This document shows positions 1-45,983 of a stretch of DNA of 45,983 nt, one piece after another. The stretch is from an uncultured Clostridia bacterium (GTDB lineage: Bacteria; Bacillota; Clostridia; Christensenellales; Borkfalkiaceae), in contig CANREJ010000011.1 in assembly GCA_947629665.1 (NCBI GenBank), positions 1 to 45,983 of the forward strand, given 5' to 3'. The notes under the pieces were generated by a model, which was given only the letters and a program-made list of their open reading frames with translations, made no database searches and had not been told where the DNA came from. Both the position numbers and the translations under genes were made by a program. Each line of letters begins with the position of its first letter. Position 1 is the stretch's first letter.

Positions 1-32
1 CATTTTGAGGATATTTTTACTCACCGAATTTC

Positions 33-77
33 CTCTGACTCCGTCATTCGGGTGTTCGAATCACTTCGCCCCAGCCA
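33..77 (+). pseudogene. 3' half of tRNA-Gln (anticodon CTG), probable attachment-site remnant
   Basis: The stretch reads as the anticodon loop (CTCTGAC, anticodon CTG at 35-37), the 3' anticodon stem TCCGT, a short variable region, a T arm with TTCGAAT at 55-61, the acceptor strand CGCCCCA, discriminator G and an encoded CCA at 75-77. This matches the 3' half of bacterial tRNA-Gln. Bases 1-32 offer no acceptor 5' strand (TGGGGCG expected), no D arm and no partner for the anticodon stem, so it is not a whole tRNA. Such fragments are typical of the distal attachment site of an element integrated into a tRNA gene. On that reading the element lies off the left edge and the rest of the window is original flank. 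Confidence 0.6.
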
Positions 78-101
78 CATTGGGATAATTCGAACTTTTT
101 T
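54..101 (+). terminator. Terminator-like dyad using the tRNA T-loop sequence
   Basis: GTTCGAAT at 54-61 pairs with ATTCGAAC at 88-95, with CCCA (70-73) able to pair with TGGG (81-84) inside, and six T residues follow at 96-101. This could terminate tRNA transcripts reading right. Its left arm is the T-loop of the tRNA fragment, so the fold would compete with the tRNA fold. Confidence 0.4.
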
Positions 102-163
102 GTAATCCACAAAACGTTCGGGTTATCTTTTTCTTTGAAAGATTTTAAAACTACAAATAAATG

Positions 164-200
164 AAAATAACCGCCATGTATAGCACATGACGGTTATTTT
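164..200 (-). terminator. Hairpin terminator after the maltodextrin operon
   Basis: A 15-bp inverted repeat with one mismatch (AAAATAACCGCCATG against CATGACGGTTATTTT, 7-nt loop) lies 34 bp beyond the stop of the ATPase gene. Read leftward it ends in a T-rich run, as expected of an intrinsic terminator closing the operon. The fold is nearly symmetric and could work both ways. Confidence 0.7.
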
Positions 201-233
201 GTATGATAATAAGGAGGTTGATGAACAAATTAT

Positions 234-2168
234 TTAAATTATGCGGATATCCATGTCGTCCTGTATTACGGCAAAGGCGGCAAGGTTGGGTTGCAGATAT
301 ACGTTGCCGGAAACTTCGCCGTCGCACCTTACGTACGCCGTACCTCCCGCTATATCGCATTTGGCAAACTTCTCCGCCCCGTAGTCGACAATGCCTACAA
401 CTGCGGCGGGTATGCCGCTTTCGGCAAACGTCAAATCGTAAGGCGTACACTCGAAGCGCAACTTGCCACCGAATGATTTTTTTACGCCCATTGCCGAAAT
501 AAGTTTAGCCGATATGTCGTCGGGTGCGGCAAACTCTGCCCCGCCGATATTGAGATAAAACTCAATACGGTTGACTGTTTTTACCTTACCCGTAGACTCT
601 TCGGTTATGGCTTCCTTGACTTTTTTCTTGGACATGAAGCCGTCCATACTGATTTTTTGCGGCATGGCGTCAACAACGGTATTGCCGTCCTTAATCAAAG
701 ATATCTTCTTCAAATCAAACGAAATATTGACTTTGCCGTGAAGCTCCCCGTCCGTTACCGCAAACAGCCTTGTGTTGCCTGCGACAAGGGTTAATAAGTG
801 TTTGCCGCTTACGCTCTCGGTTGCCACAACCTCGGCCGCAATGTCTCCGCCGACGCGCACCGCGTCCGTGGGAATGAGTAGTTCGTACTCCCCGTCTCCG
901 CAGTCAATGGCGGGCGGCAAGCCGATTTTAATACCGTCTAAAACAATCTTCCCTGCGTTGACGGTGCAACCGAGATAGTTGTATTCCGGCAGGCGGGGCA
1001 AAATGGAAACTTCCGTGTCGATATCGAACAGGTGAATTTTGTCTATATCAAGTACGGCGTCAACTATTTCACCGCTTGCGATATCAGTATCGTCGGCCTG
1101 GATTATGACGCGCGTACCGTTTTCGGTGTAGCCGTCCCCGTCCATATTTATATCGCCGTAAACAAGGGTTTGGTTGCCCAGCTCTTCCTTGTGCGACACT
1201 TTAACCTTTATGCGCGCCTCGCCGTCCGCCGGTTCGCCGCCTGCAATCGATATATCCTCCGCGCGGAGGCCTATGCACACTTTGGTCCGGCCGTCGAGAT
1301 AGGACGGCTTTACTTTGTACAGCTTGCTGTACGGCACGGTTACTTCGGTAGCGGAGCCGTCTATGCGGATGAGTACATTTTCGCCCTGTTTTTTGAGCAC
1401 GCCCGTAAAGAAGTTCATCTGCGGGGTGCCTATAAAGCCGGCAACGAATTTGTTGCCCGGATAGTTGTATAAATTTTTGGGAGTATCAATCTGTTGCACA
1501 TAGCCGGCTTTCATTACTACTATGCGCGTGCCCATGGTCATGGCTTCAACCTGGTCGTGGGTAACGTATATAAAGGTTGTATCCAGCTTTTTATGCAGTT
1601 TGGAGATTTCCGCCCTCATCTGCGTGCGCAACTTTGCGTCGAGGTTGGATAAAGGCTCGTCGAGTAGCATGACCTTCGGTTCGCGCACAATGGCGCGTCC
1701 CAGCGAAACCCTTTGCCGCTGTCCGCCCGACATTTCCTTGGGCTTTTTGCCGAGGTACTCGGTTATGCCCAAAATTTCGGCAGCTTCCGTAACCTTGGCG
1801 TGTATCTCCTCCCTGGTCATTTTGCCGTTTCTGTGATTTTCGTCGCGGGGGACTTTCCTGAGCCGCAGGCCGAACGCTATGTTGTCGTATACGGTCATGT
1901 GCGGATAAAGCGCGTAGTTTTGGAAAACCATTGCTATATCCCTGTCCTTCGGTTCGACGTCGTTCACTACAAGGTCGCCTATGGTCAGCTCGCCCGCGCT
2001 TATGTCTTCAAGCCCCGCAACCATTCTCAGAGTTGTGGACTTGCCGCAGCCCGACGGACCTACAAACACTATAAACTCCTTGTCTTCTATGGTCATATTG
2101 AAGTCGTTTACTGCCTTTGTGCCGTTGGGGTAAACCTTATATATATGTTTAAAAGTAAGACCTGCCAT
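234..2168 (-). CDS. malK: Sugar ABC transporter ATP-binding protein with a long C-terminal extension (MalK/MsmK/UgpC type)
   Basis: This is the ATPase that would power maltodextrin uptake through the adjacent MalF/MalG permeases. The first ~370 residues are a standard MalK/MsmK protein: Walker A GPSGCGKST at 37-45, signature SGGQRQRV at 147-154, Walker B VMLLDEP at 166-172, switch His204 in YVTHD, then a TOBE/MOP-like regulatory region. The family is normally ~360-380 aa, but this one has 644. The extra ~270 residues contain stretches that look like further TOBE-type beta domains (for example around LLIPTDAVRVGGD, and SFDLKKISLIKDGNTV), so the regulatory part may be duplicated. The start is ATG with GGGAG 10 nt upstream. 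It is the last gene of the operon, 18 bp after the amylase. The ATPase call is secure. The substrate is inferred from the neighbours, and the role of the tail is unknown. Confidence 0.93.
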   Translation of the reverse strand: MAGLTFKHIYKVYPNGTKAVNDFNMTIEDKEFIVFVGPSGCGKSTTLRMVAGLEDISAGELTIGDLVVNDVEPKDRDIAMVFQNYALYPHMTVYDNIAFGLRLRKVPRDENHRNGKMTREEIHAKVTEAAEILGITEYLGKKPKEMSGGQRQRVSLGRAIVREPKVMLLDEPLSNLDAKLRTQMRAEISKLHKKLDTTFIYVTHDQVEAMTMGTRIVVMKAGYVQQIDTPKNLYNYPGNKFVAGFIGTPQMNFFTGVLKKQGENVLIRIDGSATEVTVPYSKLYKVKPSYLDGRTKVCIGLRAEDISIAGGEPADGEARIKVKVSHKEELGNQTLVYGDINMDGDGYTENGTRVIIQADDTDIASGEIVDAVLDIDKIHLFDIDTEVSILPRLPEYNYLGCTVNAGKIVLDGIKIGLPPAIDCGDGEYELLIPTDAVRVGGDIAAEVVATESVSGKHLLTLVAGNTRLFAVTDGELHGKVNISFDLKKISLIKDGNTVVDAMPQKISMDGFMSKKKVKEAITEESTGKVKTVNRIEFYLNIGGAEFAAPDDISAKLISAMGVKKSFGGKLRFECTPYDLTFAESGIPAAVVGIVDYGAEKFAKCDIAGGTAYVRCDGEVSGNVYLQPNLAAFAVIQDDMDIRII

Positions 2169-2186
2169 TTTGATTTTTCTCCCTTT

Positions 2187-3722
2187 TTAAGTTAATATAG
2201 CTATGGACCGCCCCGGCATGTGAAGCGCGTCCCCTTCTTTTGTTATATTGCCCTTCACGCATATCGACTGCGCCAACTCGCCTACGGCTTGGGCGTCAGC
2301 CTCGCGCTGGGCGAGATTTATAACTATGGTAACCGACTGTTCTTTATAAGTCTTTTTTAATATAAGCACACTGCTGTCATCCGAGGCCAGCCTCTCCGCC
2401 GTGCCCCTCATTATCGCGGGGAAGGCGTTGCGCGCATTGTTGCACAGTTTGTAGTAACTCAGAATGGAATTTTCATCGGCGAGCTGTTCCTTGACGCCGT
2501 CGAACACATATTCGGGCGTTTTGGCGCCGGGAGGCGTTTTGGTGAGGTTGGTCTTTTGGTTGTCCCAAAGCATCCCCACGCGCTTGTCGGGATCCGTCGC
2601 GCTTCCGAGCATGCCTATTTCGTCGCCGTAATAAGTGAACGTGTTGCCGTTGTACATTGAGAGCAGGCCGTAGGCAAACTTTATTTTTTCCTCGTTTCTG
2701 CCCATTACGCCGGCAATCCTGCCCACGTCGTGGTTATCGAGGAAGGGCGCGGGAATGTATCCGTTTGCGACGTTCAGCATTGTTGTCATCGAGTTCCAAT
2801 ATGTGTTTGCGGAGGCGGTGTTCAGCGACTGGTTGACAGTACCGCTTGCCCCGTGCGAGGGGAAATAGAAGAAGCTGTCCGTTCCGCTCTTATAAAATTC
2901 CTTTAAGTTGGCGGTGGACATTCCGTCCCACATTTCCCCAACTATATATGCGTTGGGATTATATTTTACGGCCGTCTCTTTTATCCACTTGCAGAAATCG
3001 ACGCTCTTTTGGATATTGCCCGTATAATAGTACAGGCAACCGTCGAGGCGGAACCCGTCCGTTCCCTTCCCTGTCCAGAATTTGATTATATTGTCTATTT
3101 CGGCGCGGACATCGGCGTTATCGAGGTTTAAGTCGGGCATGCTGCTCGTAAACTGTCCCTCGTAGTAGACGCCGCCGTTTGCATGGTATCCGCTTTGCGG
3201 GCTGTTGGAAAAGTTGTACCAATCCCTGTACTTGGCATCTGCCCCCGCAACGTTATTGCGGCTGTTTACGGCGTTTACAAACCAGGGGTTGGAGGACGCC
3301 GTGTGGTTGACAACCAAATCGATTATGACCTTTATGCCCTTCTCGTGCGCGGCCGTGCAGAGTTCCTCATAGTCCTCCAAGGTGCCGTACTGTTTGTTGA
3401 CGGAGTAGTAATCCTTCACGTCGTAACCGTGATAGCTTTGGGCGGTGTGTATGGGCATAAGCCATATGCCCGTGTAGCCCATATCCCGTATGTAGTCCAA
3501 CTTTGAAGTGATCCCGTCAAGATCGCCGTAACCGTCGCCGTTTGAATCGCAGAAGGAATACACGAAAATTTCGTAATAGTTATCGTAGTTGTCGTCCACG
3601 ATATTCTCTTCCAAAAGATTGAGGTCGGCCGTGCCGGCGGGTGTGTTGCACGCGGGCAAATAAATTATGGCGCACAGCGCGGCGCAGAGAGTACAAAATA
3701 AACAAAGCAGTTTGCTCTTCAT
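2187..3722 (-). CDS. Lipoprotein alpha-amylase family glycoside hydrolase (GH13)
   Basis: The protein is predicted to be exported and lipid-anchored, hydrolysing alpha-1,4-glucans at the cell surface. The N-terminus has a basic start, a hydrophobic core and lipobox LPAC with Cys25. All four GH13 regions are present: VVNH near residue 136, GFRLDG with the nucleophile Asp near 222, GEMW with the acid/base Glu near 260, and DNHDVG near 327. A short C-terminal beta domain follows, and total length is 511 aa. The ATG comes one base after the malG stop (TAATATG), with AAAGGGA as ribosome site inside the end of malG, so translation is probably coupled. Placement among importer genes suggests it trims glucans to importable maltodextrins. 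The exact specificity (alpha-amylase, neopullulanase or similar) cannot be read from the sequence. Confidence 0.9.
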   Translation of the reverse strand: MKSKLLCLFCTLCAALCAIIYLPACNTPAGTADLNLLEENIVDDNYDNYYEIFVYSFCDSNGDGYGDLDGITSKLDYIRDMGYTGIWLMPIHTAQSYHGYDVKDYYSVNKQYGTLEDYEELCTAAHEKGIKVIIDLVVNHTASSNPWFVNAVNSRNNVAGADAKYRDWYNFSNSPQSGYHANGGVYYEGQFTSSMPDLNLDNADVRAEIDNIIKFWTGKGTDGFRLDGCLYYYTGNIQKSVDFCKWIKETAVKYNPNAYIVGEMWDGMSTANLKEFYKSGTDSFFYFPSHGASGTVNQSLNTASANTYWNSMTTMLNVANGYIPAPFLDNHDVGRIAGVMGRNEEKIKFAYGLLSMYNGNTFTYYGDEIGMLGSATDPDKRVGMLWDNQKTNLTKTPPGAKTPEYVFDGVKEQLADENSILSYYKLCNNARNAFPAIMRGTAERLASDDSSVLILKKTYKEQSVTIVINLAQREADAQAVGELAQSICVKGNITKEGDALHMPGRSIAILT

Positions 3723-3723
3723 A

Positions 3724-4593
3724 TTATCCCTTTACGGAACCGCCCGTAACTCCTTCCACGTAGTACCGTTGCAGCATGAAGAACAGGGCCGTGGGAACTA
3801 TTGACACGACAACCGCGCCTGCGCAGAAACGGGTGAAATACTTTGACACGTTTTCGCGTTGGAGCATCTCTTTCAAACCTACCGCAACGTTGAAATATTT
3901 GCTGTTGCCCGAAAATATCAGCGACGCAAACATAAATTCGCCCCAGGGAGCCATAAAGGAAGTGAGTATCGTATAGATTATTATCGGTTTTGACAGCGGC
4001 AGTATTATCTTTAAAAATACCGTATGGCGGCTTGCACCGTCTATCCTCGCGGCCTCGTCAAGAGAGCGGGGAATTGTATCGAAAAAGCCCTTGCTTATGT
4101 AGTAACCCATGCACAAACTGCCCACGTACACGAGAATAAGCCCTATAATGCCGAAGCTCTGCGTAAGATTCATGAGCTTTAACAAAAAGTACAGCGCCGT
4201 CATCGACATAAAGCCGGGGAACATGCCCAGCACGAGCATCAAATTCATCAAAGGCTTGCGCATTTTGAAGCGCAGACGGGAGAGCGCATAGCTTGTAACC
4301 AGCGTTATCATAGTCTGTATTACCGTTACCACAACGGAAATAATCAGCGTTGTGCCGTACCAGCGGGGGAAGTCGAAAGGAACGGTGTCGGTAAACAGTT
4401 TGATATAGTTGTCAAACGTTATCTGCTTGGGGAAGAAATATCCGGGGGTAAGGCCGGGTTCGCCGCGCAACGACTGCAATACCAAAAAGAAGAAAGGAAA
4501 CAGCCATATTACGCTTATCACAACCAAAATAATATAGATTATAATATTGCTGGTGCGCTCGGCCGCCTTTTTACTGCGTAACTTTTTAGCCAT
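3724..4593 (-). CDS. malG: Maltodextrin ABC transporter permease MalG
   Basis: This is the inner permease subunit of the importer, 289 aa, with about six hydrophobic spans. The coupling-helix EAA loop reads EAARIDGASRHTVFLKI and is followed by LPLSKP, the classic MalG/CUT1 signature that docks on the ATPase. The C-terminus, YVEGVTGGSVKG, is the usual end of MalG proteins. The start ATG overlaps the malF stop as TAATG, with AGGAGG upstream, so the two permeases are translationally coupled. Membership of the family is clear. Maltodextrin as substrate is inferred from malQ, the amylase and the pullulanases nearby. Confidence 0.93.
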   Translation of the reverse strand: MAKKLRSKKAAERTSNIIIYIILVVISVIWLFPFFFLVLQSLRGEPGLTPGYFFPKQITFDNYIKLFTDTVPFDFPRWYGTTLIISVVVTVIQTMITLVTSYALSRLRFKMRKPLMNLMLVLGMFPGFMSMTALYFLLKLMNLTQSFGIIGLILVYVGSLCMGYYISKGFFDTIPRSLDEAARIDGASRHTVFLKIILPLSKPIIIYTILTSFMAPWGEFMFASLIFSGNSKYFNVAVGLKEMLQRENVSKYFTRFCAGAVVVSIVPTALFFMLQRYYVEGVTGGSVKG

Positions 4594-6122
4594 TACATGA
4601 AGTCCTCCTCATTTTTAACCGCGTTGGAACGGTTGTACACCACAAGGGATATGACAGCCGTAATTATGAACATAACTATGCTTATAACCGAGGCAAGACC
4701 GTACAGCTTTTGGTCCATAATCAACTTGTACAGCCACGTGATGAGTAAGTCGGTCTGGCCTGCCCCGCCCGAAGCGCCTTCCGACATGAGCGGCCCGCCG
4801 CCCGTCAAAAGGTAAATTACGTTGAAGTTATTGAGGTTGCCTATAAATTGCGTTATAAGGTAGGGCGTGGTTACGTGCAACATGTAGGGGAGGGTTATTT
4901 TGAAAAATGTTTTAACAGGCCCCGCCCCGTCTATGCGCGCAGACTCGTACAAGTCTTCGGGAATGTTCATAAGTATACCCGTTACCATCAGCATAGTGAA
5001 GGGTATGCCCACCCACATGTTTACAAATACTATGGTAAACTTTGCCACATTGCCGTCCGAAAGGAAGGGAATTGCCTTGTCTATCCACCCCCACTTTTGT
5101 AACATTGTGTTTATTATGCCGTGGTCGGATAATATCTGCGACATGAGCAAAAGGGATATGAATTGCGGCACGGCTATTGTAAGAATAAGAATTGTACGCC
5201 ACAATTTTTTAAAGCGTATGCCCTTTTTGTTTATCAAAATCGCAACTATGATGCCCACAATGTAACACGAAAAAGTGGCAAAAAACGCCCATATTATTGT
5301 CCATAACAGAATTTTGCCGAAAGCCGTGCTGAAATTGGCCGCACCCGAAACGTTGCCCGAAAACAGCGCCACAAAATTTTTGAACCCTACCCAGTTGAAT
5401 AACTGCATGGGCGGCTGGTGGTTTACGTCGTAGTTTGTAAACGCTACGAAAATCATGAAGATTATGGGGAAGATAGTAAACACCGTCAACCCCAAAAGAG
5501 GTATGCAAAGCAACGTTTTGTGGTATTGGTTGTCCAACAGGGCCTTTGCGTCGTCGGCGGCAGTGGGGAGCTTGCGCCTGGCCTCCTGCAATTCCTGCGC
5601 GGCGTAGCCGGACTTGACGTTTTCATACCATATAAACGCGAAAAACAGTATTATAATAACGGTGAGTATGGAATACAGCAGTATCAAAAGGCTGTTATGC
5701 CCCAATTGCTGGGGTACCCACACGCCCGCGTCGTTGTAGTGCCCGCGTTCGGGTAATTGGTAGCCCAGCGAGGGGAAGAGCGCAAGCTGGCTCCACCCGA
5801 AGCTGACCATGTAAAAAATAAACGCTATTTCCGATAAGAGGAACAATATTCCCCTCAATATCTGCCCGCGCGCCAGCTGGGAAAATCCCATCACACCGAA
5901 AGATACCCGCGTTTTCCAGTCTCCCTTCTTTGCCGCCGTGCCTACGGTAACCCCCACACCCTTTATGCAGAGCCATATCCTCAAAAAGAAAGCGGGCAAT
6001 ACTCTTTTGAAAAAGCCGACAAACCTTTTGGGGAAACTTTTGAAAAAGAATGTGATATTATAGACAAACTTCTGGAAGGAAGTCTTTTTTAAGTATTCTA
6101 TTTCGGAAATTCTTTCAGTCAT
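4593..6122 (-). CDS. malF: Maltodextrin ABC transporter permease MalF
   Basis: This is the second permease subunit, 509 aa. Residues 1-65 are basic and amphipathic, followed by two hydrophobic spans around residues 75-170 and then the six-helix transport core from about residue 205. The EAA loop is ESARIDGAGPVKTFFKI followed by LPYM. The long N-terminal part makes it similar in size to enterobacterial MalF (514 aa) and longer than the common ~430-aa Gram-positive form. The ATG has an AGGTGA ribosome site. It follows malE after a 71-bp gap holding a perfect stem-loop and overlaps malG by one base. The permease call is secure. Confidence 0.93.
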   Translation of the reverse strand: MTERISEIEYLKKTSFQKFVYNITFFFKSFPKRFVGFFKRVLPAFFLRIWLCIKGVGVTVGTAAKKGDWKTRVSFGVMGFSQLARGQILRGILFLLSEIAFIFYMVSFGWSQLALFPSLGYQLPERGHYNDAGVWVPQQLGHNSLLILLYSILTVIIILFFAFIWYENVKSGYAAQELQEARRKLPTAADDAKALLDNQYHKTLLCIPLLGLTVFTIFPIIFMIFVAFTNYDVNHQPPMQLFNWVGFKNFVALFSGNVSGAANFSTAFGKILLWTIIWAFFATFSCYIVGIIVAILINKKGIRFKKLWRTILILTIAVPQFISLLLMSQILSDHGIINTMLQKWGWIDKAIPFLSDGNVAKFTIVFVNMWVGIPFTMLMVTGILMNIPEDLYESARIDGAGPVKTFFKITLPYMLHVTTPYLITQFIGNLNNFNVIYLLTGGGPLMSEGASGGAGQTDLLITWLYKLIMDQKLYGLASVISIVMFIITAVISLVVYNRSNAVKNEEDFM

Positions 6123-6143
6123 AAATCACCTGTAATTACCGAA

Positions 6144-6172
6144 TTTTGGGGCAAAATGACTTTGCCCCAAAA
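6144..6172 (-). promoter_or_regulatory. Perfect intercistronic stem-loop between malE and malF
   Basis: TTTTGGGGCAAA and TTTGCCCCAAAA form a perfect 12-bp stem with a 5-nt loop between malE and malF. No strong T run follows it leftward, so it looks less like a full terminator than like a structure that protects malE mRNA or partly attenuates readthrough. Binding-protein genes usually need far higher expression than permease genes, and a stem-loop here is the known solution in other mal operons. Confidence 0.7.
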
Positions 6173-6193
6173 ACGACTTGTTTTTATTTTTTA

Positions 6194-7468
6194 TCAGCCG
6201 ATGTCTGTAAGATCGGAAATAAGCGTTGCCAGGCGTGCCTGCAAGGTCTCCAAGGCGAGGTCTGTGCCTACCCAGTCAAGCACGTTTTCCCCGAAGGATT
6301 CCATTGACGACCAATAGTTGGCGGGCAGGGGTCTCTGTGTTACCGAATAGCCGTTGAACTGTTCGTTTATGGCTGCAAGCGCAATGTTGTTCTTTACTTT
6401 ATCGAGGGCGGCAACCTTCTTGTTGGAAGGACCAACCTCAACCGCGTCGTACCTCTTTTCCTGCATGGCCTCGCTGGAAAGGAACGCCGCAAGCTGTTGC
6501 GCCTTTTCCACGTCGCCGCAGTTGGGATTTACGCCGTAAAGTTTGTAACCCGCAAAGGATTTCCAGCTATATGTTTTACCGTCAAGCTCGCTGACATAGT
6601 CGGGCAGGCGGGTTGCCGCATAATTTTCGCCGAAATATGCTTTGAGCTGTGCGGCGTTCCATGTGCCGGTTATAACGGCGCCCAGCCTGTTGCCGGAAAT
6701 ATATGTGGGTATAACCGTATCGTCGCCGTCGGTTACGCACTTCTTATGGTTTGCAAGGGTGTACAGCGCATGTCCGCCTATTTCGGCTATGGTGTAATCG
6801 CTCTTGGTTCCGTCGACGGCAGTGGCCTTTTCGTTGAAGTTTTGATGAACTGCGCTTGCCGCGGCGCCGTCCCAATCAACGGTGTACGAGCCGCCCGCGC
6901 CGTACATGAACGAACCTACATACCAGCCCGTTTTTACCTGGTATAAGAAGTATTTTCCATGGGCATCACATGCGTCGAGTACTTCGCCGAGAGTCATCGT
7001 GTCGTTTACGTTTATAAACGACTTGTCGTAATACATGAAGAAGCCGTTGTCCGCCTGGTACGGATAGCCGTAATACTTATCGCCTATCTTGCCGGCTTCA
7101 ACCGATTCGGCGGTGTTGTCCTCCTTTATCTTATCCACCGCGCTCTGGGGAAGCTCGGCAAGCGCGCCCATGTTATATAAGTCGATGATCTGGTCGTTGG
7201 CATACGCATACACGGCCGCGCCGACGGTGGGGTCTGTTTCCAACTGCGCCTTGGCGGAGTCCTCGCCGACTACGCCGAACTCGAATTCATACCCAAAGTC
7301 GGGATTTTCTTCAAGGAATTGGGCGCACATTTCCTGTAAAACGGCCTGCTGTGCGGACGAGCCCCATACCAACATTTTTTTGTTGCCGCCGCCGCATGCC
7401 GTCATACCCATAACGGTGCCCGCGACAATTGTGCCGCAAGCAAGTAAAGAAACTATTTGTTTTTTCAT
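6194..7468 (-). CDS. malE: Maltodextrin-binding lipoprotein (ABC extracellular solute-binding protein, family 1)
   Basis: This is the surface receptor that would deliver maltodextrins to MalFG. The 424-aa protein begins with a lipoprotein signal (MKKQ, hydrophobic core, lipobox MTAC with Cys25) and a glycine-rich spacer. The body has the two-lobed family 1 pattern: a first strand KMLVWGSSAQQ, then YGYPYQADNGFFMYYDKSF, typical of MalE-type proteins, an AVITGTWNAA segment, and a C-terminal helical part around QQLAAFLSSEAMQ. The ATG is preceded by GGAGG. No clear promoter is visible in the 143 bp before it, so it may be read from the malQ promoter through two leader hairpins. Confidence 0.92.
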   Translation of the reverse strand: MKKQIVSLLACGTIVAGTVMGMTACGGGNKKMLVWGSSAQQAVLQEMCAQFLEENPDFGYEFEFGVVGEDSAKAQLETDPTVGAAVYAYANDQIIDLYNMGALAELPQSAVDKIKEDNTAESVEAGKIGDKYYGYPYQADNGFFMYYDKSFINVNDTMTLGEVLDACDAHGKYFLYQVKTGWYVGSFMYGAGGSYTVDWDGAAASAVHQNFNEKATAVDGTKSDYTIAEIGGHALYTLANHKKCVTDGDDTVIPTYISGNRLGAVITGTWNAAQLKAYFGENYAATRLPDYVSELDGKTYSWKSFAGYKLYGVNPNCGDVEKAQQLAAFLSSEAMQEKRYDAVEVGPSNKKVAALDKVKNNIALAAINEQFNGYSVTQRPLPANYWSSMESFGENVLDWVGTDLALETLQARLATLISDLTDIG

Positions 7469-7534
7469 TTTTTTCCTCCAAATTTTATTAAATCACACTG
7501 TATGTGCTAAAATTTTTTCTTTTAATGTTTTTTT

Positions 7535-7582
7535 GGGGCAGGCCGTAGGGCTGCCCCCTTTATTTTTGGAACAAAAATAAAG
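7535..7582 (-). promoter_or_regulatory. Tandem leader hairpins upstream of malE
   Basis: Read leftward there is first a perfect 11-bp AT-rich stem (CTTTATTTTTG with CAAAAATAAAG, 7558-7582, 3-nt loop), then a 7-bp GC stem (GGGGCAG with CTGCCCC, 7535-7557). An A-rich tract leads to the GGAGG site and the malE ATG. The hairpins lie between the malQ stop and malE. They resemble the leader of the giant gene at 43735-43793 in order and in flanking sequence. They may control readthrough from malQ or malE mRNA stability. Confidence 0.55.
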
Positions 7583-7611
7583 GCGTGTATTCGGTTTTTA
7601 TGTTCTTTACC

Positions 7612-9123
7612 TCAGGCTTTTTTTGCTCTGCCGCTCACTTCGGCAAGGCCGCGCAAAAAATCTTGCGTGCGGGGGGTAAAGTCCCCGCGTTCAAAGCGGA
7701 ACGACCAGTTTTTTTCGGACACGGTTGAGGGAAGATTTATTCTTGCCTCTCCCCCGAACGCCAGCACGTCCCAGAACGGGATTATGGCCGTTGCGGCCGG
7801 GGATTTGAACGCCAGCTCTATTATGCTTTTGCACATTGTTACGGCCGAAGTTACGTCCGCTTCGAAGCCGAGCAACCTGCACTGCTGTTGCAAATCCTGC
7901 TTGTATACTTTAAGCGACTGCTCGCTTAAATCCTCTATGTATTGTTTTAGCGGCATGTTGTCGTGCGTGCCGGTGTAGCATACGAAGTTTGCCGTATAGT
8001 TGGAAGGCTTGTGCTCGTTGTCGGGCATGCCGTCGAAGGCAAATTCGAGAATTTTCATTCCGGGATAGCCGACGTTCTTCATCAATCTTTTAACCCCGTC
8101 GTCTATTACTCCCAAATCCTCGGCAACAATGTTGTAGCTCAACTTGTCCTTGAACAGCTCCTCCTTGGGTCCGTCGCACCAATGCCCGTTTCTGGCCGTC
8201 TTTTCGCCGACGGGCACCTCGTAATACCTGTCGAAACCGCGGAAGTGGTCTATCCTCAAAATGTCAAACAGTTTAAGACAGCCGTTTATGCGCTTGTTCC
8301 ACCAGCTGTACCCCGTTTTTTTCATCTTCTCCCAGTCGTACACGGGATTGCCCCAAAGCTGGCCGTCGTCGGTGAAGGCGTCGGGAGGAACGCCCGCTAC
8401 GCACTTTAACCGCCGCTCGCCGTCCAACTTGAACAGCTCGTCGCCGTATTTCCATACTTCGAGGCTGTCGTATGCGACGTAGAGGGGAATGTCTCCCATT
8501 ATCTTTACGCCGCGGCTATGTGCGTAGTGTTTTAAAGCGTCCCATTGATGGAGAAAAATATATTGTGTAAACTGCCAAAATTCAAACTCTTCCGCGTTTA
8601 CTCTTATGAACTCTTCAATCTTTCCGCCGTCGTAGGTTTTGTACTCCCCGTCCCACCCGGTAAACGGTTTGTGGCCGAATTTGCACTTCAATGCCATAAA
8701 CACGGCAAACTCGGCATATTCGCCGTTATTTAAAAACTCTTTAAATTCCTTGCCGCCCCTGTCGAACCTTGAAAAGGCCTTTCTCAAAAGCAGCACCTTG
8801 TTTTTAAACTGTGCGCCGTAGTCTACCCTGCGCGGGTCGTTCCCCAGATATATTCCGTCTAAATCGTCTTTGTTTAAAAGTCCGTCTTTAACAAGCCCGT
8901 CAAGGTCGATAAAATAATAATTCAGCGCGGTTGCGCAACACGACGAATAGGGGCTGTCTCCGTAATTGGTGGGGTTTAAGGGCAATACCTGCCAAATTGT
9001 CCCGCCGGAATCCGACAGGAAATCAACAAAGCCGTATGCCTCTGCCCCGAGCGTGCCTATGCCCTCCTTTGAAGGCAGACACGAAATCGGCATCAGTAAG
9101 CCGTAGTTCCTGTTCTTTTCCAT
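7612..9123 (-). CDS. malQ: 4-alpha-glucanotransferase (amylomaltase, GH77)
   Basis: This cytoplasmic enzyme transfers alpha-1,4-glucan segments between maltodextrins and releases glucose. The body is typical GH77: N-terminal SCLPSKEGIGTLG, then NPTNYGDSPYSS, IMGDIPLYVAYDS, LRIDHFRGFDRYYEVP with the nucleophile Asp near residue 289, VAEDLG with the acid/base Glu near 330, and GTHDNMPL near 382. I chose the ATG at 9123 (protein MEKNRNYG..., 503 aa), which matches family N-termini. An in-frame TTG nine bases upstream would add three residues. Neither start has a good ribosome site. It heads the importer cluster and has its own perfect sigma-A promoter with operator boxes. Confidence 0.93.
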   Translation of the reverse strand: MEKNRNYGLLMPISCLPSKEGIGTLGAEAYGFVDFLSDSGGTIWQVLPLNPTNYGDSPYSSCCATALNYYFIDLDGLVKDGLLNKDDLDGIYLGNDPRRVDYGAQFKNKVLLLRKAFSRFDRGGKEFKEFLNNGEYAEFAVFMALKCKFGHKPFTGWDGEYKTYDGGKIEEFIRVNAEEFEFWQFTQYIFLHQWDALKHYAHSRGVKIMGDIPLYVAYDSLEVWKYGDELFKLDGERRLKCVAGVPPDAFTDDGQLWGNPVYDWEKMKKTGYSWWNKRINGCLKLFDILRIDHFRGFDRYYEVPVGEKTARNGHWCDGPKEELFKDKLSYNIVAEDLGVIDDGVKRLMKNVGYPGMKILEFAFDGMPDNEHKPSNYTANFVCYTGTHDNMPLKQYIEDLSEQSLKVYKQDLQQQCRLLGFEADVTSAVTMCKSIIELAFKSPAATAIIPFWDVLAFGGEARINLPSTVSEKNWSFRFERGDFTPRTQDFLRGLAEVSGRAKKA

Positions 9124-9142
9124 AATAAACAAATAAATGAGT

Positions 9143-9202
9143 GTTCGAAAATTTATCGCTGTGTTTTCGAAAATATTATATCATATTTTTCGCAAATGTC
9201 AA
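9143..9202 (-). promoter_or_regulatory. malQ promoter with three TTTTCGAAAA-type operator boxes
   Basis: Read leftward, TTGACA (9197-9202) and TATAAT (9175-9180) are separated by 16 bp and both match the sigma-A consensus perfectly. Three CG-centred boxes sit across it: TTTTCGCAAA in the spacer (9187-9196), the palindrome TTTTCGAAAA just after the -10 (9164-9173), and GTTCGAAAA further on (9143-9151). Box centres are ~23 and ~22 bp apart, about two helical turns. CG-centred palindromes are the usual LacI-family operator type, and the LacI-type gene is adjacent. Confidence 0.8.
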
Positions 9203-9261
9203 GAGGAATTTTATAAAAAATATTAAAAATTTTCATAAATTGTAAATAGTTTTCACCGATT

Positions 9262-9306
9262 ATTTTCGTAAAATAGCTTGACGAAGTTTAGCCGTATAAA
9301 TATAAT
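9262..9306 (+). promoter_or_regulatory. Promoter of the LacI-family regulator gene, with a weak operator-like dyad
   Basis: TTGACG (9278-9283), a 17-bp spacer and TATAAT (9301-9306) form a near-consensus promoter 63 bp before the regulator ATG. ATTTTCGTAAAAT at 9262-9274 is an operator-like dyad with one extra base at its centre. It lies directly upstream of the -35, between the divergent malQ and regulator promoters, and might allow autoregulation. Confidence 0.7.
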
Positions 9307-9368
9307 ATTGATAATAATATGGGACAAACTTTCACGGGCTGTATAATAAGTTTAAACCGGAGAAAATT

Positions 9369-10352
9369 ATGACAATAAAAGAAATCGCCGAAGCTCTGAA
9401 TATTTCGATAAGCACCGTATCCAAAGCACTGAACGACGCAACCGATATTGCCGAAGAAACCAAAGCCACCGTAAGGAAATATGCGGAGAGCATCGGATAT
9501 CCGATGAAATCGAAAAACAAGGATTCCCGCAGGATATGCGTTCTTTACGAACGGGTGGACACCGACATACGCAACCACGTATTTACGCAGGTTGTATCGT
9601 CGTTTACCGACGTGGCCGTACACAACAACTATGAAGTTGTGATTGACACCGTTTCGTCCAAGCCCGAAAACTTTGAGTTGGAGAGCTATCTCCGCCAAAA
9701 CAACTTCTGCGCGGCGTTCATAATGGGCATGAATTTCAGAAGCAGCATATACAGGCAACTGAGAAAGACAACCATGCCCCTTGTATTGCTTGACAACCGC
9801 GTTGCCGACTGCCCGTTGATTTCGTCCGTATCCAGCGAAAACACGACGGCTATAATTTACGCCATGAACCACCTGCAGAAGCTGGGGCACTCGAAAATCG
9901 GATTTTTGATGGGCGAAAAATCTTCGCTTGTTTCCGCCGAGCGGCTTGCAGGCTACATATTGGGGCTTGCACATTCCGGGCAAGACTTCAAAAACGAATA
10001 CGTGTATTACGGGGACTTCACCCGCGAGGCGGGCGAACGTGCCGCCAAATTTTTCGGCGAAACAGACGTTACCGCCGTAATAAGTTGCTCGGATATGATG
10101 GCAATAGGCCTTATAGACGGGCTTGCCGCCCTCGGCAAAAAGGTGCCCGACGATATTTCCGTTGTGGGGTTCGACGACCTCAGTATTTTGAAGTTTACCC
10201 CCTACAACCTGACCACAATGAAGCAGGACTACGCAAGGATAGGAGAGAGCGCCTTCCAGCAAATATGCGAATTGCTGGACGGCAGAACTTCGCAGAACGT
10301 ACACCTGCCCTGCCAGCTTATAACGCGCGGCTCCACAAAGCAACTTACCTGA
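9369..10352 (+). CDS. LacI-family transcriptional regulator (likely maltodextrin/starch regulator, MalR-like)
   Basis: This 327-aa DNA-binding regulator has an N-terminal helix-turn-helix (IKEIAEALNISISTVSKALND, residues 3-23) followed by the hinge and a periplasmic-binding-protein-like effector domain. Typical LacI/GalR marks are visible: LQKLGHSKIGFLMG, an AVISCSDMMAIGLI segment, and PDDISVVGFDDL near residue 260, ending in the LITRGS motif. The ATG has GGAG seven bases upstream. It is divergent from malQ and is the only plus-strand gene. Palindromic TTTTCGAAAA boxes at malQ and at the surface pullulanase are the natural targets, with a maltodextrin the likely inducer. Family assignment is secure. 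The ligand and operator are inferred. Confidence 0.92.
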   Translation: MTIKEIAEALNISISTVSKALNDATDIAEETKATVRKYAESIGYPMKSKNKDSRRICVLYERVDTDIRNHVFTQVVSSFTDVAVHNNYEVVIDTVSSKPENFELESYLRQNNFCAAFIMGMNFRSSIYRQLRKTTMPLVLLDNRVADCPLISSVSSENTTAIIYAMNHLQKLGHSKIGFLMGEKSSLVSAERLAGYILGLAHSGQDFKNEYVYYGDFTREAGERAAKFFGETDVTAVISCSDMMAIGLIDGLAALGKKVPDDISVVGFDDLSILKFTPYNLTTMKQDYARIGESAFQQICELLDGRTSQNVHLPCQLITRGSTKQLT

Positions 10353-10358
10353 TACACA

Positions 10359-10382
10359 GACGGCGCAAACGCCGTCTTTTTT
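10359..10382 (+). terminator. Intrinsic terminator of the LacI-family gene
   Basis: GACGGCG and CGCCGTC form a perfect 7-bp stem with a CAAA loop, followed by six T residues, seven bases after the regulator stop. The T run overlaps the stop codon of the convergent pullulanase gene. Confidence 0.88.
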
Positions 10383-12189
10383 AATCTGTTTTTACGTAAC
10401 CCGCAAACACATTGCGGGCTTTTATTTTAATTTCCCCGCTGTGTTCGGCAAACGGCCATATTCCCGCCCTGTCTATATCGCACACCTGCGAAATTTTTGC
10501 GCCGCAAATGGGAACGACCGCGTCGTTTTCCGTAGCGTTCACGCCGTAAACGACGTTGCCTACCATATATGCCGCAACGCCTTCGGGGGATTCCAGCCGC
10601 CTGAAATTTGCGCGCGAAACGGCAAGATTTTCAAATACAGGGTTGCTTTTTCTCAGTTCGATAAGCCCTTTATAGTAGTTGACCCCGTCCCACTCCGCCG
10701 ACATGCGCCGCCAGTCCAGCTTGTTTACGGCGTCGCCCGACTTATAGGAATTGCCGTCGCCGCCCTTGGTGCGGTAAAACTCCTGCCCCGCCAGCATAAA
10801 CGGTATACCCAGCCCGGAAAACACCATAAAGTCTGCCATTCTGTGCATGGCGCGCCTGTTTTCGTTAACGTCCGTGGTCATGCAGATCTGGTCGTACAGA
10901 GTGTAGTCGTCATGGCAGGCAGTATACAGCACCTGCTGTACGGGCGATTTTACGCGCATATATTCGGGATTCTGCGGGTTCCCGCCGGAAATGCCGCTCA
11001 TTGCCTCTTCAAGACATTGTATACGCCCCTGCACGTACCCGCCCGTAACGTTTACAAAATGCAGTCCGCGTATGCCGTTGCGCGTGGAGTCGTTGAACAT
11101 GCCAACACGCTCGTCGAGTTTAAAAAAGTGCGCCTTGTCGGCCCCTTCCACCCTGTCGGGCGGCTCCACATACCACGGTTCGCCGTACAGAAGGATCCGC
11201 TTGCCGCGGCCGTCGGGATAGATATTGTCGAGTGCGCGCCGCACGCAGTTCATCGTCTCCACGTCGTGCAGACCCATGAGGTCGAAGCGGAAGCCGTCCA
11301 CATGATACTCTTTTACATAGTGGCAAACGCAGTCTATAATGAGCTTCCTGAACATTTCGCTCTCGCTGCGCGTTTCGTTGCCGCAACCCGAACCGTTGGC
11401 AAGCTCCTTGCCGCGGAGACGGTAATAGTAATCGGGCGCGCAGATATCCAGGGGGTTGCCCTCTTTTTTGTATGTATGATTGAAAACCACGTCTAAAATT
11501 ACGCCTATGCCCGCGGCGTGCAGGTTTTTTACAAGCGTTTTCAGCTCCCGCACCCGCGAAAGTCCGTTGTGCGGGTCGGAAGAATAACTGCCCTCCGGCA
11601 TAAAGTAGCACACCGGGTCGTAGCCCCAATTATATCCGCCGGCAAGCTCGTCCACACTGCCGTAGTCGGCTACGGGCATTAGCTGGACATAAGTTATGCC
11701 GAGATACTTTAAATAGTCGATGAGCGCGGGCTTGCCGTCGGGCGTGGAAACACCCTCCCTGAACGCGGTGAATTTACCTGCGTCGGGAAGATTCAGCCAC
11801 TTATCCGAGGAAAAATCGCGCACGTGTACCTCCCAGACTATGGGCGGCGAGGGCGTAAAATTATCGTTTTCCCAGCCGTCGGGGTCGGCCGCGCCGTCCG
11901 CCAGAATATATCCGCGCACGGAGTTGGCCCCGCCCGAAAGGGCATACGGGTCGATTGTTTCAACGCCGTCAATGGCGTAAGTATAGTACAGTCCCCCGAA
12001 ATTCCCGCGCAACGCGCATGAAAAAAATCCGTCGCCGTTAGGGGCAAGCGATTTTTTAATTGCCCAGCGCGCGGCCGAGTCGGAAGCATATAGCTGTAAA
12101 CTTACCGCGTGCGCATATGGCGCAAACACGCAAAACGTGGTAACGCCGTTTGCACATGTAATACCCGGAGATAAATCCTGTTTTATCAT
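10381..12189 (-). CDS. pulA: Type I pullulanase, cytoplasmic form (GH13)
   Basis: This debranching enzyme would cut alpha-1,6 links in imported branched maltodextrins or glycogen. The 602-aa protein has no signal peptide. It starts with a CBM48-like domain (FCVFAPYAHAVSLQLY) and continues with the pullulanase hallmark YNWGYDP near residue 185 and the GH13 regions: DVVFNH near 233, GFRFDLMG with the nucleophile Asp near 298, YGEPW with the acid/base Glu near 333, and CHDDYTLYD near 425. The last site usually reads HDN, as in the second pullulanase of this window. Here it is HDD, keeping the catalytic His and Asp. Its ATG overlaps the stop of the HAD gene (ATGA) after GGGGAGG, so the two are coupled. 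Confidence 0.92.
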   Translation of the reverse strand: MIKQDLSPGITCANGVTTFCVFAPYAHAVSLQLYASDSAARWAIKKSLAPNGDGFFSCALRGNFGGLYYTYAIDGVETIDPYALSGGANSVRGYILADGAADPDGWENDNFTPSPPIVWEVHVRDFSSDKWLNLPDAGKFTAFREGVSTPDGKPALIDYLKYLGITYVQLMPVADYGSVDELAGGYNWGYDPVCYFMPEGSYSSDPHNGLSRVRELKTLVKNLHAAGIGVILDVVFNHTYKKEGNPLDICAPDYYYRLRGKELANGSGCGNETRSESEMFRKLIIDCVCHYVKEYHVDGFRFDLMGLHDVETMNCVRRALDNIYPDGRGKRILLYGEPWYVEPPDRVEGADKAHFFKLDERVGMFNDSTRNGIRGLHFVNVTGGYVQGRIQCLEEAMSGISGGNPQNPEYMRVKSPVQQVLYTACHDDYTLYDQICMTTDVNENRRAMHRMADFMVFSGLGIPFMLAGQEFYRTKGGDGNSYKSGDAVNKLDWRRMSAEWDGVNYYKGLIELRKSNPVFENLAVSRANFRRLESPEGVAAYMVGNVVYGVNATENDAVVPICGAKISQVCDIDRAGIWPFAEHSGEIKIKARNVFAGYVKTD

Positions 12190-12890
12190 AATACCTCCCC
12201 TATCAGATACTTGCCGAGTTCGCCGAAGCTGTCTGTGGCGAAGCCGGCCAACGCCGCACCCGCCGCCAGACTGTCGGTCTGCGGGGAAATATCCGAATAG
12301 TAATACGCCGTTTTCAGCTTCAACGCGTTTGCGGGGATTATATCGGCCGCAATGTCGTTGCCGACGTAAACGGTTTGTTCTGCGTTCAACGAATACTTTG
12401 AAATAATGTGTTTGAAAAATGCAGGCGACGGCTTTTTTTGACCGAATTGCGAGGATAGCTCCACGCCGCGGAAGTATTGCAAAATATCCAATTTTTCCAG
12501 CTCCGGCAGAGTGAATACCGCCTGCGCGTTTGACAAAATAAACAAGTGCGCACCATGCCGTAAAAGAGTTTCAAGCAATTCCTTTGCGCCACGGTAGAGA
12601 TTTATGCGGCGGGTAGACAGCGTACGGAACATTACTGCGGCCTGCCGCGAGCCTTGCGCCGTGATACTGCCGCCGCACCTCTCTATTGCAAGTTTTAAAA
12701 CGGCGCAGATATCCGGTTCGGCGTACCCGCCGTATGCGCCCAAAAGCGCGTTGTATTCCCGCTCCAAATCCTCGCCCGCGCCAAAGTTACGGGCGGTGTA
12801 GCTTGTAAAGCGTTGCCAGAATTTTTGCGAGTACTCATCTGTGGAAATATCCACGAGAGTGCCGTATAAATCGAATACAAAATTGCGCAT
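12186..12890 (-). CDS. HAD-superfamily hydrolase
   Basis: A ~235-aa protein of the haloacid dehalogenase superfamily, most likely a small-molecule phosphatase. Motif I is FDLYGTLVD close to the N-terminus, with the nucleophile Asp but Tyr in place of the usual second Asp. Motif II is ILSNAQ, the motif III lysine is in KKPSPAFF, and motif IV is YVGNDIAADI. I chose the ATG at 12890, which places motif I normally. A GTG at 12908 would add six residues. Neither has a clear ribosome site. It overlaps the pullulanase by four bases, which suggests a linked role such as clearing a sugar phosphate, but the substrate is unknown. Confidence 0.85.
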   Translation of the reverse strand: MRNFVFDLYGTLVDISTDEYSQKFWQRFTSYTARNFGAGEDLEREYNALLGAYGGYAEPDICAVLKLAIERCGGSITAQGSRQAAVMFRTLSTRRINLYRGAKELLETLLRHGAHLFILSNAQAVFTLPELEKLDILQYFRGVELSSQFGQKKPSPAFFKHIISKYSLNAEQTVYVGNDIAADIIPANALKLKTAYYYSDISPQTDSLAAGAALAGFATDSFGELGKYLIGEVL

Positions 12891-13117
12891 AGAAAAAATT
12901 ATGTTCACAAAATTCTCGGCAAGCCGTGCCTGCGAATTTTCGTGAGTTTTAGGGCTACTCGCCCTCTGCCTGCGATTTTTAAGCGCCCACGATTATATAA
13001 TCGCAGGCATTCACCCCGCCGAGGCAAAGGCGTTTGCAAATTGAGTGCGCCGGCGCAGGGAAACCCTGCTTGCGCCGTGAATTATTTGAAATATTCACAA
13101 AATTCTCGGCAAGCCTC
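12891..13117. other. Intergenic stretch with inverted and direct repeats, no gene seen
   Basis: TGCCTGCGA at 12967-12975 pairs with TCGCAGGCA at 13001-13009, and ATTATATAAT at 12992-13001 is a palindrome. GCAGGG-AAA-CCCTGC at 13055-13069 is another stem. The ~21-base phrase starting TTCACAAAATTCTCGGCAAG occurs twice, near 12904 and 13094. I see no convincing promoter for the HAD gene here. Confidence 0.55.
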
Positions 13118-13390
13118 CCGTGCCCTCTTCCGCCGCCGACGGGGGAGGGTGGCGACGTAGTCGTCGGGTGGGAGCAGAGTTTTGGTTTGTTGTTATGCTC
13201 CCCTCAGTCTCGCTTTGCTCGACAGCTGTCTCACACGTTGTAAGGACAACAACGTGTTCGGTCACCGTGCGCGCCTTGCACTATGCGCGCACTCATCTCG
13301 CGCGGCAAAACAGCGCACTGTGCTGTTTTGAGAAGTCCGCGCTCGTCCCCCCAAGGGGGAAGAAGCCAAGGGTTGGAGGGGTGGGAGCGG
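13118..13390 (+). repeat. Long structured repeat, left copy (~273 bp)
   Basis: This block recurs almost unchanged at 14022-14295, in the same orientation on the other side of the DUF559 gene. It contains several short stems: ACACGTTGT/ACAACGTGT (13233-13257), AAAACAGC/GCTGTTTT (13307-13329) and CCCCC/GGGGG near 13348-13358. Short open frames across it are translations of the repeat and are not credible genes. Confidence 0.85.
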
Positions 13391-13400
13391 CGTTACCGCA

Positions 13401-13745
13401 CTATCCCTCAAAATGGTTATAAATATCCTCGCACGTTTCCCGAAAATGCTGGTTGACCTGCAAATTAGTGTACCGCAAGACTTTTATACCAATCGAAGCA
13501 AAATATTCATCACGAACTTTATCATACTCTTTCCCGCGATCTTCATAATGCTGACCGCCATCCACCTCGATTATTGTCTTGTGTTTTGCACAATAAAAAT
13601 CTGCTATATAATTCCCGAATACCACCTGACGCCTTATATGCCAAGGTTGGGCTTTTAAAAACTTGTACCACAGCTTGCGCTCTTCGGGAGTCATTTCTTT
13701 TCTTAATTCTTTTGCGTGTTCGGATATTTTACTTTCGTCTGCCAT
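13401..13745 (-). CDS. DUF559 endonuclease-like protein (Vsr/PD-(D/E)XK-type fold)
   Basis: The 114-aa protein matches DUF559 along its whole length: LRKEMTPEERKLWYKFL at the N-terminus, RRQVVFGNYIADFYC, the strand IIEVDGGQHY, and RDEYFASIGIKVLRYTNLQV. The DUF559 family is related to very-short-patch-repair nucleases. The conserved ADF Asp and EVDG Glu/Asp are the likely metal-binding residues, so activity seems intact. The ATG at 13745 has only a weak AAGG site. It stands alone, 11 bp from one long repeat and followed upstream by tandem repeats, so it may belong to a repeat-associated mobile unit. The target is unknown. Confidence 0.85.
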   Translation of the reverse strand: MADESKISEHAKELRKEMTPEERKLWYKFLKAQPWHIRRQVVFGNYIADFYCAKHKTIIEVDGGQHYEDRGKEYDKVRDEYFASIGIKVLRYTNLQVNQHFRETCEDIYNHFEG

Positions 13746-13790
13746 TTTTATTAACCTTGATTTAAGGTTGGATATGAATTTATGCTTTCC

Positions 13791-14021
13791 CTCCCCTCAG
13801 TCTCGCTTTGCTCGACAGCTCCCCCCCAGAGGAAGGAGCCAAGGTGGTTAGAAGTCGCCTACTTTTCCTTGCCCTCTTCCGCCGCCGACGGGGGAGGGTG
13901 GCGACGTAGTCGTCGGGTGGGAGCAGAGTTTTGGTTTGTTGTTATACTCCCCTCAGTCTCGCTTTGCTCGACAGCTCCCCCCAGAGGAAGGAGCCAAGGT
14001 GGTTAGAAGTCGCCCACTTTT
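13791..14021 (+). repeat. Tandem 156-bp repeat units
   Basis: The core CTCCCCTCAG...GACAGCT starts at 13791, 13947 and 14103, exactly 156 bp apart, and a fourth core lies at 13198. In the first two units the core is followed by CCCCC..AGAGGAAGGAGCC and a GTGGTTAGAAGTCGCC segment. In the 13198 and 14103 copies it continues into the longer repeat instead. The units are non-coding. Confidence 0.8.
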
Positions 14022-14295
14022 CCGTGCCCTCTTCCGTCGCCGACGGGGGAGGGTGGCGACGTAGTCGTCGGGTGGGAGTTAGAGGTTTGGATTGTTGTTG
14101 TGCTCCCCTCAGTCTCGCTTTGCTCGACAGCTGTCTCACACGTTGTAAGGACAACAACGTGTTCGGGCACCACTCGCGCCTTTCTCTATGCGCTCGCTCA
14201 TCTCGCGCGGCAAAACAGCGCACTGTGCTGTTTTGAGAAGTCCGCGCTCGTCCCCCCAAGGGGGAAGAAGCCAAGGGTTGGAGAGGTGGGAGCGG
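14022..14295 (+). repeat. Long structured repeat, right copy (~274 bp)
   Basis: This is a direct repeat of 13118-13390 with scattered substitutions, chiefly around 14080-14100 and 14165-14190. The shared stems are kept. Together the two copies bracket the DUF559 gene and the tandem units. Confidence 0.85.
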
Positions 14296-14315
14296 GGCAA
14301 GTATTTAAATTGTTT

Positions 14316-14344
14316 GCGGCGCGGGAAATAAATTCCCGCGCCGC
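14316..14344 (-). terminator. Perfect 12-bp hairpin after the 993-aa lipoprotein gene
   Basis: GCGGCGCGGGAA and TTCCCGCGCCGC form a perfect stem with a 5-nt loop, 49 bp beyond the gene's stop. No strong T run follows leftward, so it is a strong stem but an atypical intrinsic terminator. Confidence 0.6.
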
Positions 14345-14392
14345 TCCTCTTTGCGTGAACTTTAATTATAAGGAGATAGAAAATTTATAAAG

Positions 14393-17374
14393 TTACGCGG
14401 TCTTTTCAGTAATGGTTATCTTCTTTGAAGTTATGTCAATGGATACGGTGTATGTACCCTCGGCTTGGAAGTACAAATCGCCTTTATTTGCAACCTTGTT
14501 GGTGCTTGCAGAGCTGTCCAAATCGCCGAGCCAATCTTTTACGCCACCCAAAACAGAGCCGTAAACAACTTTTATTTTAAGTATTCCGTCCGTGCCCAAG
14601 TCGCTAGTGTAGTACTCGGTAACATTTGTTACTACTAAATCTACCGACAGAACGTTGCCATCTCCAACCAATTTAGGGGATTTTGCAGTAATGGTGTAAG
14701 CAACCTTTTCGCCGTCGATATAAAGCGAACCCGCAATATAATATGTAAGTTTTTCATACTCAACGGTTTTGGCCTCTACGTTGAACTTAACAAAGTATTC
14801 GCCTGCGGGAAGGTTGCCGTCGCCTACGGGATATTCCTTGTTGCCGTCGTACTTGTCAATGAGCTTTAAGGGCTTTTCGCCGTCAACGGTTATATATCCC
14901 GTCCACGCTTCCGTACCCGCAGTCATCTTTGTTTCGGTCGTGCCGAGCACAAAGTACATATCGTTGGGGTTTGCAAGGGGTTCAACCGTGTAAGTAAGAA
15001 CTTCATGACCCTGCCCTTCATTGGTGTTGAGCGTAAGCACATAATCGCCGCTTACAGCAACTTTTATATTTGTGCCGTCTGCAACAAGGCTGCCGTTACC
15101 GCCCGATACCTTATCAAAAGCAATCTCAGGCTGAGCCCACTCATATACGCCTAAAATCTTAAATACGTTACCTGCAAAAAGTCTTATGGAAATGGTGAAT
15201 ATGTTGTCGGTAGGATGATCGTTAGAATGGGTAAGCATCATTTCCTTATTTTCGGGATTCCATTCTTTACCCTCTCCATCGTGTCCGCTTACTTTGCCTA
15301 CAAGGTGATAGTCATTCCCAAATTGATCTATTGCGCGCCAATGAGCGTAAACGGTTTGGGTTGCGGTTACAACCGTGTCGGCGTCAAACTTTGTGCCCTC
15401 TTCGGCAGCCGTGTACCAGCCGAGGAAGTAATATCCTTTGCGCGTGGGCTCGGCGGGAAGAGTTACAAGATGGCTCTCGCTGTCGGCGGTTTTTTCCACA
15501 TCTGCGGGTTTGCTTGCATAATCCGCATCTTCGGCGCCGTAGTTATAGTTGAAAGTTACCGTTGCGTCCTCTTGTATTTGGGAATTATCTATCCAATGTG
15601 CGTAAAGGACGGTGTCTGCCGTTATAGCAGTGTCAAAATCGAACTTTGTGCCCTCTTCGGCAGCAGTATACCAGCCGTCGAAGGTAAAGCCGGTGCGGTC
15701 GGGGTCGGGCGTGGGCTTTGTAGCCTTTGTGCCGGAAGTTATCGTCTGCGCGGCGGGTGCGCCCGTTGCGTCGGTGTAGTTGAGGTTGAAAGTTACCGTT
15801 ACTTCGTGCACTACTTCGGCAACGGTTATCGCCTTGGTTGCGGGGTCGAAAGTTACGGTGTATTCGCCTGCCTCATGGAAGAAGTAATTTGCGTCGCCCT
15901 TGTCGCCGATGCCGTAGTCAGCTTTACGTCCGCCGAGAACAGTACCGTAAACTACCTTTATTGCAAATATGGCGTTGTCACCCTCGGTAGCAAGCCATTT
16001 GTAGTCGCTGGTGCCGTCGACAACTTTTGAAACGTCGGTTACGTTGACGGTTGCAACGTATTTGCCGTCGGACTCCGTCATGATGGGAGTGAGGTCTTTA
16101 ACTATTACAAAGTTCTGGATATGATTGTCGCCGTCTACAAACGTGCCATATACATAGTATTCGCACTTTTCATACTTAACTTCGTCCGTTTCGGGATTGT
16201 AGGTAAACGCCCAATCGCCGGCTGAAATCTCGATGTCGTTACCCATACCGTCGGGATAGTAATTGCCACCCAACTTATTGAAAAGTTTTAATTGCTCATT
16301 CTTGGTTACGGTTATAGTTCCGCTCCAAATGCCCGTTGTGGAATCCTCGGTGAGCTTCCACTCGTCGCCCATAGTCTCACTCCAACCGTTCATGGAACCG
16401 ATGAAGTATATGTCGTGCGCGCCTGCTTTTATGGTTACGGAATTGTCCGCGCCGTTGTAGGTTACGGTGTAAACGCCCGCGGGAACAAGGTTGTATTCGT
16501 CGTTTTCATTGATGCCCGTCTTGTACGCGTCCGATGTATCGATATACACTTGCTTTATGTTGTTATCGTCGGGAACTTCGTTGCGCACGCCCAACATGGC
16601 GTACTCGGTACCCGCCGCGCCCGTCGCGTCGTACTTGCAGTCTGCGGCGGTGATTTCAACCGTGCCGCGCCATATTTCGCCGTTCGCGGTCATGTGGTTG
16701 GTTGCAAGAACTTTCTCGTCGAAACCGAAGTCGTTGAAACTGCCCACAAGGTACATGTCGGACTGGGGCTTCAAATCTTCAAGTTTTTCCCAGGTAACCT
16801 TTGTATCCGCTTCACCGTCGGGATAGGTGTGCAGACTGAATTTATATTTGCCGTCGTGGCCGAGTTCAAGGGTTATATTGCCGCCGTAGCCGCCGCCCTC
16901 GTAAAATACCACTTCGCCGTCGGCGTTTTTGCTCACGGGACCCTTGGCGTTTGCGTCGCCGTTGGAGTAGCCGCCTTCAAGTACTTCATAGGGAGTTACC
17001 GCGCTGAAACTTATTTCGCCGGTATAGCTGTTGTCGTGAACAATCTTAAATTCATCGCGCGCATACATGTCTATGGTGATTGTAAACACGTTGTGGTCCG
17101 CGCTTTCGTCCCTTACAAGGGGTAAGCAGGGATTTGTTTCAGACCATCCGTTCTGCTTTAAATCGCCTGCGCCTTTGCCTGCGAGATAGTACTCGGTTTC
17201 GTCCAATGTGTAGTCTGCGGTGGTGCCGCCACCGCCGCCTTCACCGCCACCGCCGCCACCGCCTGTGCCGCCGGCATCGGGGTTGTTGCCTTTATTGCAG
17301 GCTATGGCGAATGTGCCAAGCGCTGCCGCCATGGCGCCTGTAAGTAACAGCGCCAATAATTTTTTTGCCTTCAT
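14393..17374 (-). CDS. Surface lipoprotein with SusE/F-like glucan-binding modules and two InlB B-repeats
   Basis: The 993-aa exported lipoprotein has lipobox AIAC followed by a glycine-rich linker. No catalytic domain is visible. Several modules begin with patterns resembling SusE/SusF-type starch-binding domains: YYLAGKGAGDLKQNGW, MYLVGSFNDFGF, DIYFIGSMNGWSE and YHLVGKVSG. Two InlB B-repeats (Listeria-Bacteroides type) sit in the middle, each with GWYTAAEEGTKFD and YAHW. The module ending KVVYG.VLGG appears both before and after them, so part of the protein is an internal duplication. I take the ATG at 17374, six bases after GGAGG. An in-frame TTG at 17386 would overlap that site. The neighbouring surface pullulanase suggests the protein holds starch or pullulan at the cell. 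Binding is inferred. Confidence 0.8.
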   Translation of the reverse strand: MKAKKLLALLLTGAMAAALGTFAIACNKGNNPDAGGTGGGGGGGEGGGGGTTADYTLDETEYYLAGKGAGDLKQNGWSETNPCLPLVRDESADHNVFTITIDMYARDEFKIVHDNSYTGEISFSAVTPYEVLEGGYSNGDANAKGPVSKNADGEVVFYEGGGYGGNITLELGHDGKYKFSLHTYPDGEADTKVTWEKLEDLKPQSDMYLVGSFNDFGFDEKVLATNHMTANGEIWRGTVEITAADCKYDATGAAGTEYAMLGVRNEVPDDNNIKQVYIDTSDAYKTGINENDEYNLVPAGVYTVTYNGADNSVTIKAGAHDIYFIGSMNGWSETMGDEWKLTEDSTTGIWSGTITVTKNEQLKLFNKLGGNYYPDGMGNDIEISAGDWAFTYNPETDEVKYEKCEYYVYGTFVDGDNHIQNFVIVKDLTPIMTESDGKYVATVNVTDVSKVVDGTSDYKWLATEGDNAIFAIKVVYGTVLGGRKADYGIGDKGDANYFFHEAGEYTVTFDPATKAITVAEVVHEVTVTFNLNYTDATGAPAAQTITSGTKATKPTPDPDRTGFTFDGWYTAAEEGTKFDFDTAITADTVLYAHWIDNSQIQEDATVTFNYNYGAEDADYASKPADVEKTADSESHLVTLPAEPTRKGYYFLGWYTAAEEGTKFDADTVVTATQTVYAHWRAIDQFGNDYHLVGKVSGHDGEGKEWNPENKEMMLTHSNDHPTDNIFTISIRLFAGNVFKILGVYEWAQPEIAFDKVSGGNGSLVADGTNIKVAVSGDYVLTLNTNEGQGHEVLTYTVEPLANPNDMYFVLGTTETKMTAGTEAWTGYITVDGEKPLKLIDKYDGNKEYPVGDGNLPAGEYFVKFNVEAKTVEYEKLTYYIAGSLYIDGEKVAYTITAKSPKLVGDGNVLSVDLVVTNVTEYYTSDLGTDGILKIKVVYGSVLGGVKDWLGDLDSSASTNKVANKGDLYFQAEGTYTVSIDITSKKITITEKTA

Positions 17375-17402
17375 TTTTGCCTCCAAAAATTTAAATTTTA
17401 AG

Positions 17403-17584
17403 GTAAAGACGTGTTCCGGGCGTCTTTACGCAAATTGCCTTAGTTTATGCGGGGCCACGCCCCGCCCGCGCGGCCATGCCGCGCAAAAATTGATACACGT
17501 GTATTGAATTTTTAAACTTCATTGGGCCGTGTCAACGGCCGTATGTGAGAGGGGTCCCCCGCGGCTTGTATACCAAGCCGCGGG
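17403..17584. promoter_or_regulatory. Cluster of six stem-loops between the pullulanase and the 993-aa lipoprotein gene
   Basis: Within ~180 bp there are GTAAAGACG/CGTCTTTAC (17403-17429), GCGGGGC/GCCCCGC (17449-17465), GCGCGGC/GCCGCGC (17468-17484), the palindrome ATACACGTGTAT (17493-17504), GGCCGT/ACGGCC (17525-17540) and CCCGCGGCTTG/CAAGCCGCGGG (17558-17584). The last lies just beyond the pullulanase stop. None has a clear leftward T run, and no promoter is obvious, so the two genes may be co-transcribed with processing or attenuation here. Confidence 0.65.
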
Positions 17585-17592
17585 TTCTTTAA

Positions 17593-20316
17593 TTATGCCG
17601 CCTTGTATTTGTATACGTAGCAGCTTATGGGGGTTATTTGTTGTGTGCCCGACAAACCGCTCTCTCTCGCAGTCGCACCGGCGTGTGTGCCGTCGATATA
17701 AAGATCCCACGTGCCTTCGGGAAGAGCGAGATTGTGCGCCGTTGTGCCCGCATTGTAGACAACAAGCACTTTTTCGCCGTTGGGGTTCCCGATTGTGAAC
17801 GCCACGAACGCGCCGTCTTTTGCCACTATCTTGCAGGTGTCCGCCGTAATTTCGGCAAGGCGGAGCGTAGGGCACGACCTGCGGAAGGCTATAAGGCCCT
17901 TATAGTATTGCATCATTTGATATTCGGGTGAATTGTCGGTGAGCAAATCCCACTTCAAATTGTTGACTTCGTCCGAAGCGTTGTAGCTGTTTTCGTTGTA
18001 ACTGCCGTCCTCGTTTATCTTGGCGCGGAGCATTTCCTCGCCCGCCTGCATGAACGGCACGCCCAGCGAAGTCTGCACTATGGCCGCCGACAATCTGTTT
18101 TTGGCAAGGCGGGTTTGAAGTGTGGACGCGTCTGTGCCGTCTACATAGCAAATCCTGTCCCAAAGGGTGTTATTGTCGTGCGCGGAGCAGTAATTTACAA
18201 CGTTTGTGGGGCTTGCGGAACTCCAACTTGCGCTGTAACCGCTGAACGCCGCGTTTGCAAAGCCGCCCTGCGCGCCGAAGAGCACGCGGCCGAGGTAGTC
18301 GGCCTTGGCGCCCGTTGCAAAACCCGTATCCTTTATATCGAATACAGAGCCCTTTATGCCGTCGCGGATAACGTCGTTGAACATTGCCACGCCGTTTTTG
18401 TTGTTGCCGTTGAGCTTGCCTATGTTGTCGAGCTTGGCCTGGTCATCGCCCGAAAGGGTGGAAGTACCGCCCGTCCAGCCCTCGCCGTAAATGAGAGCGT
18501 TGGGGTTTTTGGCGTGAACGGTTTGCTCTACTTTTTGCATGGTTTCGATATCGTGCAGACCCATGAGGTCGAAGCGGAAACCGTCGAGGTGATACTCGTC
18601 AAGCCAATAATTTACCGAGTCCACAATAAACTTGCTTACCATGGTGCGCTCGGAAGCCGTTTCGTTGCCGCAACCGGAACCGTTGGAAAGCACGCCGTTG
18701 TTGTATCTGTAATAATAGTTGGGAACAATTTTAGTGAAGTTGGAATCGGCCGAATATGTGTGGTTGTAAACCACGTCCATAATTACGCCTATGCCCGCCT
18801 TGTGCAGGGCCTGTACCATTTGCTTGTACTCGTTTACGCGCACCTCGCCCCTGGAAGGATCGGATGAGTAACTGCCCTCCGGCACGTTGTAGTTCTGCGG
18901 GTCGTAGCCCCAGTTGAACGAAGCGTCGGGGTTGGACTCGTCCACGGACGCGTAGTCGTACGAAGGCAGAAGGTGAACGTGGGTTATGCCAAGCTCTTTG
19001 AGATAGTCTATGCCCACGGGCTTGCCCGCCGCGTTTGTTAGCCCCGTCTTGGTGAACGCAAGATATTTGCCGCGCTCGGCGTCCGTAAGTCCGCTTATCT
19101 TATTGGAAAAGTCGCGCACGTGAATCTCCCAGATGTTGGCGTCGGTGTAGTTTTCAATCTTGTAGCCGTCGTCAATCGTGAGTTTGTCGTCCGCCCAACC
19201 CTCAGGGTCGGTCTTGTCGAGGTCTATTATCATGCCGCGCAGACCGTTCGTTCCCGCCGAGCGGGCATACGGATCTACCGCCTCCTGTGTGCCTGTGGAG
19301 GTGGTTACGGTGTAAGTATAGTATTTGCCAACATAGTTTTCTTTGCCCTTGCTGTCGAGGCGCGCGCCGGCGTAGCTCCAAACGCCCTTTGCGCCCTTTG
19401 TAAGCGCAAGGTGAGTTTTGCTTTGGCCCCATACGCCGTCGTCGTAGATATTCAGCACAACCTTGCTTGCAGTAGGCGCCCAGAGGCGGAACGTAACTTC
19501 CGTTTCGCCTATATCTACGCCCAGGTCGCCGTTATAGGTGTAATCGTTTTCAAACGTCTCGCTCGAAAAATATGTGGAGGGCACAACGCCGACCGGGTCG
19601 TATCCTTCGATATTCAGCGTGTACGTCTTGGAAATATCGATATCTTCGTTTGTAATAATAACGTTTTTGTTGGTGATGGACTTGTACGCCAATTCATTGC
19701 CGTCCGCGTCAAGCAGGCGCACGTTCTTTAACGTGTTTACAAGAATCTTGGGGTCGCTCATCGTAACCTGGATATGGCGCAGGTCTGTAACGTCCGCAAG
19801 AGCTATGTAACGCACAAGCTGCAATGTTTCGCCGCCGTCGTCGCTTTCGTATGCGCTGCCGTCGCCCGACTTGGTGTAAATTACGGTACTCTCCCCGCGG
19901 AGGGTTACCCACCTGTCGGCGTCGGTGCCGTCTTTCGCCACGCCTTCCCACGACGAACCGCCCGGCACGGCGCAGTTGGTCCTGATTATAAACCCAACCT
20001 TCGTAGTCGCTTCGGGCACGTTGAGAATTACTTTGCCGCCGTACGCGCACGGATGGAATAACAGCGCAACTGCGTCGGCGTTGTCATACCACATCCAAAC
20101 GTCGCAGTCCTCGTAATTGCCCGAACTGCGGTTCCAATAGATTGTCAGCTGGCGCTGCCCTTCGGGGATTTCGAGAGTGTACTCTTCCCCCTCCTGCTGT
20201 CCGCCGCCTGTTTCTCCGCCGGCTTCCCCGCCCGTATCCGCGGGAGCGCACGCGCCGAAAACAAACAGCATTGAGAACAGTACGCAAAATACTGCCCACA
20301 GTAGCTTTTTCTTCAT
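17593..20316 (-). CDS. pulA: Surface lipoprotein type I pullulanase with CBM41 (GH13)
   Basis: This exported debranching enzyme would cut alpha-1,6 links of pullulan and amylopectin at the cell surface. Domains in order: lipoprotein signal with lipobox FGAC, a Gly/Glu-rich linker, a CBM41 glucan-binding domain (QLTIYWNR...DVWMWY), an intermediate beta region, a CBM48 domain (VTFRLWAPTASKVVLNIY), the FNWGYDP hallmark near residue 465, and GH13 regions DVVYNH near 512, GFRFDLMG near 575, YGEGW near 610 and SAHDNNTLWD near 711. Length is 907 aa. I take the ATG at 20316 after GGAGG rather than the in-frame TTG at 20328. Its promoter carries the same operator boxes as malQ. It differs from the cytoplasmic pullulanase by its signal and CBM41. 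Confidence 0.94.
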   Translation of the reverse strand: MKKKLLWAVFCVLFSMLFVFGACAPADTGGEAGGETGGGQQEGEEYTLEIPEGQRQLTIYWNRSSGNYEDCDVWMWYDNADAVALLFHPCAYGGKVILNVPEATTKVGFIIRTNCAVPGGSSWEGVAKDGTDADRWVTLRGESTVIYTKSGDGSAYESDDGGETLQLVRYIALADVTDLRHIQVTMSDPKILVNTLKNVRLLDADGNELAYKSITNKNVIITNEDIDISKTYTLNIEGYDPVGVVPSTYFSSETFENDYTYNGDLGVDIGETEVTFRLWAPTASKVVLNIYDDGVWGQSKTHLALTKGAKGVWSYAGARLDSKGKENYVGKYYTYTVTTSTGTQEAVDPYARSAGTNGLRGMIIDLDKTDPEGWADDKLTIDDGYKIENYTDANIWEIHVRDFSNKISGLTDAERGKYLAFTKTGLTNAAGKPVGIDYLKELGITHVHLLPSYDYASVDESNPDASFNWGYDPQNYNVPEGSYSSDPSRGEVRVNEYKQMVQALHKAGIGVIMDVVYNHTYSADSNFTKIVPNYYYRYNNGVLSNGSGCGNETASERTMVSKFIVDSVNYWLDEYHLDGFRFDLMGLHDIETMQKVEQTVHAKNPNALIYGEGWTGGTSTLSGDDQAKLDNIGKLNGNNKNGVAMFNDVIRDGIKGSVFDIKDTGFATGAKADYLGRVLFGAQGGFANAAFSGYSASWSSASPTNVVNYCSAHDNNTLWDRICYVDGTDASTLQTRLAKNRLSAAIVQTSLGVPFMQAGEEMLRAKINEDGSYNENSYNASDEVNNLKWDLLTDNSPEYQMMQYYKGLIAFRRSCPTLRLAEITADTCKIVAKDGAFVAFTIGNPNGEKVLVVYNAGTTAHNLALPEGTWDLYIDGTHAGATARESGLSGTQQITPISCYVYKYKAA

Positions 20317-20371
20317 TTTTGCCTCCAAAATTGCCTTTATTTTTGTTTTTTTTATTTTTGTTCCTAAACTA

Positions 20372-20480
20372 TTTTCGGTTGTTTTCGAAAATTATTATAT
20401 CACATTTTCGAAATATGTCAAGTGGTATTGTAACTATTTTTCAAAAAATGTTAAATATTTTACTGCGGTTTTTTCGAAAA
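20372..20480 (-). promoter_or_regulatory. Surface pullulanase promoter with TTTTCGAAAA operator boxes
   Basis: Leftward, TTGACA (20416-20421) and TATAAT (20394-20399) are 16 bp apart and perfect. TTTTCGAAAT lies in the spacer (20405-20414) and TTTTCGAAAA just after the -10 (20382-20391), centres 23 bp apart, the same layout as malQ. A further perfect TTTTCGAAAA sits upstream at 20471-20480, and a half-like TTTTCGG at 20372-20378. The distal box could support DNA looping by a tetrameric LacI-type protein. Confidence 0.82.
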
Positions 20481-20562
20481 CTTATTTACGCCTTATAAGA
20501 CAGACAAATGGGTTATAAGATTTTTTTATGGGGCGGAAATGGGATTTTAAATATTTCACGGC

Positions 20563-20597
20563 AAAACAAAAGAGCCGGGGAATTTAATCCCGGCTCC
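20563..20597 (-). terminator. Intrinsic terminator after the 835-aa membrane protein gene
   Basis: GAGCCGGG (20572-20579) and CCCGGCTC (20589-20596) form an 8-bp GC-rich stem with a 9-nt loop. Read leftward it is followed by TTTTGTTTT. It closes the giant-protein operon ~65 bp after the last stop. Confidence 0.85.
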
Positions 20598-20662
20598 CGG
20601 TCTTTATTTTTCGAGCTTTTTTGTAATGCTTTTTATGGGTGAATAAACTTTTATGTTTTCGC

Positions 20663-23170
20663 TTATTTCTGCTCCGTCTGCGGACGGCGGTTTACCTTGC
20701 ACAGCGGCTTTAACGGAAGATGCAATTTGCTCGGCGAAATCTTGGCATTATCCACCACAATCACCTCTTGCGGGGGATTGTCGGGCGTTATGTAGAGCGC
20801 AATCTCGCCTTTTTCCCACGTCTGCCCATCGGGGTCGAACCAATATACCTTTCTTCCGCGGCGGCGGAACATAACACCAACAACTTCGATGCCATCCTCA
20901 TCATCCGCTTCTTCTTCATAGGATTGCAAATTGTCCAGCTCCTGTGCAGACAGTTCCTCAACCGCGAATTCTTCCGCCGGCTCTTCGACGGGCGCTTGGG
21001 GCGCAATTTCCTCTTCGGCAGGTTGCTCGTACTCCGCCGCTTCCTCAACTGCGGGTTCTTCCGCCGGTTCTTCGACGGGCGCTTGGGTCGCAATTTCCTC
21101 TTCGGCAGGTTGCTCGTACTCTGCCGCTTCCTCAACCGCGAATTCTTCCGCCGGCTCTTCGACGGGCGCTTGGGTCGCAGTTTCCTCTTCGGCGGGTTGC
21201 TCGTACTCTGCCGCTTCCTCAACTGCGGGCTCTTCCGCCGGTTCTTCGACGGGCGCTTGGGGCGCAATTTCCTCTTCGGCAGGTTGCTCGTACTCCGCCG
21301 CCTCCTCAACTGCGGGCTCTTCCGCCGGCTCTTCAACGGGCGCTTGGGTCGCAATTTCCTCTTCGGCAGGTTGCTCGTACTCCGCCGTTTCCTCTGCTAC
21401 GGGCTCTTCCGCCGGCTCTTCGTCGGGCACTTGGGGCGCAATTTCCTCTTCGGCAGGTTGCTCGTACTCCGCCGTTTCCTCTGCTACGGGTTCATCCCCG
21501 GCGGTGTCGGAAAGCGCCTGCTCTTGCCCTGCCGATGAAAGCTCGGCCTGTTTGCGTTCTTCAAAAAACGCTTCCTGATTCTTATCCTTTATGTTTCGCT
21601 TGATAAGCCCCTTGTTGATAAGCTCGACCAAGCCCTCGTAAGGAAGATAATAGTCTACCGATTCGCGTTCGAATTTTTCGGCCTGTACAAACCCCGCTAC
21701 TATACCTATAAGTTCCTTTGCATATTTTGCACGCTTGGAATTCTTAATGCGGTAGAGACAAGGCGTATCGGCATAAGATGCGTTGTCCTCAACGCTTTCA
21801 ACCTTATACTTTGAATCCATAAGCGAATTGGGGTCGATGGGCAAGTAAAGGCAGAGCGTATTGCCGCGGAAAGATATCTTTGCAAAAGATTCTCTTCCAA
21901 AATTATAGCTTTCACGTTTCCAGCTCATTCTGGCGTGTACGCGCTTATAGGATAAAAGCTCGTTTTTAATATCTGTGTACCAGCCTTTGATTTCGTTTTC
22001 GGACTGGATCATTCTTGCAGTAAAGCTCTTATCATAGCGTAACACGCCGCCCTCAAAGGATTCCTCATCAATCTGTACCCCTGTATTTACAGCGGGACCG
22101 GCGGCGGCAACCTCGGAGGGAGTAACAGGAGTAACGGTTATATTGCAGATATGGCGGCTTTCCGAGAGTGTTCCGGCAGTTATATCGTAGCCATCGGGGA
22201 CGCCGAAAAGTTTAACGGTATATTCCCCCGGAAGGGCAGATATGGTTGCGGCTCCGCTTTCCACGTTTACGGCATTGCCTATCTGCGTTTCTCCGTTATA
22301 CAGAGCTATCTGCATTGCAGGAAGTCCGTCGGGAGCGGTAACAACCACATTATATTCCACCTCTTCCTCCGGCGCAGTTTCAATTACGTCGCTTGTAGTG
22401 GCAACAATTTCATCCTCCGGCTCTTCATGTGCGATTTCCGTTATTTTAACCGAGGCTTCGAGCGATGTCGCCGAGAGTACTCCGCTTTCCACTATGAAGC
22501 CTTCCGGCAACCCAAAAATCTTTATGGTGTAATCGCCCGGCTCGGCTGAAATCTTTGCACAACCGTCCGTCAAGGCAATAGCCGAGCCTATTTGATTTTC
22601 GCCGTTGAAAAGAGCCACCTGTAACACCGGCAAATTGTCGGGCGCCTCTACGTTCACGGTATACTCTACCTTTTCGGGTTCGGGTTGACTTTCAGGCACA
22701 TACCTTATTTCATAAGGCGATACCGAAACGTCGGGTTTGGGTTCAACCTGCACGTCCGCAACATGATTTTCGGCAGATACCACGCCTGCGGTAAAATCAT
22801 AATTTTCAGGCAACCCGAAAACCTTTATAGTGTAGTCGCCGGGTACGGCAAGGATTGTTGCGGCGCCGTCCTGCACAGGCACCGCCAAGCCTATTTGATT
22901 ACTGCCGTTATAAAGAGCAACTTGCATGGCAGGCAGGTTTTCCGGTCCGTGCAGGACAATACCGTACTCCACCTTTTCGGGCTCTTCGGCAGTCTGGACG
23001 ACGGCAGTTACCGTCTTATTCTTGCCTATGCGGCGGAGGAGTATTCCAAACACAATGACCATAAACAATGTTATGCACACAATTGCAAACAGCAGCCAGA
23101 AAAGCGCTGTTTCCAATGTCCAGGGAAGTTCCCATGAGCCTATTGTAATTGTTGATTCCAGAATGTTCAT
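20663..23170 (-). CDS. Single-span membrane protein with three Ig/prealbumin-like repeats and a Glu/Pro-rich tandem repeat
   Basis: The 835-aa protein has no signal peptide. One transmembrane helix (residues ~22-45) is followed by RRIGKNK, so by the positive-inside rule the long C-terminal part should be cytoplasmic. Three similar beta repeats follow (about 70-145, 165-245, 270-350), each with a PENLPAMQVALYN-like strand and a GDYTIKVFGLPE-like strand, recalling prealbumin/SpaA-type folds. A compact domain at ~370-525 starts near LRYDKSF and includes LLSYKRVHARMSWKRE and TLCLYLPIDP. I cannot name it. Then come six 29-aa acidic repeats (~560-735) and a short C-terminal beta domain with RKVYWFDPDGQTWEKG. 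The ribosome site AAGGTAGG overlaps the stop of the giant gene eight bases upstream, so the two are coupled. Function is unknown. Confidence 0.8.
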   Translation of the reverse strand: MNILESTITIGSWELPWTLETALFWLLFAIVCITLFMVIVFGILLRRIGKNKTVTAVVQTAEEPEKVEYGIVLHGPENLPAMQVALYNGSNQIGLAVPVQDGAATILAVPGDYTIKVFGLPENYDFTAGVVSAENHVADVQVEPKPDVSVSPYEIRYVPESQPEPEKVEYTVNVEAPDNLPVLQVALFNGENQIGSAIALTDGCAKISAEPGDYTIKIFGLPEGFIVESGVLSATSLEASVKITEIAHEEPEDEIVATTSDVIETAPEEEVEYNVVVTAPDGLPAMQIALYNGETQIGNAVNVESGAATISALPGEYTVKLFGVPDGYDITAGTLSESRHICNITVTPVTPSEVAAAGPAVNTGVQIDEESFEGGVLRYDKSFTARMIQSENEIKGWYTDIKNELLSYKRVHARMSWKRESYNFGRESFAKISFRGNTLCLYLPIDPNSLMDSKYKVESVEDNASYADTPCLYRIKNSKRAKYAKELIGIVAGFVQAEKFERESVDYYLPYEGLVELINKGLIKRNIKDKNQEAFFEERKQAELSSAGQEQALSDTAGDEPVAEETAEYEQPAEEEIAPQVPDEEPAEEPVAEETAEYEQPAEEEIATQAPVEEPAEEPAVEEAAEYEQPAEEEIAPQAPVEEPAEEPAVEEAAEYEQPAEEETATQAPVEEPAEEFAVEEAAEYEQPAEEEIATQAPVEEPAEEPAVEEAAEYEQPAEEEIAPQAPVEEPAEEFAVEELSAQELDNLQSYEEEADDEDGIEVVGVMFRRRGRKVYWFDPDGQTWEKGEIALYITPDNPPQEVIVVDNAKISPSKLHLPLKPLCKVNRRPQTEQK
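20969..21490 (-). repeat. Six tandem 87-bp repeats inside the 835-aa membrane protein gene
   Basis: Each unit encodes 29 residues built around EYEQPAEEE and QAPVEEPAEE. The units differ by a few substitutions, mostly P/T after IA and P/F or V/A at the unit start. A seventh partial unit (FAVEE) precedes the C-terminal domain. Near-identity at DNA level suggests recent copy-number change by slippage. Confidence 0.92.
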
Positions 23171-23178
23171 AAATTTAC

Positions 23179-26100
23179 CTACCTTACAGTTTCTTCTTTT
23201 TTATTTTTAGGACGGCGGCAGAAAATTAATCCGCACGTCAGTATTACTACCTCGGCTGCTAAAAGCCCGATTACGGGAGCTATATTTATTACTCTGTTTC
23301 TTGGAATAAAGCTGCTGAATATCCTGATTACAGGTACAGGCTGTTCAATAAGCCCCGTATAGTTCTTTGTTTCTGCAATATACACACGCAAATAATATTC
23401 GCCTTCGTCCGCCCGGGAAATATCTCCCTCGAATTTTTGGGTGAGTTCCTCGTCCAGATAATACTCTATCACCGGCGTGCCGAATTTAGCTGTGGGCAAG
23501 TTGCTTTCGCTCAGGCTTTCGCCCTCGGTCAATTCGTCTACGTTTATATGCTGTAACCACTCATTCGTGGCCTGTTTAACGGTATATATACCGGCTGCGC
23601 CGTTATATAATTCCCCGCTCCACTCACCGCTGAAAGTTATTTCGTAGTTGGGATCGTCTTCCGCACCCACTATCGCATACGTATCGGCGTCGAGATAACC
23701 GTACTCGTTCGGAAAGGCAATTACGGACAAATCTATTTTAAGCACGTCGCCGTCGACCATGTCGAGAGGTTTGGCATAGGTGAGTTCCGCAAGTTCATCC
23801 GAATAGAAGCTCTCCTTATTCTCGATAGCCACAGTTACCTTTCTCTGTTCGATTGTGTATAGGGCCGTTTGGATATTGAGGTGATAATTGGGGTCTTCGG
23901 ACCAGCTTGCCACGTCTATGATGTATTCGCCCGCATTCTTGTCAAACGTATCTGTAAGTTTTATCATCAGCCCGTCGCCGCTTATAACAACGGAAGCGTC
24001 CTCAGGGAAAGTGGTTCGCGTGAGCGTGTAGCCGCCGTTCGGCCCGCCGTTGGGATCTATCGGCTCATTGCCGTATACGTTAGTTACATTTGCGATGGCC
24101 ACCGTGATTTCGCGGGGAACAACCTTATAGGTGCCGTTTACAGCCGTTATATCGTAGTTGCTGTTTTCAGTGTAGCCGGTTATTTGGATGGGAACGTCTG
24201 CAACGCCCATACCCGCGTGGAGATCGGCGCCTATTGTGATTTCAAGATTATCTCCGTTTACAAGCGCCTCACCGGGCAGGCTGTTGCGCGTTACTTTATA
24301 CTCCAAATCCTTTATGGCGTCGCCGTATTCCGAAGTTTTATCCTGTGCGGTGATTGTTATCTTGCGGGGATCCACGCTGTATGTTGCCGCGCCGTCATAC
24401 CCTTCGGGAAGAGGATTGTCAACGGTGTTCCAGTCGCCCGTAAACGCAACGTTATAGTCGGTGTTGTCAAACGTCGCAATAATGTAGTAGCTGCCTACAA
24501 TGCTCTCCGTGTTGGCGTTGGTTTGAAGGGTTATGCCGAGATCGTCGCCGTTTACTATTGCTTCACCTTCGAGTTCTGCGCGTTTGGCAGTCCATGCGCT
24601 TTGGTCGAGTTCGGGCTCGTCGCCGTATTCTCCGCGCCCGTTTTCGAGCGTAACCACGAGCTTTCTCGGAACTATGTGATAGTATCCTTCCACAAACGTA
24701 ACGTCGTAATTCGAATTTCTGTTGTAGCTGTCGATTTCTATTACGTAATCGTCCACATGGGATTGGGTGGTTACGGAACACATTGCAACAAAACCGAGAT
24801 CATCGCCGTTGACTACCGCATCGCCCGGAAGCGCTCCGGCGCTGCCCGGCGTACGGGTGAGCGTCCATTCGCCCGCAAGCGGCTTGATTGCGTCGCCGTA
24901 TTCGCCCGTTTGGTCATTAAACGTAAGAGTTATGCGGCGGGGCGTTACGGTATATACGCCTGTCTGCCATTCAATATCGTAGTTGCTGTCGGCAACATAG
25001 TCCGCACGGCTGATTACATATTCCCCAATGTTGCTCGTGTTGGTTACACTGCATGCGGCGGAAATTTTAAGCGATTCTTCGTCGCCGTTCACTATGCCCG
25101 CGCCCGGCTTAACCACACCGTCCACCTTCGAACGGCGGATGCTCGATATTGTACACTCCACAGGTTGGTCGCCGTACTCAGAGGTTTGGTTATCGAATAT
25201 AACCGTTATGAGTCTCGGCGTAATTCTGTAAATGTTTTGCGTAAGCGCATAAGCCTCGTAGTTGGGGTTGTTGCAACTATCGAAACTTATTTGATATGTG
25301 CCCACGTCTGCGGTTCTGTTTACAACCCTGCTGTCCACCGACAAAACAATTTTCAAATCCGCCTTGCTCTCGCCTTCTGCAAGCGGCTCGTAGGCGTACA
25401 GGTTGGAAACATTAAAGTGGCAATTTGCGCTCAGGTCGTAGTAGTCGCCGTATTCGTCCTCACGCTCGTTGGGGCTTATGATTATCTGCCTTGGATCGAT
25501 TTCGTATCTGCCTGCAACGTGATAGTAGCCGTTACCGTAAGCCATATCGTCCCAACCGCCCGTTATGGTAACTTTATAGTTGGGATTGCCCTCTGCGGAG
25601 GCCACGATTGCATAAAGACCTGCGTCATAGTGCCCCGTAGAATTGAGCGTAAGGTCGCTTTCGGTTATTTCGCCGTTGAGGTTTACGAGTTTTACAAGTT
25701 TAAAGGTAATAAACGCGTCGCTGTCCCCCGGCATAATACCTATTATCCGGTGCGTGGAGCGGTAACGCCCATTGTAGCTGCCGCCTGCAAGATCGGGCTC
25801 GTCTTCGCCGTAGATATGGTTCATGCTGTCGTTTATGGACACGAGCACCTGCGCTTCGGATACCTTGTATATACCGGCGCTCTCTATACCCTCAAATTCA
25901 CCGCCGGGCACGGCTTCCCATGCTCCTTTGAATACAATATCGTAATCGGGGTTATTATAGGTTGCCGTTATGGGGTAGCTGCCCACTTCGAGATAGCCGT
26001 TTGAATTTGTGTGGTTGCTTTGCCCCTCTATGGTGAGTTTAAGTTTCAAGTCGTCGGCGCCCACTACCGTAACGGTGTTTTCGCTGTTGTCGCCCACGTG

Positions 26101-29100
26101 CACGGCGGCCCATGCCGACAAGTCGGCGGCTAAATCTTTGGGAACGGGCGTTCCGTAGGCGATTGTTTTGGTTTCATCCACGCCCTGGTTTGCAATGGTT
26201 ATTTCAAGCTGTCTCGGGGTTATCCTGTATACGCCCGCATGCTCTTTGTCGGCGAGGTGGCCCTTGTGGTTTTCCGTATCCGAGCCCCAAGCGCCTATTA
26301 CGCGCAATGTGTAGTCCGAGGACGTTATGGAAACTTCTATGGGGTAATATCCTACGTGGTGTTTGCCCGCCCTTGCAATTACAAGGCCTATGGATTCGGG
26401 AGTATCGGCGCCCTGCATACCCTCGATGGTAACGAGATTTGTACCGTCGGCATACGTTGTGCGGGCGTTGAGCTCAACTTCCGTTTCGCCGTATTCCGAA
26501 GTTATAACGCCATCGTTAAACGTTACGGTGAGCACGGGAGGCAATATCCTTATAATACATACGTACTGGTAAGGGATATAATAGTTTTTGGCGTCCGCGC
26601 CGCCGGGATAAGGAGTGTCTAAACTATAAGTTATTTCGGCGAGATATGCCCCTGCTTCCCTTATGGCCGCATGCTCGCTCTTTTTACTTTGGTTCGCCCA
26701 GTCAAAATCGTACGTAGTTCCCGAATAGTTGGCCGCAAGCAGGTCGCCGTAGTTACCGCCTTTTACCAGCGGCGAATATACGCGCGTCGTGCTGTTGTAT
26801 TCAAAGTAAATTACGGGCACTTTCACTATTTGGGCTTTTTCGTTTTTGTTGCCGTATTCGTCTATGGCTTGGTTGGCCTCTATTTCCCACTCCAACGAAG
26901 TGGGATAGTCCATATCCTGCCAATCCTCAATCTGTTCGGCTCCCTCGTCCCATTTCCAATCAATGGAAATTTTCTTTGGAATAATATGTACGTAGTTATA
27001 AGTGTCAAAGAACCGAACAACGATATCGGGAGTATCCTTAACTGTAATTGTCAGAGTGTACGTATCGACTACAAGATAACCGCCCGTACTGCGCTGGAAC
27101 ACCGGGTTGACATCTATCGAAATTTCGCAATGATCGTAGAGATATTGCCGCCTGCTTTCGGGTGTGTCTCCTATCTGGTTGTTGTCGTCATGGATTTCCA
27201 GCAGTATGGAACTGTCCTTGCCGAGTATCCACTTTTTGAGCAACTCTTTAAGGTCTTCGCCGCCCGGCGCAGTTGCGGTAAGATCGTATTTATATATTCC
27301 GTACTCGAAGTACTTTAAGTTGCCGAATACGTTTTCCCTATCCCCCTCTACGGGCTCCCTGAGTTCTACTGTTATGTGCGCCTGGCTTATTACTATTGTG
27401 AGAGTAAATGTTGCCTCGGCGTGGTAAGGCGCCTTTATGGTTACATCAACCGTCCATGTACCCACGGCGTTTACCATGGGAGCATATTCTTCTTTTGCGT
27501 TTTCGCCGTATACAAAGCTTTGCTCTGCGCCCTCTACGTCGCCGCGTATTTTATCTGTGTAGAGCTCGCCGTTGAGCTTGAGGTTGCCGTACGTAACCTG
27601 TGTTTTTCCCACATAGAAGTCCTCGCGTTCGCGCGTGTTCAATTTGCCGTTTGCATAATACTCATTTTCTTTAATTATGCCGCCGGACATGCCGACTTTT
27701 TGCACATCGCCCGCAAATTGCAGGAAGTCTTGCGAAACGGCCATGGAATAGTAATTTTCAACGTTATATTCCGCGTGCCGGTTCCAATTGGCGGATACGT
27801 TGTTCTGGTGCACCGTGGCTTCCTTTATTGTGAATATACCCGCTGAATTCTTTGCCGCCTCGCCGTTTTTGCTCTTGTAGGTATCGGGCAGGTTTTCCGA
27901 AGATTCATCCGTCCAATCGCCCTTAAACGTTACGGAATAATTTTCCGCCATACCCGTATAGTTGTTGAATCCGAAGTAACCGACTATGGGATATTTACCC
28001 ACGGGCGCATAGTGGTTATCGCTCCAATCGTCGAGCGTTTTGCCGAGCGACAAGCGCAAATATTGTATATCGTCGGTAAGGAACAGGTGGGTATTGTAGT
28101 CTTCATTTGCAGTGTCCGCGCTTACGCCCGTATACTCCCATTCTTCACCCATATTTTCAAGTAAGGTGCTGTGGCCGAAAAGCCCCGAGCTTGCCGAATA
28201 TTCGCTGCCACCGTATACGCCTTCGAGATTTTCGAGTTTGACTTCTACCGTGCGCGGTGTGATGGTGTATAAGCCTGTATGTTCATTTAAGTTGTAGTCG
28301 TCCTCGGCGTTGCTGTTGCCGCGGATGAACACAACCGAATAGTTATCCGCATTGACAGCGGAAGCCTTCAAATCGTAGATACCCGCATACAAGCCCCTCT
28401 GCGTCGTAAGACTGCCCCTGTACTTTTCGTTCGAAGTACGGGGATCTGCCGAGGAGAATGTGTCGGTTACTCTTTCAAGCGTTACGCCCAGATTATCGTT
28501 AAAGACTATTGCCGGGCCGTCCCTGTCGGGAACTCCCACTTCGTTGAGGCCGTCAGGGTCGTCTACCCTGCGCCTTGCATACCAGTCTTTTTTAGTTGTG
28601 CTGATAAATACGGTGTAGCCGTAAACGCTCGACTGGGGTTGCAATACAATGAATATCCTTCTGGGCGTTACGCGGAATATGCCGTTTACGCCGTGCGTAG
28701 TAGTATCGTTTACAAAAGTTACTTCGTAGTTGGGGTTATCCCATGTACCCGTGATTGCATACTCGCTTACCGCCGACGTGTTTTTAACGTCGCTTGCGAG
28801 CGATATTTTGAGGCGGTCGCCGCTGTTGACCTGCCAATCCGCTTCGCGGGGATACCATTCTGCGGTGGAGTCGTCCTTTATTTTGGCAAGCGCGGCAACG
28901 GGGTCGGACAAACCGTTTTTGTCGAGGTAGTCCTGCCATTCGAATACATTTTCGCCGCTGTCAAAGGTATAGTCATCGCCGTACTCGCGCACAACCGTTC
29001 TTATAACCACGTTTATGGGCTTGGCTTCGATATGATATGTGCCTGCGGTTGAATTGTATTTGCTGTTATCGTCCGAGGAGAACCAGCTGCCCATCCAGCT

Positions 29101-32100
29101 TACCGAATAGTTGCGGTTGGCGTTGGAGTTTTTGTCGGCTATGGGGTGTGAGCCTTGAAGCTCTCCGCCAAGCTCCTCCCAAAGGGTTGCCCACAGGGGA
29201 TAATCGCCCACGGGGGATTTGGAGGTCGCCGAAGTGAACAGCATAAAGTACAGCGTATCGTCGCCGTAAATTGCCGTGCCGCCGATTGAAGATCTTGCCG
29301 TATACCAGTCTGTCAGTTCGGAAGAATCGTACGCGTTGGGCACGCTTACAGAACTGCCGTAATCGGTAGCGCCGTGATTGAGTATTGTTATTTGGACGGG
29401 TCTTGGCTCTATCGTAAACGTGCCCGCCGTGTTGTTGTATTTTTCCTCCACTTTGCATGTAGAGTACGTTGCCCTGTCATTATTCCAGCTTCCGCGGAAC
29501 GTAATGTCGTAGTCGTATGCGTCTTTTTCGTTATATTTGTAAGTTATGGCGTACCGGCCGGCGTCGGCAACGCTTGCGTCGCCTATTGCGCAGTAGAACT
29601 CAACTTCGAGTACAATATTGAGCCTTTCCTCGTCGCCCTTCACAATGGCGTCGCCGTCGCCGTTGGAGGTGGTTGCGGTGTAGTCATTATTCTTAAACGC
29701 CCCGTTACCCACTGTGGGTTTGTTCATCCACTCGTCGCCGCGTCCGCCGTAAACAGCACTTTGGTCGTTTACGTTTATTGTTATCACGCGCTTGCGGACG
29801 GTGTAGAGGCCCGCGCCCCCGCACTTGTTGCCGTTGGCGTTTACATAGTCGTCGGGTATACTACCCTTATAATTGCCCGCAAATACTATGTCGTAGTTGG
29901 CGATATCGTCGCCCAACGCAACGCCGTAGATAGCGTATCCGCCATCCCTTACGCGCAGCGCTCCTTTCACGAGGTCGTCATCGTTGCCGTTTACCTTTTG
30001 AACGCTGTATACGTTGCCCGTGGACTGCGCCTTTTTCATATACGAGCCGAGATACAGTTGAATTTTTACGTCGTCGCCATCGAGCAGGGCAGAACCCGTA
30101 CCCGTGCGGGTTGTGGGTATATAGTTGATATTCAGGTCGGAGGCTACGGTTGCCTTGTCGCCGTAAACGGAGTTTTGGTCGCTTATGGTAATGAGCACGT
30201 TGCGCTTAGTTATCATAAACTTGCCCGCGCCCGATCCGGCCTTTACGGTAACGTTATAGTTTTTGTTGCTCCAATCGGACATTTCTATTTCGTAGCCGGC
30301 AGCCTTATAGGGGAGTTTGCCGCCCGTGTAGTCTGCAAGTTTTAACGTAACGCCTACGCTTTCGCCTGCGATTATATTGCCGTCGGAAACCTTCCAGTCT
30401 ACGTCCTGTTCGGAGTGGATATTGATTGTTTCGCCGTATTCCGCAGACTGCTTCTGTATTTCGATTGTTATTTCGCGGGCAACTATCTCGTACTTGCCCT
30501 GCGCGGGATTGTCCGTATAGTTGCCGGTAAACGTTACTTTATAGTCGTCGTTGGAGCAGGTAGCCGAAATTGCGTAAACGCCCTTGGCCGAACCCGGAGC
30601 TCTTGTAAGGGTTATGCCCATTGCGGATTTTTCGTCAACTATAATCTTGCCGTCGTAGTGCACAACGCCTTTCAAATCCTCGTATGATACGGCGGTCCAC
30701 TCGGTGGGATCGGTGTTTTCCGTGTCGCCGTAGGTAACGGTTTTATCCTCTATGCGGATAGTTACCTTGCGCTGATCCACTTTGAGAGTTTTGTTTTCAA
30801 CGCGCACTATTTGATAATTGCCGTCCCGCGAGGTGGCGTTTATGGTGTATGCGCTTTCATTGTAGTGCAGATATCCCGCCGCCGAATAGGTTGCGTCCGC
30901 AAGCGAAGGATTAACTATATCTTCCGCCTTTCCGCCGTTTACAAGGGCTACGCCTTCCTTGCCGTCCCTTTTAAGCGTGTAAGCCGAGGGGCCCAAAATT
31001 TCGCTTGTAAGGTTATCCCTCGAAGCTTCGCCGTACATTACCTTGTAACTTGCGTTATAGGTTACAACAATTCTACGCGCGGTTATGGTATATGTGCCGT
31101 TTATGGGTAAAATCGTGTAGTTTGCGTTATCGCCCGTGAGGGGGATATTCGGGGCCGTTATGGGATAAGTTCCTACATTTGCGGCAGAGCTTGCCGTGGT
31201 GGTCATTGTAAGCGAAATACTATCGCCATCTATAACCGCCGTGCCGTTTGGATCGGAGGCAAGCGTGTAGGTAACGCCCCACGTGCTTTGGTCTGTGATG
31301 CCGTCGCCGTATTCGGACTTGACGCTTTCGGCGTTTGTGCCGAGGGTGGCGTTAATTATTCTGGGGGTAACCGTGTATGCGCCATGGGTGGCGTTGCTTG
31401 TGCTGGTGCCCGAAAAAGTTATTTCATAATTATCGCTGTAAGGCACTTCGTTGGAAGCGTTATAGTCGCTTCCGTTCCAGCTGCCCACTATGTCGTAAAC
31501 GCCCCTGTTGAGCTTATGAGAAGAGCTTTCCTTTCTGTCAATCCGGAAAGTAAATGTAAGCTCGTCGCCTTTGCAGGCGGTTACGTTTCTGTCGGTGCCG
31601 TTGGTGCAGATTGCGGTGTAGGTCAACGCGGCCTCCGCATCGCCGTATACGCTGGAAGCGGGGTTGATAGATACGGTTATTGCGCGCCTGTTTATCACAT
31701 ACGTTGCGTCCGTACCCTGCGAACCCGTAAACAGTACGGCGTAGTTATCGGTATCCGTGCCGCTCCATGTGCCGACTATTTTGTACCTGCCGGCGTTGGG
31801 ATATTTGCCGTCTGTAACCTTAACTTCGTTACCGTCCTTATCCTTTATGGTAAGGGTAATAAGTTTTTGTACCGTCTCCTTGTCGCCGGACAATATTTTT
31901 TCGCCCGAATCGATCCAATCGGAATCGGTGAGTGTGCGGAGTTCGTCGCCATAGGTGGAAGAACGGTCTATAAGGGATATGGTGAGCTGGCGTTGGGATA
32001 CGCTGTAAATGCCTACTTCGCCGTTATCTTCATCGCCTTCTGCATACCAGCCGCCCTTAAACGTTACGGTGTAGTTACTGCCGTACGTTGCCTTGTCCCA

Positions 32101-35100
32101 CGAGGGCATTATTTTATATTTGCCCACGTTGAGATATCCGTTTGTGAGGTTGCCGGGATCGTCGTAAGCAACTTTAAGCGAAATGCCCAGAGTATCGTCC
32201 TCGGAAGCTATTGCAACGTGGGTTGCGTCGTTAGTGCAGACTGCCGTCCACCAGCCGTTGTCAAACGTAGCTATGTTATCGCCATATACTTTGTCTTGCC
32301 TGTTTATGGTAACGGTAACTTCGCGCTTATCAACTTTAAAGTTGCCCTCGGTAAATTCAACTTCGTAATCGGTATTGGAGCAACTGCCCGCGATTACATA
32401 GTTCCCTGCGTTGCGCACAGGAGGATTTCCAAAGTAAAGCCTTATGGAAAGCGAAGTGCCCTCCACTACCGCGTTTGTAACGCTATCTTCCGTTCCGCCG
32501 GGGGCGTTGGTCCACTCGGTAATAGTGTAGCGGTTTTGGTCAAGTACGGAAGAATCGAATACGGTGCCGTTGTATACGGATCTTTGATCTCCAATGGTGA
32601 TTTTGAGTTTACGTTTTTGTATGGTGAATACACCGGCCTGCCCGTTATAGTCGTCGTCAATGCTCCACTCGCCCTTAAATGTTACAATGTAGTTGGGGTT
32701 GGTGCAGGTGCCGGTAATTCTGTAACCGTTCTTCTGCCATCTGTAACCTGAGGGTTCCTTGGCAAGCACAATGCCAAGCGTGCCCGTTTTGTAGCCCAAA
32801 GAAGCCACGGTGTTTACGGTGTTTTTGTATGCGCCGCCGTCTTTATCGAAGTACGCAAGTTTATTTTCGTCGTCAACCGTCCACATGGTTTGGTTAACCG
32901 TGGGCTCTTCGCCGTTGTATACGGACTCCTGGTTTTCGATATTTACGGTTATATTCAACCTGTCTACGGTATAAACGCCGTCCGCCACCTCTACTATATT
33001 GTAGTTGGGGTTGGTATCTCCGCGGTTGGCAAGCGTTATGGCATAGCCGGCCAACTGCCAGCCGAGTTTGCCCTCCGCCAACAGGCCGTCGTTTTCGGAT
33101 CCGAGGGTGAGCTTGATATTTAAATTATCGCCCTCGTAAACGCTGCCTCCTGTTACGGTGTAATCCGCGTCCTTGACCGCCAATGTATCGCTATTATAAA
33201 TATCTACCTTCTTTCCGTAATCAGAGCTCTTCTCCGATATACTTACGTAGACATCGGCGGGGTTGATTGTGAATATGCCCGCACCGTTGTTGAATGAGTT
33301 GCCAGAACTATCTTGATATTTATAGTCAGTGGGGCAGTCGCTCTCATCCCAGCTCCAATCGCCCTCGAACCTTATCATGTAGTTGGTATCTGTCCAGCTT
33401 GCGTAAATGGGGTATTGCCCAACATCTTTTTTAAGCGCGGGTCCGCCATCGTGGCTGAGCGAAAAAGTTATGCCCAATTCGTCGTGGGCGTCTTTTGTGC
33501 CGACTATGGGCAAGCCCGTTGCAAAGTAATCGAGAGTGTCCGTAGCTTCCCATATCATGTCGTTGTCTATTCCGCACAAATATCCCTGCTTATCGAAGTC
33601 AAAGGAACCCGCGTGCCCCGTATTGAGAACTTTATCGGGAACTGCGCCGTTATAGGTGTACCAATTTTGGTCTTTTATATGCACGGAAATTCTGCGCTTT
33701 ACAACCTCGTATATACCCGCTTGGGTTTCGTAGCCTGCGGGCAGGTCGCCGTCCGCCCAATTACCTATAAGAGTTATGGAATAGTTCTTGCGGGAAACTG
33801 TGGAAACGCCGCTTGCGAGCAAAGCGTATTTACCCACGGGGAGCTTTTTGGTGTTTTCGGTAAGGGTTAAACCGTCCTTTAACTTAAAGGTCAAGCCGAG
33901 GTTATCACCCGTGTATAAAGGATTGTTTGTTACCTCTCTGCCGTAAATATCCTTTTGCTTTTCCGTTCCCGTAAAGGCGGTGGTATATTCAACGCCCGAA
34001 ACGGTATGGTCGGAGTTGTATTTATCCTCGCCGTAAATAACGGACATATCCTGTATGGTTACCGTTATTTCCCTGGGAGAAATGAGATATTCGCTGTTAT
34101 ACGTATCAACAAGCACATACTCAAGCTTGCCGTCGACAAGCGCGGGAACGGGAATATCCTCCGCTTTACTCTTTTCGTCCACTTTGAGCTTTAAGCTCTT
34201 CCACGTGATATCGTAGTTGTTGATTTTCGCTGTGTTGCCTTTGGCGGTTACTTCGTATGAAATGTTATAGAAGCCAACGCCGTTAGCGTTGTTTCCGCCC
34301 TCTTTGTAGAAATTGAACGTGATTTCGTCAGATATTACGGGGTCGCCGGAAACCTTGCCGACCTGGTCGCTGTCTTTTGTAAACTCAACTTTATATACGT
34401 AGCGGCTGCCGTCGCTTGTATAGGCCACGTCCAAAGAATACAGCTCTTCGCCGTAGATACTCTGCTGGTCGCGTACCGTTACGGTTATTTTGCGGGGCTC
34501 TATTGTGTAGGTGCCGTCCGTGCCGTTGTTCTTTGCTTCGTTGGTGGAGTTCCAGCTGCCCACTACCGTTACATTAAAGTTTTTATTGGCTACGACTTCG
34601 TCGGTAGATTTAGCCGATACATGTATTTGATATGTGCCTGCGTTATCGCCTTTGACAAGCGCGGTGGTGCCCCTTGAATAGCAAACCAACTGCATGGTAA
34701 CGCGGGGCGCGTCGGGGTTATCCCTGTATACGTTATCGATTTCAAATAATGTAACGCCGTCTTCATTCTTTTTCTCTATATAGAATTTGCCGTTGCGTTC
34801 GGCGGGTTTTGTTTCGCTTACAGGGTCAATATTTACAAGCTCCTCGCCGTAAACCGAAGAAAGGTCTTTTACGGTTACGGTGAGTTCCCTCGGCTTTATT
34901 TCGAGTATGCCCGCGCTCATTTCGGAGCCGCCATACTTATATTCGTTGGGGCAATCATATTTCTGCGCTTTTCTATAATAGCTGTCTTCTGCAACGGTGG
35001 TATCTTCATATGCCGCATTTGCGGAAGAGCCCCAAACGAAGCCGCCCGTGAAATCGAATTTTACCTCGTAGTTGGCGTGGGCGCTATCTGCGCCTGCCTC

Positions 35101-38100
35101 GGAGAGCTTTGCCAAAATGGGGTATTTGCCCACAATGTCGCCCTGCTTGGCAAGGGTGAAGATATCAAAATACAGCTTGTCGGAGCCGTAAATGGCGTCG
35201 CCTGTGCCGTTCAAAGGCGATACGGGCTGCCAATATATGCCGTTATTTTCGGCTGCCTTTTTAAGCACGCGGACTTTTTCGCCGTAGTAACTTTCCTCGT
35301 TGCCGAGCGGGTCGCCGTATTGGGCGGACTGTTCCAAAATTCGCACGGAAATAAGGCGTTTTGCCACTTCTAAAACGCCCGCGCCCTGTTTGCCGCTTGC
35401 AACTTCCATCAAAGACGTGCCATTATTTACGTCGTAGGCTTCGCCCACGTACGCCTGATAGGCCTTGTACGTGTAGTCTGCGGGCAAGTCGCTGCCCGTG
35501 TAATCGCCCGTAAATATTACTATGTAGTTTGAGTTGCTCCATGTTGCGGTGATATAGTAATTGCCGCCGAAAACATAGCTGTCCTTTTCTACATATTTAA
35601 GCTTTATGTCTAAATTATCGCCCGAATACAGAGCATAATTATTGCGCGTTTCTTTACCGCTTGCCGCTTCGTATTCATACTTTTTAAAGTTGTAGTTTTT
35701 AAAGGTTGTGTCAATTTCCCAGCCGACCCCTTGGGCGTTGTTGAGCGAGGGTGTTTCGCCGTAAACAACGGTCTGCGTTAAAATTTTAACGCCTATAACG
35801 CGGGCGATAATTTCAAAATAGGCTTCGGCGGTACCCGAATAGTTACCTCCGCCCGATATGTTGGCAACCGCTTTTTTTGACACGTTCACGTTGTTGCGGT
35901 AGCCTATTATGGTAAAGGAGTTATCCAAATCATCTATGAGTTCGCTGGAAGAAACTCCGTCTCCGTTATTAAATTCAATGCGGTTGCCATTAAGCGTTAT
36001 AACAACGGAATTTATTCTTGTGGGAACGGAAATTCCCTCGTACACAACCGTTTCGAGCGTGGCGTGAAAGTTATCGGCGAGCGTGGATATATCCACGGGG
36101 TTAATTACAAACTCCTGCGAGGCGTCGTAATACACGTAGCCCTCATCCGTGGAGTTGAACGCAAAGTTGCATACGGTGCAGGGCGTGAAGTTTTCGCTGT
36201 TTTTGCTGCCACTGGCGTCGTAGTTGCCGAGGAAGATATAAACCTTATATGTATCTGCGTTTTTGGGCTTTCCGCTTAAATCAGCTTTAAAGGTGTTACC
36301 CTTTTGATATTCCGAAGCCAAATCAAGGTTGTTAAAAGCTTGGTTAAGTACATTCTTGGTTGATAAATCCTTGGTGAGCTTTTTAGCCTCATAGGCAAGA
36401 TAATAGTGATCCTGCAAAAGCCCCCACAGCGTATCGCTATCCATTGACGAGTTGGTTGCCGTGAAGAAAGTTTCGCCGATATCAGGCTCCTGCGCCTGCC
36501 CGTTATAAGTTGCCGCGGCTATTTTGCCCGTGGAAAGTATTATGGGCGTTATGGTGTAGGTGTATTCTATTTCGGAAACGCCTTTATCTTCGCCCGATTT
36601 AAGTATAATGAAGTTGGCGTATTCGAAAGACAGCTTAAATTTATACTCGCCCGCGTCCTTGAACAGGCTCGCGTTGAATATATCCGCCGCGTTCGCGGGT
36701 GTACCGTCTATCAAATATGTGTTATCTTCGAATACGTTTTCGCCGTCCTCAAACTTATATCCGCCTACTTTAACTTCATACTTTTTGCCGTCCTTTTCAT
36801 AAGTTATGTTATAGCTTATGCCTTGGACGGAAATTTCGTTGGAGGACGAGAAAATCAAATACCATGCGCCGTCGGTCGTTGACGTGAAGTCGTAACTGCC
36901 GTCTTGGATATAGCCGTAGAAGTGGCCCTTGTTGTCGAATACCTGCGTGGTGTTGGGCTGGCTGATAAACACCGTTAAAGGCGTTATTTGCAAAATAACG
37001 GTGGATTTAAGCGCCTCGTCGGACGAGGGAGCGCCCTCGTTTTCCGTAAAGCAATAGTTATTTGCCGTTTCGCCGCAGAGAGTTACGGTTACGTCGTAAT
37101 AGCCCGCATAATAGGGCTTATTATCGGAAAGTCTGGCGTTTACAATTTTTGTACCGGGTTGCTTGGGTTGCCTTTCAGTATCACCGTTAACCTTATATTC
37201 CACGGTGTAGCCCGTGTCTTTTACGGGCGCGGGAGCCGTAGTGTTTACGGTAAATTTAATTTCGGGCTCCTGCGTTTTGCGGTTATAGGGCATATCCGCC
37301 AAGGGCTCAATTGAAAGGTGTGCGCGGTTGATTTTGTAGGAAAGCTCTTTGGTTAACCCGTCGCCAAAGATAAAGTTGCCGTTCTCTTTAAGCGTTACGG
37401 TATAGGTGTATGTGCCGGCGTTGGTGTAGTTTGCCATGCCGCCGAACGTTGCGGCTACACCGTTGCCGCCGTTCGCCGCAATCACGGGCGTATATGTTAT
37501 GGTTATGGAATATTCGCCGAAATCATACTTCCATCTTGCGCTGCCGTCGGTGTTGTCCGTAAGCGTGCCGGCGGTAAAGTTCTTGCGGTCGGGCGTTGCA
37601 ATACTGTCTGTGGGGACAGAGGCGGCAAAGCTGATATTGTGTTGGTGCGAAGCACCGTCATAGTTCAAATCGCCCGAATCGAGGGCTACGGTGAGCTTGG
37701 CGGGGTCGATTTTGAATTGGAACTTTAAGTCGGTCGAGCCGTAAATTTCCGTGTTGTCCGCATTTTGGAAAGTAACTGCGTAGTTGCCGTTAGTTGCGGT
37801 TATGCTATCTATGCTGTGTTTGCCGGCGTTTGCCTCCGTAAAGGCGGAATAAGTTATGCCGAGGTCGGAAATTTCTTCGTCTCTGTAACTGCCGTCTGTC
37901 TTTGTTGCGAGCGTGTTGCCGTCAATCCCCTCGGCAAGTTTGAGGGTAAGATACAGCGAAAGGCCGGGAGCCGCGCCCGTGTAGGTGAACGCGCTTTGAG
38001 TTATTTTTATGGTTATGGGGCGGGCTGTAACCTCGTATGTGCCCGTCTCCCACGTTACGGAGTAATTTCTTATGCCCGCGGGCGTGTTGGGCGTGGAGCC

Positions 38101-41100
38101 CGTTAAAACGTAGCTGCCAACGTTCAAATTGCCGCTTATTGCGGAAAGGCTTAAATTTTGGTTGACTATTACAATTTTGCCTATCAACGCGGTTTGCACG
38201 GCGCTGTCGGCGGGAAGTATTGCATCTCCTCCCTTTCCCCCGTCGCGGGTGGCGGTTATAGCGAATGTGGCAAGCGTGTTGCCGTAAACCGAGTTTTTGT
38301 CTGCGGGCGTAACGGTTATTGCACGGGGCGTAACGGTGTATTTGCCCGTTTTATAAGTGATATTGTAGTTATCGGTTATTGCCGTTTCGCTAATGTCGGC
38401 AATAGTGATATTGTATGTGCCTACGTTGGTGTGCGACACTTCCTTTATGGAGAGATGCAACGCATCGTCAAACGCACCTTGGTCGGCTTCGAGTATGGCT
38501 ACGCCGTCGTCAAGATTATAGGTTGCAGTGTAGGTTAAATCTACTATGTCGTCGCCGTATTCGCTGGATTTATCGTCGGCGGTAATGGTGATTCTGCGCT
38601 TTGTTACCTTGTAGGTGCCGGCTTTGCCGTTATATTCGCCCGCTTCCGCCCAATCGCCCACAAAGGTTATTGTATAGTTTGAAGATTTTGCGGGGTTGGG
38701 TTTATCATAGTCCGCAACGGCGCCCTGCGTGCCCTTTATGGCGTAACTGCCCACCTTTAAGGGCGCGGAGGCAATATTCTGCCCCGGGGTTACAAGCGAC
38801 AGGGTGATTATGGCGCCCAGATCTTCGTTGTATGCGGCGGTGTAGCTGCCGTCTGTATTCCAGCGGAGATCGGCAAGTTTGTCGCCGTAAACGGACGTCA
38901 TATCGACCGAGGATATACGCACGGTTACGGGGCGGGGCGTTATATTATATTCCGCCGTGTTGGTGGAAACAATTATATAGTTTGCGTTGGTAACTTCCTC
39001 TATTACTATATCCCAAGGGCCGCCGGTAACGTTTCGGGTTCTGTTTTCTGCCGTCCAAGGGTCGCCCTTGCCGTCGGCTATTTTTACGGTGTAAACGCTG
39101 TCGCCGTCCTTTATGGCTCCACCCGAAAGTTTGAGTGAGTTGTAGTTTGAAGCATCTGTAATTGCTTTGTAATATGAGTTACCGGTGATCTGTTCTTCGG
39201 TAAACGTGCCCGAGTAGTTTGCGGCGGAGGCGGAAAGCTGTTTTAATGTTTCGCCCGTTTCGCCGTAAACAACGCTCTTGCCCTGCGCGGTTATGCTTAT
39301 GGGACGGGGCAAAATATGCAATGTGGAAGCCTTGCCTGTAAGGGACACGCCTTCAAGCGCAAAAGCCCCTGAATAACTGCCCTTAAATACGATATTATAA
39401 TTGCCTGCCGCACCGCCGCCTACGGTTACGTAAATGGGATAATCGCCCACGTTCAGCTTGTTTGCGGCGGACAATTTACCTTCATAATCATAATGTCTTA
39501 GGGTATAGGAAAGCACGTCGTTGTTAACAATGGCGTCAGCCCCGTCCGTGGCGGCGCCGCTTGCGTCGGTTGCGTGCTTAAAGTGCCCGCCTATATAATC
39601 ATCGTCAATATTAAAGTAGCTTATATCCTCGCCGTAGATTTGATATACGTCGTCAAGATTTACAACAATATTTCTTGGCGTGATAGACACAACCCCGTCT
39701 ATTCTGCCGTTGTTTTTAACGCTTTTTGCGGAGTAGTTAAAGGTTACGTCGTAGTTGGAGTTGTCGTAGGAGAACATTGCGTCGTAGCCGCCGGATTTTT
39801 TTACGAACGAGCCGCTTGACGCAGACGTATTTACCACAAGGTTTAAGGCCTTTATGCCCGTTTGGGTTTTATTGGCCGTGTCCTCGGTAACGGCGTATTC
39901 CGTTATATCGCGCTCTACTATTACGGTATTAAAATCGAATCCCGCAAACACCTTTTGGGTGAGGTCTTCGGTCTCGATTTCATTGCCGTATTCGAAAGAC
40001 GCTTCGTTTGCGGTGATCTCTATGGGCTTTTTGGTGATTTCCGCAAGTACGGTAACGGGAATTTCGGCGTCTTCCGCAGGGGTAAGAGCCTTGGAAGGGT
40101 CCTCGGCGTTTACGTCGTACAAATAATAGTTGCGGAGTAAGCACTGTTCGGGATATTTATGATCTGCGGTGTGATGGCCGAAATTTGTGCCTTGCGAAGC
40201 CGCAAACTCGTCTATTTTTACGTTGAACGCCAACCTCTGCTGGCCCACGTCGGGCGAGGAGAAAACGCCCTCTACAATATTGCTGTCGCCGTCCGCTTTG
40301 GTAACGAAATCAATTTTCATGTAGGGCGAATCGGCAGGCATAATACCTGTCATGTTCGCGGTAAGATTTTCGGCCGAGAAGGTTATATACGGTGTGCCGT
40401 CATATACCTTGCTGATATTCGGTATGGAAAGGTTTGTAACCGTTATGCTTGCGCGCGTTATATTTATGGTGGCGTATTTGGGCTGGATATATGCGGTATC
40501 CATTGCGGCAAAAGGCAGGGGGTTCGACCCTTCGTTTTTGCTTTGACCTTGCGCCGTCGCCAAGTCAAGCTCAAACCTGTAACCGAATTGCGTTTTGGAA
40601 ACGTATTTTGCCTCGGAGGTGGTTGCGCCCTCACTGTCCGCGCTCGTTGTTATGGTCAACAAGGGCAACTGCCCCTTATCGGGAACCGCAGAAGGAATTT
40701 TTGCGTGCATTGTCGCGTCGCCGTCTTTTAATGTATAGGCGTCTTGTTCATTGCCGCCGCTTTCCATATAGGAATAGCTATCATAGTAGATATAATAAAA
40801 TCTACTGAAACTACTGCTGCTTTGATCGGGTTTCATCTTCCCGTTATCACGGTCGAGGACTATACGGATATCGTCCTTTCTGTCCAACCCGTTGTACACG
40901 AGGTCAACATAGGTGCCGTTACCGGAAGCGTCGATTTCGATATTCGTCCAGCCTTTCTCAACCATTTTGCCGCCGCCTGAGTCAATCATGGTGCGGTCAT
41001 AATATTGCCACGTTACTTTTAAAGTATTCTCGTCGTCCGTACCGAGGGCAACTATCCAATCGACATCGTCTTTGTCGGGGACAAGCGAAGTGCCCGCATC

Positions 41101-43665
41101 GGTGAACAGGAAAGCGTCAAGGAAGTTTAAAAGGCCGTTGGGATCCTTTAAAAACTCGCTGCTGTTAAACGTGGTGCCGCCGTTTGCATTGATTTGGTCT
41201 TTTGTGGGCTGTGCGCCAAATTCCTGTTCACACTGCTTTGCGTTTTCCTTGCCGTCGCCTTTGATTTCATACGAAGTTCTATCTTCCCAACCTTTTTCGT
41301 AGAAATTACGCATTATGTAGCCGGATTTTTCCGTGCCTGCGGCGGGAGTTACCGAAACTTGCGCATAATTTGTGGCAGATTGATATAAATAGCCCTGTAC
41401 CTTTATTTCCGGATATTGGTGCTTTGAAGAATTAAATAATATCTGTCCGCGGTTGTTGTTGTCGGTTACATTATTATTTTCATTGTCGTTAATTTTTTTG
41501 CCATTATAAACCTCATCGAAATCAGCCTCTGTATAGTGGTTATTTTTATAAGCATCCTGCAAATCACCCGATGAGACTCCGTCTTTACGGGGCAAAGTAT
41601 CCGTCGTAAGCGAAAGATACATGTTGGAAGCCTGCTTATGCTCTTCCGTGGCGGTTTTAAGCAGGCCCTCTACACCTGCCTTATTATAAGTTTCGGGCAA
41701 CTTTTCAAAAATGGCATAGTTATCCATAACTCTGGCGGGGCCGTTTAAATAGACGCCCGCGCTATTCTGGAACATATTTACGCCTGCGCCGCCAACATTT
41801 ACATGTGTTGCCAGCGGTTTCGGGTCTTTTTCTATTGGTTCTTTGGGTTTTCCGGTGCTTTCGTCAATTACAACTTGATTTATATTTCTGTATTCGCCCT
41901 TGGCTACGTTGTTTACAATACTGCCGCCGAAGAGTTTTAAAAAGCTGTTATAGTTTACGGATATGCAACCGCCGAATTTCGAGCAATAGTTATAGCTTAA
42001 TTCACCGCCGTATATACTGCAATATGTTTGTTGGAAAACGCAGATTCCGCCGCCTTCTACCGAATAATTGGCGTTGGGAGTATACGCTCCATCCACGGTT
42101 TTGTTAAAGGTTTCTACCTGCGCGGTATTGCCCTGCCATAAGCCGCCGAAAACGTTCAGCGTCATGTATGAATCCTGCGACAGATAGCCCGCGCCGCCCT
42201 TTAAAGCCGAGTTGTTGGTTATAGCCGCGTCGAATACGTTTACAACGCCGTTACCTACGCCGTAGAAAGCTCCGCCGTACATGGCTTGGTTGCCCGTTAC
42301 GTTGCCGCTGTGCAGGGTGAGTTCGGCACGCGCCCTTAAAGTGAAAGCGCCGCCTTTGGCGGAGTTACAGAAAGTGGTGTCGCTGCCGTAATACTCATTT
42401 GTACCTTCAACTACTTTGCCCGTACCGTTTTTGGAGTAGGCGCCCGTAATTTGCCCGGAGCCATAAGGATTATCCTTTGTGCCTGCGGTGCTGTCAAAAA
42501 TTTCCAGACGGGAATATTGGCCGAGCATAAAGCCCGAAGCAACGGTTGTTTTGTCAACTTCGTCGTCATTTGTAAGATTGCGGTCTATTTTGTGGCCGTT
42601 TAAATCGATAATAACATAGGTGTTATCGGGTATGGCAAGCCTGCCAAAGGAATATCCTTCCATGGCAGGACAGAAAGTGAATTGTTGATATTTTACTTCC
42701 GGGTTAAATTGCGTTTCATAGCTTAATTTTCCGGAACCATCCGCATTGACGTCAAATGTGGTACCAAGAACAATATGTTCATACGCTTTCGCCGCACCCC
42801 CGGTATCAACTCTGTGTAACGTCACGTTGCCTGTTACATCGGTTGCAACCCAATCGTCTTCAAGTTTAACTGCAATATAGCTATAATTGGGAGCCGTTTC
42901 ATTAAATATACGACCAAATTCGACAGGTTTCTTATTTGTTACTTCCTGCGCCGCAAATTGAACGTCCCATGTGTGGGTAAATTCGTTCTCTGCCGCTTCA
43001 CCGCCAAATTCTTTGTTATTAAATATCCCCGACTTGGAATTATAAGAAGCGGCAAGTATTGCGTCAGCCCAGGTGGTAGCCATTTGATAAGGAGTACCGC
43101 CTAAACTGAAATAGTTTACATTGTTCTCACCGCCGAAAGTGCCTTTTGTTACATTTAATTTGCGGGTTATGGTTTCTTTTGTTGCGGCAGTTTCATCGTT
43201 TGGCTTAACTTCTCTCTCTACGGTTATAGTTGTGCCGTTTTCGGGTGTGTTGTTTTTAGCCTTTATAAGTTTTATAGCCGAAAGATTGTCGTTATTCTTA
43301 ACATAATAGTTCATGGGCGGCTTGCGGTCATCGGATGCGCCGTGCATAACATGGCCGCCGTTATCAACAGGCCACATTGCCGCAACCTTTTGCTGATACA
43401 ACGGCGTATATCCGCCGTTTTTACCGTTCCAGCTGATAAGTGTACCGACCATGGAGTTTACGCCATGATAAGCAAGCGGGTTATCTTCCGGATCGTATAC
43501 GCCGCCGACTTGCGCAGTGGCTGTGGAAGCGTTGGCAACAAGCGTATTTGCGCCGGTCGCGCCCATAAGGACTGCGCCCAGCGTAACGCAGACCGCTAAT
43601 ATCAATGAGAATACCGCCAGCATCGCAGGGCGGAAATAATAATAGAATTTTTTAGAAGACTTCAT
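23179..43665 (-). CDS. Giant MBG-repeat surface protein (6828 aa)
   Basis: The single uninterrupted frame covers 45% of the window. It starts with an export signal (basic start, hydrophobic residues ~14-36). Residues ~350-620 look like a right-handed beta-helix with recurring GGAF/GGGI/GG.I turns and N/V ladder strands. From ~1070 to ~6700 there are about 47 units of the MBG/YDG type. Each unit opens with a strand such as ITPRKITVTI followed by a VYGD/EYGD/VYNG turn, and usually contains YNI or NYDVTF and a closing GxYTI. One stretch near residues 5270-5400 lacks the pattern. The C-terminus has a transmembrane helix (~6788-6812) and a basic tail CRRPKNKK, with no LPXTG, so it is membrane-anchored rather than sortase-linked. 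The ATG has AAGGAG six bases upstream. The likely role is a long surface stalk or adhesin. The ligand is unknown. Confidence 0.9.
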   Translation of the reverse strand: MKSSKKFYYYFRPAMLAVFSLILAVCVTLGAVLMGATGANTLVANASTATAQVGGVYDPEDNPLAYHGVNSMVGTLISWNGKNGGYTPLYQQKVAAMWPVDNGGHVMHGASDDRKPPMNYYVKNNDNLSAIKLIKAKNNTPENGTTITVEREVKPNDETAATKETITRKLNVTKGTFGGENNVNYFSLGGTPYQMATTWADAILAASYNSKSGIFNNKEFGGEAAENEFTHTWDVQFAAQEVTNKKPVEFGRIFNETAPNYSYIAVKLEDDWVATDVTGNVTLHRVDTGGAAKAYEHIVLGTTFDVNADGSGKLSYETQFNPEVKYQQFTFCPAMEGYSFGRLAIPDNTYVIIDLNGHKIDRNLTNDDEVDKTTVASGFMLGQYSRLEIFDSTAGTKDNPYGSGQITGAYSKNGTGKVVEGTNEYYGSDTTFCNSAKGGAFTLRARAELTLHSGNVTGNQAMYGGAFYGVGNGVVNVFDAAITNNSALKGGAGYLSQDSYMTLNVFGGLWQGNTAQVETFNKTVDGAYTPNANYSVEGGGICVFQQTYCSIYGGELSYNYCSKFGGCISVNYNSFLKLFGGSIVNNVAKGEYRNINQVVIDESTGKPKEPIEKDPKPLATHVNVGGAGVNMFQNSAGVYLNGPARVMDNYAIFEKLPETYNKAGVEGLLKTATEEHKQASNMYLSLTTDTLPRKDGVSSGDLQDAYKNNHYTEADFDEVYNGKKINDNENNNVTDNNNRGQILFNSSKHQYPEIKVQGYLYQSATNYAQVSVTPAAGTEKSGYIMRNFYEKGWEDRTSYEIKGDGKENAKQCEQEFGAQPTKDQINANGGTTFNSSEFLKDPNGLLNFLDAFLFTDAGTSLVPDKDDVDWIVALGTDDENTLKVTWQYYDRTMIDSGGGKMVEKGWTNIEIDASGNGTYVDLVYNGLDRKDDIRIVLDRDNGKMKPDQSSSSFSRFYYIYYDSYSYMESGGNEQDAYTLKDGDATMHAKIPSAVPDKGQLPLLTITTSADSEGATTSEAKYVSKTQFGYRFELDLATAQGQSKNEGSNPLPFAAMDTAYIQPKYATINITRASITVTNLSIPNISKVYDGTPYITFSAENLTANMTGIMPADSPYMKIDFVTKADGDSNIVEGVFSSPDVGQQRLAFNVKIDEFAASQGTNFGHHTADHKYPEQCLLRNYYLYDVNAEDPSKALTPAEDAEIPVTVLAEITKKPIEITANEASFEYGNEIETEDLTQKVFAGFDFNTVIVERDITEYAVTEDTANKTQTGIKALNLVVNTSASSGSFVKKSGGYDAMFSYDNSNYDVTFNYSAKSVKNNGRIDGVVSITPRNIVVNLDDVYQIYGEDISYFNIDDDYIGGHFKHATDASGAATDGADAIVNNDVLSYTLRHYDYEGKLSAANKLNVGDYPIYVTVGGGAAGNYNIVFKGSYSGAFALEGVSLTGKASTLHILPRPISITAQGKSVVYGETGETLKQLSASAANYSGTFTEEQITGNSYYKAITDASNYNSLKLSGGAIKDGDSVYTVKIADGKGDPWTAENRTRNVTGGPWDIVIEEVTNANYIIVSTNTAEYNITPRPVTVRISSVDMTSVYGDKLADLRWNTDGSYTAAYNEDLGAIITLSLVTPGQNIASAPLKVGSYAIKGTQGAVADYDKPNPAKSSNYTITFVGDWAEAGEYNGKAGTYKVTKRRITITADDKSSEYGDDIVDLTYTATYNLDDGVAILEADQGAFDDALHLSIKEVSHTNVGTYNITIADISETAITDNYNITYKTGKYTVTPRAITVTPADKNSVYGNTLATFAITATRDGGKGGDAILPADSAVQTALIGKIVIVNQNLSLSAISGNLNVGSYVLTGSTPNTPAGIRNYSVTWETGTYEVTARPITIKITQSAFTYTGAAPGLSLYLTLKLAEGIDGNTLATKTDGSYRDEEISDLGITYSAFTEANAGKHSIDSITATNGNYAVTFQNADNTEIYGSTDLKFQFKIDPAKLTVALDSGDLNYDGASHQHNISFAASVPTDSIATPDRKNFTAGTLTDNTDGSARWKYDFGEYSITITYTPVIAANGGNGVAATFGGMANYTNAGTYTYTVTLKENGNFIFGDGLTKELSYKINRAHLSIEPLADMPYNRKTQEPEIKFTVNTTAPAPVKDTGYTVEYKVNGDTERQPKQPGTKIVNARLSDNKPYYAGYYDVTVTLCGETANNYCFTENEGAPSSDEALKSTVILQITPLTVFISQPNTTQVFDNKGHFYGYIQDGSYDFTSTTDGAWYLIFSSSNEISVQGISYNITYEKDGKKYEVKVGGYKFEDGENVFEDNTYLIDGTPANAADIFNASLFKDAGEYKFKLSFEYANFIILKSGEDKGVSEIEYTYTITPIILSTGKIAAATYNGQAQEPDIGETFFTATNSSMDSDTLWGLLQDHYYLAYEAKKLTKDLSTKNVLNQAFNNLDLASEYQKGNTFKADLSGKPKNADTYKVYIFLGNYDASGSKNSENFTPCTVCNFAFNSTDEGYVYYDASQEFVINPVDISTLADNFHATLETVVYEGISVPTRINSVVITLNGNRIEFNNGDGVSSSELIDDLDNSFTIIGYRNNVNVSKKAVANISGGGNYSGTAEAYFEIIARVIGVKILTQTVVYGETPSLNNAQGVGWEIDTTFKNYNFKKYEYEAASGKETRNNYALYSGDNLDIKLKYVEKDSYVFGGNYYITATWSNSNYIVIFTGDYTGSDLPADYTYKAYQAYVGEAYDVNNGTSLMEVASGKQGAGVLEVAKRLISVRILEQSAQYGDPLGNEESYYGEKVRVLKKAAENNGIYWQPVSPLNGTGDAIYGSDKLYFDIFTLAKQGDIVGKYPILAKLSEAGADSAHANYEVKFDFTGGFVWGSSANAAYEDTTVAEDSYYRKAQKYDCPNEYKYGGSEMSAGILEIKPRELTVTVKDLSSVYGEELVNIDPVSETKPAERNGKFYIEKKNEDGVTLFEIDNVYRDNPDAPRVTMQLVCYSRGTTALVKGDNAGTYQIHVSAKSTDEVVANKNFNVTVVGSWNSTNEAKNNGTDGTYTIEPRKITVTVRDQQSIYGEELYSLDVAYTSDGSRYVYKVEFTKDSDQVGKVSGDPVISDEITFNFYKEGGNNANGVGFYNISYEVTAKGNTAKINNYDITWKSLKLKVDEKSKAEDIPVPALVDGKLEYVLVDTYNSEYLISPREITVTIQDMSVIYGEDKYNSDHTVSGVEYTTAFTGTEKQKDIYGREVTNNPLYTGDNLGLTFKLKDGLTLTENTKKLPVGKYALLASGVSTVSRKNYSITLIGNWADGDLPAGYETQAGIYEVVKRRISVHIKDQNWYTYNGAVPDKVLNTGHAGSFDFDKQGYLCGIDNDMIWEATDTLDYFATGLPIVGTKDAHDELGITFSLSHDGGPALKKDVGQYPIYASWTDTNYMIRFEGDWSWDESDCPTDYKYQDSSGNSFNNGAGIFTINPADVYVSISEKSSDYGKKVDIYNSDTLAVKDADYTVTGGSVYEGDNLNIKLTLGSENDGLLAEGKLGWQLAGYAITLANRGDTNPNYNIVEVADGVYTVDRLNITVNIENQESVYNGEEPTVNQTMWTVDDENKLAYFDKDGGAYKNTVNTVASLGYKTGTLGIVLAKEPSGYRWQKNGYRITGTCTNPNYIVTFKGEWSIDDDYNGQAGVFTIQKRKLKITIGDQRSVYNGTVFDSSVLDQNRYTITEWTNAPGGTEDSVTNAVVEGTSLSIRLYFGNPPVRNAGNYVIAGSCSNTDYEVEFTEGNFKVDKREVTVTINRQDKVYGDNIATFDNGWWTAVCTNDATHVAIASEDDTLGISLKVAYDDPGNLTNGYLNVGKYKIMPSWDKATYGSNYTVTFKGGWYAEGDEDNGEVGIYSVSQRQLTISLIDRSSTYGDELRTLTDSDWIDSGEKILSGDKETVQKLITLTIKDKDGNEVKVTDGKYPNAGRYKIVGTWSGTDTDNYAVLFTGSQGTDATYVINRRAITVSINPASSVYGDAEAALTYTAICTNGTDRNVTACKGDELTFTFRIDRKESSSHKLNRGVYDIVGSWNGSDYNASNEVPYSDNYEITFSGTSTSNATHGAYTVTPRIINATLGTNAESVKSEYGDGITDQSTWGVTYTLASDPNGTAVIDGDSISLTMTTTASSAANVGTYPITAPNIPLTGDNANYTILPINGTYTITARRIVVTYNASYKVMYGEASRDNLTSEILGPSAYTLKRDGKEGVALVNGGKAEDIVNPSLADATYSAAGYLHYNESAYTINATSRDGNYQIVRVENKTLKVDQRKVTIRIEDKTVTYGDTENTDPTEWTAVSYEDLKGVVHYDGKIIVDEKSAMGITLTRAPGSAKGVYAISATCSNDDYKVTFTGNYTDNPAQGKYEIVAREITIEIQKQSAEYGETINIHSEQDVDWKVSDGNIIAGESVGVTLKLADYTGGKLPYKAAGYEIEMSDWSNKNYNVTVKAGSGAGKFMITKRNVLITISDQNSVYGDKATVASDLNINYIPTTRTGTGSALLDGDDVKIQLYLGSYMKKAQSTGNVYSVQKVNGNDDDLVKGALRVRDGGYAIYGVALGDDIANYDIVFAGNYKGSIPDDYVNANGNKCGGAGLYTVRKRVITINVNDQSAVYGGRGDEWMNKPTVGNGAFKNNDYTATTSNGDGDAIVKGDEERLNIVLEVEFYCAIGDASVADAGRYAITYKYNEKDAYDYDITFRGSWNNDRATYSTCKVEEKYNNTAGTFTIEPRPVQITILNHGATDYGSSVSVPNAYDSSELTDWYTARSSIGGTAIYGDDTLYFMLFTSATSKSPVGDYPLWATLWEELGGELQGSHPIADKNSNANRNYSVSWMGSWFSSDDNSKYNSTAGTYHIEAKPINVVIRTVVREYGDDYTFDSGENVFEWQDYLDKNGLSDPVAALAKIKDDSTAEWYPREADWQVNSGDRLKISLASDVKNTSAVSEYAITGTWDNPNYEVTFVNDTTTHGVNGIFRVTPRRIFIVLQPQSSVYGYTVFISTTKKDWYARRRVDDPDGLNEVGVPDRDGPAIVFNDNLGVTLERVTDTFSSADPRTSNEKYRGSLTTQRGLYAGIYDLKASAVNADNYSVVFIRGNSNAEDDYNLNEHTGLYTITPRTVEVKLENLEGVYGGSEYSASSGLFGHSTLLENMGEEWEYTGVSADTANEDYNTHLFLTDDIQYLRLSLGKTLDDWSDNHYAPVGKYPIVGYFGFNNYTGMAENYSVTFKGDWTDESSENLPDTYKSKNGEAAKNSAGIFTIKEATVHQNNVSANWNRHAEYNVENYYSMAVSQDFLQFAGDVQKVGMSGGIIKENEYYANGKLNTREREDFYVGKTQVTYGNLKLNGELYTDKIRGDVEGAEQSFVYGENAKEEYAPMVNAVGTWTVDVTIKAPYHAEATFTLTIVISQAHITVELREPVEGDRENVFGNLKYFEYGIYKYDLTATAPGGEDLKELLKKWILGKDSSILLEIHDDNNQIGDTPESRRQYLYDHCEISIDVNPVFQRSTGGYLVVDTYTLTITVKDTPDIVVRFFDTYNYVHIIPKKISIDWKWDEGAEQIEDWQDMDYPTSLEWEIEANQAIDEYGNKNEKAQIVKVPVIYFEYNSTTRVYSPLVKGGNYGDLLAANYSGTTYDFDWANQSKKSEHAAIREAGAYLAEITYSLDTPYPGGADAKNYYIPYQYVCIIRILPPVLTVTFNDGVITSEYGETEVELNARTTYADGTNLVTIEGMQGADTPESIGLVIARAGKHHVGYYPIEVSITSSDYTLRVIGAWGSDTENHKGHLADKEHAGVYRITPRQLEITIANQGVDETKTIAYGTPVPKDLAADLSAWAAVHVGDNSENTVTVVGADDLKLKLTIEGQSNHTNSNGYLEVGSYPITATYNNPDYDIVFKGAWEAVPGGEFEGIESAGIYKVSEAQVLVSINDSMNHIYGEDEPDLAGGSYNGRYRSTHRIIGIMPGDSDAFITFKLVKLVNLNGEITESDLTLNSTGHYDAGLYAIVASAEGNPNYKVTITGGWDDMAYGNGYYHVAGRYEIDPRQIIISPNEREDEYGDYYDLSANCHFNVSNLYAYEPLAEGESKADLKIVLSVDSRVVNRTADVGTYQISFDSCNNPNYEAYALTQNIYRITPRLITVIFDNQTSEYGDQPVECTISSIRRSKVDGVVKPGAGIVNGDEESLKISAACSVTNTSNIGEYVISRADYVADSNYDIEWQTGVYTVTPRRITLTFNDQTGEYGDAIKPLAGEWTLTRTPGSAGALPGDAVVNGDDLGFVAMCSVTTQSHVDDYVIEIDSYNRNSNYDVTFVEGYYHIVPRKLVVTLENGRGEYGDEPELDQSAWTAKRAELEGEAIVNGDDLGITLQTNANTESIVGSYYIIATFDNTDYNVAFTGDWNTVDNPLPEGYDGAATYSVDPRKITITAQDKTSEYGDAIKDLEYKVTRNSLPGEALVNGDNLEITIGADLHAGMGVADVPIQITGYTENSNYDITAVNGTYKVVPREITVAIANVTNVYGNEPIDPNGGPNGGYTLTRTTFPEDASVVISGDGLMIKLTDTFDKNAGEYIIDVASWSEDPNYHLNIQTALYTIEQRKVTVAIENKESFYSDELAELTYAKPLDMVDGDVLKIDLSVIAFPNEYGYLDADTYAIVGAEDDPNYEITFSGEWSGELYNGAAGIYTVKQATNEWLQHINVDELTEGESLSESNLPTAKFGTPVIEYYLDEELTQKFEGDISRADEGEYYLRVYIAETKNYTGLIEQPVPVIRIFSSFIPRNRVINIAPVIGLLAAEVVILTCGLIFCRRPKNKKEETVR
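23560..40470 (-). repeat. Array of about 47 diverged MBG-type coding repeats
   Basis: Units range from roughly 75 to 140 residues and are recognisable by PR.ITV....SVYGD-like openings. They are diverged in DNA sequence, unlike the 87-bp repeats downstream, so the array looks old and functionally constrained. A run near residues 1980-2600 uses variant openings such as YTGAAPG, YNRKTQEPE and YNGQAQEPD. The count is by eye and could be off by a few. Confidence 0.75.
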
Positions 43666-43734
43666 ATATTCTCCTTATAAACAAGCGCCTATATTGTTTA
43701 TTGATTAAAATGTTTTCGATTAAATGTTTTTGTG

Positions 43735-43793
43735 GGGCAGGAGCGACATTCATAAGCTCCTGCCCTTTTTGTATAGCCGTAGGTATACAAAAA
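43735..43793 (-). promoter_or_regulatory. Tandem leader hairpins upstream of the giant gene
   Basis: Read leftward there is an AT-rich 10-bp stem (TTTTTGTATA/TATACAAAAA, 43766-43793, 8-nt loop), then a 10-bp GC stem (GGGCAGGAGC/GCTCCTGCCC, 43735-43765). The order and the flanks (ACGCC before; CTGCCCCA, AAAAACATT and then ATTTTA after) recur in front of malE at 7535-7582. The hairpins lie 70-128 bp before the giant ATG, inside its predicted leader RNA. Read rightward, the GC stem is followed by TTTTT. Confidence 0.65.
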
Positions 43794-43939
43794 ATTCGGC
43801 GTCATTATCTGAATTTTTGCGGACTGTATCGGATTTTAAAAATCCCGGCCGTCCAAAACAGATATATGTATTATTTTTATGTTTTGCGCGCGCCGCGCGC
43901 AATACCATATTTTATTATATTATACACTATAACATTTAT

Positions 43940-43968
43940 AATTTACTACTGTACAAAGACAAAGTCAA
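43940..43968 (-). promoter_or_regulatory. Candidate promoter of the giant-protein operon
   Basis: Leftward, TTGACT (43963-43968), a 17-bp spacer and TAAATT (43940-43945) form a plausible sigma-A promoter, with an A/T-rich stretch upstream. It implies a leader of ~265 nt that includes the tandem hairpins. No TTTTCGAAAA box is present, so the starch regulator probably does not control it. Confidence 0.5.
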
Positions 43969-44257
43969 CTTCTGCGAAAAAAAATCGAATTTTGCATAAA
44001 TTTTACATTTTTTGTCCCCTGTTTATGTTAATAAATTTCTATTTTATTGTTTAAACTCACAAAAATAAACGGTTTTTATTGATAAAAACCAAGATTATGC
44101 ACGTTTTTTGGCGTTTTTTGCATAATTTTCAGGCTTATTATATCACATATTTATTATTATTTAAATAGCCGACGCCGCAAAAACGCAAACCTTAACAATT
44201 CTTCACGAATATCCCGAAAGGCGTACCTGACTGTTATTTTTGCCTTTTAATGCAACA
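43969..44257. other. AT-rich intergenic stretch, no gene seen
   Basis: The stretch is strongly A/T-rich. GGTTTTTAT/ATAAAAACC at 44071-44090 is a short dyad with a 2-nt centre. I find no open frame with a ribosome site and no recognisable RNA gene. Confidence 0.5.
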
Positions 44258-44297
44258 AAAAAACCGCCGACTGCTACCCGCAAATCAACGGTTTTTT
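44258..44297 (-). terminator. Likely terminator of the 5'-nucleotidase gene
   Basis: AAAAAACCG (44258-44266) pairs with CGGTTTTTT (44289-44297) around a 22-nt loop. Read leftward the 3' arm continues as a T run. It lies ~90 bp after the gene's stop. The large loop makes the call moderate. Confidence 0.6.
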
Positions 44298-44386
44298 ACT
44301 TATTTGGCAACTGCAAATTGTTTTATCTTCTGTAACGGAACTTAATTTTACGTTTACAAATATTTTTAAACAACACCTGCGGCTTT

Positions 44387-45983
44387 TTACTCCTCTTCGC
44401 CGCCGACAATAAACGCAAAAGTATAGTATCCGTCCTTGGTGTAGTATCCGGGATTATCTTCGCCGCCTTCGGCAACGCCCGTGCCCGAATAGTTGTTCAC
44501 GTACACGAAGTTGCTCCCGCCCGAAAGCCACAGGCAGTGCGCGCCCTTTTTAAGCGTAAGGGTTATATATCCTTCGCCGTCCGTCGTAACTTCCGCCGCC
44601 TCGCCGCCGTCCACGGAAAGGTTATAGGTTTGGTTTGCCTGCGCCTCCTCTCCCTTCTTTACGGCGATTTTCACGGTGTACTCTTCGGGCGAAACGTCGT
44701 CTGCTATTTTGATGCGGTCGTAGTTGCACTTATAGTCGAGAACGCCGCCGTTCTCTCCCGCAAGATACAGAATGTAATCGCGGATAAGCACGTCCTCGCC
44801 GCCGAGTTCGCCCAGCTTTTCGCCCTCCGCAAAGGACGAGGAGACGTAGTTATTGGTTGCAAGAAGTATCTTTTTTTCGGCGTCCGTGCGGGCAAGCGGC
44901 GTTCCGTCCGCGAGCTTCAATTCGGTAATTTTACTGCCCGTCTCACCCGCGGGATCGTAAGTATAGGTGAACCCGCTGCACTGCAAAAACGAGCCGCTCT
45001 CTTTTCCGCGCAAGAGTAGCCCCGTGCCGTCCTGACCCGTTGTAACAAGCCCTTTTTCTATCGCCGCATACAGCTCTGCGGGGGAAACCTTTAAAACTTC
45101 CACTAAATTGCCGTGGTTAAAGGCGTTCATAACGTCCCCCACGGTTACTTCCGTGCCGCCGTAATACCAGGTGGGCAGGCTCTGCGAAATGCCGCCGCCG
45201 TTTTCCACCGCCACGACGGGAAGATTGAGCCGGCCGTTCTCCGCAAATTTTTCCGCATAATATTTAAAGGCGTCCGTTACAAAGTCGCCGTAGGCCGTCT
45301 CCACAATGCGGGATTCCACGTAATTATAGCACACGTAGCCGCCGAAAAGGGGATGGTCGATTTGGCAGAGAGCCTCGTCCAGAATTTCAGCCTGCTGTAA
45401 TTTTATGGCTTGGAGCTTTTCCTCTGCCTTTTGCGCTTTTTGCTCGCCCGCCTCGGTGGCGGCATAGCCCATCGCCGCGGCATAATCGAGCACTTCGCCC
45501 GTGCAAGTTACGGTTGCGCCCTCCTCGCCGTCCGTAAACGCGAGTGTGAGTTTGCCGAGGTTTGCAAAGTTGACGCCCGTCTGGATAACGGGAACGCCCT
45601 GCACCGTTTTGTTTTCCACCGTGTGGCTGTGTCCGTCTATGACGGCGGAAACTTCGGCCTGTTCCTCCGCCGTGAGCGCGTTTATGAGCTGTTCGCTCGT
45701 GCGGGAAACGGCTTTTTGGTTGTCGCCCATATGGCAGACGAGGACGATTGCGTCCGTTTGGTCTTTGAGGGCGGCTATCTCCTCCTTCGCCGTCTGCACT
45801 TCGTCCTCAAACGTTATGCCCGTAAGGAGCGTGGGATTTGTAGAGGTCGCGGTGGAGACTGTCGTCAGCCCGATAAAACCTATTTTATAGTCCGCAATTT
45901 CGAGTACGGCGGAGCTTTCCAATAAGGGTTGGCCGTCCTTTTGCACGTTTGCCGCGAGAATGGGGAAGCCGGCAAGCTCGGTG
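44387..45983 (-). CDS. 5'-nucleotidase / metallophosphoesterase family protein, N-terminus outside the window
   Basis: At least 531 residues are present, running open to the right edge. The codons before the in-frame GTG at 45946 read TELAGFPILAAN, a 5'-nucleotidase family motif, so that GTG is not the true start. Visible motifs are LVCHMGDNQ and DGHSHT (metal-binding histidines of the phosphoesterase domain), then VAVENGGGISQ, VGDVMNAFNHGN and the SGFTYTYDP strand of the C-terminal substrate-binding domain. A short beta-rich tail follows and ends in acidic residues without an anchor motif. Family members are usually secreted and release phosphate from nucleotides or related compounds. Export cannot be seen here because the start is missing. 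It is set off from the giant operon by 720 bp and a terminator. Confidence 0.88.
   Translation of the reverse strand, partial: TELAGFPILAANVQKDGQPLLESSAVLEIADYKIGFIGLTTVSTATSTNPTLLTGITFEDEVQTAKEEIAALKDQTDAIVLVCHMGDNQKAVSRTSEQLINALTAEEQAEVSAVIDGHSHTVENKTVQGVPVIQTGVNFANLGKLTLAFTDGEEGATVTCTGEVLDYAAAMGYAATEAGEQKAQKAEEKLQAIKLQQAEILDEALCQIDHPLFGGYVCYNYVESRIVETAYGDFVTDAFKYYAEKFAENGRLNLPVVAVENGGGISQSLPTWYYGGTEVTVGDVMNAFNHGNLVEVLKVSPAELYAAIEKGLVTTGQDGTGLLLRGKESGSFLQCSGFTYTYDPAGETGSKITELKLADGTPLARTDAEKKILLATNNYVSSSFAEGEKLGELGGEDVLIRDYILYLAGENGGVLDYKCNYDRIKIADDVSPEEYTVKIAVKKGEEAQANQTYNLSVDGGEAAEVTTDGEGYITLTLKKGAHCLWLSGGSNFVYVNNYSGTGVAEGGEDNPGYYTKDGYYTFAFIVGGEEE

Follow-up and report, generated by a model that had tools for sequence, protein, structure and literature searches.

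The window, a stretch of 45,983 nucleotides, is the whole of contig C11 in an assembly of 1.86 Mb (94 contigs, 91% complete). Its minus strand, on which the gene parts and the 5' leader described below also lie, carries two adjoining genes: one for a predicted giant surface protein of 6828 aa (23179..43665), whose ATG is 3' of AAGGAG and which has an orthologue of 8180 aa, and one for a partner protein of 835 aa (20663..23170), whose family recurs behind giants in relatives. The partner starts 8 bp past the giant's stop codon, and this stop codon is included in TAAGGTAGG, which was read as a Shine-Dalgarno-like sequence for the partner (23173..23181). Positions 234-20328 read as a starch-use locus encoding an ABC sugar transporter and amylase- and pullulanase-like enzymes, together with a lipoprotein-like protein of 997 aa that carries Flg_new repeats. 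A 155-bp repeat (2.2 copies, 94% matches) was observed at 13791-14132. The sugar transporter and amylase-like enzymes encoded by the neighbouring genes could point to the giant as a carrier or scaffold in starch degradation, but this is very improbable, as the orthologous pair in another genome (G014) has different upstream genes and no carbohydrate-binding or dockerin family was found.

The giant frame runs from its ATG through 6828 uninterrupted codons, which agrees with the intact 20.5-kb frame described in the first-pass annotation, where the strand was not given. Because the other two sense frames contain 425 and 372 stops and another species carries the orthologous frame intact, a chance frame was excluded. 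The longest exact direct DNA repeat within the gene was 18 bp, and a collapsed assembly is therefore unlikely. The assembly is a 94-contig metagenome assembly made without long reads, and the partner gene holds exact repeats of 59 bp, both of which could speak for an assembly or annotation artefact; given the short repeats of the giant and its intact, colinear orthologue under purifying selection, chance frame and collapsed repeats were rejected and the probability of an artefact is negligible.

The 5' leader upstream of the frame (43666..44030) contains several hairpins and is conserved: aligned over 376 columns with its counterpart in the orthologue, it has 76% identity. One stem, GGCAGGAGC/GCTCCTGCC, is replaced by GGCTGGAGC/GCTCCAGCC in the orthologue, with one compensatory pair. 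A search of Rfam at gathering thresholds gave no match in the window, the leader included.

The hydropathy profile of the giant showed an N-terminal peak at residues 7-44, a strong C-terminal peak at residues 6790-6819, and two weaker internal peaks (1815-1834 and 5702-5721). The first belongs to a signal-like start (residues 1-47; 43525..43665), and the second is a C-terminal membrane helix followed by the basic tail RRPKNKKEETVR (helix and tail, 23182..23298), a segment that is near-identical in the orthologue. No LPXTG-type motif was present in the C-terminal tail. The sortase family PF04203 had no match in the genome of the window (94 contigs, 91% complete), while the same search was positive in three of 14 control genomes; sortase anchoring of the giant was rejected on this basis. 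The export signal and the C-terminal helix with basic tail in place of a sortase motif, both proposed earlier, were thus borne out. The helix and basic tail, kept in the orthologue, are predicted to serve as the surface anchor, with a predicted surface location of the giant.

An MBG-type array occupies residues 1213-6697 (23575..40029), as delimited by Pfam MBG_2 and by an HMM iterated from the giant's own units, and consists of 39 strong units interspersed with degenerate stretches. The strong units had a mean length of 108 residues and covered 4229 residues. Two degenerate parts of the array, at residues ~1989-2621 (35803..37701) and ~5282-5710 (26536..27822), gave weak unit matches only, and further degenerate-unit-like stretches were found at residues ~1090-1212 and ~6698-6780; a weaker 40th match of the own-unit HMM fell within the head (residues 455-541). 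The array had previously been counted as about 47 units, a number that is possible if the degenerate stretches are included, with 39 standing as strong units. MBG_2 (PF18676) was the only Pfam family matching the giant, in one stretch of the first half (50.5 bits) and five of the second (165.6 bits; curated cut-off 25), which upholds the assignment of the stalk to MBG repeats. The units are strongly diverged from one another, with a mean pairwise identity of 30% (maximum 50%) and a mean identity between adjacent units of 31% (maximum 42%). A likeness of MBG pairs to an antifreeze protein in the PDB sequence search was weak (E 0.02) and was set aside.

The head (residues 330-700; 41566..42678) is beta-helix-like by pattern, with a lag of 26-27 residues. 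This lag was the strongest in the window's head and in three related heads, that of the orthologue among them. It exceeded chance expectation for two of these relatives, whereas 109 of 500 shuffles reached it for the window's head and 65 of 500 for the orthologue's. Searches of Pfam, NCBIfam, and PDB sequences gave no match for the window's head, the single PDB hit having an E of 0.34, and the longest alignment with the heads of other giants, the orthologue excepted, had 27% identity over ~270 residues. The beta-helix-like head of the first-pass annotation therefore holds as a pattern, but the lag is not beyond chance in the window's head and no family match accompanies it. By analogy with known stalked surface proteins, the head is probably adhesive.

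The orthologue, found in a genome of the same genus (G014:C20), is colinear with the giant from signal to tail, with near-identical start and end. The two proteins share 75% identity, with a dN/dS of 0.31 over 6734 aligned codons. The orthologue alone carries an in-frame block of 1309 residues; this block is no recent duplication, since the identity of its best matches elsewhere is only ~26%. Along the giant, dN/dS was 0.35 in the first 330 residues, 0.21 in the beta-helix-like head, and 0.16-0.55 in the array. The partner gene had a dN/dS of 0.125 overall and of 0.048 in its core domain, the strongest constraint among the parts measured. The strong selection claimed earlier for the giant is thus supported only in part, as the purifying selection on it is weaker than that on the partner. 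The dS against the orthologous pair was 0.84-1.40 in the first 1213 residues of the giant and 0.98 in the partner, and it dropped to 0.30-0.61 from residue 1213 on, which suggests a more recent exchange between lineages within the array.

The partner begins with a membrane helix (residues 15-50; 23021..23128) that is inside-positive in its charge pattern, and from these charges the protein is predicted to be single-pass, N-out/C-in, with its main part facing the cytoplasm. The helix is followed by repeats at residues 60-370 (22061..22993), read as three Ig-like copies from a Big_3_5 match of 33.3 bits that falls just under the cut-off of 35.5; a similar near miss was DUF2274 for the partner on contig C25. 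Next come a core domain of 148 residues with a predicted YdhG/YjbR-like fold (21596..22039), a Glu/Pro-rich linker encoded by 6.3 copies of an 87-bp repeat (20954..21502), and a C-terminal tail that resembles the N-terminal domain of RicT in a profile comparison (20666..20884). When 62 members of the core domain were searched against Pfam, no family appeared in more than two of them at E ≤ 1, and the best match was SAM_PNT (E 0.0025, one of 62 members). The core domain had 7-11% identity with YdhG/DUF1801 and YjbR/DUF419 and no convincing Pfam match to them; unlike these, it is membrane-anchored and occurs in one to three copies per protein. No Pfam name exists for the partner family. The C25 partner gene (L011 3-1082) is broken at the contig end within a repeated domain, and an ORF on C55 (L029 9560-10537) is its possible continuation.

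Six further matches of the core domain lie on five contigs of the same genome, and one of these may continue another beyond a contig break. The domain was present in all 25 genomes of the same genus, and sampling 396 genomes of the order gave 194 with it, from 49 of 142 genera (own genome counted). Across a phylum-wide sample of 299 genomes, the window's own genome was the only match; among the 298 without a match, the 20 listed belong to other orders, and nine of these 20 share the class of the window's genome. A collection scan with the core domain detected 288 relatives, from which 80 loci were retained, most from MAGs named Lapin-, with 83 partner ORFs, of which 77 had upstream sequence and were testable. 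A partner ORF was counted as paired when the directly upstream ORF ended in a membrane helix and was at least 1000 aa long or 5'-open. By this definition 37 of 77 partner ORFs were paired, compared with five of 402 control ORFs of at least 250 aa picked by length alone (Fisher p 2.7e-28). The intergenic gaps of 35 of the 37 pairs were from -7 to +39 bp, and the remaining two were 65 and 132 bp. These counts supersede an earlier one from a cruder gene caller, which kept 66 of 83 partner genes and paired 28 of them against a background of 3/596. The first-pass annotation treated the giant alone; the partner gene beside it, the genome's further giants, and the spread of the family through the order went unnoticed. 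In the literature, as far as our partial coverage extended, we found no description of the giant and partner as a pair.

The partner could instead be co-transcribed with an ordinary fibrillar adhesin that sits on its own helix, and have an independent job with no contact to the stalk. Consistent with this, the remaining 40 of 77 testable ORFs did not pair, and some lay behind unrelated genes; the family is therefore wider than the pairing and has other jobs. Some giants also have no partner alongside, and the core domain occurs in proteins that lack a membrane helix. Against this stand the adjacency of 37/77 versus 5/402, the matching of helix types described below, and the pairing with giants of 11 of the 14 ORFs that carry a RicT-like tail (two of the 14 had no upstream sequence). 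Overall, an independent partner is possible but doubtful. Proteins with the partner domain and no membrane helix were seen in L028 (17596-19401, C18), L071, and L072, and in the last two they were read as lying ~470 bp behind a spoIVA-like gene. In L176 and L177, partner-domain ORFs were read as ending in a ribosomal protein L15-like stretch.

Membrane helices were compared in 44 pairs, comprising the 37 from the pairing test, the window pair, and six from its own genome and relatives. The charge step was inside-positive in 44/44 giants and 43/44 partners. Sequence distances among giant helices correlated with those among partner helices (r 0.87), the highest value in 5000 permutations being 0.27. 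Genetic linkage alone gives matching helix types, which may be held against contact, and linked inheritance would explain the correlation as such; what the comparison adds is that unlike helix types each stay with a partner type of their own. Among the 25 pairs whose partner helix is of the window's type, every giant helix had Gln (22) or Glu (3) near its middle, and the partner helix had Gln in 23; in the window pair and its orthologue, the giant residue is Glu and the partner Gln is lacking. A polar residue was present in the helix core of 34/44 giants and 28/44 partners. Polar residues within helices often mark helix pairing, and those observed here suggest that the giant and partner helices may pair.

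The genome encodes further giant frames, of at least 7720 aa on C25 (running off the contig), ~3530 aa on C35, at least 2483 aa on C21, and at least 2053 aa on C73. MBG_2 matched in 27 of the 41 genomes searched, among them 19 of the 25 congeneric ones. Among the matches listed, frames longer than 6000 aa were present in at least six of these 25 genomes (own, G006, G014, G017, G022, and G024), and the longest were of 10128, 9231, and 8183 aa. The partner arrangement recurs behind frames of 10127, 9231, 8180, at least 7720, 4879, 4591, and 3519 aa. In the stretches examined (L080, L081+L082, L083+L084, L087), no partner lay beside the giants of G024, G022:C212, and G009. These partnerless giants share a motif, (D/E)(D/E)GF..D, in the tail after the helix, which perhaps defines a second anchoring class. 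The neighbours of the giants in L013 (C35, 1473-18581), L014 (C21, 3-13145), L093 (G006:C25), and L092 (G017:C3) are an ABC ATPase, a multi-pass protein, and a protein of 1050 aa; the only Pfam matches in these loci were the C35 ATPase and, in C21, Big_2. The ATPases of C35, G006, and G017 were read as lying directly 3' of the giant and having an N-terminal hydrophobic segment, and the giants preceding the ATPase in C35 and G006 as having a lipobox-like start.

The C-terminal tail of the partner was compared with RicT (YaaT), which we take to be the PSP1 family, using a profile of the RicT N-terminal domain built from PSP1-family genes of relatives (nine sequences from 14 loci). All 12 tails matched the profile by HMM with an E of 4.1e-7 or better, the best of 2000 shuffles reaching 0.05, and hhalign gave a probability of 97.5% (E 5.8e-12, one template). 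Searches of Pfam, NCBIfam, and PDB with the tail did not retrieve RicT; the best match was to Kelch motifs (E 0.019, nine of 12 members). Nor did the tail profile match a RicT in the window's own genome. There is no PSP1 domain after the tail, where the partner ends, and the genome has a separate PSP1 gene. In relation to RicT/YaaT as presented in the accessible part of its description (PMC10470536), the partner is alike in its tail, which gave a 63-column alignment with the N-terminal domain of the relatives' PSP1-family genes, and it differs in having no PSP1 part, in its membrane anchor, and in its place behind surface proteins. Any link of the pair to RNA processing would follow from this likeness. 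At membrane-bound RNase Y, the tail may be in contact with RicT, mimic it, or compete with it, and so tie stalk status or the 20-kb mRNA to RNA turnover at the export site, as part of a new trans-envelope adhesion apparatus; we regard this as a speculative and quite unlikely scenario.

The RicT-like tail might also speak for a contact sensor, in which stalk tension or ligand binding would be passed through the helix pair to a signalling partner and adhesion would be secondary. The cytoplasmic part is constrained far beyond the stalk (dN/dS 0.048 vs 0.31), and the polar residues within the helices would fit such a role; however, a known output domain such as a kinase or cyclase was not found in the window's partner, and we consider a sensor unlikely.

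We favor, with slightly better than even confidence, a two-gene unit of a fibrillar adhesin and a dedicated trans-membrane partner, a complex and function that we infer from gene order and sequence. In this two-gene unit, the giant would be exported by Sec and halted in the membrane by its C-terminal helix, and the array would form a long rod holding the head outside the cell wall, where it could attach to other cells, to fibre, or to glycans of the host. The helix of the partner would pair with that of the giant. The cytoplasmic part of the partner, in which one to three YdhG-like domains are combined with a Glu/Pro-rich linker and, for some members, also a RicT-like tail, would hold, cluster, or sense the stalk from inside, and thus either replace the covalent wall attachment of sortase systems or report on the stalk.

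The giant by itself is a large protein of the fibrillar-adhesin type, and what is new is the combination of its helix anchor with an inner partner that matches it, adjoins it, and belongs to a family without a name. Fibrillar adhesins, as described in the accessible part of PMC9210967, have a stalk presenting a distal N-terminal head that is sometimes a beta-solenoid. The giant resembles them in its great length, export, repeated stalk domains, and predicted surface anchoring, and differs in having a C-terminal membrane helix as its anchor and a partner gene next to its own, in a genome with no sortase match. The available text of PMC8201768 describes the stalk of CdrA as made of MBG_2 repeats and Periscope proteins as varying in stalk length through highly similar repeats; the stalk length here also varies, from 6828 to 8180 aa between orthologues, but the units have ~30% identity, and the difference in length, seen between species, consists of a single old block of 1309 residues. 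Apilactobacillus kunkeei encodes several surface proteins of 3000-8000 aa (Giant1-5) in a genome of 1.5 Mb (PMC12863079, as partly available). These giants are similar in being multiple large surface proteins with within-gene recombination and, in Giant1-4, beta-solenoid heads; the same partial account gives them SH3b-like C-terminal ends, no predicted membrane helix, and alpha-helical stalks in Giant1-3, and it describes no partner gene.

The RicT-like tail would represent an unexpected and directly testable link from surface adhesion to RNA processing. The wider question addressed is how Gram-positive cells that have no sortase hold stalks of several hundred kilodaltons. A stalk with one helix and a matched inner partner would be a recurrent and testable answer to this question, within one order of uncultured gut Clostridia.
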